DNA from: Siphonodentalium dalli
Lineage: Eukaryota > Mollusca > Scaphopoda > Gadilida > Siphonodentaliidae
Direction: 5' to 3'
NCBI GenBank assembly: GCA_032622095.1
Contig: CP136062.1
Location: 12,737,710-12,801,709 of the forward strand
DNA length: 64,000 bases
Shown in pieces: positions 1 through 64,000 of the stretch. The first letter of the stretch is position 1, and the number at the start of each line of letters is the position of its first letter. The position numbers were made by a program, and so were the translations under genes. The notes under the pieces are model-generated. The model saw nothing but the letters and a program-made list of their open reading frames with translations. It was not told the DNA's origin and made no database searches.

Positions 1-250
1 TAAACAAAGATGAATAACTCTAGTACGGAAAATCCAGAAAAAACGATTGAACACTCCATTGAATGCCCTCATAGTTGTGAACATTCATACCCATATTTCA
101 TTTAGATCCGAAAACCGGTGTTTGAGATATTTGCTCGGACGGACAAAAAAACCCAACATTTCCAGATAAACAAAGATGAATAACTCTAGTTCTGAAAATC
201 TAGATAAAACGATTGAACACTCCATTGAATGCCCTCATAGTATTGAACAT
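1..250 (-). repeat. Units of the same 190-bp tandem family, inverted
   Basis: AACAAAGATGAATAACTCTA followed by AACGATTGAACACTCCATTG occurs at 5 and again at 172. It continues off the window edge and is cut by the MITE at 254. Confidence 0.75.
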
Positions 251-253
251 GTG

Positions 254-429
254 CAAGCCTTGAAATAGCGTGTCTGTCATTTGCAGAATGAGGTCCACAG
301 AGGGTGAATTTAGTGATGCTACCCCGCATAGTGGGCTAGCATCACCAAATTCACCCTCTAGGAACCTCATTCTGCTGAGGTGTAAGCAGAATGAGGTCTG
401 CAAATGACAGACACGCTATTTCAAGGCTT
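254..429. mobile_element. Foldback MITE (GAATGAGGTCC family), short copy with target duplication
   Basis: Ends CAAGCCTTGAAATAGCG and CGCTATTTCAAGGCTT, flanked by GAACATGTG (245-253) and GAACATGTA (430-438). The arms include GAATGAGGTCC and AGGGTGAATTTAGTGATGC. A duplication of 9-10 bp and long arms suggest a Mutator-like MITE. Confidence 0.8.
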
Positions 430-495
430 GAACATGTATATGCATGGAATATGCCCCGTCACTAACTTACAGCCATATTGGATCCACGAGATCCA

Positions 496-628
496 GTTCC
501 GTGGTTTTAGTGCTACGGGTCAAAGTTTTGGAGTAGCATTCTATATATGGATGTCATGAATAATTCAAAAGCTCCATATATGGAAATGCTACTCCAAAAC
601 TTTGACCCGTAGCACTAAACCACGGAAC
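496..628. mobile_element. Hairpin MITE with GTTCCGTGG ends
   Basis: GTTCCGTGGTTTTAGTGC... and its inverse ...GCACTAAACCACGGAAC, arms of about 56 bp, loop GTCATGAATAATTCAAAAGC. Intergenic. Confidence 0.85.
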
Positions 629-1086
629 AGGGGCAGGAAGCATCTCTGAAACCACGGAACGGAGCTGGATGAATCCAATATGGCCGGGACCCAGTGATCT
701 CGTTTATATAGCCATTTGTGTGAAAACCAATATGGCCACCAAGGTCACGTAACCTCTATGGTGGTGGCATGTGTGGCTATCAACTTGCCATGCATATGTC
801 TAAATCACATGAGAAACACAATGTTACACATAGGTATCAGGATCCAAATAAAATAAAAGGGGGCGGAATAAAAGTAGGGGGTGGAAAGTACTCCAAAATT
901 AAATAAGAGTAGGGGGGGGGGGGGTGGAATAAAAGTAGGGGTGGGAAAACTGAAGGCTATTCTCTGAACATTTTCAGCACAAAATCCCTAAGTGACATAT
1001 AACAATGAAATGAATGAACCCAAAATAATTTTTTTTTTATCTAAAACTGAAATCTTGTTTACTTGGGTTGACATGATTATTTTGGT

Positions 1087-1433
1087 AACGGTTTGCTAAT
1101 TTACCAGTAATGAGAATACAATATTACATGGTTGATTAATTTATTCCAGATATCTCGGGAACAGTTTGCTAATTTACCAGTAAGGAGAATACAATATTAC
1201 ATCGTTGATTAATTTATTCCAGATATCTCGGGAACAGTTTGCTAATTTACCAGTAAGGAGAATACAATATTACATGGTTGATTAATTTATTCCAGATATC
1301 TCGGGAACAGTTTGCTAATTTACCAGTAAGGAGAATACAATATTACATGGTTGATTAATTTATTCCAGATATCTCGGGAACAGTTTGCAAATTTACCAGT
1401 AAGGAGAATACAATATTACATGGTTGATTAATT
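1087..1433 (+). repeat. 73-bp minisatellite, about five copies
   Basis: Units of 73 bp starting TTTACCAGTAAGGAGAATAC at 1100, 1173, 1246, 1319 and 1392, nearly identical. Upstream of the gene, no coding potential. Confidence 0.92.
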
Positions 1434-2849
1434 TTATGTTTTGTCCATTCTTAAATCTAAGAATTATATGTGAAATACTGTGATTATTCATTATATTAAT
1501 TATATTGTAGATACATGTACATGTACTATCTTGGAAGTCCCTTACTGGTATATATTATAATGTAATCACTAATTACTCTGGGAAATTCTTACGTAATGCG
1601 CTCTGAGTGACAATAGACAAATCCAACAGGTCGCAGTTATTGATGCTGATAATATTAATATAAACCATGCCTTCCAATACCTATAGTCAGGTTCAGACAC
1701 TTTCCATTGATGCATGCGAGTTAAATACTACATTATGAAAAATACGCTGACAATAAATTACTTTATTGAAGTGCAATGAAGAATTATTTAGAAATTATAG
1801 AAATTATTGGATGATGCAAACTGTGTGATTGGCGACAATAGTTCACAAGTGTAAAGCGTTGATTTCTATTGAATATATTCAGCAAGGATTTCTCGACTGT
1901 TCTCAAGTGTGCTGGAAAGCCAATGACGATTTTAGTGCTCATTCTACATTCAGTTTTTTAAGCACACGGTTGGCCAACACTCTCACCCAAATTTAGTAAA
2001 GCAGATATTTGATTATATTGGCTTTTGAAAAAGTTGATCTTAGATACATATAAGAATATATATATCCTGAATTTCTTGATTAATAGAGTCCTTCCCAGGA
2101 GATGGGAGCACCCATATGCACTCGCAATTTTTGATTCACAGGTGCTAAAATTTGCACTCATCCCTCTTGTCAAAATGTTCATGGTCGCTGTAATAGTTTA
2201 TTAAATATTGAACTTTTTGAAGGTATATTTAGAACCTTTCCCCATCTCAGTTAAATTATGGACATGAGAAAGTTTAACTGGACATACATGTATATCTATC
2301 CGAAAATGACATTTTGTTTGAAAAAAACCCAACTTATGATTATATTATGGGCGCAATTACACCCCTCTTCTGAATTGCGAGAGCAAATAAGTGCTCTCAC
2401 GGTGTTTTCCTCGTGGGAAGGACTGTTAATAACTTGCAAATTTGAATTTCGCAGACTTTTCAAATGTTGAATGAACAACGGTTGGCCTAGACTGACCCCT
2501 GGCTCATATGTGCCATCCCATATAATAACGACGTCCACAGATAAGCGATGGCAAGGTTTAGTCTGGGGACAAGTCAACGGTTGACCCACTTAAAGTATTT
2601 CGCCTTTTTGAAAGAGTTATCGATCTAACATTTCCGTGCTAATGAAGTTGTGTGGTGACAAATTTTATCGTATTTTTGATAAAAGTTGTTATTCTGAATA
2701 AACCTGCCAAGGAGTGTATTGTAAGCGTGCTTTTCGATATTCGATAGTTTGCACACGTTGGTGTTTTAAATATCTCCAATGCAGATTTGTTTTGACGACA
2801 TTTTTGAGTGCAAAAAGATGGGAGGGTAGCTCAAACATGTATACTAGTA
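1434..2849. other. Intergenic, nothing recognised
   Basis: AT-rich sequence without a repeat shared elsewhere in the window. The short open frames (for example 2296-2589 on the minus strand) have no protein-like motif. Confidence 0.6.
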
Positions 2850-3215
2850 CAGGGTTTCCGCCAAGGGGAAATTAATGAGTCCGTATTGGGGAAACACATA
2901 ACGCGACGGGACGACCATGGTTCGTCCTGTCGGGCGAAAATTTTGTTATTTGACACTGAAAAGTAGCCATTTCCTTGCACCTGAGTGTCCCACAAAGCAA
3001 TCCAAAGCTACGTATATTACGCAAGTCGATCATTTTCCGTGGGTGCATTAATTCTGTTGATGGTATCCAGATAATTAATCATGTAATTACGCAATTAAGA
3101 CTGCCGTCTGATTGAAGACTATATCAAGCTACAAGTTAGTGTTTAAAAATTTATAACTTAAAATAAGATTCCGACAGGTATAATGAAACTAAAGACTAAA
3201 AAGCATTTATGCATT

Positions 3216-6200
3216 GTCCAACAAGACAGTCAATGACTGTGGGGTCGCTCACCAGACTGCAAAGACTGATAAGACTGGGACTCTGGAGACCACAACAGTC
3301 AGAACTTTTCATAATCACTTTAAAAGAAGTGGATATCTAAAGAACTAAATCTAAAACAAAAAATTTGGAGTTATGTCCCTGGCCCCGCCCACATTTGACC
3401 CAGTGACCTGATTTGAACAAATCTGAACCCCAGTCACCCAAGGATCCTTCATACCAAATATGAACCCATATAGCCTGATGGTATTTGAGAAGAAGTCACT
3501 TTAAGAATACTATGGAGGGAAAGAGTTATGGTCCTGGCTTCGCAACTATTTCAAGTGAACTCATTTGAACAAATCTGAATGTGACCTAGGGAACATCCAC
3601 ACCAAATATGAAACCATTCGGTCTTATTGTTCTGAAGATGTTTAAAAGAATTACTATGGTGGCTTCGCAACTATTTGACCCAGTGACCGCATTTGAACAA
3701 ATCTGAATGAGAATCACCTAGGGAACATCCACACCAAATATGAACCCATTTGGTCGAATGGTTCCAGAGGAGATGTTCAAATAATTGTTGTCGGACGCAT
3801 GGACGGACAGACGATGGACGGACGAGGAGTGATGACTATAGCTCCACCGGAGCACGGGTAGGGTGGTTGGTTGGTAATTAAATCTCTTATCTCCGCCCCT
3901 ATTTGAACAAACATGAATCCCCATCTATGAGATCCATTCATTTGGTAATTTCAGACATTAGATTTTAAGAGTTGAACTGAACTGATTTTCCTAAATGACC
4001 CCAAATCTGAAAAAATCTAAAACCCCAGTCACCGAAGGACCATCCATACCAAACATAATCTAAATAGTCCAGATGGTTCTTGAGAAGAAATTGTTTTAAG
4101 AATTACTATGGAAGGAAAGAGTTATGGCCCTGACTTCTCACCTATTTGACCTGATGAACTCATTTGAACAAATCTGAATGTGAGTCACCTGGGGGACATC
4201 CACACCTAAATATATAAACCCATTTGGTCTTTAATATGTATCTGGAGAAGAAAACAATTGATGGACGGATAGAGACATAATGACAGATGGATGGATGGGA
4301 GAACAGTCTGACATAGAGACTGACAAATTCAATCCAATATACCCCCCCCCCCCAAGTTTTCTTTGCAAAATCAGGGTATAATGAGTTCAACTGGATACTG
4401 GTGGTTAAGAACATAATATTCGAACAGACAAGCCTGAACAAATTGTCTGACATTTGCAGAATGAGGTCCCCAAAGGGTGAATTTAATGACACAATCCTGC
4501 AATGCGGGCTAGCATCACCAAATTCACCCTCTGGGGACCTCATTCTGTGTAGGCCTCAACTGCTATGGGAGACATAGCATTAGATTGAAGTTCTCCAGTT
4601 AAAGTTGGTGATGTGCACCCATTGGGCACCTCAATTATGCATTTTATATTCACAAATTAGGGGATATAGAAACTAAACAGAAGGGCTAAAGTAAGTAAAA
4701 ATGTCAATTTAAGTGCCTATATACTTCCCAGAAGATGAGGCCTAAGCAGAATGAGGACCCTGGTTAGTGTATTTGGTGATGCTAGACTGCTGTGCAGGGT
4801 AGCATAACTAAATTCACCCTCTGGGGACCTCATTCTGCAAATGCCAGATAGAAGACAAATTTAATCCAATATATACCCCCCCCCATTTTTCTTTGAATAT
4901 TAGTCGTATGATTTCATCTGGATAAGTGGTGATTAAAACAATAATATGAAATGGCCAATCCTGAATTTAGTATGTCTGACATTTGCAGAATTAGGTTCCA
5001 AAAATGTGGATTTAATGACAATATTCTGTAAGGCAGGCTAGCATCACCAAATTCATCCTCAATCTGATTAGGCCTCAATGAGTCAATGGCCAATAAAACC
5101 AAGGAACAGATTGAAGTCCTACAGTTGAGGTTGGTGATACACACCCATTGAGCACCTCAATTATGCATTTTATCTTCTGCAAGTTAGGGGGACATTGAAA
5201 CTGAACAGGTGGAAAAAAGTGACTAAATCAATGAAGTCCTACAGTTGAAGTTGGTGATACACACCCATTGAGCACCTCAATTATGCATTTTATCTTCTGA
5301 AAATTAGGGGGACATTGAAACTGAACAGGTGGAAAAAGTGACTAAATCAAACTGTCAATTTGATACTTAAGATACTTCCCAGAAGATGAGGACTAAGCAG
5401 AATTAGGTCCCTGGCGGGTGTATTTGGTGATGCTAGCATGCTGTATGGGGTAGCAACACTAAATTCACCATCTGGGGACCTCACTATGTAAATGTCAGAC
5501 ACACTATTTCCAGACTTGAAGAAATCAAAGCCATTCACAGTATCATTGAATGTCAGTCATCACCTAACATTGAATGGAAGCACCAGTTTGTTGTTAAATT
5601 GCTACAGATATGTTTAGATTAGAATAATACATGTCATCTGGCCAGTTTATATAATTAATGACCTGTACCTTTACAGATATATATGCCTCTGTGGTGAGAA
5701 AAGGTATTAAATTGAGGTGATATGGCTTGGAAGGGATGTTGGTAATGGTTGATGGCAGGGTTGGGCCTGGGCCATGTGGGAGGGGGTGGGTGGGGGAGGG
5801 TGGAATGTTTCCATAATTTCATTAAAGAGTAAAGTTTCATAACTCTGCAGATGTTATATATAATGGCGTCACTTTTTTCAAATTTTAAAACATGTTTTAA
5901 AAAAATTGTCCCAGAAGATGAGGCCTAAGCAGAATAAGGTAATTGAGGGTGTATTTGGTGATGCTAGCCTGCTGTATGGGGTAGCAACACTAAATTCACC
6001 ATCTGGGGACTTCATTCTGCAAATGTCAGACACACTATGTCCAGGCTTGGAGAAGTGAACAATGGACTATTCATTGTAGAGCTAATGTCATGTTGTGTAA
6101 TGACAGATGGTAAACTGGTCTGAAGCAAGCAGTCTGAAGCAAGAATATCGGGTGACCACACTATGATAAATTGGCTTTTTCAATAATAGAGGCTTCAGTG

Positions 6201-7069
6201 TTCTCTTAAAAATTAATAGTGCATAGCAAAGGTGTGAATTATAAAGGGCCATAACTCTGTTAAAATATATCGGATCAAACCCATATTTTAACTTGATCTG
6301 TATATAAGTGTCAAAAATTCATATACCAAATTTGGTGTTGATCAGATGAAAAATGTTTGAGTAATCCTGTCTTGGATGAATTCTATATCAAAACAAGAGT
6401 GGAAGGGGTTAAATAAACAATACCAAAATCCATACAGATGAAGAAAGTGCTAAGAAAAATCTAGGTAAGAAATATGAGGCTGTGATGTGTCCTAAACAAA
6501 AATTAAAGGTCAAAATGCAAAAATTAAATTTTTTGTTTTTAAAGTTATGTCCCTGGCTCTGCCCCTATTTGACCCAGTGACCCCATTTGAACAAATCTGA
6601 ACCCCAGTCACCCAAGGTATCTATGTACCAAATATAAGCTAAATCGGCCAAATATTTTTTTAGAAGAAGTCATTGTAAGAATTACTATAAGTTATGGCCC
6701 TGGTTTCTCAACTAATTGACCAGGTGACCTCATTTGAACAAATCTGAACACCAGTCACCCAAGGACCCTCCATACCAAATATTGGCTAAATCGGCCCAAT
6801 GGTTATGGACAAGAAGTTGTTGTAAGAATTACTGTGGAGGAATAGAGTTATGGCCCTGGTTTCGCAACTATTTGACCCAGTGACCTCATTTGAACAAATC
6901 TGAATGAGAGTCACCTAGGGAACATCCACACCAAATATGAACCAATTCGGTATGATGGTTTCAGAGGAGATGTTTAAAAAAAAGTTGACAGACGGACAGA
7001 CGGACGGACGGACGGACGACGGACGAGGAGTGATGACTATAGCTCCACCGGAGACTTCGTCTCAGGTGA
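3216..7069. repeat. Composite repeat block inside the split element
   Basis: Repeated units of about 150-180 bp contain ATTTGACCCAGTGACC, ATTTGAACAAATCTGAA, AGTCACCCAAGG and AGTTATGGCCCTGG (3360-4240 and 6540-6960). They are interrupted by copies of the foldback MITE at 4430-4560, 4735-4850, 4970-5075, 5385-5520 and 5915-6060. The right end is a short simple GGAC repeat, then a small hairpin GGAGACTTCGTCTC at 7050. No gene. Confidence 0.75.
5112..5350 (+). repeat. Tandem duplication of 120 bp
   Basis: TGAAGTCCTACAGTTGA to GAAAAAGTGACTAAATCAA is present twice (from 5112 and 5232) with few differences. It is part of the internal region of the long-arm foldback MITE family. Confidence 0.85.
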
Positions 7070-8138
7070 GCTAATAATACATGTACCTAGCTGGGAGAAT
7101 TGAATTAAGTATTTCCTAGAATTTCAAGTAGCTTGGAACCGTGAAAATGAAACAGATATATTCCATGTATTCTGTCAATCGTAAAACTATTTGTGCACTG
7201 TGACGTCATATATACTGCAGGGTTTGTCTGCAGGAGATATTTATAGCGGCGAAATATGAATGGTAGCGAAATCTTTCAAACTCGGAACGCATAGCTTGTC
7301 AATAGTCTGTATTAGTCCAACAACTGACGACCGCTACAATAGAGTTTTAGCCAACGTGTTATAACATATAATTGAGTTTTGGCGGGAAATGGGAACATGT
7401 GCGCCGTTGTTTGCATTTGGGGACCCAGGCGGGACAACGAAACTATTATTGACCGTACTTTGACTTTATCTCCATATTGGGGGGGGGGGGGTATGTTTTT
7501 TTTATCCTCCATGCATTTAATTTGGGTCAAATGAATGGTGTTGTCACTATGAATTCCCACTATAAAGACTGATTTGGGACAGGTTCCGTATTATAATAGT
7601 AAGTACGATAGCACGGGATCTCGGAGGTAGATACCTCCTTTGGTAGGAGAATCGCCTGTTGGCGTATGTTGATCCCTACTCTGCCTAACTCAGCAATTCG
7701 GCATTCTTTGATCAAATTATGTAATCGTACGATAGCACGGGATCTCCGAGCTGAGTAGTTTCAACCACAGAAATCCCGTGCAAAATAATATCCGTACTCA
7801 GCAGTCCGACATTCTTTGATGTTACCGCGACATTTATTACGCTGTATATAACGTCGCTATGTCAATGCACACCAAACATTATGTTGTAGTTTTGGCGCTT
7901 TGATTTCAAAGGGTTACGCTGTACCGGTAACACACTGTGCTCAATTGACCCGCTTTTTTACCAGTTAATATTCTGTTTAACCCCCCGAACTCCAGTTGGA
8001 GCCGGATTTTTTATGACATATTGCTACTGACTTTTGGTACGTGTATGAATCAAACAGATCATCTGCGAGGGGAATGGGTTCGTGGGACAGACCCGCAGCC
8101 GGCCTGGCGGAAACCCTGTAGTAGTAGTATGTTGTTTC

Positions 8139-8534
8139 CCTACCGCTATACTTAAAGTAATTGACCACCAATAACGTGGTGTCACCCCGTTAATACCGCG
8201 GTACTATACCGCGGTATCCTCCAATACCGCGGTACTGATACCGCTTGTTAACGCGAACAAGTATGTGGGAGTAAATACCTCCCCTCAAAGAGTTCCATGA
8301 AAATCACCGCGTTATTCAAAAAAATTAATGCAGTGTCCGCTAAAAGACAGCGGTATTCAAAAAAATTAATGCGGTGGCCGCTAAAAGACTGCGGTATCAT
8401 TATCGCCCAATACCGTAACTCCACCGCCGTGACCATCTCGATACCGTTACCGTTTATTACCGGTATCACCGCGGTCATGACCGGGGTATCACCCCGTTTT
8501 TCTGGTCAATTACTTTGAGAATAGCGGTACTTCT
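8139..8534. mobile_element. Foldback element rich in TACCGCGGTA palindromes
   Basis: Outer arms TACCGCTATACTTAAAGTAA / inverse, with AAAGTAATTGACCA at 8153 and TGGTCAATTACTTT at 8503. Inside are many short palindromes (ATACCGCGGTAT, ACCGCGGT) and a duplicated ATTCAAAAAAATTAATGC. It sits directly next to the end of the split hAT-like element. The open frames within it are not protein-like. Confidence 0.75.
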
Positions 8535-10615
8535 TCTACTAGTATTTAGTCTATGGCTAATATTTATGTATAATGGCCAACAACTCTGCATTGGTCGCAT
8601 TAGGCACCTACAAAGTCTACATATATATATCGGATCGGGGAAACAGCATATTTATCTGGATACTGATATCCAACCGATATCATGATGGTTATCAGCCCGA
8701 TCCGATTCCGATAATGTGATAAGCCGTAGCGATAATCGGCTAATCTATGCATCCAAGGGCGGATCCAAGGGGGGGGGGGGGGGGAGTTCCTGGCGCCATT
8801 TGTCTCAGGCGCCCGAAGATTCCGCACTGAATATTGCTAACGTGCATGCAAATACAGCAGTTTACATGTTTTACATTACTCAAACGTATATTTTTTTTTA
8901 ACTGTGGGTTAAAATGACTTCAATTTGGTATTCCACGCGATATGTATAGCCATGCAAGGGGCGAATCCAGCATCCCGAGATGAAGGCCCGCGGGCTATTT
9001 TTCGCCATGCAGAGCAAACAATATCTGCGACATTTTGTATCGGAGTGTCGGAAAATATATTGCCCGGCGCCAAGTTTTGGACGCCGAAGTTTCAACACTG
9101 AATATTTCTATCAAAAATAAATATAGCAATTCTAAAAGTGGAGTCAAAATTTAGACAATTCCATCTGCATATACCGGTATGTAAAGAACAAATGAATGAT
9201 ATAAAACATGAGTCGTCTACAGTGCACTCTAGGTTATACAATGTAGTCCGATCAACGCCCGGACTATAAAACGCACTGGCGACAGTATCATCGTAAAGAG
9301 ATTATCTAAGGGCACATACGCCATACTACTATATGGTATACAAACTATACATGTACCGTACATAGTATATTTTCGAATTATTATAGAAATACATTGCTGG
9401 TTCGTTTCCAATGGTATATATGCAAGGCATTTAAAATAGGTTATATCTTCCATCACATGTTGTGCCACCCTAATTGGAACAAATGTGTGATAACAAGACA
9501 TCTTCAGGTCACGACAAATACGCATCTGCCATTGCTCAATAAAAAAAAGTCTGACACGAGCTCGTCCTTCAAAACATCGGTTTCCATGTGTCGTTATCGT
9601 TATTAGTCAGTTGATTGGCTGAACATATATTTATTCATAACCCAAACATTTACACAACAGATATTAATTTATATACAATATTTTAATTAACATTATGGAT
9701 GCAACCAGAATGTAGATGAATAGGGGATTGGAATACTAGTTAATCAGTTCCGTGTCAGATATTTTTTGGTGAAAACTGTGTTTATACTAATAAAACGAGT
9801 ACATGTACGTGATTGGAGTGTGATCGGATCACCCGTTTGGCTTGTATTGATGACTTATTTTGCTGGTATCATGAAGCTGATGGCTATTAGAAGTAAAACT
9901 GAAAAAAACAGTGGTCAATGGAGGAATTAAGTGATTGGATAGATGCATTGTATTACCAGCCGAAACACCTCTATACTACTACTGTCCTGCAAGTCTTTTT
10001 GACTGTTTTTGCAATGAGTTTGGCTTAAAACACATATATATGTCAATATTAACATAAATGACAAAGTTCATGATGATCAGACTAACAGTATAGCCTGTAT
10101 CCCATGCTAATGGATTGAATTTTGAAATCCAAGATGGCTGCTGGCAGCCATGTTTTTTTAGACTGAATGACTCCAAAATGACTTGTTCCTATTTACATGT
10201 CAATGTTAACACCCATGACTAATAGTACTGGTATGCACAGAAATATACAGCTGTTTACTGTGAATTTCCCCACGCAAATCTCTGTTTTAGTGTTAAAAGG
10301 GGGGTGGGTGTCCAAAAATGGTCAGAAAAAACTGCCAAAAACGGAAAAAAAATTGGACGCGGGGGTGGGTCCCAACAAGGGTCGAAAGTCAAAAATCAGC
10401 ATATGTGCCTGCAAATTTTTTTCGACCCCCCCCCCCAGTTTGAATTACAAAATTCTCCCATGCACCAACCCAAACCATAGCCTGCATAGACATAGGCGAC
10501 CCGGTGATTCCGGGGCTTAATATCCATGGGCATGTCCGGTGTGCCAAAATCATCATGTCGCCCAGATAATTCGCATTTGCACAGACTTTCAGAAGATAAG
10601 TTCACTGTTCGAAGA
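8535..10615. other. Intergenic, mostly unrecognised, with one repeat fragment
   Basis: Contains a G run (8770-8784), a C run (10427-10437) and, at about 9980-10210 inverted, a unit of the TAGCTCAA repeat family (AAATCCAAGATGGCTGCTGG). No gene recognised. Confidence 0.55.
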
Positions 10616-10619
10616 AGAT

Positions 10620-11341
10620 TTGATCTTCTACATCTACATCTACTTGGTACTCCATCGCCCTCAATGTGCTGAGGATTATGTGGAGGCGCATGAGATTTAA
10701 AAACATAAAAGCATATTTTTTTGGTTATTTTGATAATTTATTAAAATATACTGGAGCTTCATACTATTTAGAAGCTGTCTGTTTGTTTACAGGTGGGAAC
10801 ATGTGTTTTGTGAGTTCGGATTTGAAACTGTCCGTGTTGTGGCAGCTTAAGAATATGTCACGGGGAAGTTTGTTCCAATTTATGATTGTGCGTGGAAAAA
10901 AGAAAGCTTCGAGATAGTTTCTGTCAGCTTTAGCAGTACGGAGGAACTTGTGGCCCCTAGTAGGCACAAATGGTAGGGAGATGTCTACATCTTGATGGCG
11001 GATTTTGTAAAGCATGACTAGAGAGGAGAATATTCTTCTTTGTTGGAGGGTTTGCCAATTAAGTGTGTGGAGCAGATCAGTTATGCTGTCTCTGTCGTCG
11101 CTACCATAGTTGTATCTATTTAGAGTGTAGCGTGCAGCCCGTCTCTGTACAATTTCTACTTTCTCTGAGAGGTACTGCTGCCATGGGTCCCATATTGAGC
11201 TACAGTATTCTAGTTGTGGTCTAACATATGTTTTGTAGGCAAGGGCTTTTGTTTTGTAGTTTTTTGTTCTCACGTTACGTCTTAGGAATCTGATGGTAGC
11301 ATTGGCTTTATTTGTGATGGTAGTGATGTGGGTTTTCCATC
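10620..11341 (-). pseudogene. Non-LTR retrotransposon, 5'-truncated: C-terminal reverse transcriptase region and 3' tail
   Basis: On the minus strand an open frame runs from about 11341 down to 10764 with no ATG needed. It reads WKTHITTITNKANATIRFLR, then AYKTYVRPQLEYCSSIWDPW, IVQRRAARY, LNWQTLQQRRIFSSLVMLYKI and WNKLPRDI. This is the conserved thumb/C-terminal region after the RT domain of Jockey/CR1/L2-type LINEs. The finger and palm domains with YxDD are missing, so the copy is dead on arrival, 5'-truncated at about 11342. At 10622-10645, a run of (CTACAT) repeats, read as GTAGAT on the minus strand, looks like the simple-repeat 3' tail of such elements. Clade is not resolved. Confidence 0.85.
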
Positions 11342-11739
11342 ACTAACCTTCCATAGTATACCGTAATTGTACTGAATGTTATTGTCACTCGTTTCATATA
11401 CATGTAGGCCTAATATAAAGCAATATAAACAGGGTCCAGAACACAGGAAAACGGGTCGTTTTGAATGTAGTATACGCAAAAAAATGGCGGACCCCCATCT
11501 ACGACAAGGGGGTTAAACCCCCCTCTCGTGCTCTCCCCAACACGCCGCTTCGCATCATGATTCATATATATAATAATACATAGCACCCCCCCCCCCATTT
11601 TCAATTTCATGGAACCGCCACTGGCATCTATGTATAAAACATTATGAATACCACGATAGCATTGCCATTAGCACTTATGAATTTACGTCTAGCATAACTT
11701 AAACAGAGTAGCACTAGCACTGTAGCAGTAGCAGACGAA
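11342..11739. other. Intergenic, nothing recognised
   Basis: Unique-looking sequence with a short C run at 11586-11597, between the LINE fragment and the presumed promoter. Confidence 0.5.
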
Positions 11740-12449
11740 ATCGTGGACTGTCGAAAATTGGGAAATCACTCCGGGATAAAATGGTGCGAAATAAAACTTC
11801 AATGTCGGACATACGATCTCTGAAGACGTCGAGAAACGACATTTCTGGCATATATTCGCCAGTCAAATCCCAACACTCTGTAAATGGACACGGAGCTAAG
11901 TATTTTGACGACAAAACTATTCTCATTTTCTTGGAAAACATCGCTAACTTCTCACTTTGCCGCTCCGAGACTTGAACTTTCCACGAGAATCACGTCGAAT
12001 TTCTCGCAAAACGGTAATGGCGTCTTCAGCGATAAAACACGAGAACGAAGGCAGGTGCGCATGGGCAGCTATTACAACAATAAGGCGCGCCCTCGTCAGA
12101 TTCGCACAAAAAAAGTTCTCCACCACGAAGAAGTAAATTTATTTCACATATTTGGTATAGACTCTGAATAATATAATCTTTTTTTTTCTAAAAGGACACC
12201 ACAAGTAATAGTGGATAAAGGTTTTCCGAAATATATAGCCGTGTTCATGTCACGTGGTGTGGGTCGAGGTTTTTAGACTGATCAGCCATGGGCGGATGAA
12301 ATCTTCGAAGTGCTTTTAATTTGTTGAATACTAATTTTGGCCCCCTATTGTGTCAATGGCGACGTGTCAAAATGTTCAGACAGTAACCCGCGAGAGCTCT
12401 ATATTTGTATAGGAACATTCGAATCGAGTTTCAAGACATTCCCAACGAA
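11740..12449. promoter_or_regulatory. Unique-sequence upstream region of POGLUT2/3; likely promoter, possible divergent exon
   Basis: This is the only sizeable repeat-free, CpG-containing stretch next to exon 1 (GACGTCGAGAAACGACAT, AAGGCGCGCCCTCG). Its position upstream of the start codon makes it the best promoter candidate. 11714-11941 is also open on the minus strand for 75 codons starting MFSKKMRIVLSSKYLAPC, which I cannot assign. A divergently transcribed first exon is possible. No TATA box or initiator is convincing. Confidence 0.4.
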
Positions 12450-12655
12450 ATGGATAAATACCGGTGCCTCTGGAAAACCCACTACCGGATTGCAACATAT
12501 CTATTTTTAGTATATTACACGTGCATCTCGTATGCCAGTGTTTACAAATCATTGGACGTCAAAAAAGTATTGGTATGGGGTCCAGGTTTGGAATCGAATA
12601 TAAATGTACCTGTCAGATATATCTTCATTCAAGCAGTCGACTTAGATGGACAAAA
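12450..12655 (+). CDS. POGLUT2: POGLUT2/3 exon 1: start codon, signal peptide, start of filamin domain
   Basis: ATG at 12450 is the first in-frame ATG and sits in a good context (cgaaATGg). The open frame extends upstream only to a TTG at 12405. The product begins [13 protein letters not shown], then a hydrophobic stretch [18 protein letters not shown], as expected for an ER signal peptide. WGPGL and [13 protein letters not shown] follow, which match the start of the KDELC filamin domain. The exon ends in phase 2 (AA left over) at donor gttagt, 12656. Joining to exon 2 makes Asn69 and an NFT glycosylation sequon. The 5' UTR and promoter are not resolved. Confidence 0.9.
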
Positions 12656-15600
12656 GTTAGTATGGTACATGTATAGGCCCACAGGCTTTGGTAGTTTTAT
12701 ATACCTTTTTCATGAAAATTTTATCGTATCTTACTAATAATATCTTTATTAGTAAGATAGGATAAAATTTTCATGAAAAAGGTATATAAAACTACCAAAG
12801 CCTGTGATAGATCTATGTAAAAAAAAGATGCATACATGTATAAATCGGAATTAACGCTCGCAAATTACTATTTCTTTGGCTTCTGGGGTAAACAATATTT
12901 GATTCGAGTTGAGGAACCCACCCATCAAAGCTCAAGAGAGAGTCTCAGACCAAATTGCAGATGAAGATGGTTAAGTCTAGTGAAGTGGCTTTTTTGTGTC
13001 CGATATTTGACAAACCGACAAAATTTCGTTGAACAAAATGTTGATAAATAACAGATTTTGGGCAATTTTATACTATAGTTGACTGGTTAGCATTATTCTT
13101 GGGCAATTAATCGATTCTGATTACTGAAGCGGCATTTCAAAAAATATTGTTGTTGTTGGAATTTGATGATATGGGGACCATCAAATCGGATTGAGCACCT
13201 TTAACCATAATTATATTTACTACTGGACATAAAACCATGATAAACTAACCCAGATAGCATGACATGGTTGGGCCAACGTTGTCACAAACACACTCTGAAT
13301 GTAATTTTGCTAATTGGGTCAATGTTGGTCCAATGTTGGACGGCATATATAGGCCTACAGAGCGTTGTGTCAATGTCGACAACCAGACCACATGGTTGGC
13401 ATAGCGGAGGGACAATGTTGGAAACAAAACACATTGGTTGGTATAACGTTGGAACCTCAAACTAAATTGGTTTGCATAACATTGGGGAATGGTAAATTGT
13501 TTTTTGGCATCCAATAATCCGTTCATGCTTCAGTTAATTGTCACCATCAACCACTATGTCACTATCTGAGGCGAGTTTGTGAGAAACTACTACATGTACA
13601 TAACTTATACGGTACATGTACATGTCGGTTTATATGTAAGTATTCTCTGCTCTGAGCTTAGAGCCCGAAGCCGCCATCGCACGCCGTCAGCCATATTGGC
13701 CACAAGCCGCCGTCAGCCATATTATCTCTAACGCCAGCCACATGAAAAAATCTCCACCGCCGGAATTGTAAAATGGCTGAGCAGTGTACATGGGCCTATA
13801 TGTCAAGCACAACTGTACTGTGAATCGCAAAGAACTAAACCGCATTGCCTAATATTGGCATTCTCGCATGGACACGGCATGGTTGTTATATTATCAGAAC
13901 ACCGGACCCCTTAATGTGGAATAGACTATCCCAATGTATGCTTTCATATATTACTGAATGGGCGCATCCATTCGGTATTGAAAGGGTTAAAATATAAATT
14001 GTTTATATCGACACGACCTAGTTTGAGACATTGTTGGCATTTGTCAATATATGCACATAACCTGTAGAAGAGAATAGAAAATATACATGTAGTTTGAAAT
14101 ATTATATATCATTACTATCGGATTCATCATTCAATGATGCATCCATATATCGCAAGATGCCAGTGATGATAGCAGTCTGAAGTCGACAGAAGTCCCAATG
14201 TAACATATACTGATTAGATGGGAAATTACATACCTGTAGTATATACATGGCAGTCCTTCGTGTATTTTCGCCATAATGGAAAAGCCCAACATCAAAATAT
14301 TACTGTCGTCTGGAATTCAATGGGTTCACCACAAACGCTAAAACAAATGGGGTCTATAACCGGGGATTAGGAACATTTCGGAAACGAAAATATGCTGAAT
14401 GATAACGTCTCAGCCGGCTGAGCTGCCATATTTCGTCAGCCACGAACGTCGCGATTGAGCCGGCTAATCTAGCTAACCAGCCACGAAATCGGTTGAGACA
14501 GCGCGAAAACTATTTGTCGTGGCTTCGGGGTCTATCTGACCTGTATGTATATACGCCATGCAAACATTCAGAACTTTGTGATTCCAAGAAAAATATTGGG
14601 AAAATTAATTAATTTTACACTAAAAAGAAGTTTCTCACAACGTTAACTTACCTCAGATAGCGACATGATGACTGGTGGTCATATCTAAAGAATGAACAAA
14701 TCCTTGAATTCCAATTTAACGAAACTGAATCCTTTATGTGCTAAAATAAATATAAGTATAGCAATGCTGAACGAGCACCAGATTAACATAGCGCGCCATA
14801 AGAAAAGCAGATGCCTGATCTGGCATGTTCAGGCCAACGTTATAATTCAAATTGTTGGGAGGAATACATTGGGTCAACCAAGGGGCAACCACATTAACCC
14901 AACCAATGTTCTGCAGTTAATTCATTTGGCATGTTCGCGTTGGCCCAACGTTATAATTCCAACGGTTAGGAGGAATACGTTGGGCCTACCAAGGGCTAAC
15001 AACGTCAACCAACCCTAATGCCAACCCTGCCAACATTATGCCAATGTTGGGCCAACGTACATGTATTTATGCTGTCTGTGAACTCAGCTGGGCTGAATGA
15101 TTGGTTCATTCAGTTATTGTCGCCACATTTTGGTTTGTTACCAGTGTTGGTTACCCTGCTTTACGAAATGGTGATTTGGGTACCCTGGGTACCCTGCATG
15201 TTTTCAGCTCGGATATGTATGATACCAAAATCTTGCATCTGATCATATGGCACATCAAACTTTAAAACTGTTCTTGATAATATCATCACATTTGCTTAAA
15301 TTATCACAAAATAACGTGAAGAAAGATGATAATTTTTACAGCACATACCCACAATTTTGGGCCACAAAGGTCAAGTGGGGTACTCAAACGACCTGTTCAT
15401 AAAGGTCAAGCTGGGTACTCAAACGACCTGTTCATAAAGGTCAAGCTGGGTACTCAAACGACCTGTTCATAAAGGTCAAGCGGGGTACTCAAACGACCTG
15501 TTCATAAAGGTCAAGCGGGGTACTCAAACGACCTGTTCACAAAGGTCAAGCGGGGTACTCAAACGACCTGTTCATAAAACTGCGTACCCAACACACCAAA

Positions 15601-18600
15601 ATGTGGCGACAATTACCCAGGACTTCAGCTAAAAAAAAAACAGACACAATTTTGATCAAAAACCCATCCCCACCAACCAAGAACTGAATTCCATGTCTTT
15701 TTTAGCTCAAGTTACTTTGTAAGTTTGAGCTATTGCCATGGGTTGGCGTCCGTGTGTGCGTGTGTCCGTCAACAATTTCCTTTCGCGCAGGCTACAGGTC
15801 GTATCTTTGGTCTGATCTTTATGAAATTTGTCATGAATGTTGACATTGACATGTAGATGGGAACGAGTCATTTTGGGGTCATTCGGCCAAAAAAACTTGG
15901 CCGCTGGTGGCCATCTTGGATTTAAAAATGAAATCTATTGGCGCAGGCTACACAGTTTGTGTGCTCATCATAAAATTTGTCATGAATGTTGACATTTACA
16001 TGTAAATGGGAACGAGTCATTTTAGGATCATTCGGCCAAAAAACATGGCCACTGGTGGCCATCTTGGATTTTACTCTTTGCATCACAAAATTCTTTGACA
16101 CATCCCACAGACCACATCTCTGATCCGATCATCACCAAACTTCATATGGATCATCGGGGCGACCTCTAGATGGGAACGAGTCATTTTGGGATCATATGAC
16201 CAAAAAACATGGCCACCGTCAGTAGGGGTGCCACGATTAATCGTATAATCAATGAACCGTTGATAAAGCCGATAATCGATTACCATTTCCGTCGTCGATT
16301 AATCTGTGTTATTTATATCGGATGTCAGAAGATGCCGGGTATTTTTGAATACCGTGTTTATTTTACAATGTTCTATCTACAACCGAGGTGTTAACATCCT
16401 TTGATCGCGTACCAAAGAGATTCCAATAACATGAGTACTACTGATATATGTTGCAAACAGTCGGCAGTTCATTTGATGTGATGCGACCAGGCTTGGGGCA
16501 ATTACTTGTGAATGTAATCAATTACAATTACAATTACTTCCAACATTTTTCAATTACAATTACAATTCCCATTACATCTATTTCACAATGTAATTAATTA
16601 CAATTACTTTGAAATGTAATTCAATTACAATTACATTTCAGCACATAATGGAAGTAGGAACAGTTTTAATTATATAAACTTTATTTGATAACAAAACATA
16701 AATTTAATACAAGCAAGATGAAATACACGGTGAAGCACACTTCTTGGTACAGAGCAGCCAATGTACTGAGTCCAGTATGGGTGTTCGAAGAACTGAGCGA
16801 ATCATGATTTATAGCTGGCAACTCCAGCGTGTTGCATTGGCAGCTTGTAGTCGGGGTTGATCTTCTAGAAATTGGAATGATATCAGAGATTTATGAACTT
16901 TGCTAACTATCTTCAATGCTTTGGCATTCTTGACCGATGTTTTTGCATACTGAAAGATCCTAGTAGGTTGTTGATCACTTGCTGATGGTGCTTGTATGAC
17001 TGGATTCATACACATCTTGGTGCTTTCGCTATAAAATGAAAATAATAGAGTATTTTAGTAACACACATCTATTCATCATTTAATTATTAAGGGAATAAGA
17101 CTATCTCAGTAAGTCAGACACACAGCCAGGCCAATTGTAAAGAACAATGAGATAATCAACACTCTGATTGCAATTAGAGCCATAAACTTAATTAGCCTTT
17201 GTGGCCACCAGCTTACTGGTAACACAATGCCTCCACTAGACAGTGCTCATTGGGGGATTATTGAGGCATATATTTGTCCCCACTTTGTCATTCAGTTGCA
17301 AATTAGAAGGGACAAGAAACAATGCATATACCAATACCACCATATGACAGGTTATATGTCAATGGAATTAAACAAAACTAATACATAGAAATGGAAACTT
17401 ACCTTCAGATGTGTCACAAAATTGGAGGTAACTTTTTTGGAACTGGATATTGTAGTTGGGTAAAGTTTGCACTTCACTTTCATAGGACACGATGTGTTTT
17501 TCTGCAAATTAAAATGCTGCCAGATTTTTTGTAGACATGTTGATAGCATTAGCAATGTTTGGTATGACTTTCTACCATAGCACATATACCATATCAGATG
17601 GAGATAATGAAACAGGATCATAAGAGTGATATATTATTGTGATCTATTGTCAATTATTTGAAGTTGGTTTCTCAGTGTATTTATCAAAACAAGCCTTCTA
17701 CCTCAAAGGTTAACCAATGCTTAAGCAAACAAACAGGAGGTGTCAACAGAATTCACCATTGAGACACAGTGGATAAAAACTCAGTATTGTGACAACAAAG
17801 TGATAGACAGTCACGGACTCACCAGTCTTACACTTTGAAATTTGGGAAAAAAAACATTTGAAGAAACCATTGGATGAATCATGAAAGAGAACTTTGAGAA
17901 GAAACAAGTACCTGTGATTTTGAAGTAATTGAAATTAGATCCTAATTACAATTACAATTACATCCTAACCAATTACAATTGCAATTACATGTAATTGAGA
18001 ATAAACTGAATTACCAATTACATGCAATTACTTGAAAAAAATGTAATTAATTACAATCAATTACAATTACCCCATCCCTGGATGCGACATGGTTTCTCGT
18101 CGGATCGTTGTATATTCTACAAATTGGCCGCACTGCAGATTTTAACACATTGCGACATCGTTGTATATTTTAGTATACTTGAAAGGTGGCAATATGTCTT
18201 TGAAATGTGCCGACTGTCACCGTGTTCAATGAACTGAATGCACTCGCCCTTGAATCTGATTGGACCAATGGGATGTTGATTGACATTCTCTCTAAAACCA
18301 GGGAACAATATATATATGGCATTTTAATCAGTGATGTTCTCCCCAATTGCATTGCAAGTGTACTTTGTTTGTATAAGTACAAATGTGTACTTAGAAGTTA
18401 CTAGTAAAGGCTATCGCATATCGTGAGGTGAATGCTGAATCAAACGGACTGTTATCAAATACTTAAATTGTTCTGAGTCATGCAATTTGCAGGTGGGGCA
18501 CACGTTTGTGATTGTTAACCACGCTCTGAAAGTTTGATGAAACTTATAGTTTCCATAACATTTGATTCCTTTATTTAGGAACAACCGGCGGTCCATTGTT

Positions 18601-21600
18601 CATTCCTACTTTTGTATTGTTATAACCCCTTTAAAAAAAAAAGGGGGTATACTGTTTTGCACCTGTCTGTCCGTCCGTCCGTCCGTACGTCCGTCCGATG
18701 TATGTTCATGTCATAACTTGAACAATAGTGCTCGGACCTCAATGAAATTAGGTATGGATGTTCACTACTATGAGGACATTAAATAGAGGGTTCCATCGTT
18801 TTGTTCGGATTTTCCATTCTAGAGTTATTCATCTTTGTTTATCTGGAAATGTTGGATTTTTGGTCCATCTGGTGTCTGTTCATGTCGTAACTTCAACAGT
18901 TGTGCTGGGATCTCAATGTAATTTGGTATGTATGTTCACAACTATGAGGACATTAAATAGAGGGTTCCATCGTTTTGTTCGGATTTTCCATTCTAGAGTT
19001 ATTCATCTTTGTTTATCTGGAAAAGTTGGATTTTTGGTCCGTCTGGTGTCTGTTCATGTCATAACATGAACAGTAGTGCTCGGATCTCAATGAAATTTGG
19101 TATGGATGTTCACTACTATGAGGGCATTCAATAGAGGGTTCCATCGTTTTGTTCGGATTTTCCATTCTAGAGTTATTCATCTTTGTTTATCTGGAAATGT
19201 TGGCTTTTTGGTCTGTCTGGTGTCTGTTCATGTCGTAACTTCAACAGTTGTGCTGGGATCTCAATGAAATTTGGTGTGGATGTTCACTACTATGAGGACA
19301 ATAAAAAGAGAGTTCCATCGTTTTGTTCAGATTTTCCATTCTAGAGTTATACATCTTTGTTTATCTGGACATGTTGGCTGTTTGGTCCATCCGATGTCTG
19401 TTTGGGTCATAACTTGAACAGTAATGCTCGGATCTCAATGAAATTTTGTATGGACATTTAATGGCACATTCACCTGTTTTGTTTTGTTTTTTTTGTGTTA
19501 TAGTTATTCATCTTCGTTTATATGAAAATGCTGATTTTTGGGTCCATCTGTCTGAGTATAGCAGTCACAAGTTATAGATATGCCCACACTAGGCGGTATG
19601 CCACTAGGGGGTATGTACCGGACGACAGTCCATCTCTGTGGCTATTCCTAAAACTTAAATCAATCGCTACGTTCGTTCTAATGAACTCACAAATATTATA
19701 ACCATAACATCGCTGAGAACTGTGCTGGTATTCAATACATTGTGCTCATTAGTCATTAACAGTGGTTTATGATGCATTTTATTAACGTAAAAATTACATC
19801 AGCCAATGTCTCAAATGACCAGCGACAGTGCAGTTATTGAGTTAACGAGCACCCAGGCAATAGGCCATATTACGGTATACTTCCACTGATGTTATTAATA
19901 TTAGGTACGATTAATCGATTATAGTCGATTATTGACGCCCGATTATCGATTATCAAAATCAATAGTCGTGGCACCTCTAACCGTCAGCCATCTTGGATTT
20001 TACTCTTTGTATCACTAAATACTTTCGCGCGGGTTACAGGTCGTATCTTTGGTTGGATCTTTATGAAATTTGTCATGAATGTTGACATTGACATGTAGAT
20101 GGAAACGAATCATTTTGGGGTCATTTGGCAAAAAAACATGGCCGCCGTCAGCTATCTTGGATTTTACTCTTTGTATCACTAAATACTTTCGCGCGGGCTA
20201 CAGGTCGTATCTTTGGTCGGATCTTTATGAAATTTGTCATGAACGTTGACATTGACATGTAGATGGGAACGAGTCATTTTGGGGTCATTCGGCCAAAAAA
20301 CATTGCCGCCGAGTCATTTTGGGGTCATTTCGACAAAAAACATGGCTGCCAGTGCCCATTTTATAATTTACTATTTCCATCGCTAAATCCATGGGCACAC
20401 CATACTCACCACATCCCTGATACGATCCTCATGGAACTTGTAATCAATGTTGATATTGACATGTTCATCTTGTCTTACTTACACATTTCAATTAACACCT
20501 TTCTTATTCCTCCATTTACTGTCAACCATTAAATTATTACCCTACCTAAGTTGAGCTACAGTGTCATTGACACTTTCATATAAAGCCAGATTCAAAAAGT
20601 TAGTAGGTGGACAGGGGCTGTGATCCAGGGTTTATTTGGGGACACCCTTATACTATACAGTAATGCCCTAAACAATCGACTCCTTAACCACAGAAGAATT
20701 ATGGGTAATTTTTCAGGATTTAGTCGGAAATATGGCTTGTTGCCATTCATCGGAAATCTCTCAGTGAGAGCTTTCCGATGAATGACAACAAGTCATATCC
20801 CGAAGAGCATAGACCTGAGTTGGGGGAGTGTCCCGGGAGGTGTTGTCCCTCTCCTGTGGAGTAGGGGGTGATAGGTTAGCAGAACTCACCACAAAGAATT
20901 ATCATCTGGTATGATCCACCTCGAGATCCCGCTCGCGCTGGCCTTTGGCGAACGCCTTGTTGTTTATCAGTTCTATTCTCTCTCACGTATTTCTACACAC
21001 AATCGAAACTAACTCTCGCAATGACGTCACTTCCTTCCGCCTCAGAATATACAGTACAGTCACACCCAGAAACAAATGTCCATTCTCCAAAACACATCGT
21101 AACACATTCCTCTTTCTTTCTTCTATTTTTTTTTCTTTTCTTTTTTTTCTTTATATACACAAACAATGAATTATCTACATGAAAATAGTCATATTTTTCC
21201 TTCAAAATTGTCCACATACAAGTATCTGTGATAATTCTTTATGTGAAGCCCCCTTTTTGGTTAATGCATCTGCCAGTTGGTTCTTACTCTCTATCCAAGC
21301 CTTAAAATAATTTTTATTTGACTATCTGACATTTTGTCAGGCACCAAACAGACATGGACTGACATTTCAAAATGAGGCCTGACATTTTTTATCACCTAAA
21401 ATAGTGCCAAGTGAAACTAATAATGATGTATTATCCCCCCAATTATGTTCCTCTTCGCAATTGTCACTTTTTTACTATAAATAATGCTAATCTAATCTGC
21501 CCACCCTGGCAACAAAATCAAACATGCTTGCCAAATAATTCATGCTCATTTCTAAGGTTATAGGAAATACTCGTTCAAGAAGTTATCCAATTCCAATATT

Positions 21601-24600
21601 TTGTTGACATCCAAGTTCTAATAATCATATATCTGAAAAAGACTGATTTTGGCCAAAAAAATTAAATTAAAAACTACTCTCCAACAGAATAAATTTCATT
21701 TAACAGCACACCATTTCAATTTATTTATTTAAAAATATGTCAATATTTCAACCTGACATTATGTCAGACAGTTTTAAAGCAGAGCCTGACAACCTATACA
21801 AATTTGAATTTGGTGTCTGACAAATGTCCGTGTCAGACCACTTATTTTAAGCCTTGTCTCTATCCATTGAAGTTTTGAAATGTCTCCTTCATTTAGCATC
21901 TGCTTGATGTTGGAAATGTCTATTCTTAGTCTCTTTTCAGATGCTAACTTGGTTGAATTTATATTCTCCACTAGAGAACGATTATCAGTGAACACATCAA
22001 TGTGCATTTTGTTTCTATCCACAGTGTTGAAAAGTAATTCACTCAATATGCAGCCCAAATAATATGCTGCATCCAGTCCGTCAACCATGGCTAGTGCCTC
22101 GGCAGCTAGTGTACTCTTCACAACTCTCCGAATTTTGTTAGACTTCCAGCAAATTGGACTACATTTTTCATTATTGTCAACCAAGAATATCATATAACCA
22201 CAAGAGCTAGAATATCCATCAGGAAGGTTTGCAAATGAGGCATCACAGTATAGTCTCAGTCGAAGATTGTTAACATCATTAAGTACCGGGAATTTTATTT
22301 CGAATGATTCCAATTTAAGCTGTTTTAGAATTTTGTTGCATTTAACTAAGTGTTCAACTTTGGGTTCTTTGATAGATGTGCTGATCTCCAAAGCATCATA
22401 TGCTGCATCAGGGCGTGTCTGATTAACTATCCAATTGATTTGTCCAGATGAGCTCCGCAATTGTGTTATTTCACTTTCAGTCAACGGTTCATGTTTCATA
22501 GATTTCCGTGCATTGTTTATCGGAATGAATTGTGTAGATTCTATGTATTGTTGTTGATTCATGAATATTCCTTCATCTGAATGTCTGATATCAAGTCCAA
22601 TGTATTTGAATTGAGAAGTTTGATGTCTTTCAATGTTGAAGGTTTCAGACAGAGGAATGATAACATTTTCTTTGAATTCCTTTGTACCTGCCCAGATAAA
22701 GTCATCAACATGAATTAAGAACATTCCAGAAAGTTCCTTATTGTCATATTTGTAGAATAAGCTTGGATCAGTTACTGATTTTCGGCACCCTAGTTGTTTC
22801 ATCACATCACAAACTTTGAAATACCAATTTCTCGAAGCATCATTCAGGCCATATACACATTTTTTGAGTTTCCATAACTTCCCTGATGACAGTGATATAT
22901 CCGGTTTGAGATATACTTCTCGTCCAATTTCCATTCCTTGCAGAAAAGCAGCCTTCACATCAATAAAACTGCATATCCACTCTAATGATGAAGCTAATGC
23001 TAATAAGATTTTTAGAGTTTCCTTCCCTGCAGTTGGCGAATCTGTCCTATGTTCATCTTTTTCCTCAAATCCTCTAGCAACAAGTCGAGCCTTTAACTGC
23101 CTTTCCCCATTCTTGAATTTTTCTGTAACGACCCACCTTGTTGATATATATGGCTGACCAACATCATCTACTTCTTCATACACCTTAAAGTTTTTCCAGT
23201 TGTCAAGTTCCTTCATTTTTGCAATCATAATATCTTCTTCTCGTCCATCTGTTATTACCACATTAACTTCATCAATGTTCTGATCATCACTACATATATG
23301 TTCATCTCTGCATGTGTCAAAAATCTTCCATTCCACACTCGGATTTTCAAAATCTACACCTGACACTTCTGAACTGTGCTGCAGATACCCCTCGTGTGAG
23401 TGGTTTAGCTTTGGTTCGTTAATTACGCTAGCGTACAATCATATTACTCGTAAACCATATCGGTAGAATGTCTGTCCCAAAATGGCCGCCAAATGGATAA
23501 AATCGATTGAAATTTACAATTTGTGGAAAATTGAGAGTTTTCCACTGAATGGCAACAAGCCATATTTCCAACTAAATCCTGAAAAATTACCTATAATTCT
23601 GCTGTGGTTAAGGAGTCGATTATTTAGGGCATTACTGTACATTCCTTAAGTGTGAAATAAAGATACCCCGCTGGACAAAACAAGTGTCCATTGGCACCGC
23701 AGTGTATTTGCCGTTCGGCCGCGGTGTCAGAGTTTGTAACTGCAGTTGAGCACCGCGGCCGGACGGCAAGTACACCGCGGCCGAACAGCAAGTACACTGC
23801 GACCGAAAGGCAACTACACCGCGGTCGAACTGCATGTACACCGTGGTTAGATTTCTGGTTTGTATCGTCTTTTTTCAGTTTAATGAACGTACACCGCGGC
23901 AACTACACCATGGCCGAATGGCAAGTACACCGCGGCCCAACTGTAGTTAGCCGGTGGAGCCCCGGTGTAGTTGCATTTCAGCCGCGGTGGCAACGCTAAC
24001 CCCACCGCGGTTAAGTGGACACTTGTTTTGTCCAGCAGGGTATGGATAATGAAAATTTTACATACCGGTAATATATATTTTTGTTATTTGTCCAGATCAG
24101 GGTTAGTATGTTGGATTTGAATGATTTGAGAGTGTGAACCCTGCATGATTATAAATTAAATCCACTTATCAATGCCACCCGTATGGTGCCCCTCCCAGAT
24201 ATGAGCAGACAATAATCAGGAATATATCCTTCTATATGTGTGAGGCTCACTACAGGGTCCATGAATGATATACTGTCTTTATCTGCATCTTTATAACTAA
24301 TAACTAACTAGTAACCACCTGCATGGTGCCCCTCACAGACAGGATCAGGCGATGCTCAGGAATATGTTCCTTGTATATGTGTGAGGCTCACTACAGGGTC
24401 CATGAATGATATACTGTCTTTATCTGCATCTTTATAACTAATAACTAACTAGTAACCACCTGCATGGTGCCCCTCGCAGACAGGATCAGGCGATGCTCAG
24501 GAATATATCCTTCTATACCTGTGAGGCTCACTACAGGGTCCATGAATGATATACATGTGCTGTCTTTATCTGCAGCTTTAAAAGTAATAACTAATTAGTA

Positions 24601-27600
24601 ACCTCACATACATGTAGGATTATTGAATGATATACTCTCTTTATCTGCAGCTTTACAGAATCAGTTGGTGAAAAAGCATTCCAGATTGAAATAACAGATC
24701 AAGATGGCCGACAATTTCGAGCTGGCCGCGGAGTATTGGACCGACATGATGGCTCATATATCGCCCGATATAAGCTATATACCAGTCCCGAAAGCTTCTA
24801 TCTCATTTTCAAACATAACAACATTCATGTTGCAAAGTCACCATATTTAGTCAAAGGTACTTTTTAGTTTGTTTTGATTGAATTGAAATTATCTTGATAT
24901 CAAGTCTGGAATTTTCCTAATGAGGTCCCCAGAGGGGGATTTTAGTGATTTTACCTTCTGGTGACCTCATTCTGATTAGCTGTCAACCGCTATGAGAGAC
25001 CTGATTGAAATTCCCAGCTGAAGTACAGTAATGCTCCAAATAATCGACTCTTTAACCACAGCAGAATTATGGGTACCTTTCAGGATTTAGTCGGAAATAT
25101 ATGGCTTGTTGCCATTCATCGGAAAATTCTCACTGAGAGCTTTCCGATGAATGGCAACAAGCCATATTTCCGACTGAATCTTGAAAAGTTACCCATAATT
25201 ACACTGTAGTTAAGGAGTCAAATATTTAGGGCATTACTGTAGCAACCGAACAGAAGGGTAAAGTAAATAAAAACATGTTAATTTAAGAGTAAATTGAGAC
25301 TATGGATACTTTTCGGAAGATGAGACATAAGCACTATGAGGTCCCCGCAGAGGGTGATTTTAGCAGGGTTCGCGATGCCGATCGCCAATTTATCAAATTG
25401 CTATTAAAAAAATGAAATGGCTCCAAAAAAATCCCGATTCTCTACAAAAATTGGCACCTAGCTTTTCGGCTTTTTGCAATTGTTACCCATCAGGCATATA
25501 ATAAAGCTTGCAGTCAACTGGTCGGAAACAAAACACACATTGATATCCGGTCGCGACATAGCGTATAATAGATTCGCGGCTTATGTCAGATCAACTTATT
25601 ATATCGCTGGGGTGAATGGTTTCGAATTTCTACTCTATTGTAACACTGAGTATGGCTATTGACTACAATTTGACAAACATTAGCGCAACAAAGGGCTTCC
25701 TGAAGTCTACATTGTAAAGGAAACTGTGTATTGGTAGCAGGTGTTATATAAACTATCATTAATATGTCCAAATACAGTGGTTGATTCAATATCGACGTGT
25801 GCTACACCATTTAAACCGAGCAACATACTAGTGCCGAGGATATCCGATTGTTTACACATCATTGATAAAATAAATATATACATACAATAGGTAATTTGCT
25901 TGTTCGTTTTTTTTTTTGGAAAACCAAATTCAAAAGTGGCACCAAAAAGTATTGGTCGGAAAAAAGTGGCAACAGAAAGTATAAAGTGGCTCTAAAAATA
26001 ATGCAATTGGCAAAAGTGTTGGCCCTGGGAATTTCGGGCCAGCGCGAACCTTGGATTTTAGTGATGTGGAATAGAGTCAACAAATTTATTCTTTGGTGAC
26101 CTCATTCTGCTTAGCCGTATAAGAAATAAGACACATTATTATTACAGATGAAAATGAGTTAATAGCCTATATAAACATAATGTAACACCTGGCTGTACAA
26201 CTGCATAGAACACAGCACACAGGAATTAATCTAATTTAAATTGAAATGAATGACACAAATAAACATTATCCAGCCGTTTCTGTTGTTTGTTCATCAAACA
26301 CTGTCCAATAAGATATGACCTCATTTTATACACAAGAGACATTGGAGAGAATGGCAGGCAGACAAGCTTTATTCAATTGGCAAGGGTTATAAGATGTCTG
26401 TTCATGATTTTTGTGGACCGATTTTAACTAAATTTGATGGGTTAAGTCGGTGTACCCTGGAGGATGTTTTTCAAAATTTAAATTTAAACTTTCTGTCTGT
26501 TACTGTTTATACAAAATCCTGCACAAGATATGAAAATCCATAAGACTTGTGTCAAAAATTAAAAAACATTAATTAAAAAAATAAAATGTCAAGCCTACCT
26601 ATCGACCCTATTTTTTTCTGACATGTAACTCAAACCAGATGTTTATTTTTCCCTATGATCAATGAGTATATAACACATGAACTGAATTTTTGTGATGGTA
26701 TCCCGCACAACGACTAGCATCACCAAATTCACCCTCTGTGGGGACCTCATTCTGCTTAGGTCTCATCTTCTGAGAAGTAACCATAGTCTCAATTTACTCT
26801 CAAATTAACATGTTTTTATTTACTTTTCCCTTCTGTTCGGTTGCCACAGTAATGCCCTGAATAATCAACTCCTTAGCGAGAGCTTTCAGATGAATGGCAG
26901 CAAGCCATATTTCCGACTAAATCCTGAAAAGTTACCCATAATTCTGCTGTGGTTAAGGAGTCGATTATTTAGGGCATTACTGTAACTGCATTTTTATGTT
27001 TACCCATACCATAGTATGGTAAACATAGAGTCGTTGTCTGGATTGACCACTCGTCATTCGTCCGTCTGTCTCTGTCTGTTTGTCCGTCTGTCTGTAGACA
27101 CTTTACGAATAATGCGATAACTCAAACATTTTCTATCCGATCAGAACCAAATTTTGTATATGGGTTTCTCAGCCCAAAATACAGATCGAGTTCAAATTTG
27201 GGTTTGATTTGAGTTTTTGTTACAGAGTTATGGCCCTTTTTCGACTTAGAATTCACGCATTTTTTATCTGATTGGAACCAAATTTGGTATGTGAATATAC
27301 AGATCGAGTTCGAATATGGGTTTGATCCGATTTATTTTAAAGGAGTTATGACCCTTTTTCGAGAAAAAAAATTTAAAAAAAAAAAAGAGGGTTTTGATTC
27401 TCGGGTATAGTCGCGTCTGGAAAAAAGGCCCGCGTTAAAGCATTTTATTACTATTTTCAAATTGACCGATGCTGTCAAATGATAACATGAAAATGGGAAA
27501 CTAGAAAAGAGAAATTAGTTATGTTTCAAACATCGAATATGATAGACATACAATGGTGTATGTGTTGGTATTCAACAACAGACACTAGGCAACGATAACT

Positions 27601-30600
27601 ACCAGGTACATGTATATTGTCACCACAAGTTGCCCAAACCCCAAGTTTATTAAGTCAAATGTGTTTGCTGTAAACAATTATGTGATTTCCAATTTCGGGA
27701 ACGCAAACCAGAAAGAAATATGGTGCGTATTGGCGATGTGTATGCTGGTTTAATTTAATAGTATTTGAAGTTTTTATGGGTAGCATGTATAGTTACTATA
27801 GTAAAGATGGATAAATATTAAAGTATAGAGATAGATCGATATAAAATGTATAATCCCGATTTAAACTTTGATTGTTTTAGTTACGTTTCCGTCTTTGTTG
27901 TATTCCGTGTTTTATATACGCAGTAACAGAGAACGAGAATCGAACGGACCTCAAACAAATCTGTCCATGCGTATTCTCTTTAATTAAGTTTAAATTCACC
28001 GATGTTACTGAATATATTTGGCGACAAAATTATCCGAGAGCACCATTTTATAAGTGTGCAAATATATTTTTAATCGTTGTATTTTGGCTTGTTGGAAATA
28101 AAGCATGATCCATAACCGAAAAATCGTAATTTTATTCCCAATGATTCAGTGATTTTAGAAATTGGAGACACTCGGTAGTCTGTGTCAAGGCCGTTAATTG
28201 TGCATATATCATAGATGTACTAAACTGTGAATACTACCGAAAGGTTGTGCCTTTGAATGCAGAAAATCAAGAAACAGGTAACTGAGGTGTGGCAGATGCA
28301 AACTAAAATTAAATGCAGCAAACAGTCTATGACATTTAAATACAAAATATGAAGTGTTTTCCATGTTACTGACATTGAAAAAAATCTCCCTATTTTTCAC
28401 TAAATCTCCCTATTTCTGAGGACAAATCTCCCTATTTCCAATTATGAAAGTAAACAGGTCTGATATAAATAGATATATACTATAAAAAGGTACATACATA
28501 CATGTATATCAAATATACCAACAATATATATATGATGTATGGGTAGTATAATGTGATAATTGGTCATTCTTTATAGTGGAATACATTAGTTTACATGTAT
28601 ATCAAAACAATGTTCTCCTTAGATTTTCTTAACCTGGGAAGGTATATTAACCCATGCTAACTATGTATTATCCCCATAACAAAAATAAAAAATAAAAATA
28701 AAACCCTTGCTCCCTCATCGATTCTCAAAAAAAATTGCTTTTTTTTGGCCTTATTTTTAACTTTTATATTAAAAATAATAATAAAAAAAAATGTCATTGA
28801 CTCTTTCATTTGTTTTCATTTAGATATTGATGATGATGATACAAGTTGATAAAAAGGTTCCCAATGTGTCCCTTTAAATATTTAGTAATGAACCCATAAA
28901 TTAATAGTGTTAAGGTGCCATTACATGACCGAGCTGTTTTGCATACAGCACGGATCCCCCATTAATGTCAAGTAGCAGTTAAATAACAGAATTCCTCCTG
29001 ATATCTGATACAAAACACATGTGTAGTTCACAATATTGGAGTGTACTATATAGACTGCCACTGGGTTTTTTCGAAAATAAAAAAAATAAAAAAAACATCC
29101 GATGCTATAACCAAAGTATTTTTTGTCCGATTGTGTTCATATTTGATATGTAGGTTTATGATGACACACCCCTCACCTGCATAGTTTATGGTATTGATTG
29201 GTTGATCGATTTAGAAAATAATTAACCCTTCACACACATGCTATCCAATACAATAAGTTGAACATATTTCTTCTGATCTGCCTCATATTTCTTACCTAGG
29301 TTTTACTTAGCATGTTCTTCATCTGTATGGTTTTCAGTATTGTTTAATTAACCCTTTTCACTCTTATGTTTACTTAGAATTCACCCAAGCTGCTATGACT
29401 CAAAACGTTTTTCATCTGATCAACACCAAATTTGGTATATTAATTTATCACCTCTAAATACAGATCGAGTTTGAATATAGGTTTGATCCGATATATTTTA
29501 ACAGAGATATTGTCCTTTATAATTCAAGTAATTAATACCTCTTTGCTGCTGTGAATTTGAAGAGAACATATAACACAGACCAGGTGTGTTATTGAAATGA
29601 GTTATTTATTGCTATGGACATTAGATACTACAAGTGGTGGCTGGCAGGGTTTGTTTATCATATGTCAAACTGTGATTGATGACTCTCTGGTCCAGTTTTG
29701 TTTTCTGTGTTGGTAAGATTAACCCATACTATCCGATTTGATAACTCAAATATTTCCATTATGGTTATAGTCTTGGCATAGTTTATGATAACACACCCCC
29801 TAACCTGCAAATGAGGGTCATTTGGTTTATTTGCTTAAAAATATTAACATCCTCCACAAATCATGTTGACACAATGTGATAAGTAAATATTTTTCACAGG
29901 ATCACTATATAAAGTGTGAATTGTTGAAACTTTTGCCCTCATGAAAAGGTTGGTGTAAGGATTTATAAAAATAGCTAATCGCTATCGCATTTGGTTTATT
30001 TGCTTAAAAGTATTAACATCCTCCACCAATCCTGTTGACACAATGTGATAAGTAAATATTTTTCACAGGATCACTATTTAAAGTGTGAATTGTTGAAACT
30101 TTTGCACTCATGAAAAGGTTGGTGTAAGGATTTATAAAAATAGCTAAACGCTATCACCAAGGTATGGTTTAAACATCTGCCGATCGTGATCGGCCTCTCG
30201 TTTCTATATATTAAAATCCATATAATAAAGTCATCTATTTATGATTTTTCAATTTGTCGTACCTTTGCTTGGATCATCATGAAATTTGTCAAGGTTGTTA
30301 ATATTAAATATGCCGATGGAACATGTCATTTTTGGGTCATTCAGCCATAAAACATGTCTGGCAGCAGACTCCAGGCAGAGTTATCTCCCATTGCTCCGCT
30401 GAGATATCACTGTCATAAGGACATTTGGTAAGGATTTCTTACGTGTTCTTATGTTTTAGGATCAAAATTGTCTATGTCTGGTCTGGGTCAGTCTATATTG
30501 TTCTTATCAATACCGAAAGAATTACCATTATTGCAAACTTTTGGTGTTCAAAATAAGATAATAGGTGACTAAATATAGTTCCGACGATATGTAAAAATAG

Positions 30601-33600
30601 ATGTATCGGTCCGCAAAGTACCATCCTTGTGGCAGTGCTATATCACAGTGCTAACGTAGAGTGCGCTGCATGGAGTTTGGGCTGGCGGTAGCCATCTTAG
30701 ATTTTACTCTTAGCATGACTAAATCCTTTGGCATACCCTACAGTCCACTTCCCTCATCCGATCATCACCAAACTCCATATCGATCTACTAGATGGGAGCT
30801 GTTAACCCTTTAACCAACAGAATGGCCCTGTGCCAATGCATTCTCTTATATATGCGAGTCGACCATAGGTCGCCTCGCATATATAAGAGAATGCATTGGC
30901 TTAACACATATTAAAAATGATAAAATTGTCAAAGAATGTAGAAAAATATTATAAAAATTGTTAAAAAATGTAAGTAAAATTCTAAAATTGTTAAAGAATG
31001 TAAGAATAAATGGTAAAAAAGGATTTTTTTTAGGCCAATGCATTCTCCTATGGTCGACTCGCATATATAAGAGAATGCATTGGCACAGGGCATAACTGTA
31101 ACCATCACAATGTGGTCAATGAACCGGTTCCAATGATATCCATATTTGTATGGTGTTATTGAGACAGACCGAAGATATTTTAGGCTGTTGAAGCTTTATT
31201 TGGCCGTTTTTGGCCGTTTTGTTGGGTAAAGGGTTAACAGTTTTTGATATTCATTGGAAAACAATCAAAACATACCTGACCAGGAGACATCTTGGATTTT
31301 ATTTTATATATATTTGTTCATGTTGATAATCTACTATTACTCCTAATCACTCCATTGACTGTAACACTGGACATTATTTCCTTTCCAGGTTGAGCTACAG
31401 TGTCACTGACACTTTCATTTCTATATAAATCCTTATAATAAAGTCATCTATATATGATTCAATTTATTATCCAGGAAACATCCATCATGAAACATGTAAC
31501 TGTCCGTCATCAATGGAGGAGTGGCTTAATAACATGAAATGTCCACAGAAATACAGGCAGATAGACAACGATTTGAAATTATTCCATAATGACAAAGTTG
31601 ATTTGAAGAAAATGGGGGATGAAACTGTCAACAGATTTAATAGGAGATCCATGCATAGCTTGTGTCATTATAAAATTATTAATAATAAGGTTAGTTTAAT
31701 AGCAGATCCATCCACATGTATACATTGGAATTGTCTTATTATTCATTGGAGGGGTGTTCATGTAATAAAAGCAGGTGACAGACAGAAACACAGATACAAT
31801 TCATATAAGATCAGAATGATTAACCCTTTACCCAACAGAACGACCCTGTGCCAATGCATTCTCTTATATATGCGAGTCGACCATAGGTCGCCTCACATAT
31901 ATAAGAGAATGCATTGGCTTAACACATATTAAAAATGATAAAATTGTCGAAGAATGTAGAAAAATATTTTAAAAATTAAAAAAAATTTAAGAAAACATTC
32001 TAAAATTGTTAAAGAATGTAAGAAAAAATGGTAAAAAGTGTTAAATTTTTTTTTTTTTAGACCAATACATTCTCTTATATATGCGAGGCGACCTATGGTC
32101 GACTCGCATATATAAGAGAATGCATTGGCACAGGGCATAACTGTAACCATCACAATGTGGTCAATGAACCGGTTCCAATGATATCCATATGGTGTTATTG
32201 AGACAGACAGAAGATATTTTAGGCTGTTGAAGCTTTGTTTGGGCGTTTTTGGCCGTTTTGTTGGGTAAAGGGTTAATATTGGTAAATGTTCAGACATACA
32301 GATGTCCTGGAGGTGGTTTATATCTCAGTGAGAGCTTTCCGATGAATGGCAACAAGCCATATTTCCGACTAAATCCTGAAAAATTACCCATAATTCTGCT
32401 GTGGTTAAGGAGTCGATTATTTAGGGCATTACTGTAATCTACCCCCTTAACGAGGTTGATATGCAGTATTACCTCGATGCAATGCCGAGGTCAAGGAGTC
32501 GACCACGGTATTAAAACTGCAGAGAAAATGACTATGTTGTAAGGTGGTTGCTGAAAAAACTACCATCTTGGTTTTTCGTGGTGCCAACAGTTATTTGCCG
32601 ATAGCACAGGATAGCAGGCTAAATTATCTCAGATATGTCAGTGCGGCATCTCATAGCTGCGAGTCAGATACAGCCCTAAATAATCGACTCCTTAACCACA
32701 ACAAGTCATATTTCCGACTAAATACTGAAATATTACTCATAATCCTGCTGTGGTTAAGGAGTCGATTATTTAGGGCATTACTGTAATCTACCCCCTTAAC
32801 GAGGTTGACGTATTTTTTTACCTCGATGCAATGCCGCGGTCAGGGAGTCGACCACGGTATTAAAACTGCAGAGTAATGCTGACTACCGCCTTGTCGCTTT
32901 TGGGTACAGTACCGTGGTAGCACACTTCATGACTGAGGTTGACTTATGGTCATGAACTTCATGACCGCCATTGTCTTACAATAATAACTTCTTGTCTGCA
33001 AGAACCGACGATAGAAAACTACAGTTTTATGTGCACCTAATAAAATTTCTTTACCAGGTATATTTGGGAAAATGACCATGTTGTAAGGTGGTTGTGGAAA
33101 AAACTACCGCGGTGTACGCATGTTGGATGGTTTTTGCAAAAAGACACTCAGAATCTCACAAAATGTACAAAAAGTCACCAAGGATCTCACAAAATGTACA
33201 AAAAGTCACTCAGGATCTCATAAAATGTACAAAAAGTCAACCAGGATCTCACAAAATGTACAAAAAGTCACCAAGTTTCTCAGCAGGACCCTGGATTAAT
33301 TCCCTGATGTTTGTAAATGAACAAATAAAATTTATGTGTTTATTTATAGATCTACAGGAAGACATACGGTGAACACGTTGGTTTCAAGATGTTTTCGGAC
33401 AGTATTCTTCTTTCACTCACACGAAAGGTATGACTAACTTTTTTCACTCAACAAGAAAAGGTAGGTCTGGCTTTTTTCAGTTCACGTGAAAGGTATGCCA
33501 GACTTTTTTATGTGGTGAAAAATATGACGAGTGTCACTGAGCATCATTGCACATTATGATTTGACAACAAAAATTTGTTTGAAAATTGGCAATTTAACAC

Positions 33601-36600
33601 TGACAGTTTTCAGTTGACAAATGTCTAACCCACAGGGAGCCTCACACAGATGGAAGCACGCACCACAGAGTGTCGTCTTCTCCAGTCTATGTGGGGCTCT
33701 CTATTGGTTATTAGACATTATCTTGTGACTAAGGGTCTCTTCAGTTCATCTAATACCTTTAGTATATCATTATACGAGTCGAAACGTTATGTGACATGCG
33801 CTTATAGTCAGCAATCTGTAACGAGTCGAAACGTTATGTGACATGCGCTTAGCATGGCATGTAGTCAGCAATCTGTAACGAGTCAAAACGTTATGTGACA
33901 TGTGCTTAGCATGGTATGTAGTCAGCAATCTGTAACGAGTCAAAACGTTATGTGACATGCGCTTAGCATGGCATAGAGTCAGCAATCTTTAACGAGTCGA
34001 AACGTTATGTGATCTGTGCTTAGCATGGCATAGAGTCAGCAATCTGCAACTGATGATGATCTTATCAAAATATTTTGGCATCTTTTTAACTCATTGGGAG
34101 TAATTTAAAAATTTTTATAAATTCTACTTTTGTCATTAAATGAAATCTTGTTTTTTTGGGGTATGTTTTAAAACTGTTTTCAAAATTTCAATGAACCACT
34201 CCAGGATCCAGCTTCCACCTCAAAATTAATGTTATCAGAACAAGGATCAATTTGTTTGGGAGAAATTGGGACCTTGGTCATCATCATATGTAGCCTCAAA
34301 TCTTCTTTAATATACCTAGCAGACAACCTCCCCTTTCTTTTGACATCCATACATTTATGCACCACCTTCATTATGTGGGGAAATTATATGACGGATAGGT
34401 TTTAAGCCATTATTTCTTTCACTCTACTTATGTTGACAAACGGAAAAGCCGTAAGGTCCGTCAGCCAGTGCTCCTTTCTGACTTGTTATTGTCATTCCGG
34501 AGGGCTATGTGTGATTTTCGTTGATCCGGGCAGATGTGTCATCCTGTCAGGCATCCACTTACCTGTCTTGGTTACGCCATAAAACGTTTACTATAGCATT
34601 ATTGCCTTGGTTCCACACTTCTCATACCAGTTACATTTGCAAGCTTCACCCCTTCATATCCTTGTGCTAGTGCATTTTCTTATATATGTGAGTCTCATAT
34701 ATTCACCCTCTGGGGACCTCATTCTGCACATGTTTTGCCCTGTGCCAATGCATTCTCTTATATATGCGAATCGACAATAGGTTCTTTTTTTAACACTTTT
34801 TACCATTTTTTCTTACATTTTTTAACAATTTTTAGAATATTTTTCTACATTCTTTGACAATTTTATCATTTTTTAATGTGTTAACTCTTTCGTTGCCGAG
34901 CTAATTTTACACCTAAATTGCCAGAGAATTTATGAGAAAACTGATTTTATTGTGGAAAAGTATGATACAATAATAGTCTTCTTCTTATGAAATAATGTTT
35001 CAAATATCAAGGACATGTATGTAGGTGATTAGCCAAAGAATTGCGGGTGAATATTTTGCCGAAGAATATTCACGACAATTAAGGGGCATAACTCCTTGTC
35101 ACCCAAGGGAAATAACTCCAAATAAGGATTTTTTTGCAATAATCCAATTGAAAAATGGCCCACAACCTGCTATATTCAATATTGGTTTTCTGAGACAGTA
35201 TTCCAACGATGATGATCTGATAAATCTTTCTACTGTCTTTCTCATTTAAAAAACTTGTAAGAGTAAATTAGGGTCTAGTTCTGGTATAGCTGGACCATAT
35301 GTGAGGAGCTACACAATGCAGGAGCCGATTTAGACTTTAGTTGCGACAGTTTACTACGAAAATAGCTAGGTTTTTTAATTGAGGAAAATGGCAATTTTGA
35401 CTGTCAAAAAAACAAAACAAAAATAGTGATATATAATTAAATCTCTAACTACAAGCTTATCATCATTGTGCTATAAATAAAAAAACAAAAATGACACATA
35501 TGCATGTGGTCTAAACTGTCACGGAGGCACGCTGGGGCCTGTGGGAGTTTATAATCACGCCGTTTGTTTTAATTAATTACGTTTTTACCTTGAAAAATAG
35601 GTGATTCATTCAGCAAAAACGGCAATTTTGACTATTAAAAAAACTAATAAAACAATCTTAAGTACACATAATCTTTATTGTAATGTCAGGTTGTCATACT
35701 ATCATGTTTAAATTAGTTAATGCATTGGTAAAATGCAGATCTTTCATATAAATAATTGTCTAAACATATTTTTCTGAAATTGTCGGCCATTTTGGATTTC
35801 CGACTGCGGATCTTACATTTTATTTACAAACTAATTTCATTATTTTAATTTTCAAACGTCTTTAAAAGGATTAAAAATCAGATATATACTGCAGAATTTA
35901 ATTAGAAACAATTAAAACAATAATTTTATTAAACTTGAAAAACTTTTTTATTATTGTCATACAGTTGTGATCAAAATAATTACGGTTACAATTATGGCCG
36001 ATATTATCGGCCCTGGCAATTTACCAACCGGATATTTGGGCCGATAATATCGGCCCCTGGCAATCAAAGAGTTAAGCCAATGCATTCTCTTATATATGCG
36101 AGGCGACCTATGGTTTTTTTTCAGGTCAAGTTACCAGATGTTGAATTTTTTGTCAATCTAGGAGACTGGCCTCTTGTGAAGAAGAACGTTAACTCTAAAC
36201 CTGTGCCGATCTTTTCCTGGTGTGGATCGGAAGACACATATGATATCATAATGCCGACCTATGATATAACAGATTCAACGCTCAAAATGTTCGACAGGTA
36301 AACTATCAGGGTTGAGATCTGCACATGCTTGGATATAGTCCGTCTGACATTTGCAGAATGAGGTCCCCAGTGGGTGAATTAGTGATGCTATCCAGCATAG
36401 TGATAGTGATTATAGTGGGCTATCATCACTAAATGCAACCTGTGGGGGCCTCATTCTGTTTAGGCCTCAACTGCTATGGGAGACATGTAGGTCAGATTGA
36501 AGTTTCCCAGTTGAAGTTGGTGAAGTTCATCCATTAGTCACCTCCATTATGCATTTTATCTTCTGCAAATTAAGGGATATAGAAACTTCCCACAAGGGAA

Positions 36601-39600
36601 AAAGTAACTAAAAACAAAGTTAATTTGAGAGCATAGAAACTTCCCAGAAGATGAGGTCTAAGCAATATGAGGATGAATTTCGTGATGCTAGCTAGCCCAC
36701 TGGCATCACTAAATTCACCCTCTGGGGACCTCATTCTGCAAATGAGAGACACACTATATCCAGGCTTGGTCAGTAATGTTAGACATCCATCTAAAATCTC
36801 ACTGATAAAGTTTAATGTTTAACCCACAGGGAGCCTCACACAGATGAAGCATGCACCACAGAGTGTCGTCTGCTCCAGTCTATGTGGGGCTCTCTATGGG
36901 TTAGACACACTATATCCAGGCTTGGTCAGTAATGTTAGACATCCATCTCAAACATCAATGATAAAGTTTAATGTTTAACCCACAGGGAGCCTCACACAGA
37001 TGGAAGCATGCACTACAGAGTGTCGTCTGCTCCAGTCTATGTGGGGCTCTCTATGGGTTAGACACACTATTTTCAGGCTTGCTGATTTGTGGTAAGACCT
37101 TGCCTGAACCTTCATACATGTAGATGGGAGCTATCGAATTTGAATGATTTTCGATGAAAAACATGGCCGTCAGTAGCCATCTTGGATTTACTCTTTGCAT
37201 GACTAAATCCTTTGGCACACTCTACAGACCACATCCATCATCCGATCATCACCAAACTTCATATGGATCTTCGGGGTGACCTCTAGATGGGAGCCTCCTA
37301 TTTTGATCGAAATTTGTTTTTAAAAAACATGGCCACCAGCAGTTTAGAATCACCAGTAGATACCTGTAGAACTATCACATTTGAAAAAAATTTGATGAAA
37401 AACATGGCGCCTGGGGTGATCTCTAGATGGGAGCCTCCTATTTTGATAGAAATTCCTTGAAAAAGATGGCCACCAACATCCATCTTGGAATTTACTATTT
37501 GTATGACCAAATCCAGACCACATCTCTCACCCGATCATCACCAAACGTCATATGGATTTTCAGGGTCACCTCTGACCTCTAGTTTACTTTCCTTCTTCTT
37601 TTCATTCTATTCATTGCTTAGCGAAAAATTAACTCCTTCCAAAGTTGAGCTACAGTGTCATTGAAACTTTCATTAACACTTTTATGACAGAGTGGGAGAA
37701 TCAATTTAGTAAAGAATGGGTTAAAGAACTGTCTGTCGTCTGGTTTTATTACCCGAACAACCCTACGAATGAATAATAGACAGTTCCAATGTATACTATA
37801 CAATGTATAGACTGAGTAGGAGAATCCATTTAATAGCAACCACCAAGGGTGCTTATACCAGGTGAATGATGTCATAGCAACCACCAAGGGTGCTTATAAC
37901 AGGTGAATGATGTCATAGCAACCACCAAGGGTGCTTATACCAGGTGAATGGCGTCATAGCAACCACCAAGGGTGCTTATACCAGGTGAATGACGTCATAG
38001 CAACCACCAAGGGTGCTTATACCTAAGGCAGGTGAATGACGTAGCATCCACCAATAGTGCTTATACCAGATGAATGACGTCATAGCAACCACCACGGGTG
38101 CTTATACCAGGTGAATGACATAGCAACCACCAAGGGTGCTTAAACCAGGTGAATGACATCATAGCAACCACCAAGGGTGCTTATACCTAAGGCAGGTGAA
38201 TGATGTCATAGCAACCACCAAGGGTGCTTATACCTAAGGCAGGTGAATGACATCATAGCAACCACCAAGGGTGCTTATACCAGGTGAATGACGTCTCCGT
38301 TGTGATCACTGCGTGATGTTACATAAATTATTCTTAGTGCTATGTCGCCGATAAAAGGCAAATTTGAGGCACAGCATGTGTGGTTGCTCCACTACGTGTC
38401 ACGTACGATTCATAATATTTCAGGGTGATGTTGGATACTATTACAGTACAGGGAAATTCTGGCCCGTCCTGGCAGAACAAGACACCTAAAGCACTGTGGA
38501 GAGGCCGCGATAGTAGACAGGAGCGACTCGATTTAGTCATCATGTCCCGGAGACACCCCGAACTCATAGATGCTGCTCTTACACATATGTTCTTCTTTAA
38601 GAAAGACCCTGAAAAATATGGGGAGCTCCAAAAATCTATATCATTTTTCGATTTCTTTAAAGTAAGTTCACTTTAAAACCAATGCAGCAGCGGGATTCAA
38701 ATGCATGACGATGTTACGAGTCAAGAGCCCTAATCACCCCACGTCATTTGCAGAATTAGGTCCCCAGAGGGTGAATTTAGTGACACTATCCCGCATAGTG
38801 GGCTAGCATCACTAAATTCACCCTCTGGAGACCTCATTCTGCTTAGGCCCTCAACTGCTATGGTAGATCTAGGATCTAGTTCCCCATTTTAAGTTGGTGA
38901 TGATCACCCATTGGGCACCTCGATTATGGATTTTACCTTCTGCAAATTAGGGGATATAGAAACTTCCCAGATGGGAAAACGTAACTAAAAACAATGTTAA
39001 TTTGATACTATAGATACTTCCCAGAAGATGAGGCCTAAGCAGAATGAGGTTTCCAGAGGGTGAATTTAGGTATGCTAGCCCGCTGTGCGGGATAGCATCA
39101 CTAAATTCACCCTCTGGGGACCTGCAAATGACAGACACGCTATTTGCTGGCTTGACCACTACTACAGATCTTAGCTTCCCTCACAAGAAAGACCTAAAAA
39201 AATAAGGAGATCCTTAGAAATAATGTTTCCTTTAAAGGGATACTGTTCCCAAATGTTGTTGTTGGCTTCTATAGCAGGGTTTCCGCCAGGCCGGCTGCGG
39301 GTCCGTCCTACGGACCCATTCCCCTCGCAGATGATCTGTTTGATTCATACATGTACCAAAAGTCAGTAGCAATATGTCATAAAAAATCCGGCTGCAACGG
39401 GAGTTCGGGGGCTTAAACAGAATACTGGTGAAAAAGCGGGTCAATTGAGCACAGTGTGTTACCGGTACAGCGTAACCCTTTGAAATCAAAGCGCCAAAAC
39501 TACAACGTAATGTTTGGTGTGCATTGAAATAGCGACGTTATATACAGCGTAATAAATGTCGCGGTAACATCAAAGAATGTTGGACTGGTGAGTATGGATA

Positions 39601-42600
39601 TTATTTTGCACGGGATTTCTGTGGTTGAAATTACTCACGCTCAGAGATCCCGTGCTATCGTACGATTACCCAATTTGATCAAAGAATGTCGAATTGCTGA
39701 GTTAGGCAGAGTAGGGATCAACATACGCCAACAGGCGGTTCTCCTACCAAAGGAGGTATCTATCTCCGAGATCCCGTGCTATCGTTACCGTATTATTATA
39801 ATACGGAACCTGTCCCAAATCAGTCTTTATAGTGGGAATTCATAGTGACAACACCATTCATTTGACCCATATTACATGCATGGAGGATAAACACAAAAAA
39901 CATACCCCCCCCAATATGTAGATAAAGTCAAAGTACGGTCAATAATAGTTTCGTTGTCCCGCCTGGGTCCCCAAACACAAACAACGGCGCACATGTTCCC
40001 ATTTCCTGCCAAAACTCAATTATATTTTATAACACGTTGGCCAAAACTCTATAGCAGCAGTCGTCAGTTGTTGGACTAATACAGACTATTGACAAGCTAC
40101 GCGTTCCGAGTTTGAAAGATTTCGCTACCATTCGTATTTCGCCGCTATAAATATCTCCTGCAGACAAACCCTGCAGTATATATGACGTCAGAGCGCACAA
40201 ATAGTTTTACGATTGACAGAATACATGGAATATATCAGTTTCATTTTCACGGAAGCTACTTGAAATTCTAGGAAATACTTAATTCAATTCTCCCAGCTAG
40301 GTATTATTGGATAATGCATAGATGCTTTTTAGTGTTTAGTTTCATTATACCTGTCGGAATCTTATTGTCAATTATAAATTTTTAAACACTGTAACTTGTA
40401 GCTTGATATAGTCTTCAATCAGACGGCAGTCTTACTTGCGTAATTACATGATTAATTATCTGGATACCATCAACAGAATTAATGCACCCACGGAAAATGA
40501 TCGACTTGCATAATATACGTAGCTTTGGATTGCTTTGTGGGACACTCAGGTGCAAGGAAATGGCTACTTTTCAGTGTCAAATATTATTTTTTTCGCCCAA
40601 CGGGATGAACCATGGACGTCCCGTCGCGTTATGCGTTTCCCCAATACGGACTCATTAATTTCCTGTTGGCGGAAACCCTGTCTATAGTCTCTGAGTCGTA
40701 GAATAAGGTAACCAGATTTCCATTATTTGAATGTCTGTTGAGTACAAAGTAATGTTACGGATGGCATATTAGCCGGAATGCGAAAATACCAATTGTCGTT
40801 GTCGAGTAATTTTTTGATAGTTTTCAAGCAAATGTATCAAATAAATGTTATATTATATGCATACTAGTCCTATATACTCATTACGGCATTGTATAGTCAC
40901 TAGTCAGTCAGTGGCATGAGTTTTGTTTACACGTAAATGTGTGCCAACCTTTGCCCAACCCACTATCCGTGAATTATTTTTATTATACTGGAGTCAGCTT
41001 GTCCGTCGTCCGTCGTCCGTCCGTCCGTCCGTGGACACAAATTTGTCCGGAGTTTTTCTCAATCGTTTTTTGATCAATTTCCTTGAAACTTGGCAGACAT
41101 CAATCACCATGGGAACCTGTGCACCTGCGATTATGACGTCTGTCCGACTTTTTTTGGTGGAGTTATCCCCCTTTTTCGACTTAGAAATATTTTTGGCAAC
41201 ATGCATAATTTTGTCCGAGCTTTTATTCCTACATTTTTCGGTCAATGTTTTTTAATCTTGGCACTGATATTTAGTACCATGGGAACCTGTGCACCTGCGA
41301 TTATGACGTCTGTCCGACATTTTTGTGTGGAGTTATTCCCCTTTTTTTACTTAGAAATTGTTTCGCAACATGCATAATGTTGTCCAAGCTTTTATTCCTA
41401 CATTTTTCGGTCAATAGGTTTAAGATTAGGGTTATGGTTGTACACCTGCAATGGGAACTGTTATTTTATTATTTTAACTAAATATTTACTGACATGTGAA
41501 ACATCTTAGTATTTTAAAATCAGGGGGGGTATCTGCAGTCCCATTGGGACAGTCACACCTCTAGTTATGTCTTGTACACGGAAATTCGTAATTTAATTTT
41601 TTAATTTATGACTCCAGCCATAAATTAAATTTATATCAAACTATTAACTTTGATTTTTAGTTAACATATTAACCTGAACGTTTACAAAATACACCTTCGA
41701 CTCAAATTACTTTTTCTATATATTATCGATATTAGATCGTTGTTATCACCGGGAATTTATTAGTTTTCTATATATTATCGATATTAGATCGTTATTATTG
41801 TTGTTGTTATTGAAAATGGCATACAGTACCCCTTTAAATACTGAAATGGTTGTAATCAGGTTTAAAAATATACATTGAATTGTCCTGTCTTCATTTCTAG
41901 GGATGTCTGTTTCAACACTCTGGAAAGATTGGGTATCTTCAATAATCATCACATTTAATAGAGTTATCTATCCTGGAATCGCGCTAACCTATAAGATAAC
42001 TGTCTGTGCCTTTCCGTGCGCTAACCTATAAGATAACTGTCTGTGCCTTTCCGTGCGCTAACCTATAAGATAACTGTCTGTGCCTTTCCGTGCGCTAACC
42101 TATAAGATAACTGTCTGTGCCTTTCCGTGCGCTAACCTATGAGATAACTGTCTGTGCCTTTCCGTGCGCTAACCTATAAGATAACTGTCTGTGCCTTTCC
42201 GTGCGCTAACCTATGAGATAACTGTCTGTGCCTTTCCGTGCGCTAACCTATGAGATAACTGTCTGTGCCTTTCCGTGCGCTAACCTATGAGATAACTGTC
42301 TGTGCCTTTCCGTGCGCTAACCTATGAGATAACTGTCTGTGCCTTTCCGTGCGCTAACCTATGAGATAACTGTCTGTGCCTTTCCGTGCGCTAACCTATA
42401 AGATAACTGTCTGTGCCTTTCCGTGCGCTAACCTATGAGATAACTGTCTGTGCCTTTCCGTGCGCTAACCTATAAGATAACTGTCTGTGCCTTTCCGTGC
42501 GCTAACCTATGAGATAACTGTCTGTGCCTTTCCGTGCGCTAACCTATGAGATAACTGTCTGTGCCTTTCCGTGCGCTAACCTATAAGGTAACTGTCTGTG

Positions 42601-45600
42601 CCTTTCCGTGCGCTAACCTATGAGATAACTGTCTGTGCCTTTCCGTGCGCTAACCTATAAGATAACTGTCTGTGCCTTTCCGTGCGCTAACCTATGAGAT
42701 AACTGTCTGTGCCTTTCCGTGCGCTAACCTATAAGATAACTGTCTGTGCCTTTCCGTGCGCTAACCTATGAGATAACTGTCTGTGCCTTTCCGTGCGCTA
42801 ACCTATGAGATAACTGTCTGTGCCTTTCCGTGCGCTAACCTATAAGGTAACTGTCTGTGCCTTTCCGTGCGCTAACCTATGAGATAACTGTCTGTGCCTT
42901 TCCGCTCGAATTTTTTTTAAAGGTACTCAATCCGATTCGATGGTTCCTACGTCGTCAGATTCCAACAACAAAATTGTTTTAAATGCACTTCAGTTATCAT
43001 CATAATCGATTAATTGCCCAAAAATAATGCTAACCACAGTCAACTATAGTATAAAATTGCCTAAAAGCTGTTAGTTAATATCAACATTTTGTTCAACAAA
43101 AGTTTGCCAGTTTGTCAAATATCTGACACAAAAAAGCCACTTGATTTTAGAGTTATCCATCTTCATCCGTAATTTGGTCTGAGACTCTCTTCTCGTCGAC
43201 TTTTTACTGGGCCGTTATAAAGTTGCTGTTGTGAAAAATAGTAGATTTTAAAAATCGATATCTGATCACTCTGAGCTTTGGTGGGTGGGTCCTCATTTCA
43301 AATCAAATATTTTTTACCCTGGAAGCCAAGGAAATAGTAATTTGGAAGCTTTTATTCAGATTATGCATCTTTAATGCTCTCATGACGGGAGCTTCCTGAT
43401 TTTTTTCGAAAACCCTGTGCTAATGCATTCTCTTATATATGCGAGTCGACCATATATAAGAGAATGCATTGGCCTAACAAATTTTATATATTTTTTTTAT
43501 AATTGTTAAAGAATGTAAGAAAAAAATAAAAAAATTTACAGAATGGAAGAAATTATGATAAAAAAATGATCAAAATAAGCCCCCTGGTCTGCCCTGGTGG
43601 AATATTTATATAATACTGTGTATTCAAAATTATTTCTATGCATGAAATTACCATCCTCAATCTGTCTCGATTTTGCATCTCAAACTGTAACTTAGTGTTA
43701 ATCTATTTATTCTGTGCAGTCCTGTCTCATCGTTAATAATATTTGTATTATTTAAGTATACGAACATTTTGGGAACTATTAACCCTTTACCCAACAGAAC
43801 GGCCCTGTGCCAATGCATTCTCTTATATATGCGAGTCGACCATAGGACCATAGAGAATGCATTGGCTTAACACATTAAAAATTATAAAATTGTTAAAGAA
43901 TGTAAGAAAAAATGGTAAAAAGTGTTAAAAAAAGATTTTATTTTTAGGCCAATGCATTCTCTTATATATGCGAGGCGACCTATGGTCGACTCGCATATAT
44001 AAGAGAATGCATTGGCACAGGGCACAGGGCATAACTGTAACTATCACAATGTGGTCAAGGAGCCGGTTCCAATGATATCCATATGTGTATGGTTCTATTG
44101 AGACAGACCGAAGATATTTTAGGCTGTTGAAGCTTTATTTGGCCGGTTGTGGCCGGTTTGTTGGGTAAAGGGTTAAATAAAATATGCGTGGATCTTATAG
44201 GTTAGCTCATTTTCAGGATAGATAACTCCAAAACATGTGAAGTCAACACTTTTCGCTTTAATAGTGTTTAGCACACTATTAACAGCTTGCTTGTTGTGCA
44301 CTTGTGGCTATTGGTATGGTTGATGGTATGGGTTGAACATTGACTAACCATTATTGGCTGAATATACGTGTACGTCTTTGGAAGTTCACCGACTTTCATA
44401 CCTGCTTATTGTTGATGGGTTGAACATTGACTAACTGTTATCGGCTGAATATACCTGATCAGCCTATCATTTTTTAGCTCAACTTGACAAGTCAAGTTTG
44501 AGTTATTGCTATGGGTTTGTATTCATTGTCCGACCATGCATCAGTCAACAGTTTCCGTCAGCACACCTTACAGGTCACATCCAAAATTGTCACCAAATTT
44601 CATATAGATCCTCGGGGTGACCTTTATATGGGAGCCTACCATTTTTTCTGAAATTTAGTATGGTTGAAAGTTGACTAACCGTTATTGGCCTCTCATTTTT
44701 ACAGAATAAATAAATAGCTGAACATATGTTACTGGAAGCTTACCAAATCTGCTTGTGGGTTGAACATTGGCTAACCATGATCCGCCTATCATTTTTTTTT
44801 CAAGTTGAACTACAGTGTCATTGACACTTTCATTACAGTATAAATACCAATGATTATAGATGGCACTGTTGCACCATACCGACTTCTATACCTGCTTGGT
44901 GGTGATGGGTTTCTAGACAGCACTGGGGCAGCATATACACTTCCATTACCACTTTGTTTATGATGGGTTGAACATTGACTAACCATGATTGCTTAGAATT
45001 GTAAAGTTTGAGCTATTGCTGTGGGTTGGTGTCCATCGTCCATCTGTCTGTGCATCCATGCGTCCGTCAACATTTTCTTTTGGCTCACCCTACAGGATGC
45101 ATCCCTCACCCAATCATCACCAAACTTCATTCGGATCTTCAGGGTGATCTCTAGCAGGGTTGGTCGATTTAAATCATTGATTTAAATCAATGATTTTTTT
45201 CAAAAAATTCATTGATTTAAATCAAATTTTTTCAAATGATGATAAAAAGTCAAGAAATGTAATATCTAACAGGTTTTCTGTAAACTAAAACATGAGTATG
45301 ATTAAACAATATACAAATTGGATAATAGATATGAAACTGTACAGTAATTATCAACCATATAGAAACTACAGTGCTCATGGTACCGTATTTACTGTTCCAG
45401 CATTGGCCTGTTCCGCTTTATAACATTGTTCGTATTGTTTGTAACTATACACTCAAGAGTCTCAGATTCAGCACGCCTCACTATACACTGTTTAATTTTC
45501 TTTCCCCCTTTTCTCATTGCCGTACATGTAAATGCTAACTGAGTATAGCTCTACCATATACTCTGCCATATAACTACTCTAGCTGTTTAGTGCCTATACA

Positions 45601-48600
45601 TTGATATATAGTGTGAATACCGTATGTCCTCAAGTCACTGAGAGCAAACGTGATTGATAAAATATTCAGTTTTCATCTAAAATTGACTAAATTTATTAGT
45701 AAAAGTTTAAGCACAGGTCTACCTTTCCAGATATCACAACATTGGAACCCACATGGACCCAAGTGTAATAGTGTATACATAAACCACATGCTCGCTATAT
45801 CTATACTGCCATGATATATGTGTGTTTCATTGGTATACAAAAAATAATTTAAAAAATCACAGAATTATGATTAATCCAGCCTTGGATATAATAAGCAACA
45901 CCTTTCAGAACCTTCATTTATCAGAGAAATTGTACAATTACATATTTTCATAACATTTAGTAAAAAAATCAATTTAAATCCAAAAAATCACCAACCCTGA
46001 TCTCTAGATAGGAGCCATCAATTTTTTCCAAATAAAAAAAAAACATGGCCGTGGGCAGCCATTTTGAATTTTAAATTTGAATCCATCGGCACACCCTGCA
46101 GCCCACATTTATTAGAGAAATGTTTGAAAATTTACAGTCATGTTTAGGATGACCTCTAGATGGGAGCTATGAAATATTAGCGATTTTCGATGAAAAACAT
46201 TGTGGCCGGAAGCCATCGTGGATTTTACTCTTTGCATGACTAAATCCTTTGACTCACCCTACAGACTACATTCCTCATCCGATCATCACCAATCTTCATA
46301 TTCATCTTTGGAATGACCTCTAGATGAGAGTCATGGATTTTTTCTGAAATTTGTTAAAAAACATGGCCGCCAGCAGCCATCTTGGATTTCAATTTGAATC
46401 TATCGGCTCAGCCCTGTAGCCCATATTTATTGGAGAATTGTTTTGAAAATTTGCAGCCATGTTTAGGATCACCTCTAGCTGGGAGCCATTGAATTTCAAC
46501 AATTTTCGATAAAAAACATGGCCACCGACAGCCTTCTTGGATTTTACTCTTTGCATGACTAAATCCTTCGGCACACCCTACAAACGACATCCCTCATCTG
46601 ATTATCACCAAACTTTATATGGATCTTCATGGTGACTTCTAAATGGCAGTCATCGATCTTTTTTCGAAACTTGAATAAAACATGGCTGCCAGTGGCCATT
46701 TTGATTTTACTCTTTGCATGACTAAATCCTTCGGCACACCCTACAAGCCACATCCCTAATCCGATTGTCTCCAAACTTCACATGGATCTTCGGGGTGAAC
46801 TTTGGGAGCCATTCATTATTCATTGGTTAACTTGGCTCTTCGGGGTGTTCTAGATTATTTCCGACATTCGTTATAAAACATGGCTGCAAGCAGCCATCTT
46901 GGATTTCAAATTTGAATCCACCCGCTGCCGCCCACATTTATTTGTGAAATGTTTCAAATTAAAATAATTTCATCTACAATACAAGACCTTTACTGTAACT
47001 TTTTGGCTTTTATTCTAATCATTCCTCAAAAATAAACTTCCCAAGTTGAGCTACAGTGTCATTGACACTTTCATTACAGTATAAATATCAGCTGAACATA
47101 GATGGCACTGTGGCAGCATACCGTCTTCCGTACCTCCTTGGTGGTGATGCCTACAATGTCATTGACACTTTCATTACAGCATAAATATCAGCTGAACATA
47201 GATGGCACTGTGGCAGCGTACCGTCTTCCGTACCTCCTTGGTGGTGATGCCTACAATGTCATTGACAGGTTCATTACAGTATAAATATCAGCTAAACATA
47301 GATGGCACTGTGGCAGCGTACCGTCTTCCGTACCTCCTTGGTGGTGATGCCTACAATGTCATTGACATGTTCATTACAGTATAAATATCAGCTGAACATA
47401 GATGGCACTGTGGTAGCGTACCGTCTTCCATACCTCCTTGGTGGTGATGTCTACAATGTCATCAACATTTTCATTACAGTATAAATATCAGCTGAACATA
47501 GATGGCACTGTGGCAGCGTACCGTCTTCCGTACCTCCTTGGTGGTGATGCCGTTGTTCTGAAACAAGACTCGGAGTACTATGAGCACTTCTATAAAGACC
47601 TGGTGCCATACAAGCATTACATACCATTTAAAAGAGATTTAAGTGACCTGTTGCGACAGCTACAATGGGCCAAGGATAATGACGAAAAGGTGAGATTCCA
47701 TTTATAGAAAGAGTATACACAGAAGTTGACAGAACGACACATGTGCTACTGGGTTTGTTGGTACGGCAAGAGTACAAGCACAGAACGATAGATGGAGAGG
47801 CACAGCCTTGAGTTCTATTCTTCAGTGATGACACAAATGCTGTATCGACAAACCCGGTAATAGATGTGTCATTCTGTGCTTATTATACACCACCTGTTCT
47901 AAAATCAGTGAATTAAAAACAAGACATACAAGGTTTATTCTGACAAATCTGAATTAGCAATACTGACATTTTCAGAATGAGGTCCCCAGAGGGTGAATTT
48001 AGTGAAGTTATCGTGCATAGTGGGCTAGCATCACCAAATCTGCTATGGGAGACCTAGGATCATATTGAAGTTCCCCAGTTGAAGTTGTCGATGTTCACCC
48101 ATTAGTCATCTAAATTATGCATTTTATCTTCTGCAAATTAGGGATATAGAAACTCAACAGAAGGGAAAAATTAACTAAAAACAATGGATACTTCCCAGAA
48201 TATGAACCCTAAGCAGAATGAGGTTCCCAGAGGGTGAATTTGGTGATGCTAAGCCGCTGAGTGGGATAGCGTCACTAAATTCACCCTCTGGGGTCCTCAT
48301 TCTGCGAATGTCAGACACACTAAATTCAGGCACATGCAGGACTTGTCAATGGAATGCATATACAGTAATGCCCTAAATAATCTACTTCTTAACCACAGCA
48401 TAATTGTGGGTAATTTTTCAGGATTTAGTCTGATTTAGTCGGAAATATGGCTTATTGCCATTCATCGGAAAGCTCTCAGTGAGAGCTTTCCGTTGAATGG
48501 CAACCAGCCATATTTCCGACTAAATCCTGAAAAACTACCCATAATTATGTTGTGGTTAAGGAGTCAATTATTTCGAGCATTACTGTATGTGTTCCATACA

Positions 48601-51600
48601 GGTTTGTAAATATGGCACAGAAGGAACACTGTAAATTTATGAAAAGGTGAGATGTGACTCGTGGTGATTCCACTGCACCAAGTGGCGAGGTGGTATGTAA
48701 TCTACAGTAACAGCTGCAAAGGGCCAAGTGGCGAGGTGGTATGTAATCTAAAGTAACAGCTGCAAAGGGCCAAGTGGCGAGGTGGTATGTAATCTAAAGT
48801 AACAGCTGCAAAGGGCCAAGTGGCGAGGTGGTATGTAATCTAAAGTAACAGCTGCAAAGGGCCAAGTGGCGAGGTGGTATGTAATCTAAAGTAACAGCTG
48901 CAAAGGGCCAAGTGGCGAGGTGGTATGTAATCTAAAGTAACAGCTGCAAAGGGCCAAGTGGCGAGGTGGTATGTAATCTAAAGTAACAGCTGCAAAGGGC
49001 CAAGTGGCGAGGTGGTATGTAATCTAAAGTAACAGCTGCAAAGGGCCAAGTGGCGAGGTGGTATGTAATCTAAAGTAACAGCTGCAAAGGGCCAAGTGGC
49101 GAGGTGGTATGTAATCTACAGTAACAGCTGCAAAGGGCCAAGTGGCGAGGTGGTATGTAATCTAAAGTAACAGCTGCAAAGGGCCAAGTGGCGAGGTGGT
49201 ATGTAATCTAAAGTAACAGCTGCAAAGGGCCAAGTGGCGAGGTGGTATGTAATCTAAAGTAACAGCTGCAAAGGGCCAAGTGGCGAGGTGGTATGTAATC
49301 TAAAGTAACAGCTGCAAAGGGCCAAGTGGCGAGGTGGTATGTAATCTAAAGTAACAGCTGCAAAGGGCCAAGTGGCGAGGTGGTATGTAATCTAAAGTAA
49401 CAGCTGCAAAGGGCCAAGTGGCGAGGTGGTATGTAATCTAAAGTAACAGCTGCAAAGGGCCAAGTGGCGAGGTGGTATGTAATCTAAAGTAACAGCTGCA
49501 AAGGGCCAAGTGGCGAGGTGGTATGTAATCTAAAGTAACAGCTGCAAAGGGCCAAGTGGCGAGGTGGTATGTAATCTACAGTAACAGCTGCAAAGGGCCA
49601 AGTGGCGAGGTGGTATGTAATCTACAGTAACAGCTGCAAAGGGCCAAGTGGCGAGGTGGTATGTAATCTAAAGTAACAGCTGCAAAGGGCCAAGTGGCGA
49701 GGTGGTATGTAATCTAAAGTAACAGCTGCAAAGGGCCAAGTGGCGAGGTGGTATGTAATCTAAAGTAACAGCTGCAAAGGGCCAAGTGGCGAGGTGGTAT
49801 GTAATCTAAAGTAACAGCTGCACAGGGCCAAGTGGCGAGGTGGTATGTAATCTAAAGTAACAGCTGCAAAGGGCCAAGTGGTGAGGTGGTATGTAATCTA
49901 AAGTAACAGCTGCAAAGGGCCAAGTGGCGAGGTGGTATGTAATCTAAAGTAACAGCTGCAAAGGGCCAAGTGGCAAGGTGGTATGTAATCTAAAGTAACA
50001 GCTGCAAAGGGCCAAGTGGTGAGGTGGTATGTAATCTAAAGTAACAGCTGCAAAGGGCCAAGTGGCGAGGTGGTATGTAATCTACAGTAACAGCTGCAAA
50101 GGGCCAAGTGGCGAGGTGGTATGTTATCTACAGTAACAGCTGCAAAGGGCCAAGTGGCGAGGTGGTATGTAATCTAAAGTAACAGCTGCAAAGGGCCAAG
50201 TGGCGAGGTGGTATGTAATCTAAAGTAACAGCTGCAAAGGGCCAAGTGGCGAGGTGGTATGTAATCTACAGTAACAGCTGCAAAGGGCCAAGTGGCGAGG
50301 TGGTATGTAATCTAAAGTAACAGCTGCAAAGGGCCAAGTGGCGAGGTGGTATGTAATCTAAAGTAACAGCTGCAAAGGGGCCAAGTGGCGAGGTGGTATG
50401 TAATCTACAGTAACAGCTGCAAAGGGCCAAGTGGCGAGGTGGTATGTAATCTAAAGTAACAGCTGCAAAGTGGCGAGGTGGTATGTTATCTACAGTAACA
50501 GCTGCAAAGGGCCAAGTGGCGAGGTGGTATGTAATCTAAAGTAACAGCTGCAAAGGGCCAAGTGGCGAGGTGGTATGTAATCTAAAGTAACAGCTGCAAA
50601 GGGCCAAGTGGCGAGGTGGTATGTAATCTACAGTAACAGCTGCAAAGGGCCAAGTGGCGAGGTGGTATGTAATCTAAAGTAACAGCTGCAAAGGGCCAAG
50701 TGGCGAGGTGGTATGTAATCTAAAGTAACAGCTGCAAAGGGCCAAGTGGCGAGGTGGTATGTAATCTAAAGTAACAGCTGCAAAGGGCCAAGTGGCGAGG
50801 TGGTATGTAATCTACAGTAACAGCTGCAAAGGGCCAAGTGGCGAGGTGGTATGTAATCTAAAGTAACAGCTGCAAAGGGCCAAGTGGCGAGGTGGTATGT
50901 AATCTAAAGTAACAGCTGCAAAGTGGCGAGGTGGTATGTAATCTAAAGTAACAGCTGCAAAGGGCCAAGTGTCGAGGTGGTATGTAATCTAAAGTAACAG
51001 CTGCAAAGGGCCAAGTGGCGAGGTGGTATGTAATCTAAAGTAACAGCTGCAAAGTGGCGAGGTGGTATGTAATCTAAAGTAACAGCTGCAAAGGGCCAAG
51101 TGGCGAGGTGGTATGTAATCTAAAGTAACAGCTGCAAAGGGCCAAGTGGCGAGGTGGTATGTAATCTACAGTAACAGCTGCAAAGGGCCAAGTGGCGAGG
51201 TGGTATGTAATCTAAAGTAACAGCTGCAAAGGGCCAAGTGGCGAGGTGGTATGTAATCTAAAGTAACAGCTGCAAAGGGCCAAGTGGCGAGGTGGTATGT
51301 AATCTAAAGTAACAGCTGCAAAGTGGCGAGGTGGTATGTAATCTAAAGTAACAGCTGCAAAGGGCCAAGTGTCGAGGTGGTATGTAATCTAAAGTAACAG
51401 CTGCAAAGGGCCAAGTGGCGAGGTGGTATGTAATCTAAAGTAACAGCTGCAAAGGGCCAAGTGGCGAGGTGGTATGTAATCTAAAGTAACAGCTGGAAAG
51501 GGCCAAGTGTCGAGGTGGTACATGATATAAATTTGAACGTCTTGTTTATATTCCTCAACAGGCTCAGCAGATAGTGAGGGCCAAGTGGCGAGGTGGTACA

Positions 51601-54600
51601 TGATTTAAATTTGAACCTCTTGTTTATATTCCTCAACAGGCTCAGCAGATAGTGAGGGCCAAGTGGCGAGGTGGTACATGATTTAAATTTGAACCTCTTG
51701 TTTATATTCCTCAACAGGCTCAGCAGATAGTGAGGGCCAAGTGGCGAGGTGGTACATGATTTAAATTTGAACGTCTTGTTTATATACCTCAACAGGCTCA
51801 GCAGATAGTGAGGGCCAAGTGGCGAGGTGGTACATGATTTAAATTTGAACGTCTTGTTTATATTCCTCAACAGGCTCAGCAGATAGTGAGGGCCAAGTGG
51901 CGAGGTGGTACATGATTTAAATTTGAACGTCTTGTTTATATTCCTCAACAGGCTCAGCAGATAGTGAGGGCCAAGTGGCGAGGTGGTACATGATTTAAAT
52001 TTGAACCTCTTGTTTATATTCCTCAACAGGCTCAGCAGATAGTGAGGGCCAAGTGGCGAGGTGGTACATGATTTAAATTTGAACGTCTTGTTTATATTCC
52101 TCAACAGGCTCAGCAAATAGCGAGGAATGCAAGAGATTTTGTCAGAGATAACCTGCTGCCAGTCGATATATTTTGCTACCATGTGAAAATGTTAGAGGTA
52201 AGGCTGCAAATAGAGGGTAAGGGTTAGGGTTAGGTGTTGATATATTTTGCTACCATGTGAAATTGTTAGAGGTAAGGCTGTAAATAGAGGTGCTACCATG
52301 TGAAATTGTTAGAGGTAAGGCTGTAAATAGAGGTGCTACCATGTGAAATTGTTAGAGGTTAGGCTGTAAATAGAGGAAATCTAGTGTTTTTGATCGGATA
52401 CCGAAAATTTGGCCAGAGTGAGCGAGACCATCGTTTTATTTTCGTGAGCGACTTGACGCAAGCGCCAAATAAACATTTGTCTCCTTTGCGAATGACATAA
52501 TTTGCAGTATCCAATAAAAAACACTAGCTATTCTTTTTATTTTAAACAATTTCAAGAAATTCTCCATTTACAACGACATGTTCTCATAGTGGAGCTTTCC
52601 TCAGAGACCACGCCCACAGCGGTAGTACCGCCCACTGGTAATAAGACTTAACCCATATAAATATTGTCTGTTTCGCGAGATTGACTTCCGAAGTGAACAC
52701 ATCAGCAGTGGCACTAAATTAAATGTGAAAATATGACAAGTGTCATATAACGTTGTTATAATCACAGATAAATTTATAATATCATGGCCCGAATATAAAT
52801 CTCAGTATATTATGATTTGACAACAAAAAAGTTGTTTGAATATAACTAATTTAACACTGAATGTATGCATGGATATCAAAATTAGGGTGCAGAAAGATGG
52901 CAGCAGAATTTTCAATGCAGCCTTTGGCTGGCTCAGTTGCTGATTGGTCGAAAATATCCGCTAATAAATATTTGATTGACAGCTGTGGAAAGGTCCATTT
53001 CCTTCAATCGATGTGTCAAAGCCAACAGCTGGTCGCTGCCTGTTCACTTAACCAGCCACAGAGATTTATAGTTTCCGTGTTCTTCCCCCATAATTATGTC
53101 AAATTTCAACATAGAATAGATTTTTCTTTTAACCCTTTCAGTGCCAAGTCCGATTTTTGTATCAACCCATATTTCCTTGATCATTTTTCAAATTTATTGA
53201 TTATAATAATGTGACACATTGATGGAAAGAGCTCTAAGAGCTCTTTCCATCAATGTATCACATTATTATAATCAATAATTTTGAAAAATGATCAAGGAAA
53301 TATGGGTTGATACAAAAATCGGACTTGGCACTGAAAGAACTATAATATTAAGAGTAAAGGATAACTAGTGACTCGTGGTATCTTGAAATATTTGGTACGC
53401 GAAAGTCAATCAGTTGCACATGCGATCTAGTTGGAACACTCTACCAAATGAAATGTGACAATCCTGTTTGCTTACAGGTAATGGGTCGAAACATTATGTG
53501 ACATGCGCTTAGCATGGCATATAGTCAGCAATCTGTAACGAGTCGAAACGTTATGTGACATGCGCTTAGCATGGCATATATTCAGCAATCTGTAACGAGT
53601 CGAAACGTTATGTGAAATGCGCTTAGCATGGCATATAGTCAGCAATCTGTAACGATTCGAAACGTTATGTGACATGAGCTTAGCATGGCATATAGTCAGC
53701 AATCTGTAATGAGTCGAAACGTTATGTGAAATGCGCTTAGCATGGCATATAGTCAGCAATCTGTAACGAGTCGAAACGTTATGTGACATGAGCTTAGCAT
53801 GGCATATAGTCAGCAATCTGCAACTGATGATGATCTTATCAAAACATTTTAGCATCTTTTTAACTCATTGAGAGAATTTTCCAAAACGTTTAAATTCTAC
53901 TTTTATAGTCTTATAGACCTCCAGGGTTTCCAAATTTTAACTATAACAACAAATGTACCCCAATTCCCCATTATGTCAACGTTTTTGTCTGACACTCGAT
54001 AATCAATTGTTCCGTATTAAATGATTTATTAACAGAACATTAACAGAGCTATTTTCATCAGAAGAAACATGATTTTACACATGGACAAAATATGTCAAAT
54101 GACATTTGGTATTAAACGATAGAGTTATCTCCCTTGGAACAATGTATACTATGGGAAACAATGTAATTTTTGTTAACAATTCTTGTTGGCTGCAGCTGAT
54201 GGTTGAGGGATAATTAATGTTTGTCTTATTATATAAATATTATGTATATTAACCCTTTACCCAACAGAAACGGCCCTGTGCATAAAATTGTCACAGAATG
54301 TAGAAAAATATTATAAAAATTGTTAAAATCTGTGTTAAATATTTTTTTAGGCCAATGCATTCTCTTATATATGCGAGGCGACCTATGGTCGACTCGCATA
54401 TATAAGAGAATGCATTGGCACAGGGCATAACTATAACCATCACAATGTGGTCAATGAACCGGCTCCAATGATATCCATATTTGTATGGTGTTATTGAGAC
54501 AGACCGAAGATATTTTAGGCTGTTGAAGCTTTATTTGGGCGTTTTTGGCCGATTTGATGGGTAAAGGGTTAATTAAGAGATTTATCCCACAGGGAGCCTT

Positions 54601-56257
54601 ACACAGATGGAAGCATGCACTGCAGAGTGTCGTCTGCTCCAGTCTATGTGGGGCTCTCCATGGGTTTTGGTGGGTAAAGGGTTAAATGCATTTCTGACAG
54701 CTATTTTATTGAATAAATTTTGATTATAGGCATATGAGACCCGCCATATCAAATCCAGTCGTAAGTCGGGATTTTTTTTACCCTGTGCCAATGCATTCTC
54801 TTATATATGCGAGTCGACCATAGGTCGCCTCGCATATATAACAGAATGCATTGGCCTAACAATTTTTTACAATTTTAATAATTTTTTTATTGTATTCTTT
54901 AACAATTTTATAATTTCACCCACACAGAGCCCCAGACAAACATGAGCAGACGACACTCTTCTGTATGCTTCTATATATGTGTGGGGCTCCCTGCAGGGTA
55001 ATGGATGTTTTTTATTTTATGTCCTAAAAATTGTAAGAAACATTTATTTAAAAAAAATGATAAAAAATTGTTAGGCCAATGCATTCTCTTATATATGCGA
55101 GGTGACCTATGGTCGACTCGCATATATAAGAGAATGCATTGGCACAGGGTAAAAAAATCCCGACTTACAACTGGATTTGATATGGCGGGTCACATATGTG
55201 CAGTGAGTATATTTAAAATGTGGGTTGCCAGTCCTAGCGAGAAAATAGTTTTATTCTTGAACATTACTCCATTTTAGTTGATATAATACGAAATTAAATT
55301 AAATTAACACTAATTAATTTATATAAAGCTCTTTATAGACTAGTCCAAGTCTGCTCGTACTAAAACCAGCTATTAGATATTACGATAGCAAGATGCTGGT
55401 GTTAGTACGAGAATGTTCCATTACCATTAATATGACATGGTTACGAGTCACATAAAACCACAATTAAATGTAATCAAATTGCGACAATAAACAGGTTTAT
55501 TCCATAGAAGACATGATATTTGTTCTGAAAACCACATCAGTTGTCAATTGAAAGTTGTAATTTAATTTGAAAAGAGACATTTACTGCAGTGTTGACATAT
55601 TTTTTAAAGAATGCAAACTCAATTGACCTCACAAAGTGACAGCGGCATATTACGGCGAATATATTCTAGTAATCGTAAGATAAACATAAACAAAACCACG
55701 TGGTCGTAAATTGAACTAATTTTATCACATATACCCTGAATTACCTGGAAATTTGTAAATTTAAAATTCCATATTTATCACGAGACGTTCCATGTAAGAA
55801 ATGTTTAACTAATAAGTAATGTAGGACCACTTACAATAAAAATAAAGACATAATGTTTGAATAAGGGTGCATTTGATTGTTATGCGCATATTCGATTGAC
55901 GCCTAATCATCAGAATGTTTTTAGCTCAACTTTACCTTGTAAAGTTTGAACTATTGCCATGGCTTGGTATCAGTGTTCGCGCTGGACCGAAAAAAACTTT
56001 AGCCAAAAGTTTAGCCAAATGAAAATTATATTAGCCAAATGAAAAAAACTTTAGCCAAATGTTTTTTGGTCAAATTAAAAAAAACTATGGCCAAAATAAA
56101 TCATCGTTTTCTTGTCGGTTTACAATTAATGACTAAAACGTCAAATCTAACAGACACAGGTAACATACACAATAATTTAACTGATTTTGAATTAAAAATA
56201 TTTATATATATATCATTTATTAAACATTTATTAATCTTTATGTGAAAGAACGATTTG

Positions 56258-56288
<31 letters not shown>

Positions 56289-59200
56289 TAACCCGGGATT
56301 GTCCTTTTTAATGTCATTATTTTTTTGTTTTATATCAATATCTTTTTTTAAATCATTAAATATTAATTATCCTTGCGAAAATATCTAAGTGACATCTGGA
56401 AACTAATAACGTAATATTGTTACGCCATTATCAAATTACAATCTGTCGTAAAAGCATGCATATTATTTTGAATGCATCGGTATTGACGACAAATAGCCAC
56501 AAAATATCTGTCGGGATTCACATTTGGCTGATTAAGCTATTGTCTTACAATCGGTGCTCATAAACCCTGCCCTGCCAGTGACCAGACAGACAATGGGGGA
56601 TTAGCGGATTAAATGTAAAACAATGACCTTTTGCTGTTTCGTGCAGAGTGACGGGTTTTCCTTTGTACTGTCCGCGATCGGGTTTCCCTTTGTACAGTCG
56701 GCGATATATTTCCACTTACGATGTTTTCGGACTAGATCGAACACAACGAAAACCCACTTGCTAAAAAATCATGCTTTCAGTCTCCATTTGGGGTAAAAAA
56801 AAGTTTAGCCAAAAGTTTAGCCAAATGAAATTTTTATTAGCCAAATTCGAAAAAGATTAGCCATTGGCTAATTTGGCTACCGACAGCGCGAACACTGCTT
56901 GGTATCCGTCGTCCGTGTGTGCGTGACTCGTCAACAATTTCCTTTAGCACGGGCTACAGGTCGTATCTTTCGTCGGATCATTATGAAATTTGTCATGGAT
57001 GTTAACAATGACATGTAGATGGGAACGAGTAATATTGGGGTCATTCGCCCAAAAAACATGGCCACCAGCAGCCATCTTGAATTTTACTATTTGTATGACT
57101 AAATCCTTTAGCACGGGCTACAGGTCGTACCTTTAGTCTGATCAACATGAAATTTGTCATGGCTGTTGAAATTGGAATGTAGATGAGAACGAGTCACTTT
57201 AGGGTCATTCGGACAAAAAACATGGCTGCTAGTGGCCATCTTAGATTTCAAAATTCAATCCATTAGCATGGGCTACAGGTCGTACTGTTCGTCTGATCAT
57301 CATGAAATTTGTCATGAATGTTAATATTGAAATGTAGATGGGAACGAGTCATTTTGGGGTCATTTTGCCAAAAAACATGGCCGCCAGCAGCCATCTTGGA
57401 TATTTCTCTTTGCATGACTAAATCCTTTGGCACGGGCTACAGGCCGTACCTTTGGTCGGATCATTATGAAATTTGTCATGACTGTTAACAATGACATGTA
57501 GAATGGAACAAGTCATTTTGGGGTTATTCGGCATTAAAACATGGCCACCAGCAGCCATCTTAGATTTTACTCTTTGCATGACTAAAGCTATCAAATGTTT
57601 TGGAATTTTATTGGAAAACATAGCCACCAGCAACCATCTTAGATTTTACTTTTATATATATATATATCTCTTCATGTTGATAAACTAGTATTAGACATTT
57701 CTACTTTCCACATTCCTAATCGCTCCATTGACTGTAACACATTAAATTATTCCCTTTCCAAGTTGAGCTACAGTGTCATTGACACTTTCATTTAATAATT
57801 GAGGCTGGAGGGGAGAGCGGGGGGGGGGGGGGGGGGGGGGGGGGGTGATAACTTACTGCCAGTTGATATATATGTGTGTGAAATGCTGCTAGTTCATACA
57901 TGTATATATATGTGAAATGCTGCCTGTTGATTTATATACATATCATTAAAAAAGCCATTACATATTTCCTTGTATCTCACTAGCGATGAATAGGCAAGTG
58001 CTTCCAAGGATACTTGGCATCGCACCAACAAAATGACTGCACATATTAATACTATTTTTAAAAGCCATACATGACACCAACAGCAGACATTCCAAAAATG
58101 ATTGCTTTGTTCACTAAAGTTAAATTATTGTCCGACCTCTCCACACTAATGAAAATAGACACAAAAACAAAGTGCCAAATTAGGGGACCATATTTTTTCA
58201 TCGCCTGTCAGAGCACGCAATACTTTCATATACGGTTGTGAAGCGTCTTGGCCAATGCCGTAAATGTATGCATTTTGCGAATACAGGAGAAGTCGGCCCG
58301 CTACAAAGTCGGACCAAAACAAAGGAGAAGTCGGGCCCCATACGAAGTCGGCCCAGCTATTAACATTTAGCATTATATCTACATGTATGTATAGTCATCA
58401 ATTGTCTCGTCGTTAATGTTAAATGCAGTTGCCACCAATTATGAAATCTTATAATTGCTGTACGTACTTGTTTCTATATCTATAATAGGTGTCATGCACT
58501 AGTTAGTGGTCATCAGCCAGTCAACATTCATCATCAGTCAGTCGAAATTCATATTCAACCAACAGAAGGTGATTATCCCTTTTGACACCATGTCGCGAAC
58601 TGTTGGTCACATACAGTAATGCCCTAAGTAATCGACTCCTTAAACACAGCAGAATTATGGGTAACTTTTCATGATTTAGTTGGAAATATGGCTTGTTGCC
58701 ATTCATCGGAAAGCTTAGTTTCAGTTTCATGGTAGAGGCGAACGTCATTTATGTCATGTGACGTGAATGATGTCCAATTCCACATACATGTATGTGAGCA
58801 CTGGCTTGCAAGTTCATTGTAAATATTGTTGGGCCAATACATTATTATATATATGCGAGGCATTCTATGAGCCTCAAATATATAAGAGCATTGGCACAGT
58901 GTTTTCGCAAAATTTCAGGAAGCTCCAGTCATGGAAGGGTTAAACTGCCCTTATGGTGCCCCTCACAGACGTGAGCGGACGACACTCAGCAATACAAGCT
59001 GCCACATGTATGGGGCTCCCTACAGGAAGCTCCAGTCATTTAAGGATAATCAATTCAGGGCTTCATGTGAACAAGCCTTGAAATAGTGTGTCTGTCATTT
59101 GCAAAATGAGGTCCCCAGAGGGTGAATTTAGTGATGCTACCCCGCATAGTTGGCTAGCATCAACAAATTCACCCTCTGGGAACCTCATTCTGCTTACACC

Positions 59201-59875
59201 TCAGCAGAATGAGGTTCCCAGAGGGTGAATTTGGTTATGCTAGTCCGTTATGCGGGGTAGCATCACTAAATTCACCCTCTGGGAACCTCATTCTGCAAAT
59301 GACAGACACACTATTTCAAGGCTTTGGTTCATGTGAATATTCGTCCAAGGATAAAATGGCAATCAGAAATTGACAAAATCTGTTTATTTTCCAGGCGTAT
59401 TCTAAACTTCTGAAAGAAAAACCTGAGTTTGATGACACCTTTGAGCTTGTTGAACAACCAGATGACCATACAACGAAATGTAACTGCCAAATGTCAAAGG
59501 TAATTACAGTTATTACCCAAATGTAACTGCCAAATGTTGAAGGTGAATACAGTTGTAACCTAAATTTAACTGCCAAATATCAAAGGTAAGTACAGTTGTA
59601 ACCTAAATTTAACTGCCAAATATCACAGGTAAATACAGTTATAACCTAAATTTAACTGCCAAATGTTTAAGGTGAATACAGTTATAACCTGAATCTTTGA
59701 TTTTACCTGATATATATCTCTTTGTGTTGATAATCTAGTATTACTTAGACATGTCAACTTTCCGCATTCCTAATCCCTCAATTGATTGTAACACATGAAA
59801 TTATTCCCTTTCCAAGTTGAACTACAGTGTCATTGACACTTTCATTTGTTCTTTTTGTAGAAAGACGAACTGTGA
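12450..59875 (+). CDS. POGLUT2: Protein O-glucosyltransferase 2/3 (KDELC family), complete ten-exon gene
   Basis: The ten exons listed separately join in phase into 511 codons plus TGA, against about 500 residues in the animal family. Residues 1-31 look like a signal peptide, with a basic start and a hydrophobic core near 14-31. Residues about 40-137 form a filamin-type Ig domain, and about 145-500 a CAP10/KDELC glucosyltransferase domain. Landmarks include VNLGDWP at 245-251, FSWCGS, WRGRDSR at 318-324 and [10 protein letters not shown] from 380. The protein ends in KDEL. Family members are soluble ER-lumen enzymes that add O-glucose to EGF repeats of Notch-type receptors. D249 in VNLGDWP is where I would place the catalytic aspartate, by analogy with POGLUT1. 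All nine introns are GT-AG. I cannot choose between the POGLUT2 and POGLUT3 names, since an invertebrate probably has one co-orthologue. Confidence 0.93.
12676..12810. mobile_element. Hairpin MITE just after the exon 1 donor
   Basis: CACAGGCTTTGGTAGTTTTA and its inverse TAAAACTACCAAAGCCTGTG form arms of about 63 bp around AATAATATCTTTATT. It starts about 20 bases into intron 1. No clear target duplication. Confidence 0.85.
12820..13235 (-). repeat. Dispersed repeat shared with 42920-43400 and 63870-64000
   Basis: GGGCAATTTTATACTATAGT, GGTTAGCATTATTCTTGGGC, AATTAATCGATT and GGGGACCATCAAATCGGATTG are found inverted at 42925-43065 and 63870-64000. The part around GACCCACCCATCAAAGCTCA/GAGTCTCAGACC matches 43150-43320. 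Intron 1. Confidence 0.75.
13252..15082. mobile_element. Long inverted-arm element in intron 1
   Basis: Two arms of about 330-440 bp, 13252-13590 and 14620-15082, are inverted versions of each other. They share GTTGGGCCAACGTTG-like repeats, and the inner ends match as ATGTCACTATCTGAGG...AGTTTGTGAGAAACT against its inverse at 14625-14665. The ends are approximately CAGATAGCATGACATG and the inverse of ATTTATGCTGTCTG. I did not find a convincing target duplication, so the family (Mutator or hAT-like) is open. The roughly 1 kb centre shows no gene. Confidence 0.6.
15366..15580 (+). repeat. 35-bp minisatellite, six copies
   Basis: AAAGGTCAAG(T/C)(G/T)GGGTACTC followed by AAACGACCTGTTCAT, repeated at 15366, 15401, 15436, 15471, 15506 and 15541. 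It lies in intron 1 just upstream of a dispersed repeat. Confidence 0.92.
16488..18080 (-). mobile_element. Inner hAT element with decayed transposase
   Basis: Ends CAGGCTTGGGGCAATTAC and, inverted, CAGGGATGGGGTAATTG, flanked by the perfect 8-bp duplication GATGCGAC at 16480-16487 and 18081-18088. Both subterminal regions are dense in AATTACAATTAC repeats, a likely transposase-binding landscape. On the minus strand 17352-17621 encodes a BED zinc-finger-like stretch (IWQHFNLQ... CKLYP... [10 protein letters not shown]). The second cysteine is lost and a gtaagt donor follows. The frame at 16809-17015 ends in [10 protein letters not shown], matching the TRW region of hAT transposases. The catalytic core between them is mostly missing. 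Confidence 0.9.
16501..16640. repeat. AATTACAATTAC-rich subterminal array of the inner hAT
   Basis: About twelve GTAATT/AATTAC hexamers in 140 bases, mirrored at 17935-18072 near the other end. This is the density expected of transposase subterminal binding sites. Confidence 0.7.
18640..19555 (+). repeat. Tandem family with about 190-bp units
   Basis: About five units contain CATAACTTGAACAGTAGTGC, TCTCAATGAAATTTGGTATG, GGGTTCCATCGTTTTGTTCG and GAGTTATTCATCTTTGTTTA. They begin after a GTCCGTCCGTCCG simple repeat. Inverted units of the same family lie at 1-250. It is non-coding although open for about 100 codons. Confidence 0.8.
20658..20805. mobile_element. pogo-like MITE, left part
   Basis: Begins CAGTAATGCCCTAAACAATC after TA and runs through the arm junction, then stops. 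A right part of the same family lies at 23531-23637 on the far side of the copia fragment. The two overlap by about 38 bp, so they may be one split copy or two truncated copies. Confidence 0.75.
20958..21104 (-). repeat. Probable 3' LTR of the copia element
   Basis: Read on the minus strand, this 147-bp segment begins TGTTACGATG and ends AAACAACA, giving TGTT...AACA ends. It is preceded by a long purine-rich tract (plus-strand pyrimidines at 21107-21160), the expected polypurine tract after the pol stop at 21202. No matching 5' LTR is present in the window, consistent with 5' truncation, so the boundaries rest on the terminal motif only. Confidence 0.6.
21202..23438 (-). pseudogene. Ty1/copia-type retrotransposon pol fragment (RT and RNase H), interrupted by a MITE
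   Basis: From 23438 to about 21866 the minus strand encodes the integrase-RT linker, then the RVT_2 reverse transcriptase and RNase H. Landmarks are [56 protein letters not shown], the catalytic [42 protein letters not shown] and FTDNRS. The palm and RNase H acidic residues are present. The frame is broken at 21858 by a 561-bp MITE. The family's terminal segment ([12 protein letters not shown]) resumes in the same frame at 21202-21288. Gag, protease and integrase are absent upstream, so the copy is 5'-truncated. The pol type and short LTR recall the GalEa lineage, a tentative assignment. Confidence 0.9.
21297..21857 (-). mobile_element. hAT-like MITE inserted in the copia pol frame
   Basis: The ends are AAGCCTTAAAATAA and its inverted counterpart TTATTTTAAGCCTTGT. 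An 8-bp direct repeat CTCTATCC flanks it at 21289-21296 and 21858-21865. The copia reading frame is continuous across the site when one target copy and the insert are discounted, which shows the insertion cleanly. It contains repeated TGACATTNTGTCAG and GTCTGAC motifs and no coding sequence. Confidence 0.85.
23531..23637. mobile_element. pogo-like MITE, right part
   Basis: Starts within the arm junction (GAGAGTTTTCC) and ends TTAGGGCATTACTG followed by TA. Confidence 0.75.
23666..24040. mobile_element. GC-rich TA-flanked MITE with internal CACCGCGG repeats
   Basis: The ends are CCCCGCTGGACAAAACAAGT and its inverse ACTTGTTTTGTCCAGCAGGG, flanked by TA (23664-23665, 24041-24042). This fits a Tc1/mariner-type MITE. 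The interior consists of roughly 15-25-bp repeats of CACCGCGGCCGAACGGCAAG on both strands. It is a sharp CpG- and GC-rich island inside AT-rich intron 1. The open frames in it are by-products of the repeats. Confidence 0.82.
24180..24650 (+). repeat. Tandem duplication of the exon 2 acceptor region (about 141 bp x 3, plus real copy)
   Basis: The sequence from ATGAATGATATAC to the acceptor recurs at 24261, 24402 and 24542, and again before exon 2 at 24622. Spacing is 141, 140 and about 81 bp. Each full unit also includes a diverged copy of the roughly 85-bp AACCCACAGG palindrome family. The third unit keeps a usable ttatctgcag acceptor at 24575. Behind it the frame runs into a stop within a few codons, so it is a decoy rather than an alternative exon. 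Confidence 0.85.
24651..24856 (+). CDS. POGLUT2: POGLUT2/3 exon 2: filamin-type Ig domain
   Basis: Encodes [11 protein letters not shown] through KSPYLVK, residues 70-137, including the family motif [11 protein letters not shown] and the strand ending [11 protein letters not shown]. The acceptor is ttatctgcag at 24641-24650. The alternative AG at 24657-24658 would lose the frame with exon 1. The donor is gtactt at 24857, leaving one base that completes Gly138. The 3' end of the upstream intron is a three-copy tandem repeat of about 141 bp that carries copies of this acceptor (see separate entry). Confidence 0.92.
24905..25000. mobile_element. Foldback MITE fragments around the hAT insertion
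   Basis: GAGGTCCCCAGAGGGGGATT and GGTGACCTCATTCTG at 24918-24975 belong to the GAATGAGGTCC family. Related pieces lie at 25310-25363 and 26054-26115, on both sides of the 25364-26053 hAT, and at 26705-26785. Confidence 0.7.
25026..25239. mobile_element. pogo/Tc1-mariner-like MITE, complete copy
   Basis: TA target duplication (25024-25025, 25240-25241) with ends CAGTAATGCTCCAAATAATC and ATTTAGGGCATTACTG. The arms are nearly perfect inverted repeats meeting at TCTCACTGAGAGCTTTCC. Intron 2. Confidence 0.88.
25364..26053. mobile_element. hAT-like MITE, 690 bp, nested in a foldback MITE
   Basis: Ends CAGGGTTCGCG and CGCGAACCTTG, with the perfect 8-bp duplication GATTTTAG at 25356-25363 and 26054-26061. 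It interrupts the AGGGTGATTTTAGTGATG sequence of the GAATGAGGTCC foldback family. No transposase is present. Confidence 0.88.
26116..26700. other. Intron 2 sequence, nothing recognised
   Basis: AT-rich, no splice-flanked open frame with protein similarity. Confidence 0.5.
26848..26984. mobile_element. pogo-like MITE, internally deleted copy
   Basis: CAGTAATGCCCTGAATAATC, then most of the left arm is missing before GCGAGAGCTTTC; the right arm is complete to GGCATTACTG. Intron 2. Confidence 0.75.
27000..27415 (+). repeat. Dispersed repeat with GTCCGTCTGTCTG start
   Basis: ACCATAGTATGGTAAACATAG, a GTCTGTC simple repeat, then two units containing GGAACCAAATTTGGTATGTG, ATACAGATCGAGTTCGAATA and GAGTTATGACCC. 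Related pieces lie at 6200-6400 and 29090-29530. No gene. Confidence 0.72.
27416..29089. other. Intron 2 sequence, nothing recognised
   Basis: Largest stretch in the window with no repeat I can match. AT-rich, with A runs and a TATATATA stretch at about 28525. The open frame 28209-28400 (minus) has no motif. Confidence 0.5.
29818..30165 (+). repeat. Tandem duplication of about 169 bp, two copies
   Basis: The segment from CATTTGGTTTATTTGCTTAA to ATAAAAATAGCTAA is present twice in a row with only a few substitutions. It lies in intron 2, upstream of exon 3. Confidence 0.85.
30250..31424 (+). repeat. Dispersed TAGCTCAA repeat, 5'-incomplete, interrupted by piggyBac-like MITE
   Basis: Same units and same 3' end (GTTGAGCTACAGTGTCACTG) as 15705-20578. 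Its 3' end is 50 bases before exon 3. Confidence 0.78.
30806..31233 (+). mobile_element. piggyBac-like MITE, copy 1
   Basis: Flanked by TTAA (30802-30805, 31234-31237), with ends CCCTTTAACCAACAG and GTTGGGTAAAGGG. Inside are two inverted copies of a strong palindrome (CCAATGCATTCTC...GAGAATGCATTGG) separated by AT-rich sequence. It lies in intron 2 inside a dispersed repeat. Confidence 0.88.
31475..31689 (+). CDS. POGLUT2: POGLUT2/3 exon 3: linker and start of CAP10 domain
   Basis: Encodes residues 138-209. The cysteine-rich HHETCNCP at the start corresponds to the conserved segment after the filamin domain. WLNNMKCP, then [15 protein letters not shown] and NNK, match the N-terminal part of the KDELC catalytic region. 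The acceptor is ttattatccag at 31474 and the donor gttagt at 31690. The exon lies between two piggyBac-like MITEs (30806-31233 and 31824-32272). A dispersed repeat ends about 50 bp before its acceptor. Confidence 0.92.
31824..32272 (+). mobile_element. piggyBac-like MITE, copy 2
   Basis: TTAA at 31820-31823 and 32273-32276; ends CCCTTTACCCAACAG and TTGGGTAAAGGG. Same structure as copy 1, 590 bp away on the other side of exon 3, so exon 3 is bracketed by two near-identical elements. Confidence 0.9.
32325..33110 (+). repeat. Segmental tandem duplication containing a pogo-like MITE end
   Basis: The right end of the CAGTAATGCCC MITE plus about 110 bases after it (ATCTACCCCCTTAACGAGG ... GACCACGGTATTAAAACTGC) occurs at 32330-32525 and again, 350 bp later, at 32680-32875. 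Part of the following sequence (TTGTAAGGTGGTTG) recurs again at 33080. It lies in intron 3. Confidence 0.8.
33138..33285 (+). repeat. 32-bp minisatellite upstream of exon 4
   Basis: About 4.5 copies of a unit containing AAAATGTACAAAAAGTCAC and GGATCTCAC. It ends about 65 bases before the exon 4 acceptor. It happens to be open in one frame, but the resulting peptide is purely repetitive and resembles no protein. Confidence 0.85.
33350..33427 (+). CDS. POGLUT2: POGLUT2/3 exon 4: short catalytic-domain exon
   Basis: This 78-nt phase 0-0 exon encodes 26 residues, 210-235: [15 protein letters not shown] followed by [11 protein letters not shown]. This is the segment expected between HYKIINNK and the [15 protein letters not shown] block. 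The acceptor is tatttatag at 33349 and the donor gtatga at 33428. The last 18 bases and the donor are repeated twice more downstream (33410-33508). Its upstream flank is a 32-bp minisatellite. Skipping this exon would keep the reading frame. Confidence 0.92.
33410..33508 (+). repeat. Tandem duplication of the exon 4 donor (about 32 bp x 3)
   Basis: The end of exon 4 plus donor (TTTCACTCACACGAAAGgtatga) is followed by two diverged copies ending AAAAGgtaggt and GAAAGgtatgc, each with a T-rich tail. Three consecutive donor-like sites therefore lie within 66 bp. Using the second or third would insert 32 or 33 or so extra bases. Which of these keep frame depends on the exact site. Confidence 0.85.
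33770..34050 (+). repeat. 57-bp minisatellite, locus 1 (about 5 copies)
   Basis: The unit contains GTCAGCAATCTGTAACGAGT, CGAAACGTTATGTGACATGC and GCTTAGCATGGCATATA. Because 57 is divisible by three, a repetitive frame stays open on the minus strand. It shares both flanks with locus 2 at 53480-53825, so both loci are copies of one mobile unit. Confidence 0.9.
34080..34736. other. Intron 4 sequence, nothing recognised
   Basis: Unique apart from a short foldback-MITE scrap (TTCACCCTCTGGGGACCTCATTC region) at 34698-34725. Confidence 0.5.
34885..36071 (+). mobile_element. Second piggyBac-like family, 1187 bp, nested in a palindromic MITE
   Basis: TTAA at 34881-34884 and 36072-36075; ends CTCTTTCGTTGCCGAG and GGCAATCAAAGAG. 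The right end carries a GGCCGATATTATCGGCC palindrome twice. It inserted at a TTAA in the TTTTTAATGTGTTAAGCC part of the CCAATGCATTCTC MITE, whose pieces flank it at 34737-34880 and 36076-36114. No transposase is visible. Confidence 0.85.
36125..36297 (+). CDS. POGLUT2: POGLUT2/3 exon 5: glucosyltransferase core
   Basis: Encodes residues 236-292 plus two bases of Arg293: [32 protein letters not shown], then [17 protein letters not shown]. These are the most recognisable CAP10/KDELC blocks. The acceptor is a short T tract and cag ending at 36124; donor gtaaac at 36298. The only intron sequence between a truncated palindromic MITE and the exon is about ten bases of T tract and cag, so the MITE remnant supplies or crowds the branch-point region. 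Confidence 0.92.
36330..36772. mobile_element. Foldback MITE (GAATGAGGTCC family), long form
   Basis: Long form of about 440 bp: two palindromic ends (36350-36460, 36650-36745) enclose a spacer containing TGCATTTTATCTTCTGCAAA and ACTTCCCAGAAGATGAGG. It starts 33 bases after exon 5. Confidence 0.8.
36821..37060. mobile_element. Two tandem copies of the 80-bp AACCCACAGG hairpin MITE
   Basis: AACCCACAGGGAGCCTCACA through the inverse TGTGGGGCTCTCTATGGGTT at 36821-36898 and 36977-37058. The flanking GTCAGTAATGTTAGACATCC is duplicated with it, so the pair arose by a 156-bp tandem duplication. Intron 5. Confidence 0.82.
37095..37670 (+). repeat. Dispersed TAGCTCAA repeat, 5'-incomplete
   Basis: Units with CATGGCCGTCAGTAGCCATC, CTCTTTGCATGACTAAATCC and GACCTCTAGATGGGAGC, ending AGTTGAGCTACAGTGTCATT at about 37660. 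Intron 5. Confidence 0.78.
37838..38297 (+). repeat. 41-bp minisatellite upstream of exon 6
   Basis: About 11 copies of a unit containing CATAGCAACCACCAAGGGTG and CTTATACCAGGTGAATGACGT. Units vary by loss of GTCAT or gain of CTAAGG. It lies in intron 5 and ends about 125 bases before exon 6. Confidence 0.9.
38424..38661 (+). CDS. POGLUT2: POGLUT2/3 exon 6: WRGRDSR block
   Basis: Encodes residues 293-372, including [21 protein letters not shown] and [12 protein letters not shown], then [15 protein letters not shown] is the family signature close to the nucleotide-sugar site. The acceptor is atatttcag at 38423; one base (G) completes Arg293. The donor gtaagt at 38662 is the strongest in the gene. 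A 41-bp minisatellite of about 11 copies (37838-38297) ends about 125 bp upstream. Confidence 0.93.
38745..39157. mobile_element. Foldback MITE (GAATGAGGTCC family), long form
   Basis: Same structure as 36330-36772. It starts about 85 bases after exon 6. Confidence 0.8.
39275..40680 (+). mobile_element. hAT-like element, intact copy of 1406 bp
   Basis: Ends CAGGGTTTCCGCCAGGC and TTGGCGGAAACCCTG, flanked by the 7-bp direct repeat TCTATAG (39268-39274 and 40681-40687). The element is the inverted counterpart of 2850-3215 plus 7070-8118. It contains an internal inverted pair around ATCCCGTGCTATCGTACG and no transposase. Confidence 0.85.
40985..41570 (+). repeat. Dispersed repeat with GTCCGTCC start, about 180-bp units
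   Basis: A GTCCGTCCGTCCG run is followed by two units with CCATGGGAACCTGTGCACC, TGCGATTATGACGTCTGTCC and CGGTCAATG. The open frames on either strand are repeat-derived. Intron 6. Confidence 0.72.
41961..42906 (+). repeat. 37-bp minisatellite, 25 copies, intron 6
   Basis: The unit is GCGCTAACCTATAAGATAAC plus TGTCTGTGCCTTTCCGT. Three variants occur: ATAAGATA (A), ATGAGATA (G) and ATAAGGTA (K). Copies 11-17 and 18-24 both read G-A-G-A-G-G-K, so a 259-bp higher-order unit is present. The first monomer lies in a 38-bp segment that is repeated inverted at 44190-44228. Confidence 0.93.
42920..43400 (+). repeat. Dispersed repeat, same family as 12820-13235
   Basis: Opposite orientation to the intron 1 copy; runs from GGTACTCAATCCGATTCGATG to ATGACGGGAGCTTCCTG. 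It directly follows the 37-bp minisatellite. Confidence 0.75.
43412..43482. mobile_element. Free-standing CCAATGCATTCTC palindrome
   Basis: CCTGTGCTAATGCATTCTC and ATATATGCGAGTCGACC, then the inverse ending GAATGCATTGGCC. Same palindrome as inside the piggyBac-like MITEs but without their TTAA ends, so it moves or is copied on its own. A decayed relative is at 58832-58900. Confidence 0.75.
43783..44172 (+). mobile_element. piggyBac-like MITE, copy 3
   Basis: TTAA at 43779-43782 and 44173-44176; ends CCCTTTACCCAACAG and TTGGGTAAAGGG. The first palindrome is shortened (CGACCATAGGACCATAGAG). Intron 6. Confidence 0.9.
44806..44925 (+). repeat. Older, diverged copy of the exon 7 acceptor segment
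   Basis: TTGACACTTTCATTACAG at 44820-44837 is followed by a diverged version of exon 7 (TATAAATACCAATG... GATGGCACTGTTGCACCATACCG... CTGCTTGGTGGTGATGGG). It is about 80% identical by eye, with frame-breaking changes. A dispersed-repeat end precedes it, exactly as at the recent array 2.3 kb downstream. It therefore looks like an earlier duplicate of the same junction. Confidence 0.75.
45155..45999. mobile_element. hAT-like MITE, 845 bp
   Basis: Ends CAGGGTTGGTCGATTTAAAT and ATCACCAACCCTG, with the perfect 8-bp duplication ATCTCTAG at 45147-45154 and 46000-46007. Both termini carry repeated GATTTAAATCA palindromes. It sits inside a dispersed repeat (CTCTAGATGGGAGC) in intron 6. No coding sequence. 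Confidence 0.92.
47070..47479 (+). repeat. Tandem duplication of exon 7 acceptor and 5' exon part (100 bp, four decoy copies)
   Basis: Units begin at acceptors ending at about 47079, 47179, 47279 and 47379, with the real one at 47479. Each contains tttcattacag followed by about 70 bases of near-identical exon 7 sequence ([20 protein letters not shown]), then drops back into the intron end through GTGATGCCTACAATGTCATTG. A unit of 100 bp is not a multiple of three. The copies differ from one another by only one to four bases, so expansion is recent or homogenised. Confidence 0.93.
47480..47689 (+). CDS. POGLUT2: POGLUT2/3 exon 7: [10 protein letters not shown] block
   Basis: Encodes residues 373-442: [50 protein letters not shown] and WAKDNDEK, all expected KDELC segments. 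The acceptor is tttcattacag at 47479 and the donor gtgaga at 47690, both phase 0. The first 70 or so bases and the acceptor exist in four further tandem copies immediately upstream. The fifth, most downstream copy is chosen because only it continues into [13 protein letters not shown]. Confidence 0.94.
47965..48335. mobile_element. Foldback MITE (GAATGAGGTCC family), long form with a deleted left palindrome
   Basis: Same family; the left palindrome is cut after CTAGCATCACCAAATC and the right one is complete. Intron 7. Confidence 0.78.
48363..48585. mobile_element. pogo/Tc1-mariner-like MITE, complete copy
   Basis: TA at 48361-48362 and 48586-48587; ends CAGTAATGCCCTAAATAATC and TTTCGAGCATTACTG. 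A small duplication (TTTAGTCTGATTTAGTCGG) is present in the left arm. Intron 7. Confidence 0.88.
48676..51500 (+). repeat. 46-bp minisatellite, about 61 copies, intron 7
   Basis: The unit is built around GGGCCAAGTGGCGAGGTGGT, then ATGTAATCTAAAGTAACAG and CTGCAAA. Copies are nearly identical; the main variants are CTAAAG/CTACAG and short units that have lost GGGCCAA. Each unit contains GGTATGTAA, a fair match to a 5' splice site, and aacag before CTGCAAA, a weak 3' site. It starts about 1 kb after exon 7 and runs to within 0.6 kb of exon 8. Confidence 0.95.
51500..52107 (+). repeat. 78-bp array carrying copies of the exon 8 acceptor (seven copies)
   Basis: GGCTCAGCAGATAGTGAGG recurs every 78 bp at 51561, 51639, 51717, 51795, 51873, 51951 and 52029, and in the real exon at 52107. 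Each is preceded by tatattcctcaacag, a strong acceptor identical to the functional one. After about 18 exon-like bases the unit switches to GGGCCAAGTGGCGAGGTGGT from the neighbouring 46-bp array. The units are therefore chimeras of exon start and minisatellite. 78 is divisible by three, which explains a long repetitive open frame on the minus strand. Confidence 0.93.
52108..52197 (+). CDS. POGLUT2: POGLUT2/3 exon 8: C-terminal part of catalytic domain
   Basis: This 90-nt phase 0-0 exon encodes 30 residues, 443-472: [18 protein letters not shown], then [12 protein letters not shown]. It matches the family segment that ends DIFCYYFKL. The acceptor is tcctcaacag at 52107 and the donor gtaagg at 52198. 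Both ends are duplicated: seven 78-bp units with the acceptor lie upstream, and three 43-bp units with the donor lie downstream. Only this copy has a full-length open exon between the two sites. Confidence 0.92.
52175..52376 (+). repeat. Tandem duplication of the exon 8 donor (43 bp, three extra copies)
   Basis: TGCTACCATGTGAAAATG TTAGAGgtaagg of the real exon is repeated from about 52241, 52291 and 52334, the last with the donor mutated to gttagg. Between the real donor and the first copy is a short TAAGGGTTAGGGTTAGG stretch. Three usable-looking donors lie within 160 bp. Confidence 0.88.
53129..53331. mobile_element. Near-perfect hairpin MITE related to the TTTCAGTGCC family
   Basis: Arms of about 95 bp begin CCCTTTCAGTGCCAAGTCCG and end with the inverse CGGACTTGGCACTGAAAG. 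They meet at AGAGCTCTAAGAGCTCTTTC in the centre. The arms are almost identical, so a long RNA hairpin would form if transcribed. It lies in intron 8. Confidence 0.88.
53480..53825 (+). repeat. 57-bp minisatellite, locus 2 (about 6 copies)
   Basis: Same monomer as at 33770-34050, followed by the same roughly 85-bp flank beginning CAACTGATGATGATCTTATC. The upstream flank also matches in part: TATGATTTGACAACAAAAA at about 52809 and 33556. Unit number and variants differ between loci, so arrays changed after dispersal. Confidence 0.9.
54253..54568 (+). mobile_element. piggyBac-like MITE, copy 4
   Basis: TTAA at 54249-54252 and 54569-54572; ends CCCTTTACCCAACAG and GATGGGTAAAGGG. The first palindrome is deleted and the second kept. 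Intron 8. Confidence 0.88.
54731..55198. mobile_element. Foldback element with CATATGTGACCCGCC ends around a palindromic MITE
   Basis: Inverted ends of about 48 bp (CATATGAGACCCGCCATATC, then AAATCCAGTCGTAAGTCGGG) enclose a CCCTGTGCCAATG...CATTGGCACAGGG foldback. A diverged copy of the AACCCACAGG hairpin family sits at about 54917-55000. Three families are thus stacked in 470 bp. Confidence 0.78.
55919..57792 (+). repeat. Dispersed TAGCTCAA repeat with hAT insertion
   Basis: Starts TTTTTAGCTCAACTTTACC at 55919, is interrupted by 55971-56897, continues with four CATGGCCGCCAGCAGCCATC-type units, and ends GTTGAGCTACAGTGTCATTG at about 57790. A 27-G run follows at 57819-57845. Intron 8. Confidence 0.82.
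55971..56897. mobile_element. hAT-like MITE, 927 bp, with repeated AGCCAAA motifs and a 28-G run
   Basis: Perfect 14-bp terminal inverted repeats CAGTGTTCGCGCTG / CAGCGCGAACACTG and an 8-bp duplication CTTGGTAT at 55963-55970 and 56898-56905. Both ends contain clusters of TTAGCCAAAT. A run of 28 G lies at 56261-56288. It is inserted in the 5' part of a dispersed TAGCTCAA repeat in intron 8. Confidence 0.93.
57846..58615. other. Intron 8 sequence; small GAAGTCGG repeats
   Basis: Mostly unrecognised. At 58288-58362 GAGAAGTCGGCCCG, AAGTCGGACC, GAGAAGTCGGGCCCC and GAAGTCGGCCC recur, perhaps a small element. No gene. Confidence 0.45.
58616..58718. mobile_element. pogo-like MITE, left arm only
   Basis: CAGTAATGCCCTAAGTAATC through CATTCATCGGAAAGCTT, then unrelated DNA. 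Intron 8. Confidence 0.75.
59072..59327. mobile_element. Foldback MITE (GAATGAGGTCC family), 256 bp with 10-bp target duplication
   Basis: Ends CAAGCCTTGAAATAGTG and CACTATTTCAAGGCTTTGG, flanked by TTCATGTGAA at 59062-59071 and 59328-59337. Arms are over 120 bp. It lies 67 bases upstream of exon 9. Confidence 0.82.
59395..59499 (+). CDS. POGLUT2: POGLUT2/3 exon 9: C-terminal tail
   Basis: This 105-nt phase 0-0 exon encodes 35 residues, 473-507: [20 protein letters not shown], then [15 protein letters not shown]. It corresponds to the divergent tail that carries a C-x-C pair before the ER-retention signal. The acceptor is tttattttccag at 59394 and the donor gtaatt at 59500. If the following intron were retained, translation would add eight residues and stop without KDEL. 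The exon end and donor are repeated about four more times downstream. Confidence 0.88.
59476..59697 (+). repeat. Tandem duplication of the exon 9 donor (43 bp, about five units)
   Basis: The exon 9 end AACTGCCAAATGTCAAAGgtaatt recurs with variants AAGgtgaat, AAGgtaagt, CAGgtaaat and AAGgtgaat. The second copy (gtaagt) is a closer match to the donor consensus than the real site. Each copy is in the intron, behind in-frame stops. Confidence 0.88.
59698..59848 (+). repeat. 3' end of a TAGCTCAA repeat next to exon 10
   Basis: ATATATCTCTTTGTGTTGAT through CCAAGTTGAACTACAGTGTC and ATTGACACTTTCAT, the same last 150 bases as at 57660-57790. The exon 10 acceptor follows at once. Confidence 0.8.
59861..59875 (+). 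CDS. POGLUT2: POGLUT2/3 exon 10: KDEL and stop
   Basis: After acceptor ctttttgtag at 59860 the frame reads AAA GAC GAA CTG TGA, that is Lys-Asp-Glu-Leu-stop in phase 0 with exon 9. KDEL is the ER-retrieval signal that gives the KDELC proteins their name. The whole coding content of the last exon is therefore the retention signal. The 3' end of a dispersed repeat (ending ...GACACTTTCAT, 59845) lies 15 bases before the exon. No AATAAA or ATTAAA is visible in the next 400 bases, so the transcript end is unknown. Confidence 0.9.
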   Translation, partial: KDEL

Positions 59876-59894
59876 GACAAGAATGAAGCTCGTA

Positions 59895-59982
59895 CTCAGG
59901 CCTCCCAATATGTGACATAGACTGGAGGAGACGACACTCCATAGTGCATGCTTCCATCTCTGCGAGTCTCCCTGTGGGTTAA
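59895..59982. mobile_element. AACCCACAGG hairpin MITE in the presumed 3' UTR
   Basis: Inverse copy: GACGACACTCCATAGTGCATG through GAGTCTCCCTGTGGGTT, 20 bases after the POGLUT2/3 stop codon. Other copies lie at 33632-33712, 54590-54666, 58940-59027 and 63338-63420. Confidence 0.75.
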
Positions 59983-60282
59983 ACTTTATCAGTGAGGTTT
60001 GAGATGGATGTCTTACATTACTGACCATTCCTACACTGGAACTCATGTGTGATGAACAATTGTGTCCTGTAAAAGAAATGAGTATATTACGAGTTTCATA
60101 TGTGGCGCTTGCGGGTGTACCGGTATATGGGTGCACAACTATAAATCACATCGACGTGTAAATACCATGTAACAGAATTATAATTGTCCCATTTCTTATT
60201 ACAATATACCAGTGCACAATATGTACATGTAGTTTGGTTAGTGAAGTGATCTCTCAAAATTATTTCTCTATGCATGTTATTA

Positions 60283-62560
60283 TACACCTGTAAGTCAAAC
60301 AACGTGATGCCTTGGTAGAAAATTAATGTTATTACACACCCGTAAGTCAAACAACGTGATGCCTTGGTAGTAAATTAATGTTATTACACACCCGTAAGTC
60401 AAACAATGTGATGCCTTGGCAGTAAATTAATGTTATTACACACCCGTAAGTCAACAACGTGATGCCTTGGCAGTAAATTAATGTTATTACACACCCGTAA
60501 GTCAAACAATGTGATGCCTTGGCAGTAAATTAATGTTATTACACACCCGTAAGTCAACAACGTGATGCCTTGGCAGTAAATTAATGTTATTACACACCCG
60601 TAAGTCAAACAATGTGATGCCTTGGCAGTAAATTAATGTTATTATACACCCGTAAGTCAAACAACGTGATGCCTTGGCAGTAAATTAATGTTATTATACA
60701 CCCGTAAGTCAAACAACGTGATGCCTTGGCAGTAAATTAATGTTATTATACACCCGTAAGTCAAACAACGTGATGCCTTGGCAGTAAATTAATGTTATTA
60801 CACACCCGTAAGTCAAACAATGTGATGCCTTGGCAGTAAATTAATGTTATTACACACCCGTAAGTCAACAACGTGATGCTGTGGTAGAAAATTAATGTTA
60901 TTACACACCCGTAAGTCAAACAATGTGATGCCTTGGCAGTAAATTAATGTTATTATACACCCGTAAGTCAAACAACGTGATGCCTTGGCAGTAAATTAAT
61001 GTTATTACACACCCGTAAGTCAACAACGTGATGCCTTGGCAGTAAATTAATGTTATTATACACCCGTAAGTCAAACAACGTGATGCCTTGGCAGTAAATT
61101 AATGTTATTACACACCCGTAAGTCAACAACGTGATGCCTTGGCAGTAAATTAATGTTATTACACACCCGTAAGTCAAACAATGTGATGCCTTGGCAGTAA
61201 ATTAATGTTATTATACACCCGTAAGTCAAACAACGTGATGCCTTGGCAGTAAATTAATGTTATTACACACCCGTAAGTCAAACAATGTGATGCCTTGGCA
61301 GTAAATTAATGTTATTACACACCCGTAAGTCAAACAATGTGATGCCTTGGCAGTAAATTAATGTTATTATACACCCGTAAGTCAAACAACGTGATGCCTT
61401 GGCAGTAAATTAATGTTATTACACACCCGTAAGTCAAACAACGTGATGCCTTGGCAGTAAATTAATGTTATTATACACCCGTAAGTCAAACAACGTGATG
61501 CCTTGGCAGTAAATTAATGTTATTATACACCCGTAAGTCAAACAACGTGATGCCTTGGCAGTAAATTAATGTTATTTCACACCCGTAAGTCAAACAACTT
61601 GATGCCTTGGTAGTAAATTAATGTTATTACACACCCGTAAGTCAAACAACGTGATGCCTTGGTAGTAAATTAATGTTATTTCACACCCGTAAGTCAAACA
61701 ACGTGATGCCTTGGTAGTAAATTAATGTTATTACACACCCGTAAGTCAAACAATGTGATGCCTTGGCAGTAAATTAATGTTATTATACACCCGTAAGTCA
61801 AACAACGTGATGCCTTGGCAGTAAATTAATGTTATTACACACCCGTAAGTCAAACAATGTGATGCCTTGGCAGTAAATTAATGTTATTACACACCCGTAA
61901 GTCAAACAATGTGATGCCTTGGCAGTAAATTAATGTTATTATACACCCGTAAGTCAAACAACGTGATGCCTTGGCAGTAAATTAATGTTATTACACACCC
62001 GTAAGTCAAACAACGTGATGCCTTGGCAGTAAATTAATGTTATTATACACCCGTAAGTCAAACAACGTGATGCCTTGGCAGTAAATTAATGTTATTATAC
62101 ACCCGTAAGTCAAACAACGTGATGCCTTGGCAGTAAATTAATGTTATTTCACACCCGTAAGTCAAACAACTTGATGCCTTGGTAGTAAATTAATGTTATT
62201 ACACACCCGTAAGTCAAACAACGTGATGCCTTGGTAGTAAATTAATGTTATTTCACACCCGTAAGTCAAACAACGTGATGCCTTGGTAGTAAATTAATGT
62301 TATTACACACCCGTAAGTCAAACAACGTGATGCCTTGGCAGTAAATTAATGTTATTACACACCCGTAAGTCAAACAACGTGATGCCTTGGCAGTAAATTA
62401 ATGTTATTATACACCCTAAGTCAAACAATGTGATGCCTTGGCAGTAAATTAATGTTATTATACACCCGTAAGTCAAACAACGTGATGCCTTGGCAGTAAA
62501 TTAATGTTATTATACACCCGTAAGACAAACAACGTGATGCCTTGGTAGAAAATTAATGGA
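60283..62560 (+). repeat. 52-bp minisatellite, about 44 copies, just 3' of the gene
   Basis: The unit contains ACACCCGTAAGTCAAACAAC, GTGATGCCTTGGCAG and TAAATTAATGTTATT. Some units are 51 bp (CAACAACG instead of CAAACAACG). Diagnostic variants (TTATTTCAC, AACTTGATG, GGTAGTAAA) recur in the same order 572 bp apart. The minus strand has long repetitive open frames with no protein-like character. If the transcript extends past 60283, this array would lie in the 3' UTR. Confidence 0.95.
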
Positions 62561-62769
62561 GTTTAATATATTTTCATACAATCGAGCGCATACGACAATA
62601 TTATACATGTGCACATATAATTGTATTTACTATATTTTTACATTTGTATTTTGTATATAATCTCTCCATTCATTGGAGGAATAAACAATCCAGCCATTAA
62701 TATGATAAATACTACGCTTACTATAATATCATTAACCCATAGAGAGCCAAATCTTATCATAACCATTAA

Positions 62770-63231
62770 CCCTTTCAGTGCCAAGTCCGATTTTTGTATC
62801 AACTCATATACCCTGTGCCAATGCATTCTCTTATATATGCGAGTCGACCATAGGTTGCCTCGCATATATAAGAGAATGCATTTGCCTAACAATTTTTCAT
62901 CATTTGTTATAATTTTTTACAATTTTTTGACAATTTTAATAATTTTTTCTTATATTCTTTAACTCTTTCAGTGCCAGACCTAATTTGTAGGTTTAGTGCC
63001 AGGGAATCTTACGTTTTTCATGGGCATCAAATTATTACTATGAATACTTGGTGATAGTTTTGAGTTATAACATATCTCTAAGGTTTTATCCAGTTTGTTT
63101 TTAAATTTGCTATACCTTGCTTAAGCATACCCAAAAAAATTATATTTTTTTTATTTTTTAGGGCCGACTTTACAGACCGTAAATTAGGGCCGATCTAGGG
63201 CCGATGAGATTGGCCCCTAGCACTGAAAGGG
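62770..63231 (+). mobile_element. Third piggyBac-like family, 462 bp
   Basis: TTAA at 62766-62769 and 63232-63235; ends CCCTTTCAGTGCCAAG and TAGCACTGAAAGGG. It contains a nested copy of the CCAATGCATTCTC palindrome (62813-62886). An internal TTTCAGTGCCAGACC motif suggests a fused or nested pair. Confidence 0.85.
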
Positions 63232-63474
63232 TTAACTAATTCGATCATTATACCATGAACTACATGTGTGTACAATATTTTGGTTTCTATAAAATATGTT
63301 TAAAGGTACACAATCAAGCCTGAGTTTAGTGTGCATAACCCATAGAGAGCCCCACATATACTGGAGCAGACGACACTCTGTAGTGCATGCTTCCATCTGT
63401 GTGAGGCTCCCTGTGGGTTAAACATTAAACTTTATCAGTGAGGTTTGAGATGGATGTCTTACACATTACTGACC

Positions 63475-63865
63475 AAGCCTTGAAATAGTGTGCCTGTCAT
63501 TTGCAGAATGAGGTCCCCAGAGGGTGACTTTAGTGACGCTATCCTGCATAGCGGGCTAGCATCACTAGCCCTCAACTGCTATGGCAGACCTAGGATCAGA
63601 TTGAAGTTCCCCAGTTGTAGTTGGTGATGTTCACCCATTGGGCACCTCAATTATGCATTTTATCTGCTGCAAATTAGGGGATATAGAAACTTCCCAGAAG
63701 GGAAGATGTAACTAAAAACAATGTTAATTTGAGACTATAGATACTTCCCAGAAGATGAGGCATAAGCAGAATGAGGTCTCCAGAGGGTGAATTTGGTGAT
63801 GCTAGCACGCTAGCTCTGGGGACCTCATTCAAACAAATGACAGGCATGCTATTTGCAGGCTTGTA
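63475..63865. mobile_element. Foldback MITE (GAATGAGGTCC family), long form
   Basis: Ends CAAGCCTTGAAATAGTG and CTATTTGCAGGCTTG; both palindromes are partly deleted. Downstream of the gene. Confidence 0.78.
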
Positions 63866-64000
63866 CACAATCCGATGGTCCCCGTATCATCCAACAACAT
63901 TTCTTTGAAAGACGCTTCAGTTACCAAAATCAATTAATTACCAAAAATAATACTAAGCTCTGTCAACTAGAGTATAAAATTTCCCAAAACATGTTATATA

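Follow-up and report, generated by a model that had tools for sequence, protein, structure and literature searches.

Tandem repeats whose units span an exon-intron junction are a genuine feature of many genes, genome-wide, in the scaphopod Siphonodentalium dalli, and the copying of exon ends into the adjacent intron is far above chance. We consider it probable that these arrays are mirage-like minisatellites, formed as repeats ordinarily are and tolerated where they cross exon-intron borders.

The window, by which we mean the whole 64,000-nucleotide stretch of DNA that was analysed, lies at C2:12.74-12.80 Mb in a genome of 2.23 Gb and nine large contigs. It contains, on the plus strand, a ten-exon gene of the POGLUT2/3 type (KDELC, GT90) at positions 12450-59875, located by tblastn with the human KDELC1/POGLUT2 protein as query, followed by inspection of splice sites. 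Exon 1 (12450-12655) extends from the start codon to the donor GTTAGT and is followed by exon 2 (24651-24856), exon 3 (31475-31689), exon 4 (33350-33427), exon 5 (36125-36297), exon 6 (38424-38661), exon 7 (47480-47689), exon 8 (52108-52197), exon 9 (59395-59499) and exon 10 (59861-59875), which encodes the KDEL and the stop. When joined, these exons gave an uninterrupted frame with the GT90 motif and a C-terminus ending in KKDEL, and the model built from exon-adjacent sites was collinear with the human homologue, with no extra segments at the junctions that carry arrays. The distance from the gene to the end of C2 is 12-13 Mb. On C1 there is a more distant paralogue, of the POGLUT1 type, in which the exon matches found overlap no TRF array, and paralogy was thus rejected as the driver of array formation. 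Intron 1 of the window gene also holds a Ty1/copia-type reverse transcriptase open reading frame of 554 codons on the minus strand (21774-23438).

Arrays were called by TRF and the 18 junctions of the window gene were checked with a 30-mer test, the two being concordant on acceptor 7, acceptor 8 and donor 9. While the earlier note had placed six of the 18 junctions inside tandem arrays, this was firm at acceptors 7 and 8 and donors 8 and 9, whereas the array at donor 4 was degenerate and that at acceptor 2 partial. Each of the firm units holds the junction together with 20-71 nt of exon, unit periods in the gene range from 33 to 141 bp, and the authentic copy is the exon-adjacent one, which is the last at acceptors and the first at donors. 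All arrays are given here in plus-strand coordinates. At acceptor 7 (47051-47551) a 100-bp unit, comprising 29 nt of intron and 71 nt of exon, is present five times; a degenerate copy of this unit (86%) was also observed at 44810-44907, 2.2 kb upstream of the array, in both copies of the locus described below. At acceptor 8 (51499-52125) a 78-bp unit with approximately 20 nt of exon is present eight times, the last copy being authentic, and CAACAG is intact in 8/8 copies. It is preceded by an intronic 46-bp array of 62 copies (48678-51520), which has approximately 22 bp in common with the 78-bp unit and seems to have seeded the acceptor-8 array. The array at donor 8 (52174-52376) consists of the authentic first copy, an interrupting segment and then three copies of a 43-bp unit, and because the insert separates the first copy from the remainder, the TRF call begins past the authentic copy. 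This interrupting segment has the telomere-like GGGTTAGGGTTAGG, with the telomere-like GGGTAAGGGTTAGGGTTAGG at 52213-52232. At donor 9 (59476-59694) a 43-bp unit of 24 nt of exon and 19 nt of intron is repeated 5.1 times, with GT retained in 5/5 copies.

The array at donor 4 (33407-33509), with a period of 33 and 3.2 copies, was negative in the 30-mer test. That at acceptor 2 (24175-24657) was called by TRF as three copies of a 141-bp unit (24175-24603), followed by a partial one that runs to the acceptor; the unit has an acceptor-like segment with an exon part of only about 8 nt, and its last copy is incomplete. A seventh junction, donor 3, is latent in the window, where positions 31636-31711 hold one 59-bp unit and a 17-bp partial repeat (TTTAATAGgAGATCCAT/TTTAATAGcAGATCCAT), that is 1.3 copies, against 4.3 copies in the second copy of the locus. 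Exons 5 and 6 are without junction arrays, and a 41-bp intronic array stops approximately 130 bp upstream of the latter.

The second copy of the locus is inverted and lies about 430 kb away, at C2:12294001-12347000 (C2:12.29-12.35 Mb; L017-L022). It is approximately 97-98% identical to the window over most aligned stretches, with insertions and deletions, and the coding exons of the two copies show six base differences. Between the two, be they alleles or a segmental duplication, the copy numbers of the arrays change by whole units. At donor 3, the second copy carries four 59-bp units and the same partial repeat against one unit in the window, a difference of exactly three units, while acceptor 7 has five units in the window against four in the second copy and acceptor 8 eight against seven. 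Intronic arrays differ too, among them a 37-bp array with 25 copies against 1 and the 46-bp array with 62 copies in the window against 56, and of two arrays confined to one locus copy, one is purely intronic. As CCT and cullin genes are likewise present in two closely spaced copies, the assembly may have kept the other haplotype here, as the second copy of the locus; alternatively, that copy may be a recent and real segmental duplication. The arrays themselves are very improbable indeed as artefacts of assembly, in the form of collapsed or expanded repeats. That CCT and cullin genes have two copies, tens to hundreds of kb apart, does make haplotypic false duplication likely and copy numbers possibly inexact, but the copies within arrays are mutually diverged, nearly the same arrays are present in the separately assembled inverted copy with differences of whole units, and many of the cases sampled in other genes, presented below, are simple two-copy duplications.

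The origin of the units was then considered, as the earlier note had held that they are unrelated in sequence and that no single mobile repeat had struck several sites. This stood for the exon-8 and exon-9 units, which matched only the window locus and its second copy, but not fully for those of exons 2 and 7. The exon-2 unit is chimeric, its first half being a dispersed repeat and its second half, including the acceptor, local; among the matches listed, the dispersed half was found at 37 other loci, of which 34 lie less than 30 Mb from a chromosome end (P=4e-18). The first part of the exon-7 unit is the end of an element; the 23-bp core of this element, ACARTGTCATTGACACTTTCATT, occurs approximately 20,000 times genome-wide (up to one mismatch), while the reversed control gave 0 occurrences. 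We regard it as highly unlikely that a mobile element carrying splice sites, akin to an introner, creates the arrays. The dispersed half of the exon-2 unit and the element end in the exon-7 unit, which also adjoins acceptors 3 and 10, would be in keeping with such an origin, yet the units at exons 8 and 9 are not found beyond the two copies of the locus, and the units sampled in other genes consist of the exon and intron of that very gene. One dispersed sequence at many junctions, as expected of introners or splice-site-carrying transposons, was not what we found, dispersed sequence making up no more than part of the units at exons 2 and 7.

The element ending in ACARTGTCATTGACACTTTCATT has as its body a 164-bp tandem unit, which recurs in the window. 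Its 23-bp end lies at window positions 20558, 31397, 37652, 44812, 47053, 57770 and 59824, in all cases in the sense (plus) strand of the gene, and in a hand count over the fetched genes it was in the sense strand in 16/17 independent cases. The element has a palindrome close to its end and tandem repeats in its centre, which is suggestive of a non-autonomous Helitron or Helentron, of which ACARTGTCATTGACACTTTCATT is probably the 3' end. If the element inserts into the T-rich tract that precedes acceptors, this would account for both the sense bias and the adjacency to acceptors 3, 7 and 10.

A comparison with other genes, which the earlier note had proposed, revealed junction-spanning duplications in exons of CCT, cullin, myosin and kinesin genes as well. 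The first sample comprised 95 exons (190 edges) of CCT, cullin and myosin genes taken from best profile matches, and a follow-up sample added 33 kinesin exons (66 edges), giving 128 exons in total. The sequence of each exon end was compared with the adjacent intron, a score of at least 20 counting as a match, and the opposite intron served as control. In the 95 exons, 13/190 edges (approximately 7%) matched the adjacent intron against 0/190 for the opposite intron; the same control gave 1/66 edges in the kinesins. By inspection, a junction-spanning duplication was present in 11/95 of the CCT, cullin and myosin exons, and the hand-checked cases were L032, L046, L047, L050, L058, L061 and L063 in CCT genes, L076, L085 and L100 in cullin genes and L110 in a myosin gene. 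Excluded from these 11 were L117, a 20-bp array near a myosin exon with an intronic unit, and L053 and L086, which were too diverged. Together with 8 kinesin exons over threshold, exon-end sequence was copied into the adjacent intron in 19/128 exons, a proportion drawn from small samples and from exons that, within a gene, are not independent of each other; kinesins L137, in which the exon copy is old and degenerate, and L148, in which the start of the exon is uncertain, were retained in it, as the threshold had been declared beforehand.

Both boundary types are affected in these unrelated genes, with acceptors represented by exons 7 and 8 of the window gene, L032 and L076, and donors by exons 8 and 9 of the window gene, L046, L050, L058, L085, L100, L110 and L168, the last of these being, with L140, a further example of like structure. 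One CCT donor, in which GCATTCCGTAAAGCAACTCATATG is followed by GTAAGC, is present eleven times with decay, and a myosin donor, in which GACCTCATTGAAAAG is followed by GTAGGT, is present twice with approximately 58 nt of exon. With three affected exons in each of two CCT genes, the window gene is not an extreme. Some observations on the gene families themselves were made along with these comparisons. Approximately ten near-identical copies of muscle myosin heavy chain are clustered at C4:274.2-275.5 Mb, and in most of them the matched part of one exon contains an in-frame TAG. The muscle myosin exons, short and conserved as they are, best matched entries that we take to be from scallop (278 bits) and squid (275 bits), with 257 bits for 3jbh, presumably from tarantula, and 254 bits for human MYH7. 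The phosphagen kinase exon set that was compared was of the arginine/taurocyamine-kinase type, not creatine kinase, and no match was found to molluscan haemocyanin, which is uninformative about its absence. The myosin and phosphagen kinase exons indicate a host that is most probably a lophotrochozoan and not a lancelet.

The earlier note had further suggested that junctions may be hot spots for tandem duplication and had proposed permuting the repeats against them. TRF arrays cover 22% of the introns of the window gene, so that 3.9/18 junctions would be expected to be covered, and 4 were strictly covered; circular shifts within the gene gave P=0.55 and thus no excess at junctions. When junctions and introns of the 95 sampled exons were compared in a like-for-like duplication test, local duplicates were found at 17-20% of intron-interior positions against 7-8% of junctions, introns being the more repeated of the two. 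We therefore did not retain the suggestion, and it is quite unlikely that splice junctions are mutational hot spots, for example by virtue of R-loops, polymerase pausing at splice sites or the common motifs CAG/G and GTAAG. Short, non-dispersed arrays were slightly denser at junctions, with a coverage of 3.7-4.2% against approximately 2-2.5% far into introns in a distance profile of small numbers, and as the intron background contains dispersed satellites, without which junction coverage is slightly higher, a mild preference for junctions is conceivable. The donor-3 array also differs between locus copies that are otherwise 97-98% identical. Against these points stand both comparisons with introns given above and the purely intronic position of one of the two arrays found in a single locus copy.

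Chromosome position predicted junction arrays better. In the first sample, 8/26 exons lying no more than 30 Mb from a contig end were affected against 3/69 elsewhere (Fisher P=0.001, with the cut-off chosen post hoc), and at the level of genes the figures were 4/7 distal against 3/23 others (P=0.03). As the 30 Mb cut-off had been picked after inspection of the data, the prediction was written down and then tested on the kinesins, where 6/13 distal exons and 2/20 proximal ones were affected (one-sided P=0.026). As few genes contributed distal kinesin exons (four positions, including a set of near-identical copies on C7), the follow-up supports, without proving, a concentration less than 30 Mb from chromosome ends. 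Distal concentration and unit-wise instability of length are also features of subtelomeric minisatellites in other genomes; these differ from the units described here, which contain exon ends and splice sites.

We propose that stretches of approximately 30-150 bp would often be tandemly duplicated in this genome, with slippage or unequal exchange as the likely mutational step, and that the resulting arrays would then gain or lose whole units. Such duplication would act alike on intron and exon-edge DNA and most strongly in the outer parts of chromosomes. Where it crosses a border, the extra copies, each with a piece of exon and a splice site, would land on the intron side and leave one complete exon with its splice site. 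With the extra copies in the intron and the exon whole, the change would be largely harmless and close to neutral, provided that splicing takes place exclusively at the exon-adjacent copy. Duplications wholly within exons would alter the protein and would be removed by selection; no array wholly inside an exon was seen in the sampled exons. The exon-adjacent copy was always intact and arrays had grown only on the intron side, and together with the lack of arrays within sampled exons, this makes the suggestion of the earlier note, that duplications are tolerated as one good site remains, consistent with all of the DNA evidence. Junctions would then resemble seeds of repeats for no other reason than that a genome rich in repeats tolerates them at these edges. 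Tolerance may be incomplete, as junctions are less covered than introns.

Outside L050, GT or AG is intact in almost every copy of the decoy sites, and decoys could thus be used. That the duplicated splice sites are functional and under selection, whether in alternative splicing or as a step in the gain of introns or exons, is nevertheless very doubtful. This conservation of sites outside one CCT array would agree with a function, as would the intron gain from mirages proposed for lancelet globins (PMC3087553), but several L050 decoys are without GT, and the period was a multiple of three in 8/17 arrays (P=0.30), the lack of a significant bias giving no sign of in-frame reading of decoy copies.

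While the earlier note knew of no named system of this kind, such arrays have been described as "mirages" in lancelet genes for Adh3 and globin (PMC3087553) and for troponin C and PGBD5 (PMC3902484). In the Adh3 and globin genes, mirages have boundary-spanning units, differ in copy number between haplotypes and are compatible with normal transcripts, the exon-adjacent site being used in splicing (PMC3087553). Somatic instability has been reported for the Adh3 mirage of lancelets. The arrays described here are alike in that the unit spans the exon-intron boundary at both 5' and 3' boundaries, that its length varies by gene (10-160 bp in lancelet, 33-141 bp here) in several genes of one genome, that there is one authentic, exon-adjacent copy with decoys that keep GT/AG, and that copy number varies, between haplotypes in lancelet and here between two locus copies that may be alleles or a segmental duplication. 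In contrast to the lancelet cases, the host is a lophotrochozoan, the arrays come from a systematic sample (approximately 7% of exon edges), and they are concentrated in distal chromosome regions, which we have not seen reported for lancelet mirages. In the part of the literature that was searched, we found nothing relevant on junction repeats in molluscs and no report of junction-spanning arrays outside lancelets. Intron gain through tandem genomic duplication of AGGT-containing exon sequence, as in the Rogers model and the potato RdRp case (PMC4974935), shares with our arrays a local tandem duplication that includes splice signals. It differs in that duplication here begins at an existing junction and the copies enlarge an intron, and no new AGGT-bounded intron in formerly continuous coding sequence was found.

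Mirages have so far been known from a handful of lancelet genes, and their presence at approximately 7% of sampled exon edges in conserved housekeeping genes of a very different animal would make them general to repeat-rich genomes. Gene predictors and short-read assemblies are, in practical terms, prone to mishandle exons with such arrays. Each array also confronts the spliceosome with 2-11 splice sites that are almost identical, a natural experiment from which the rules of site choice, be it exon definition, proximity or order, could be read in RNA, and a single genome would suffice to test the proposed path by which boundary duplication leads to intron gain. It is conceivable, although unlikely, that these boundary-spanning minisatellites amount to an ongoing, genome-wide and distally concentrated variation in splice-site copy number in a protostome, in which some of the sites would be used and would feed alternative splicing and the birth of exons and introns.
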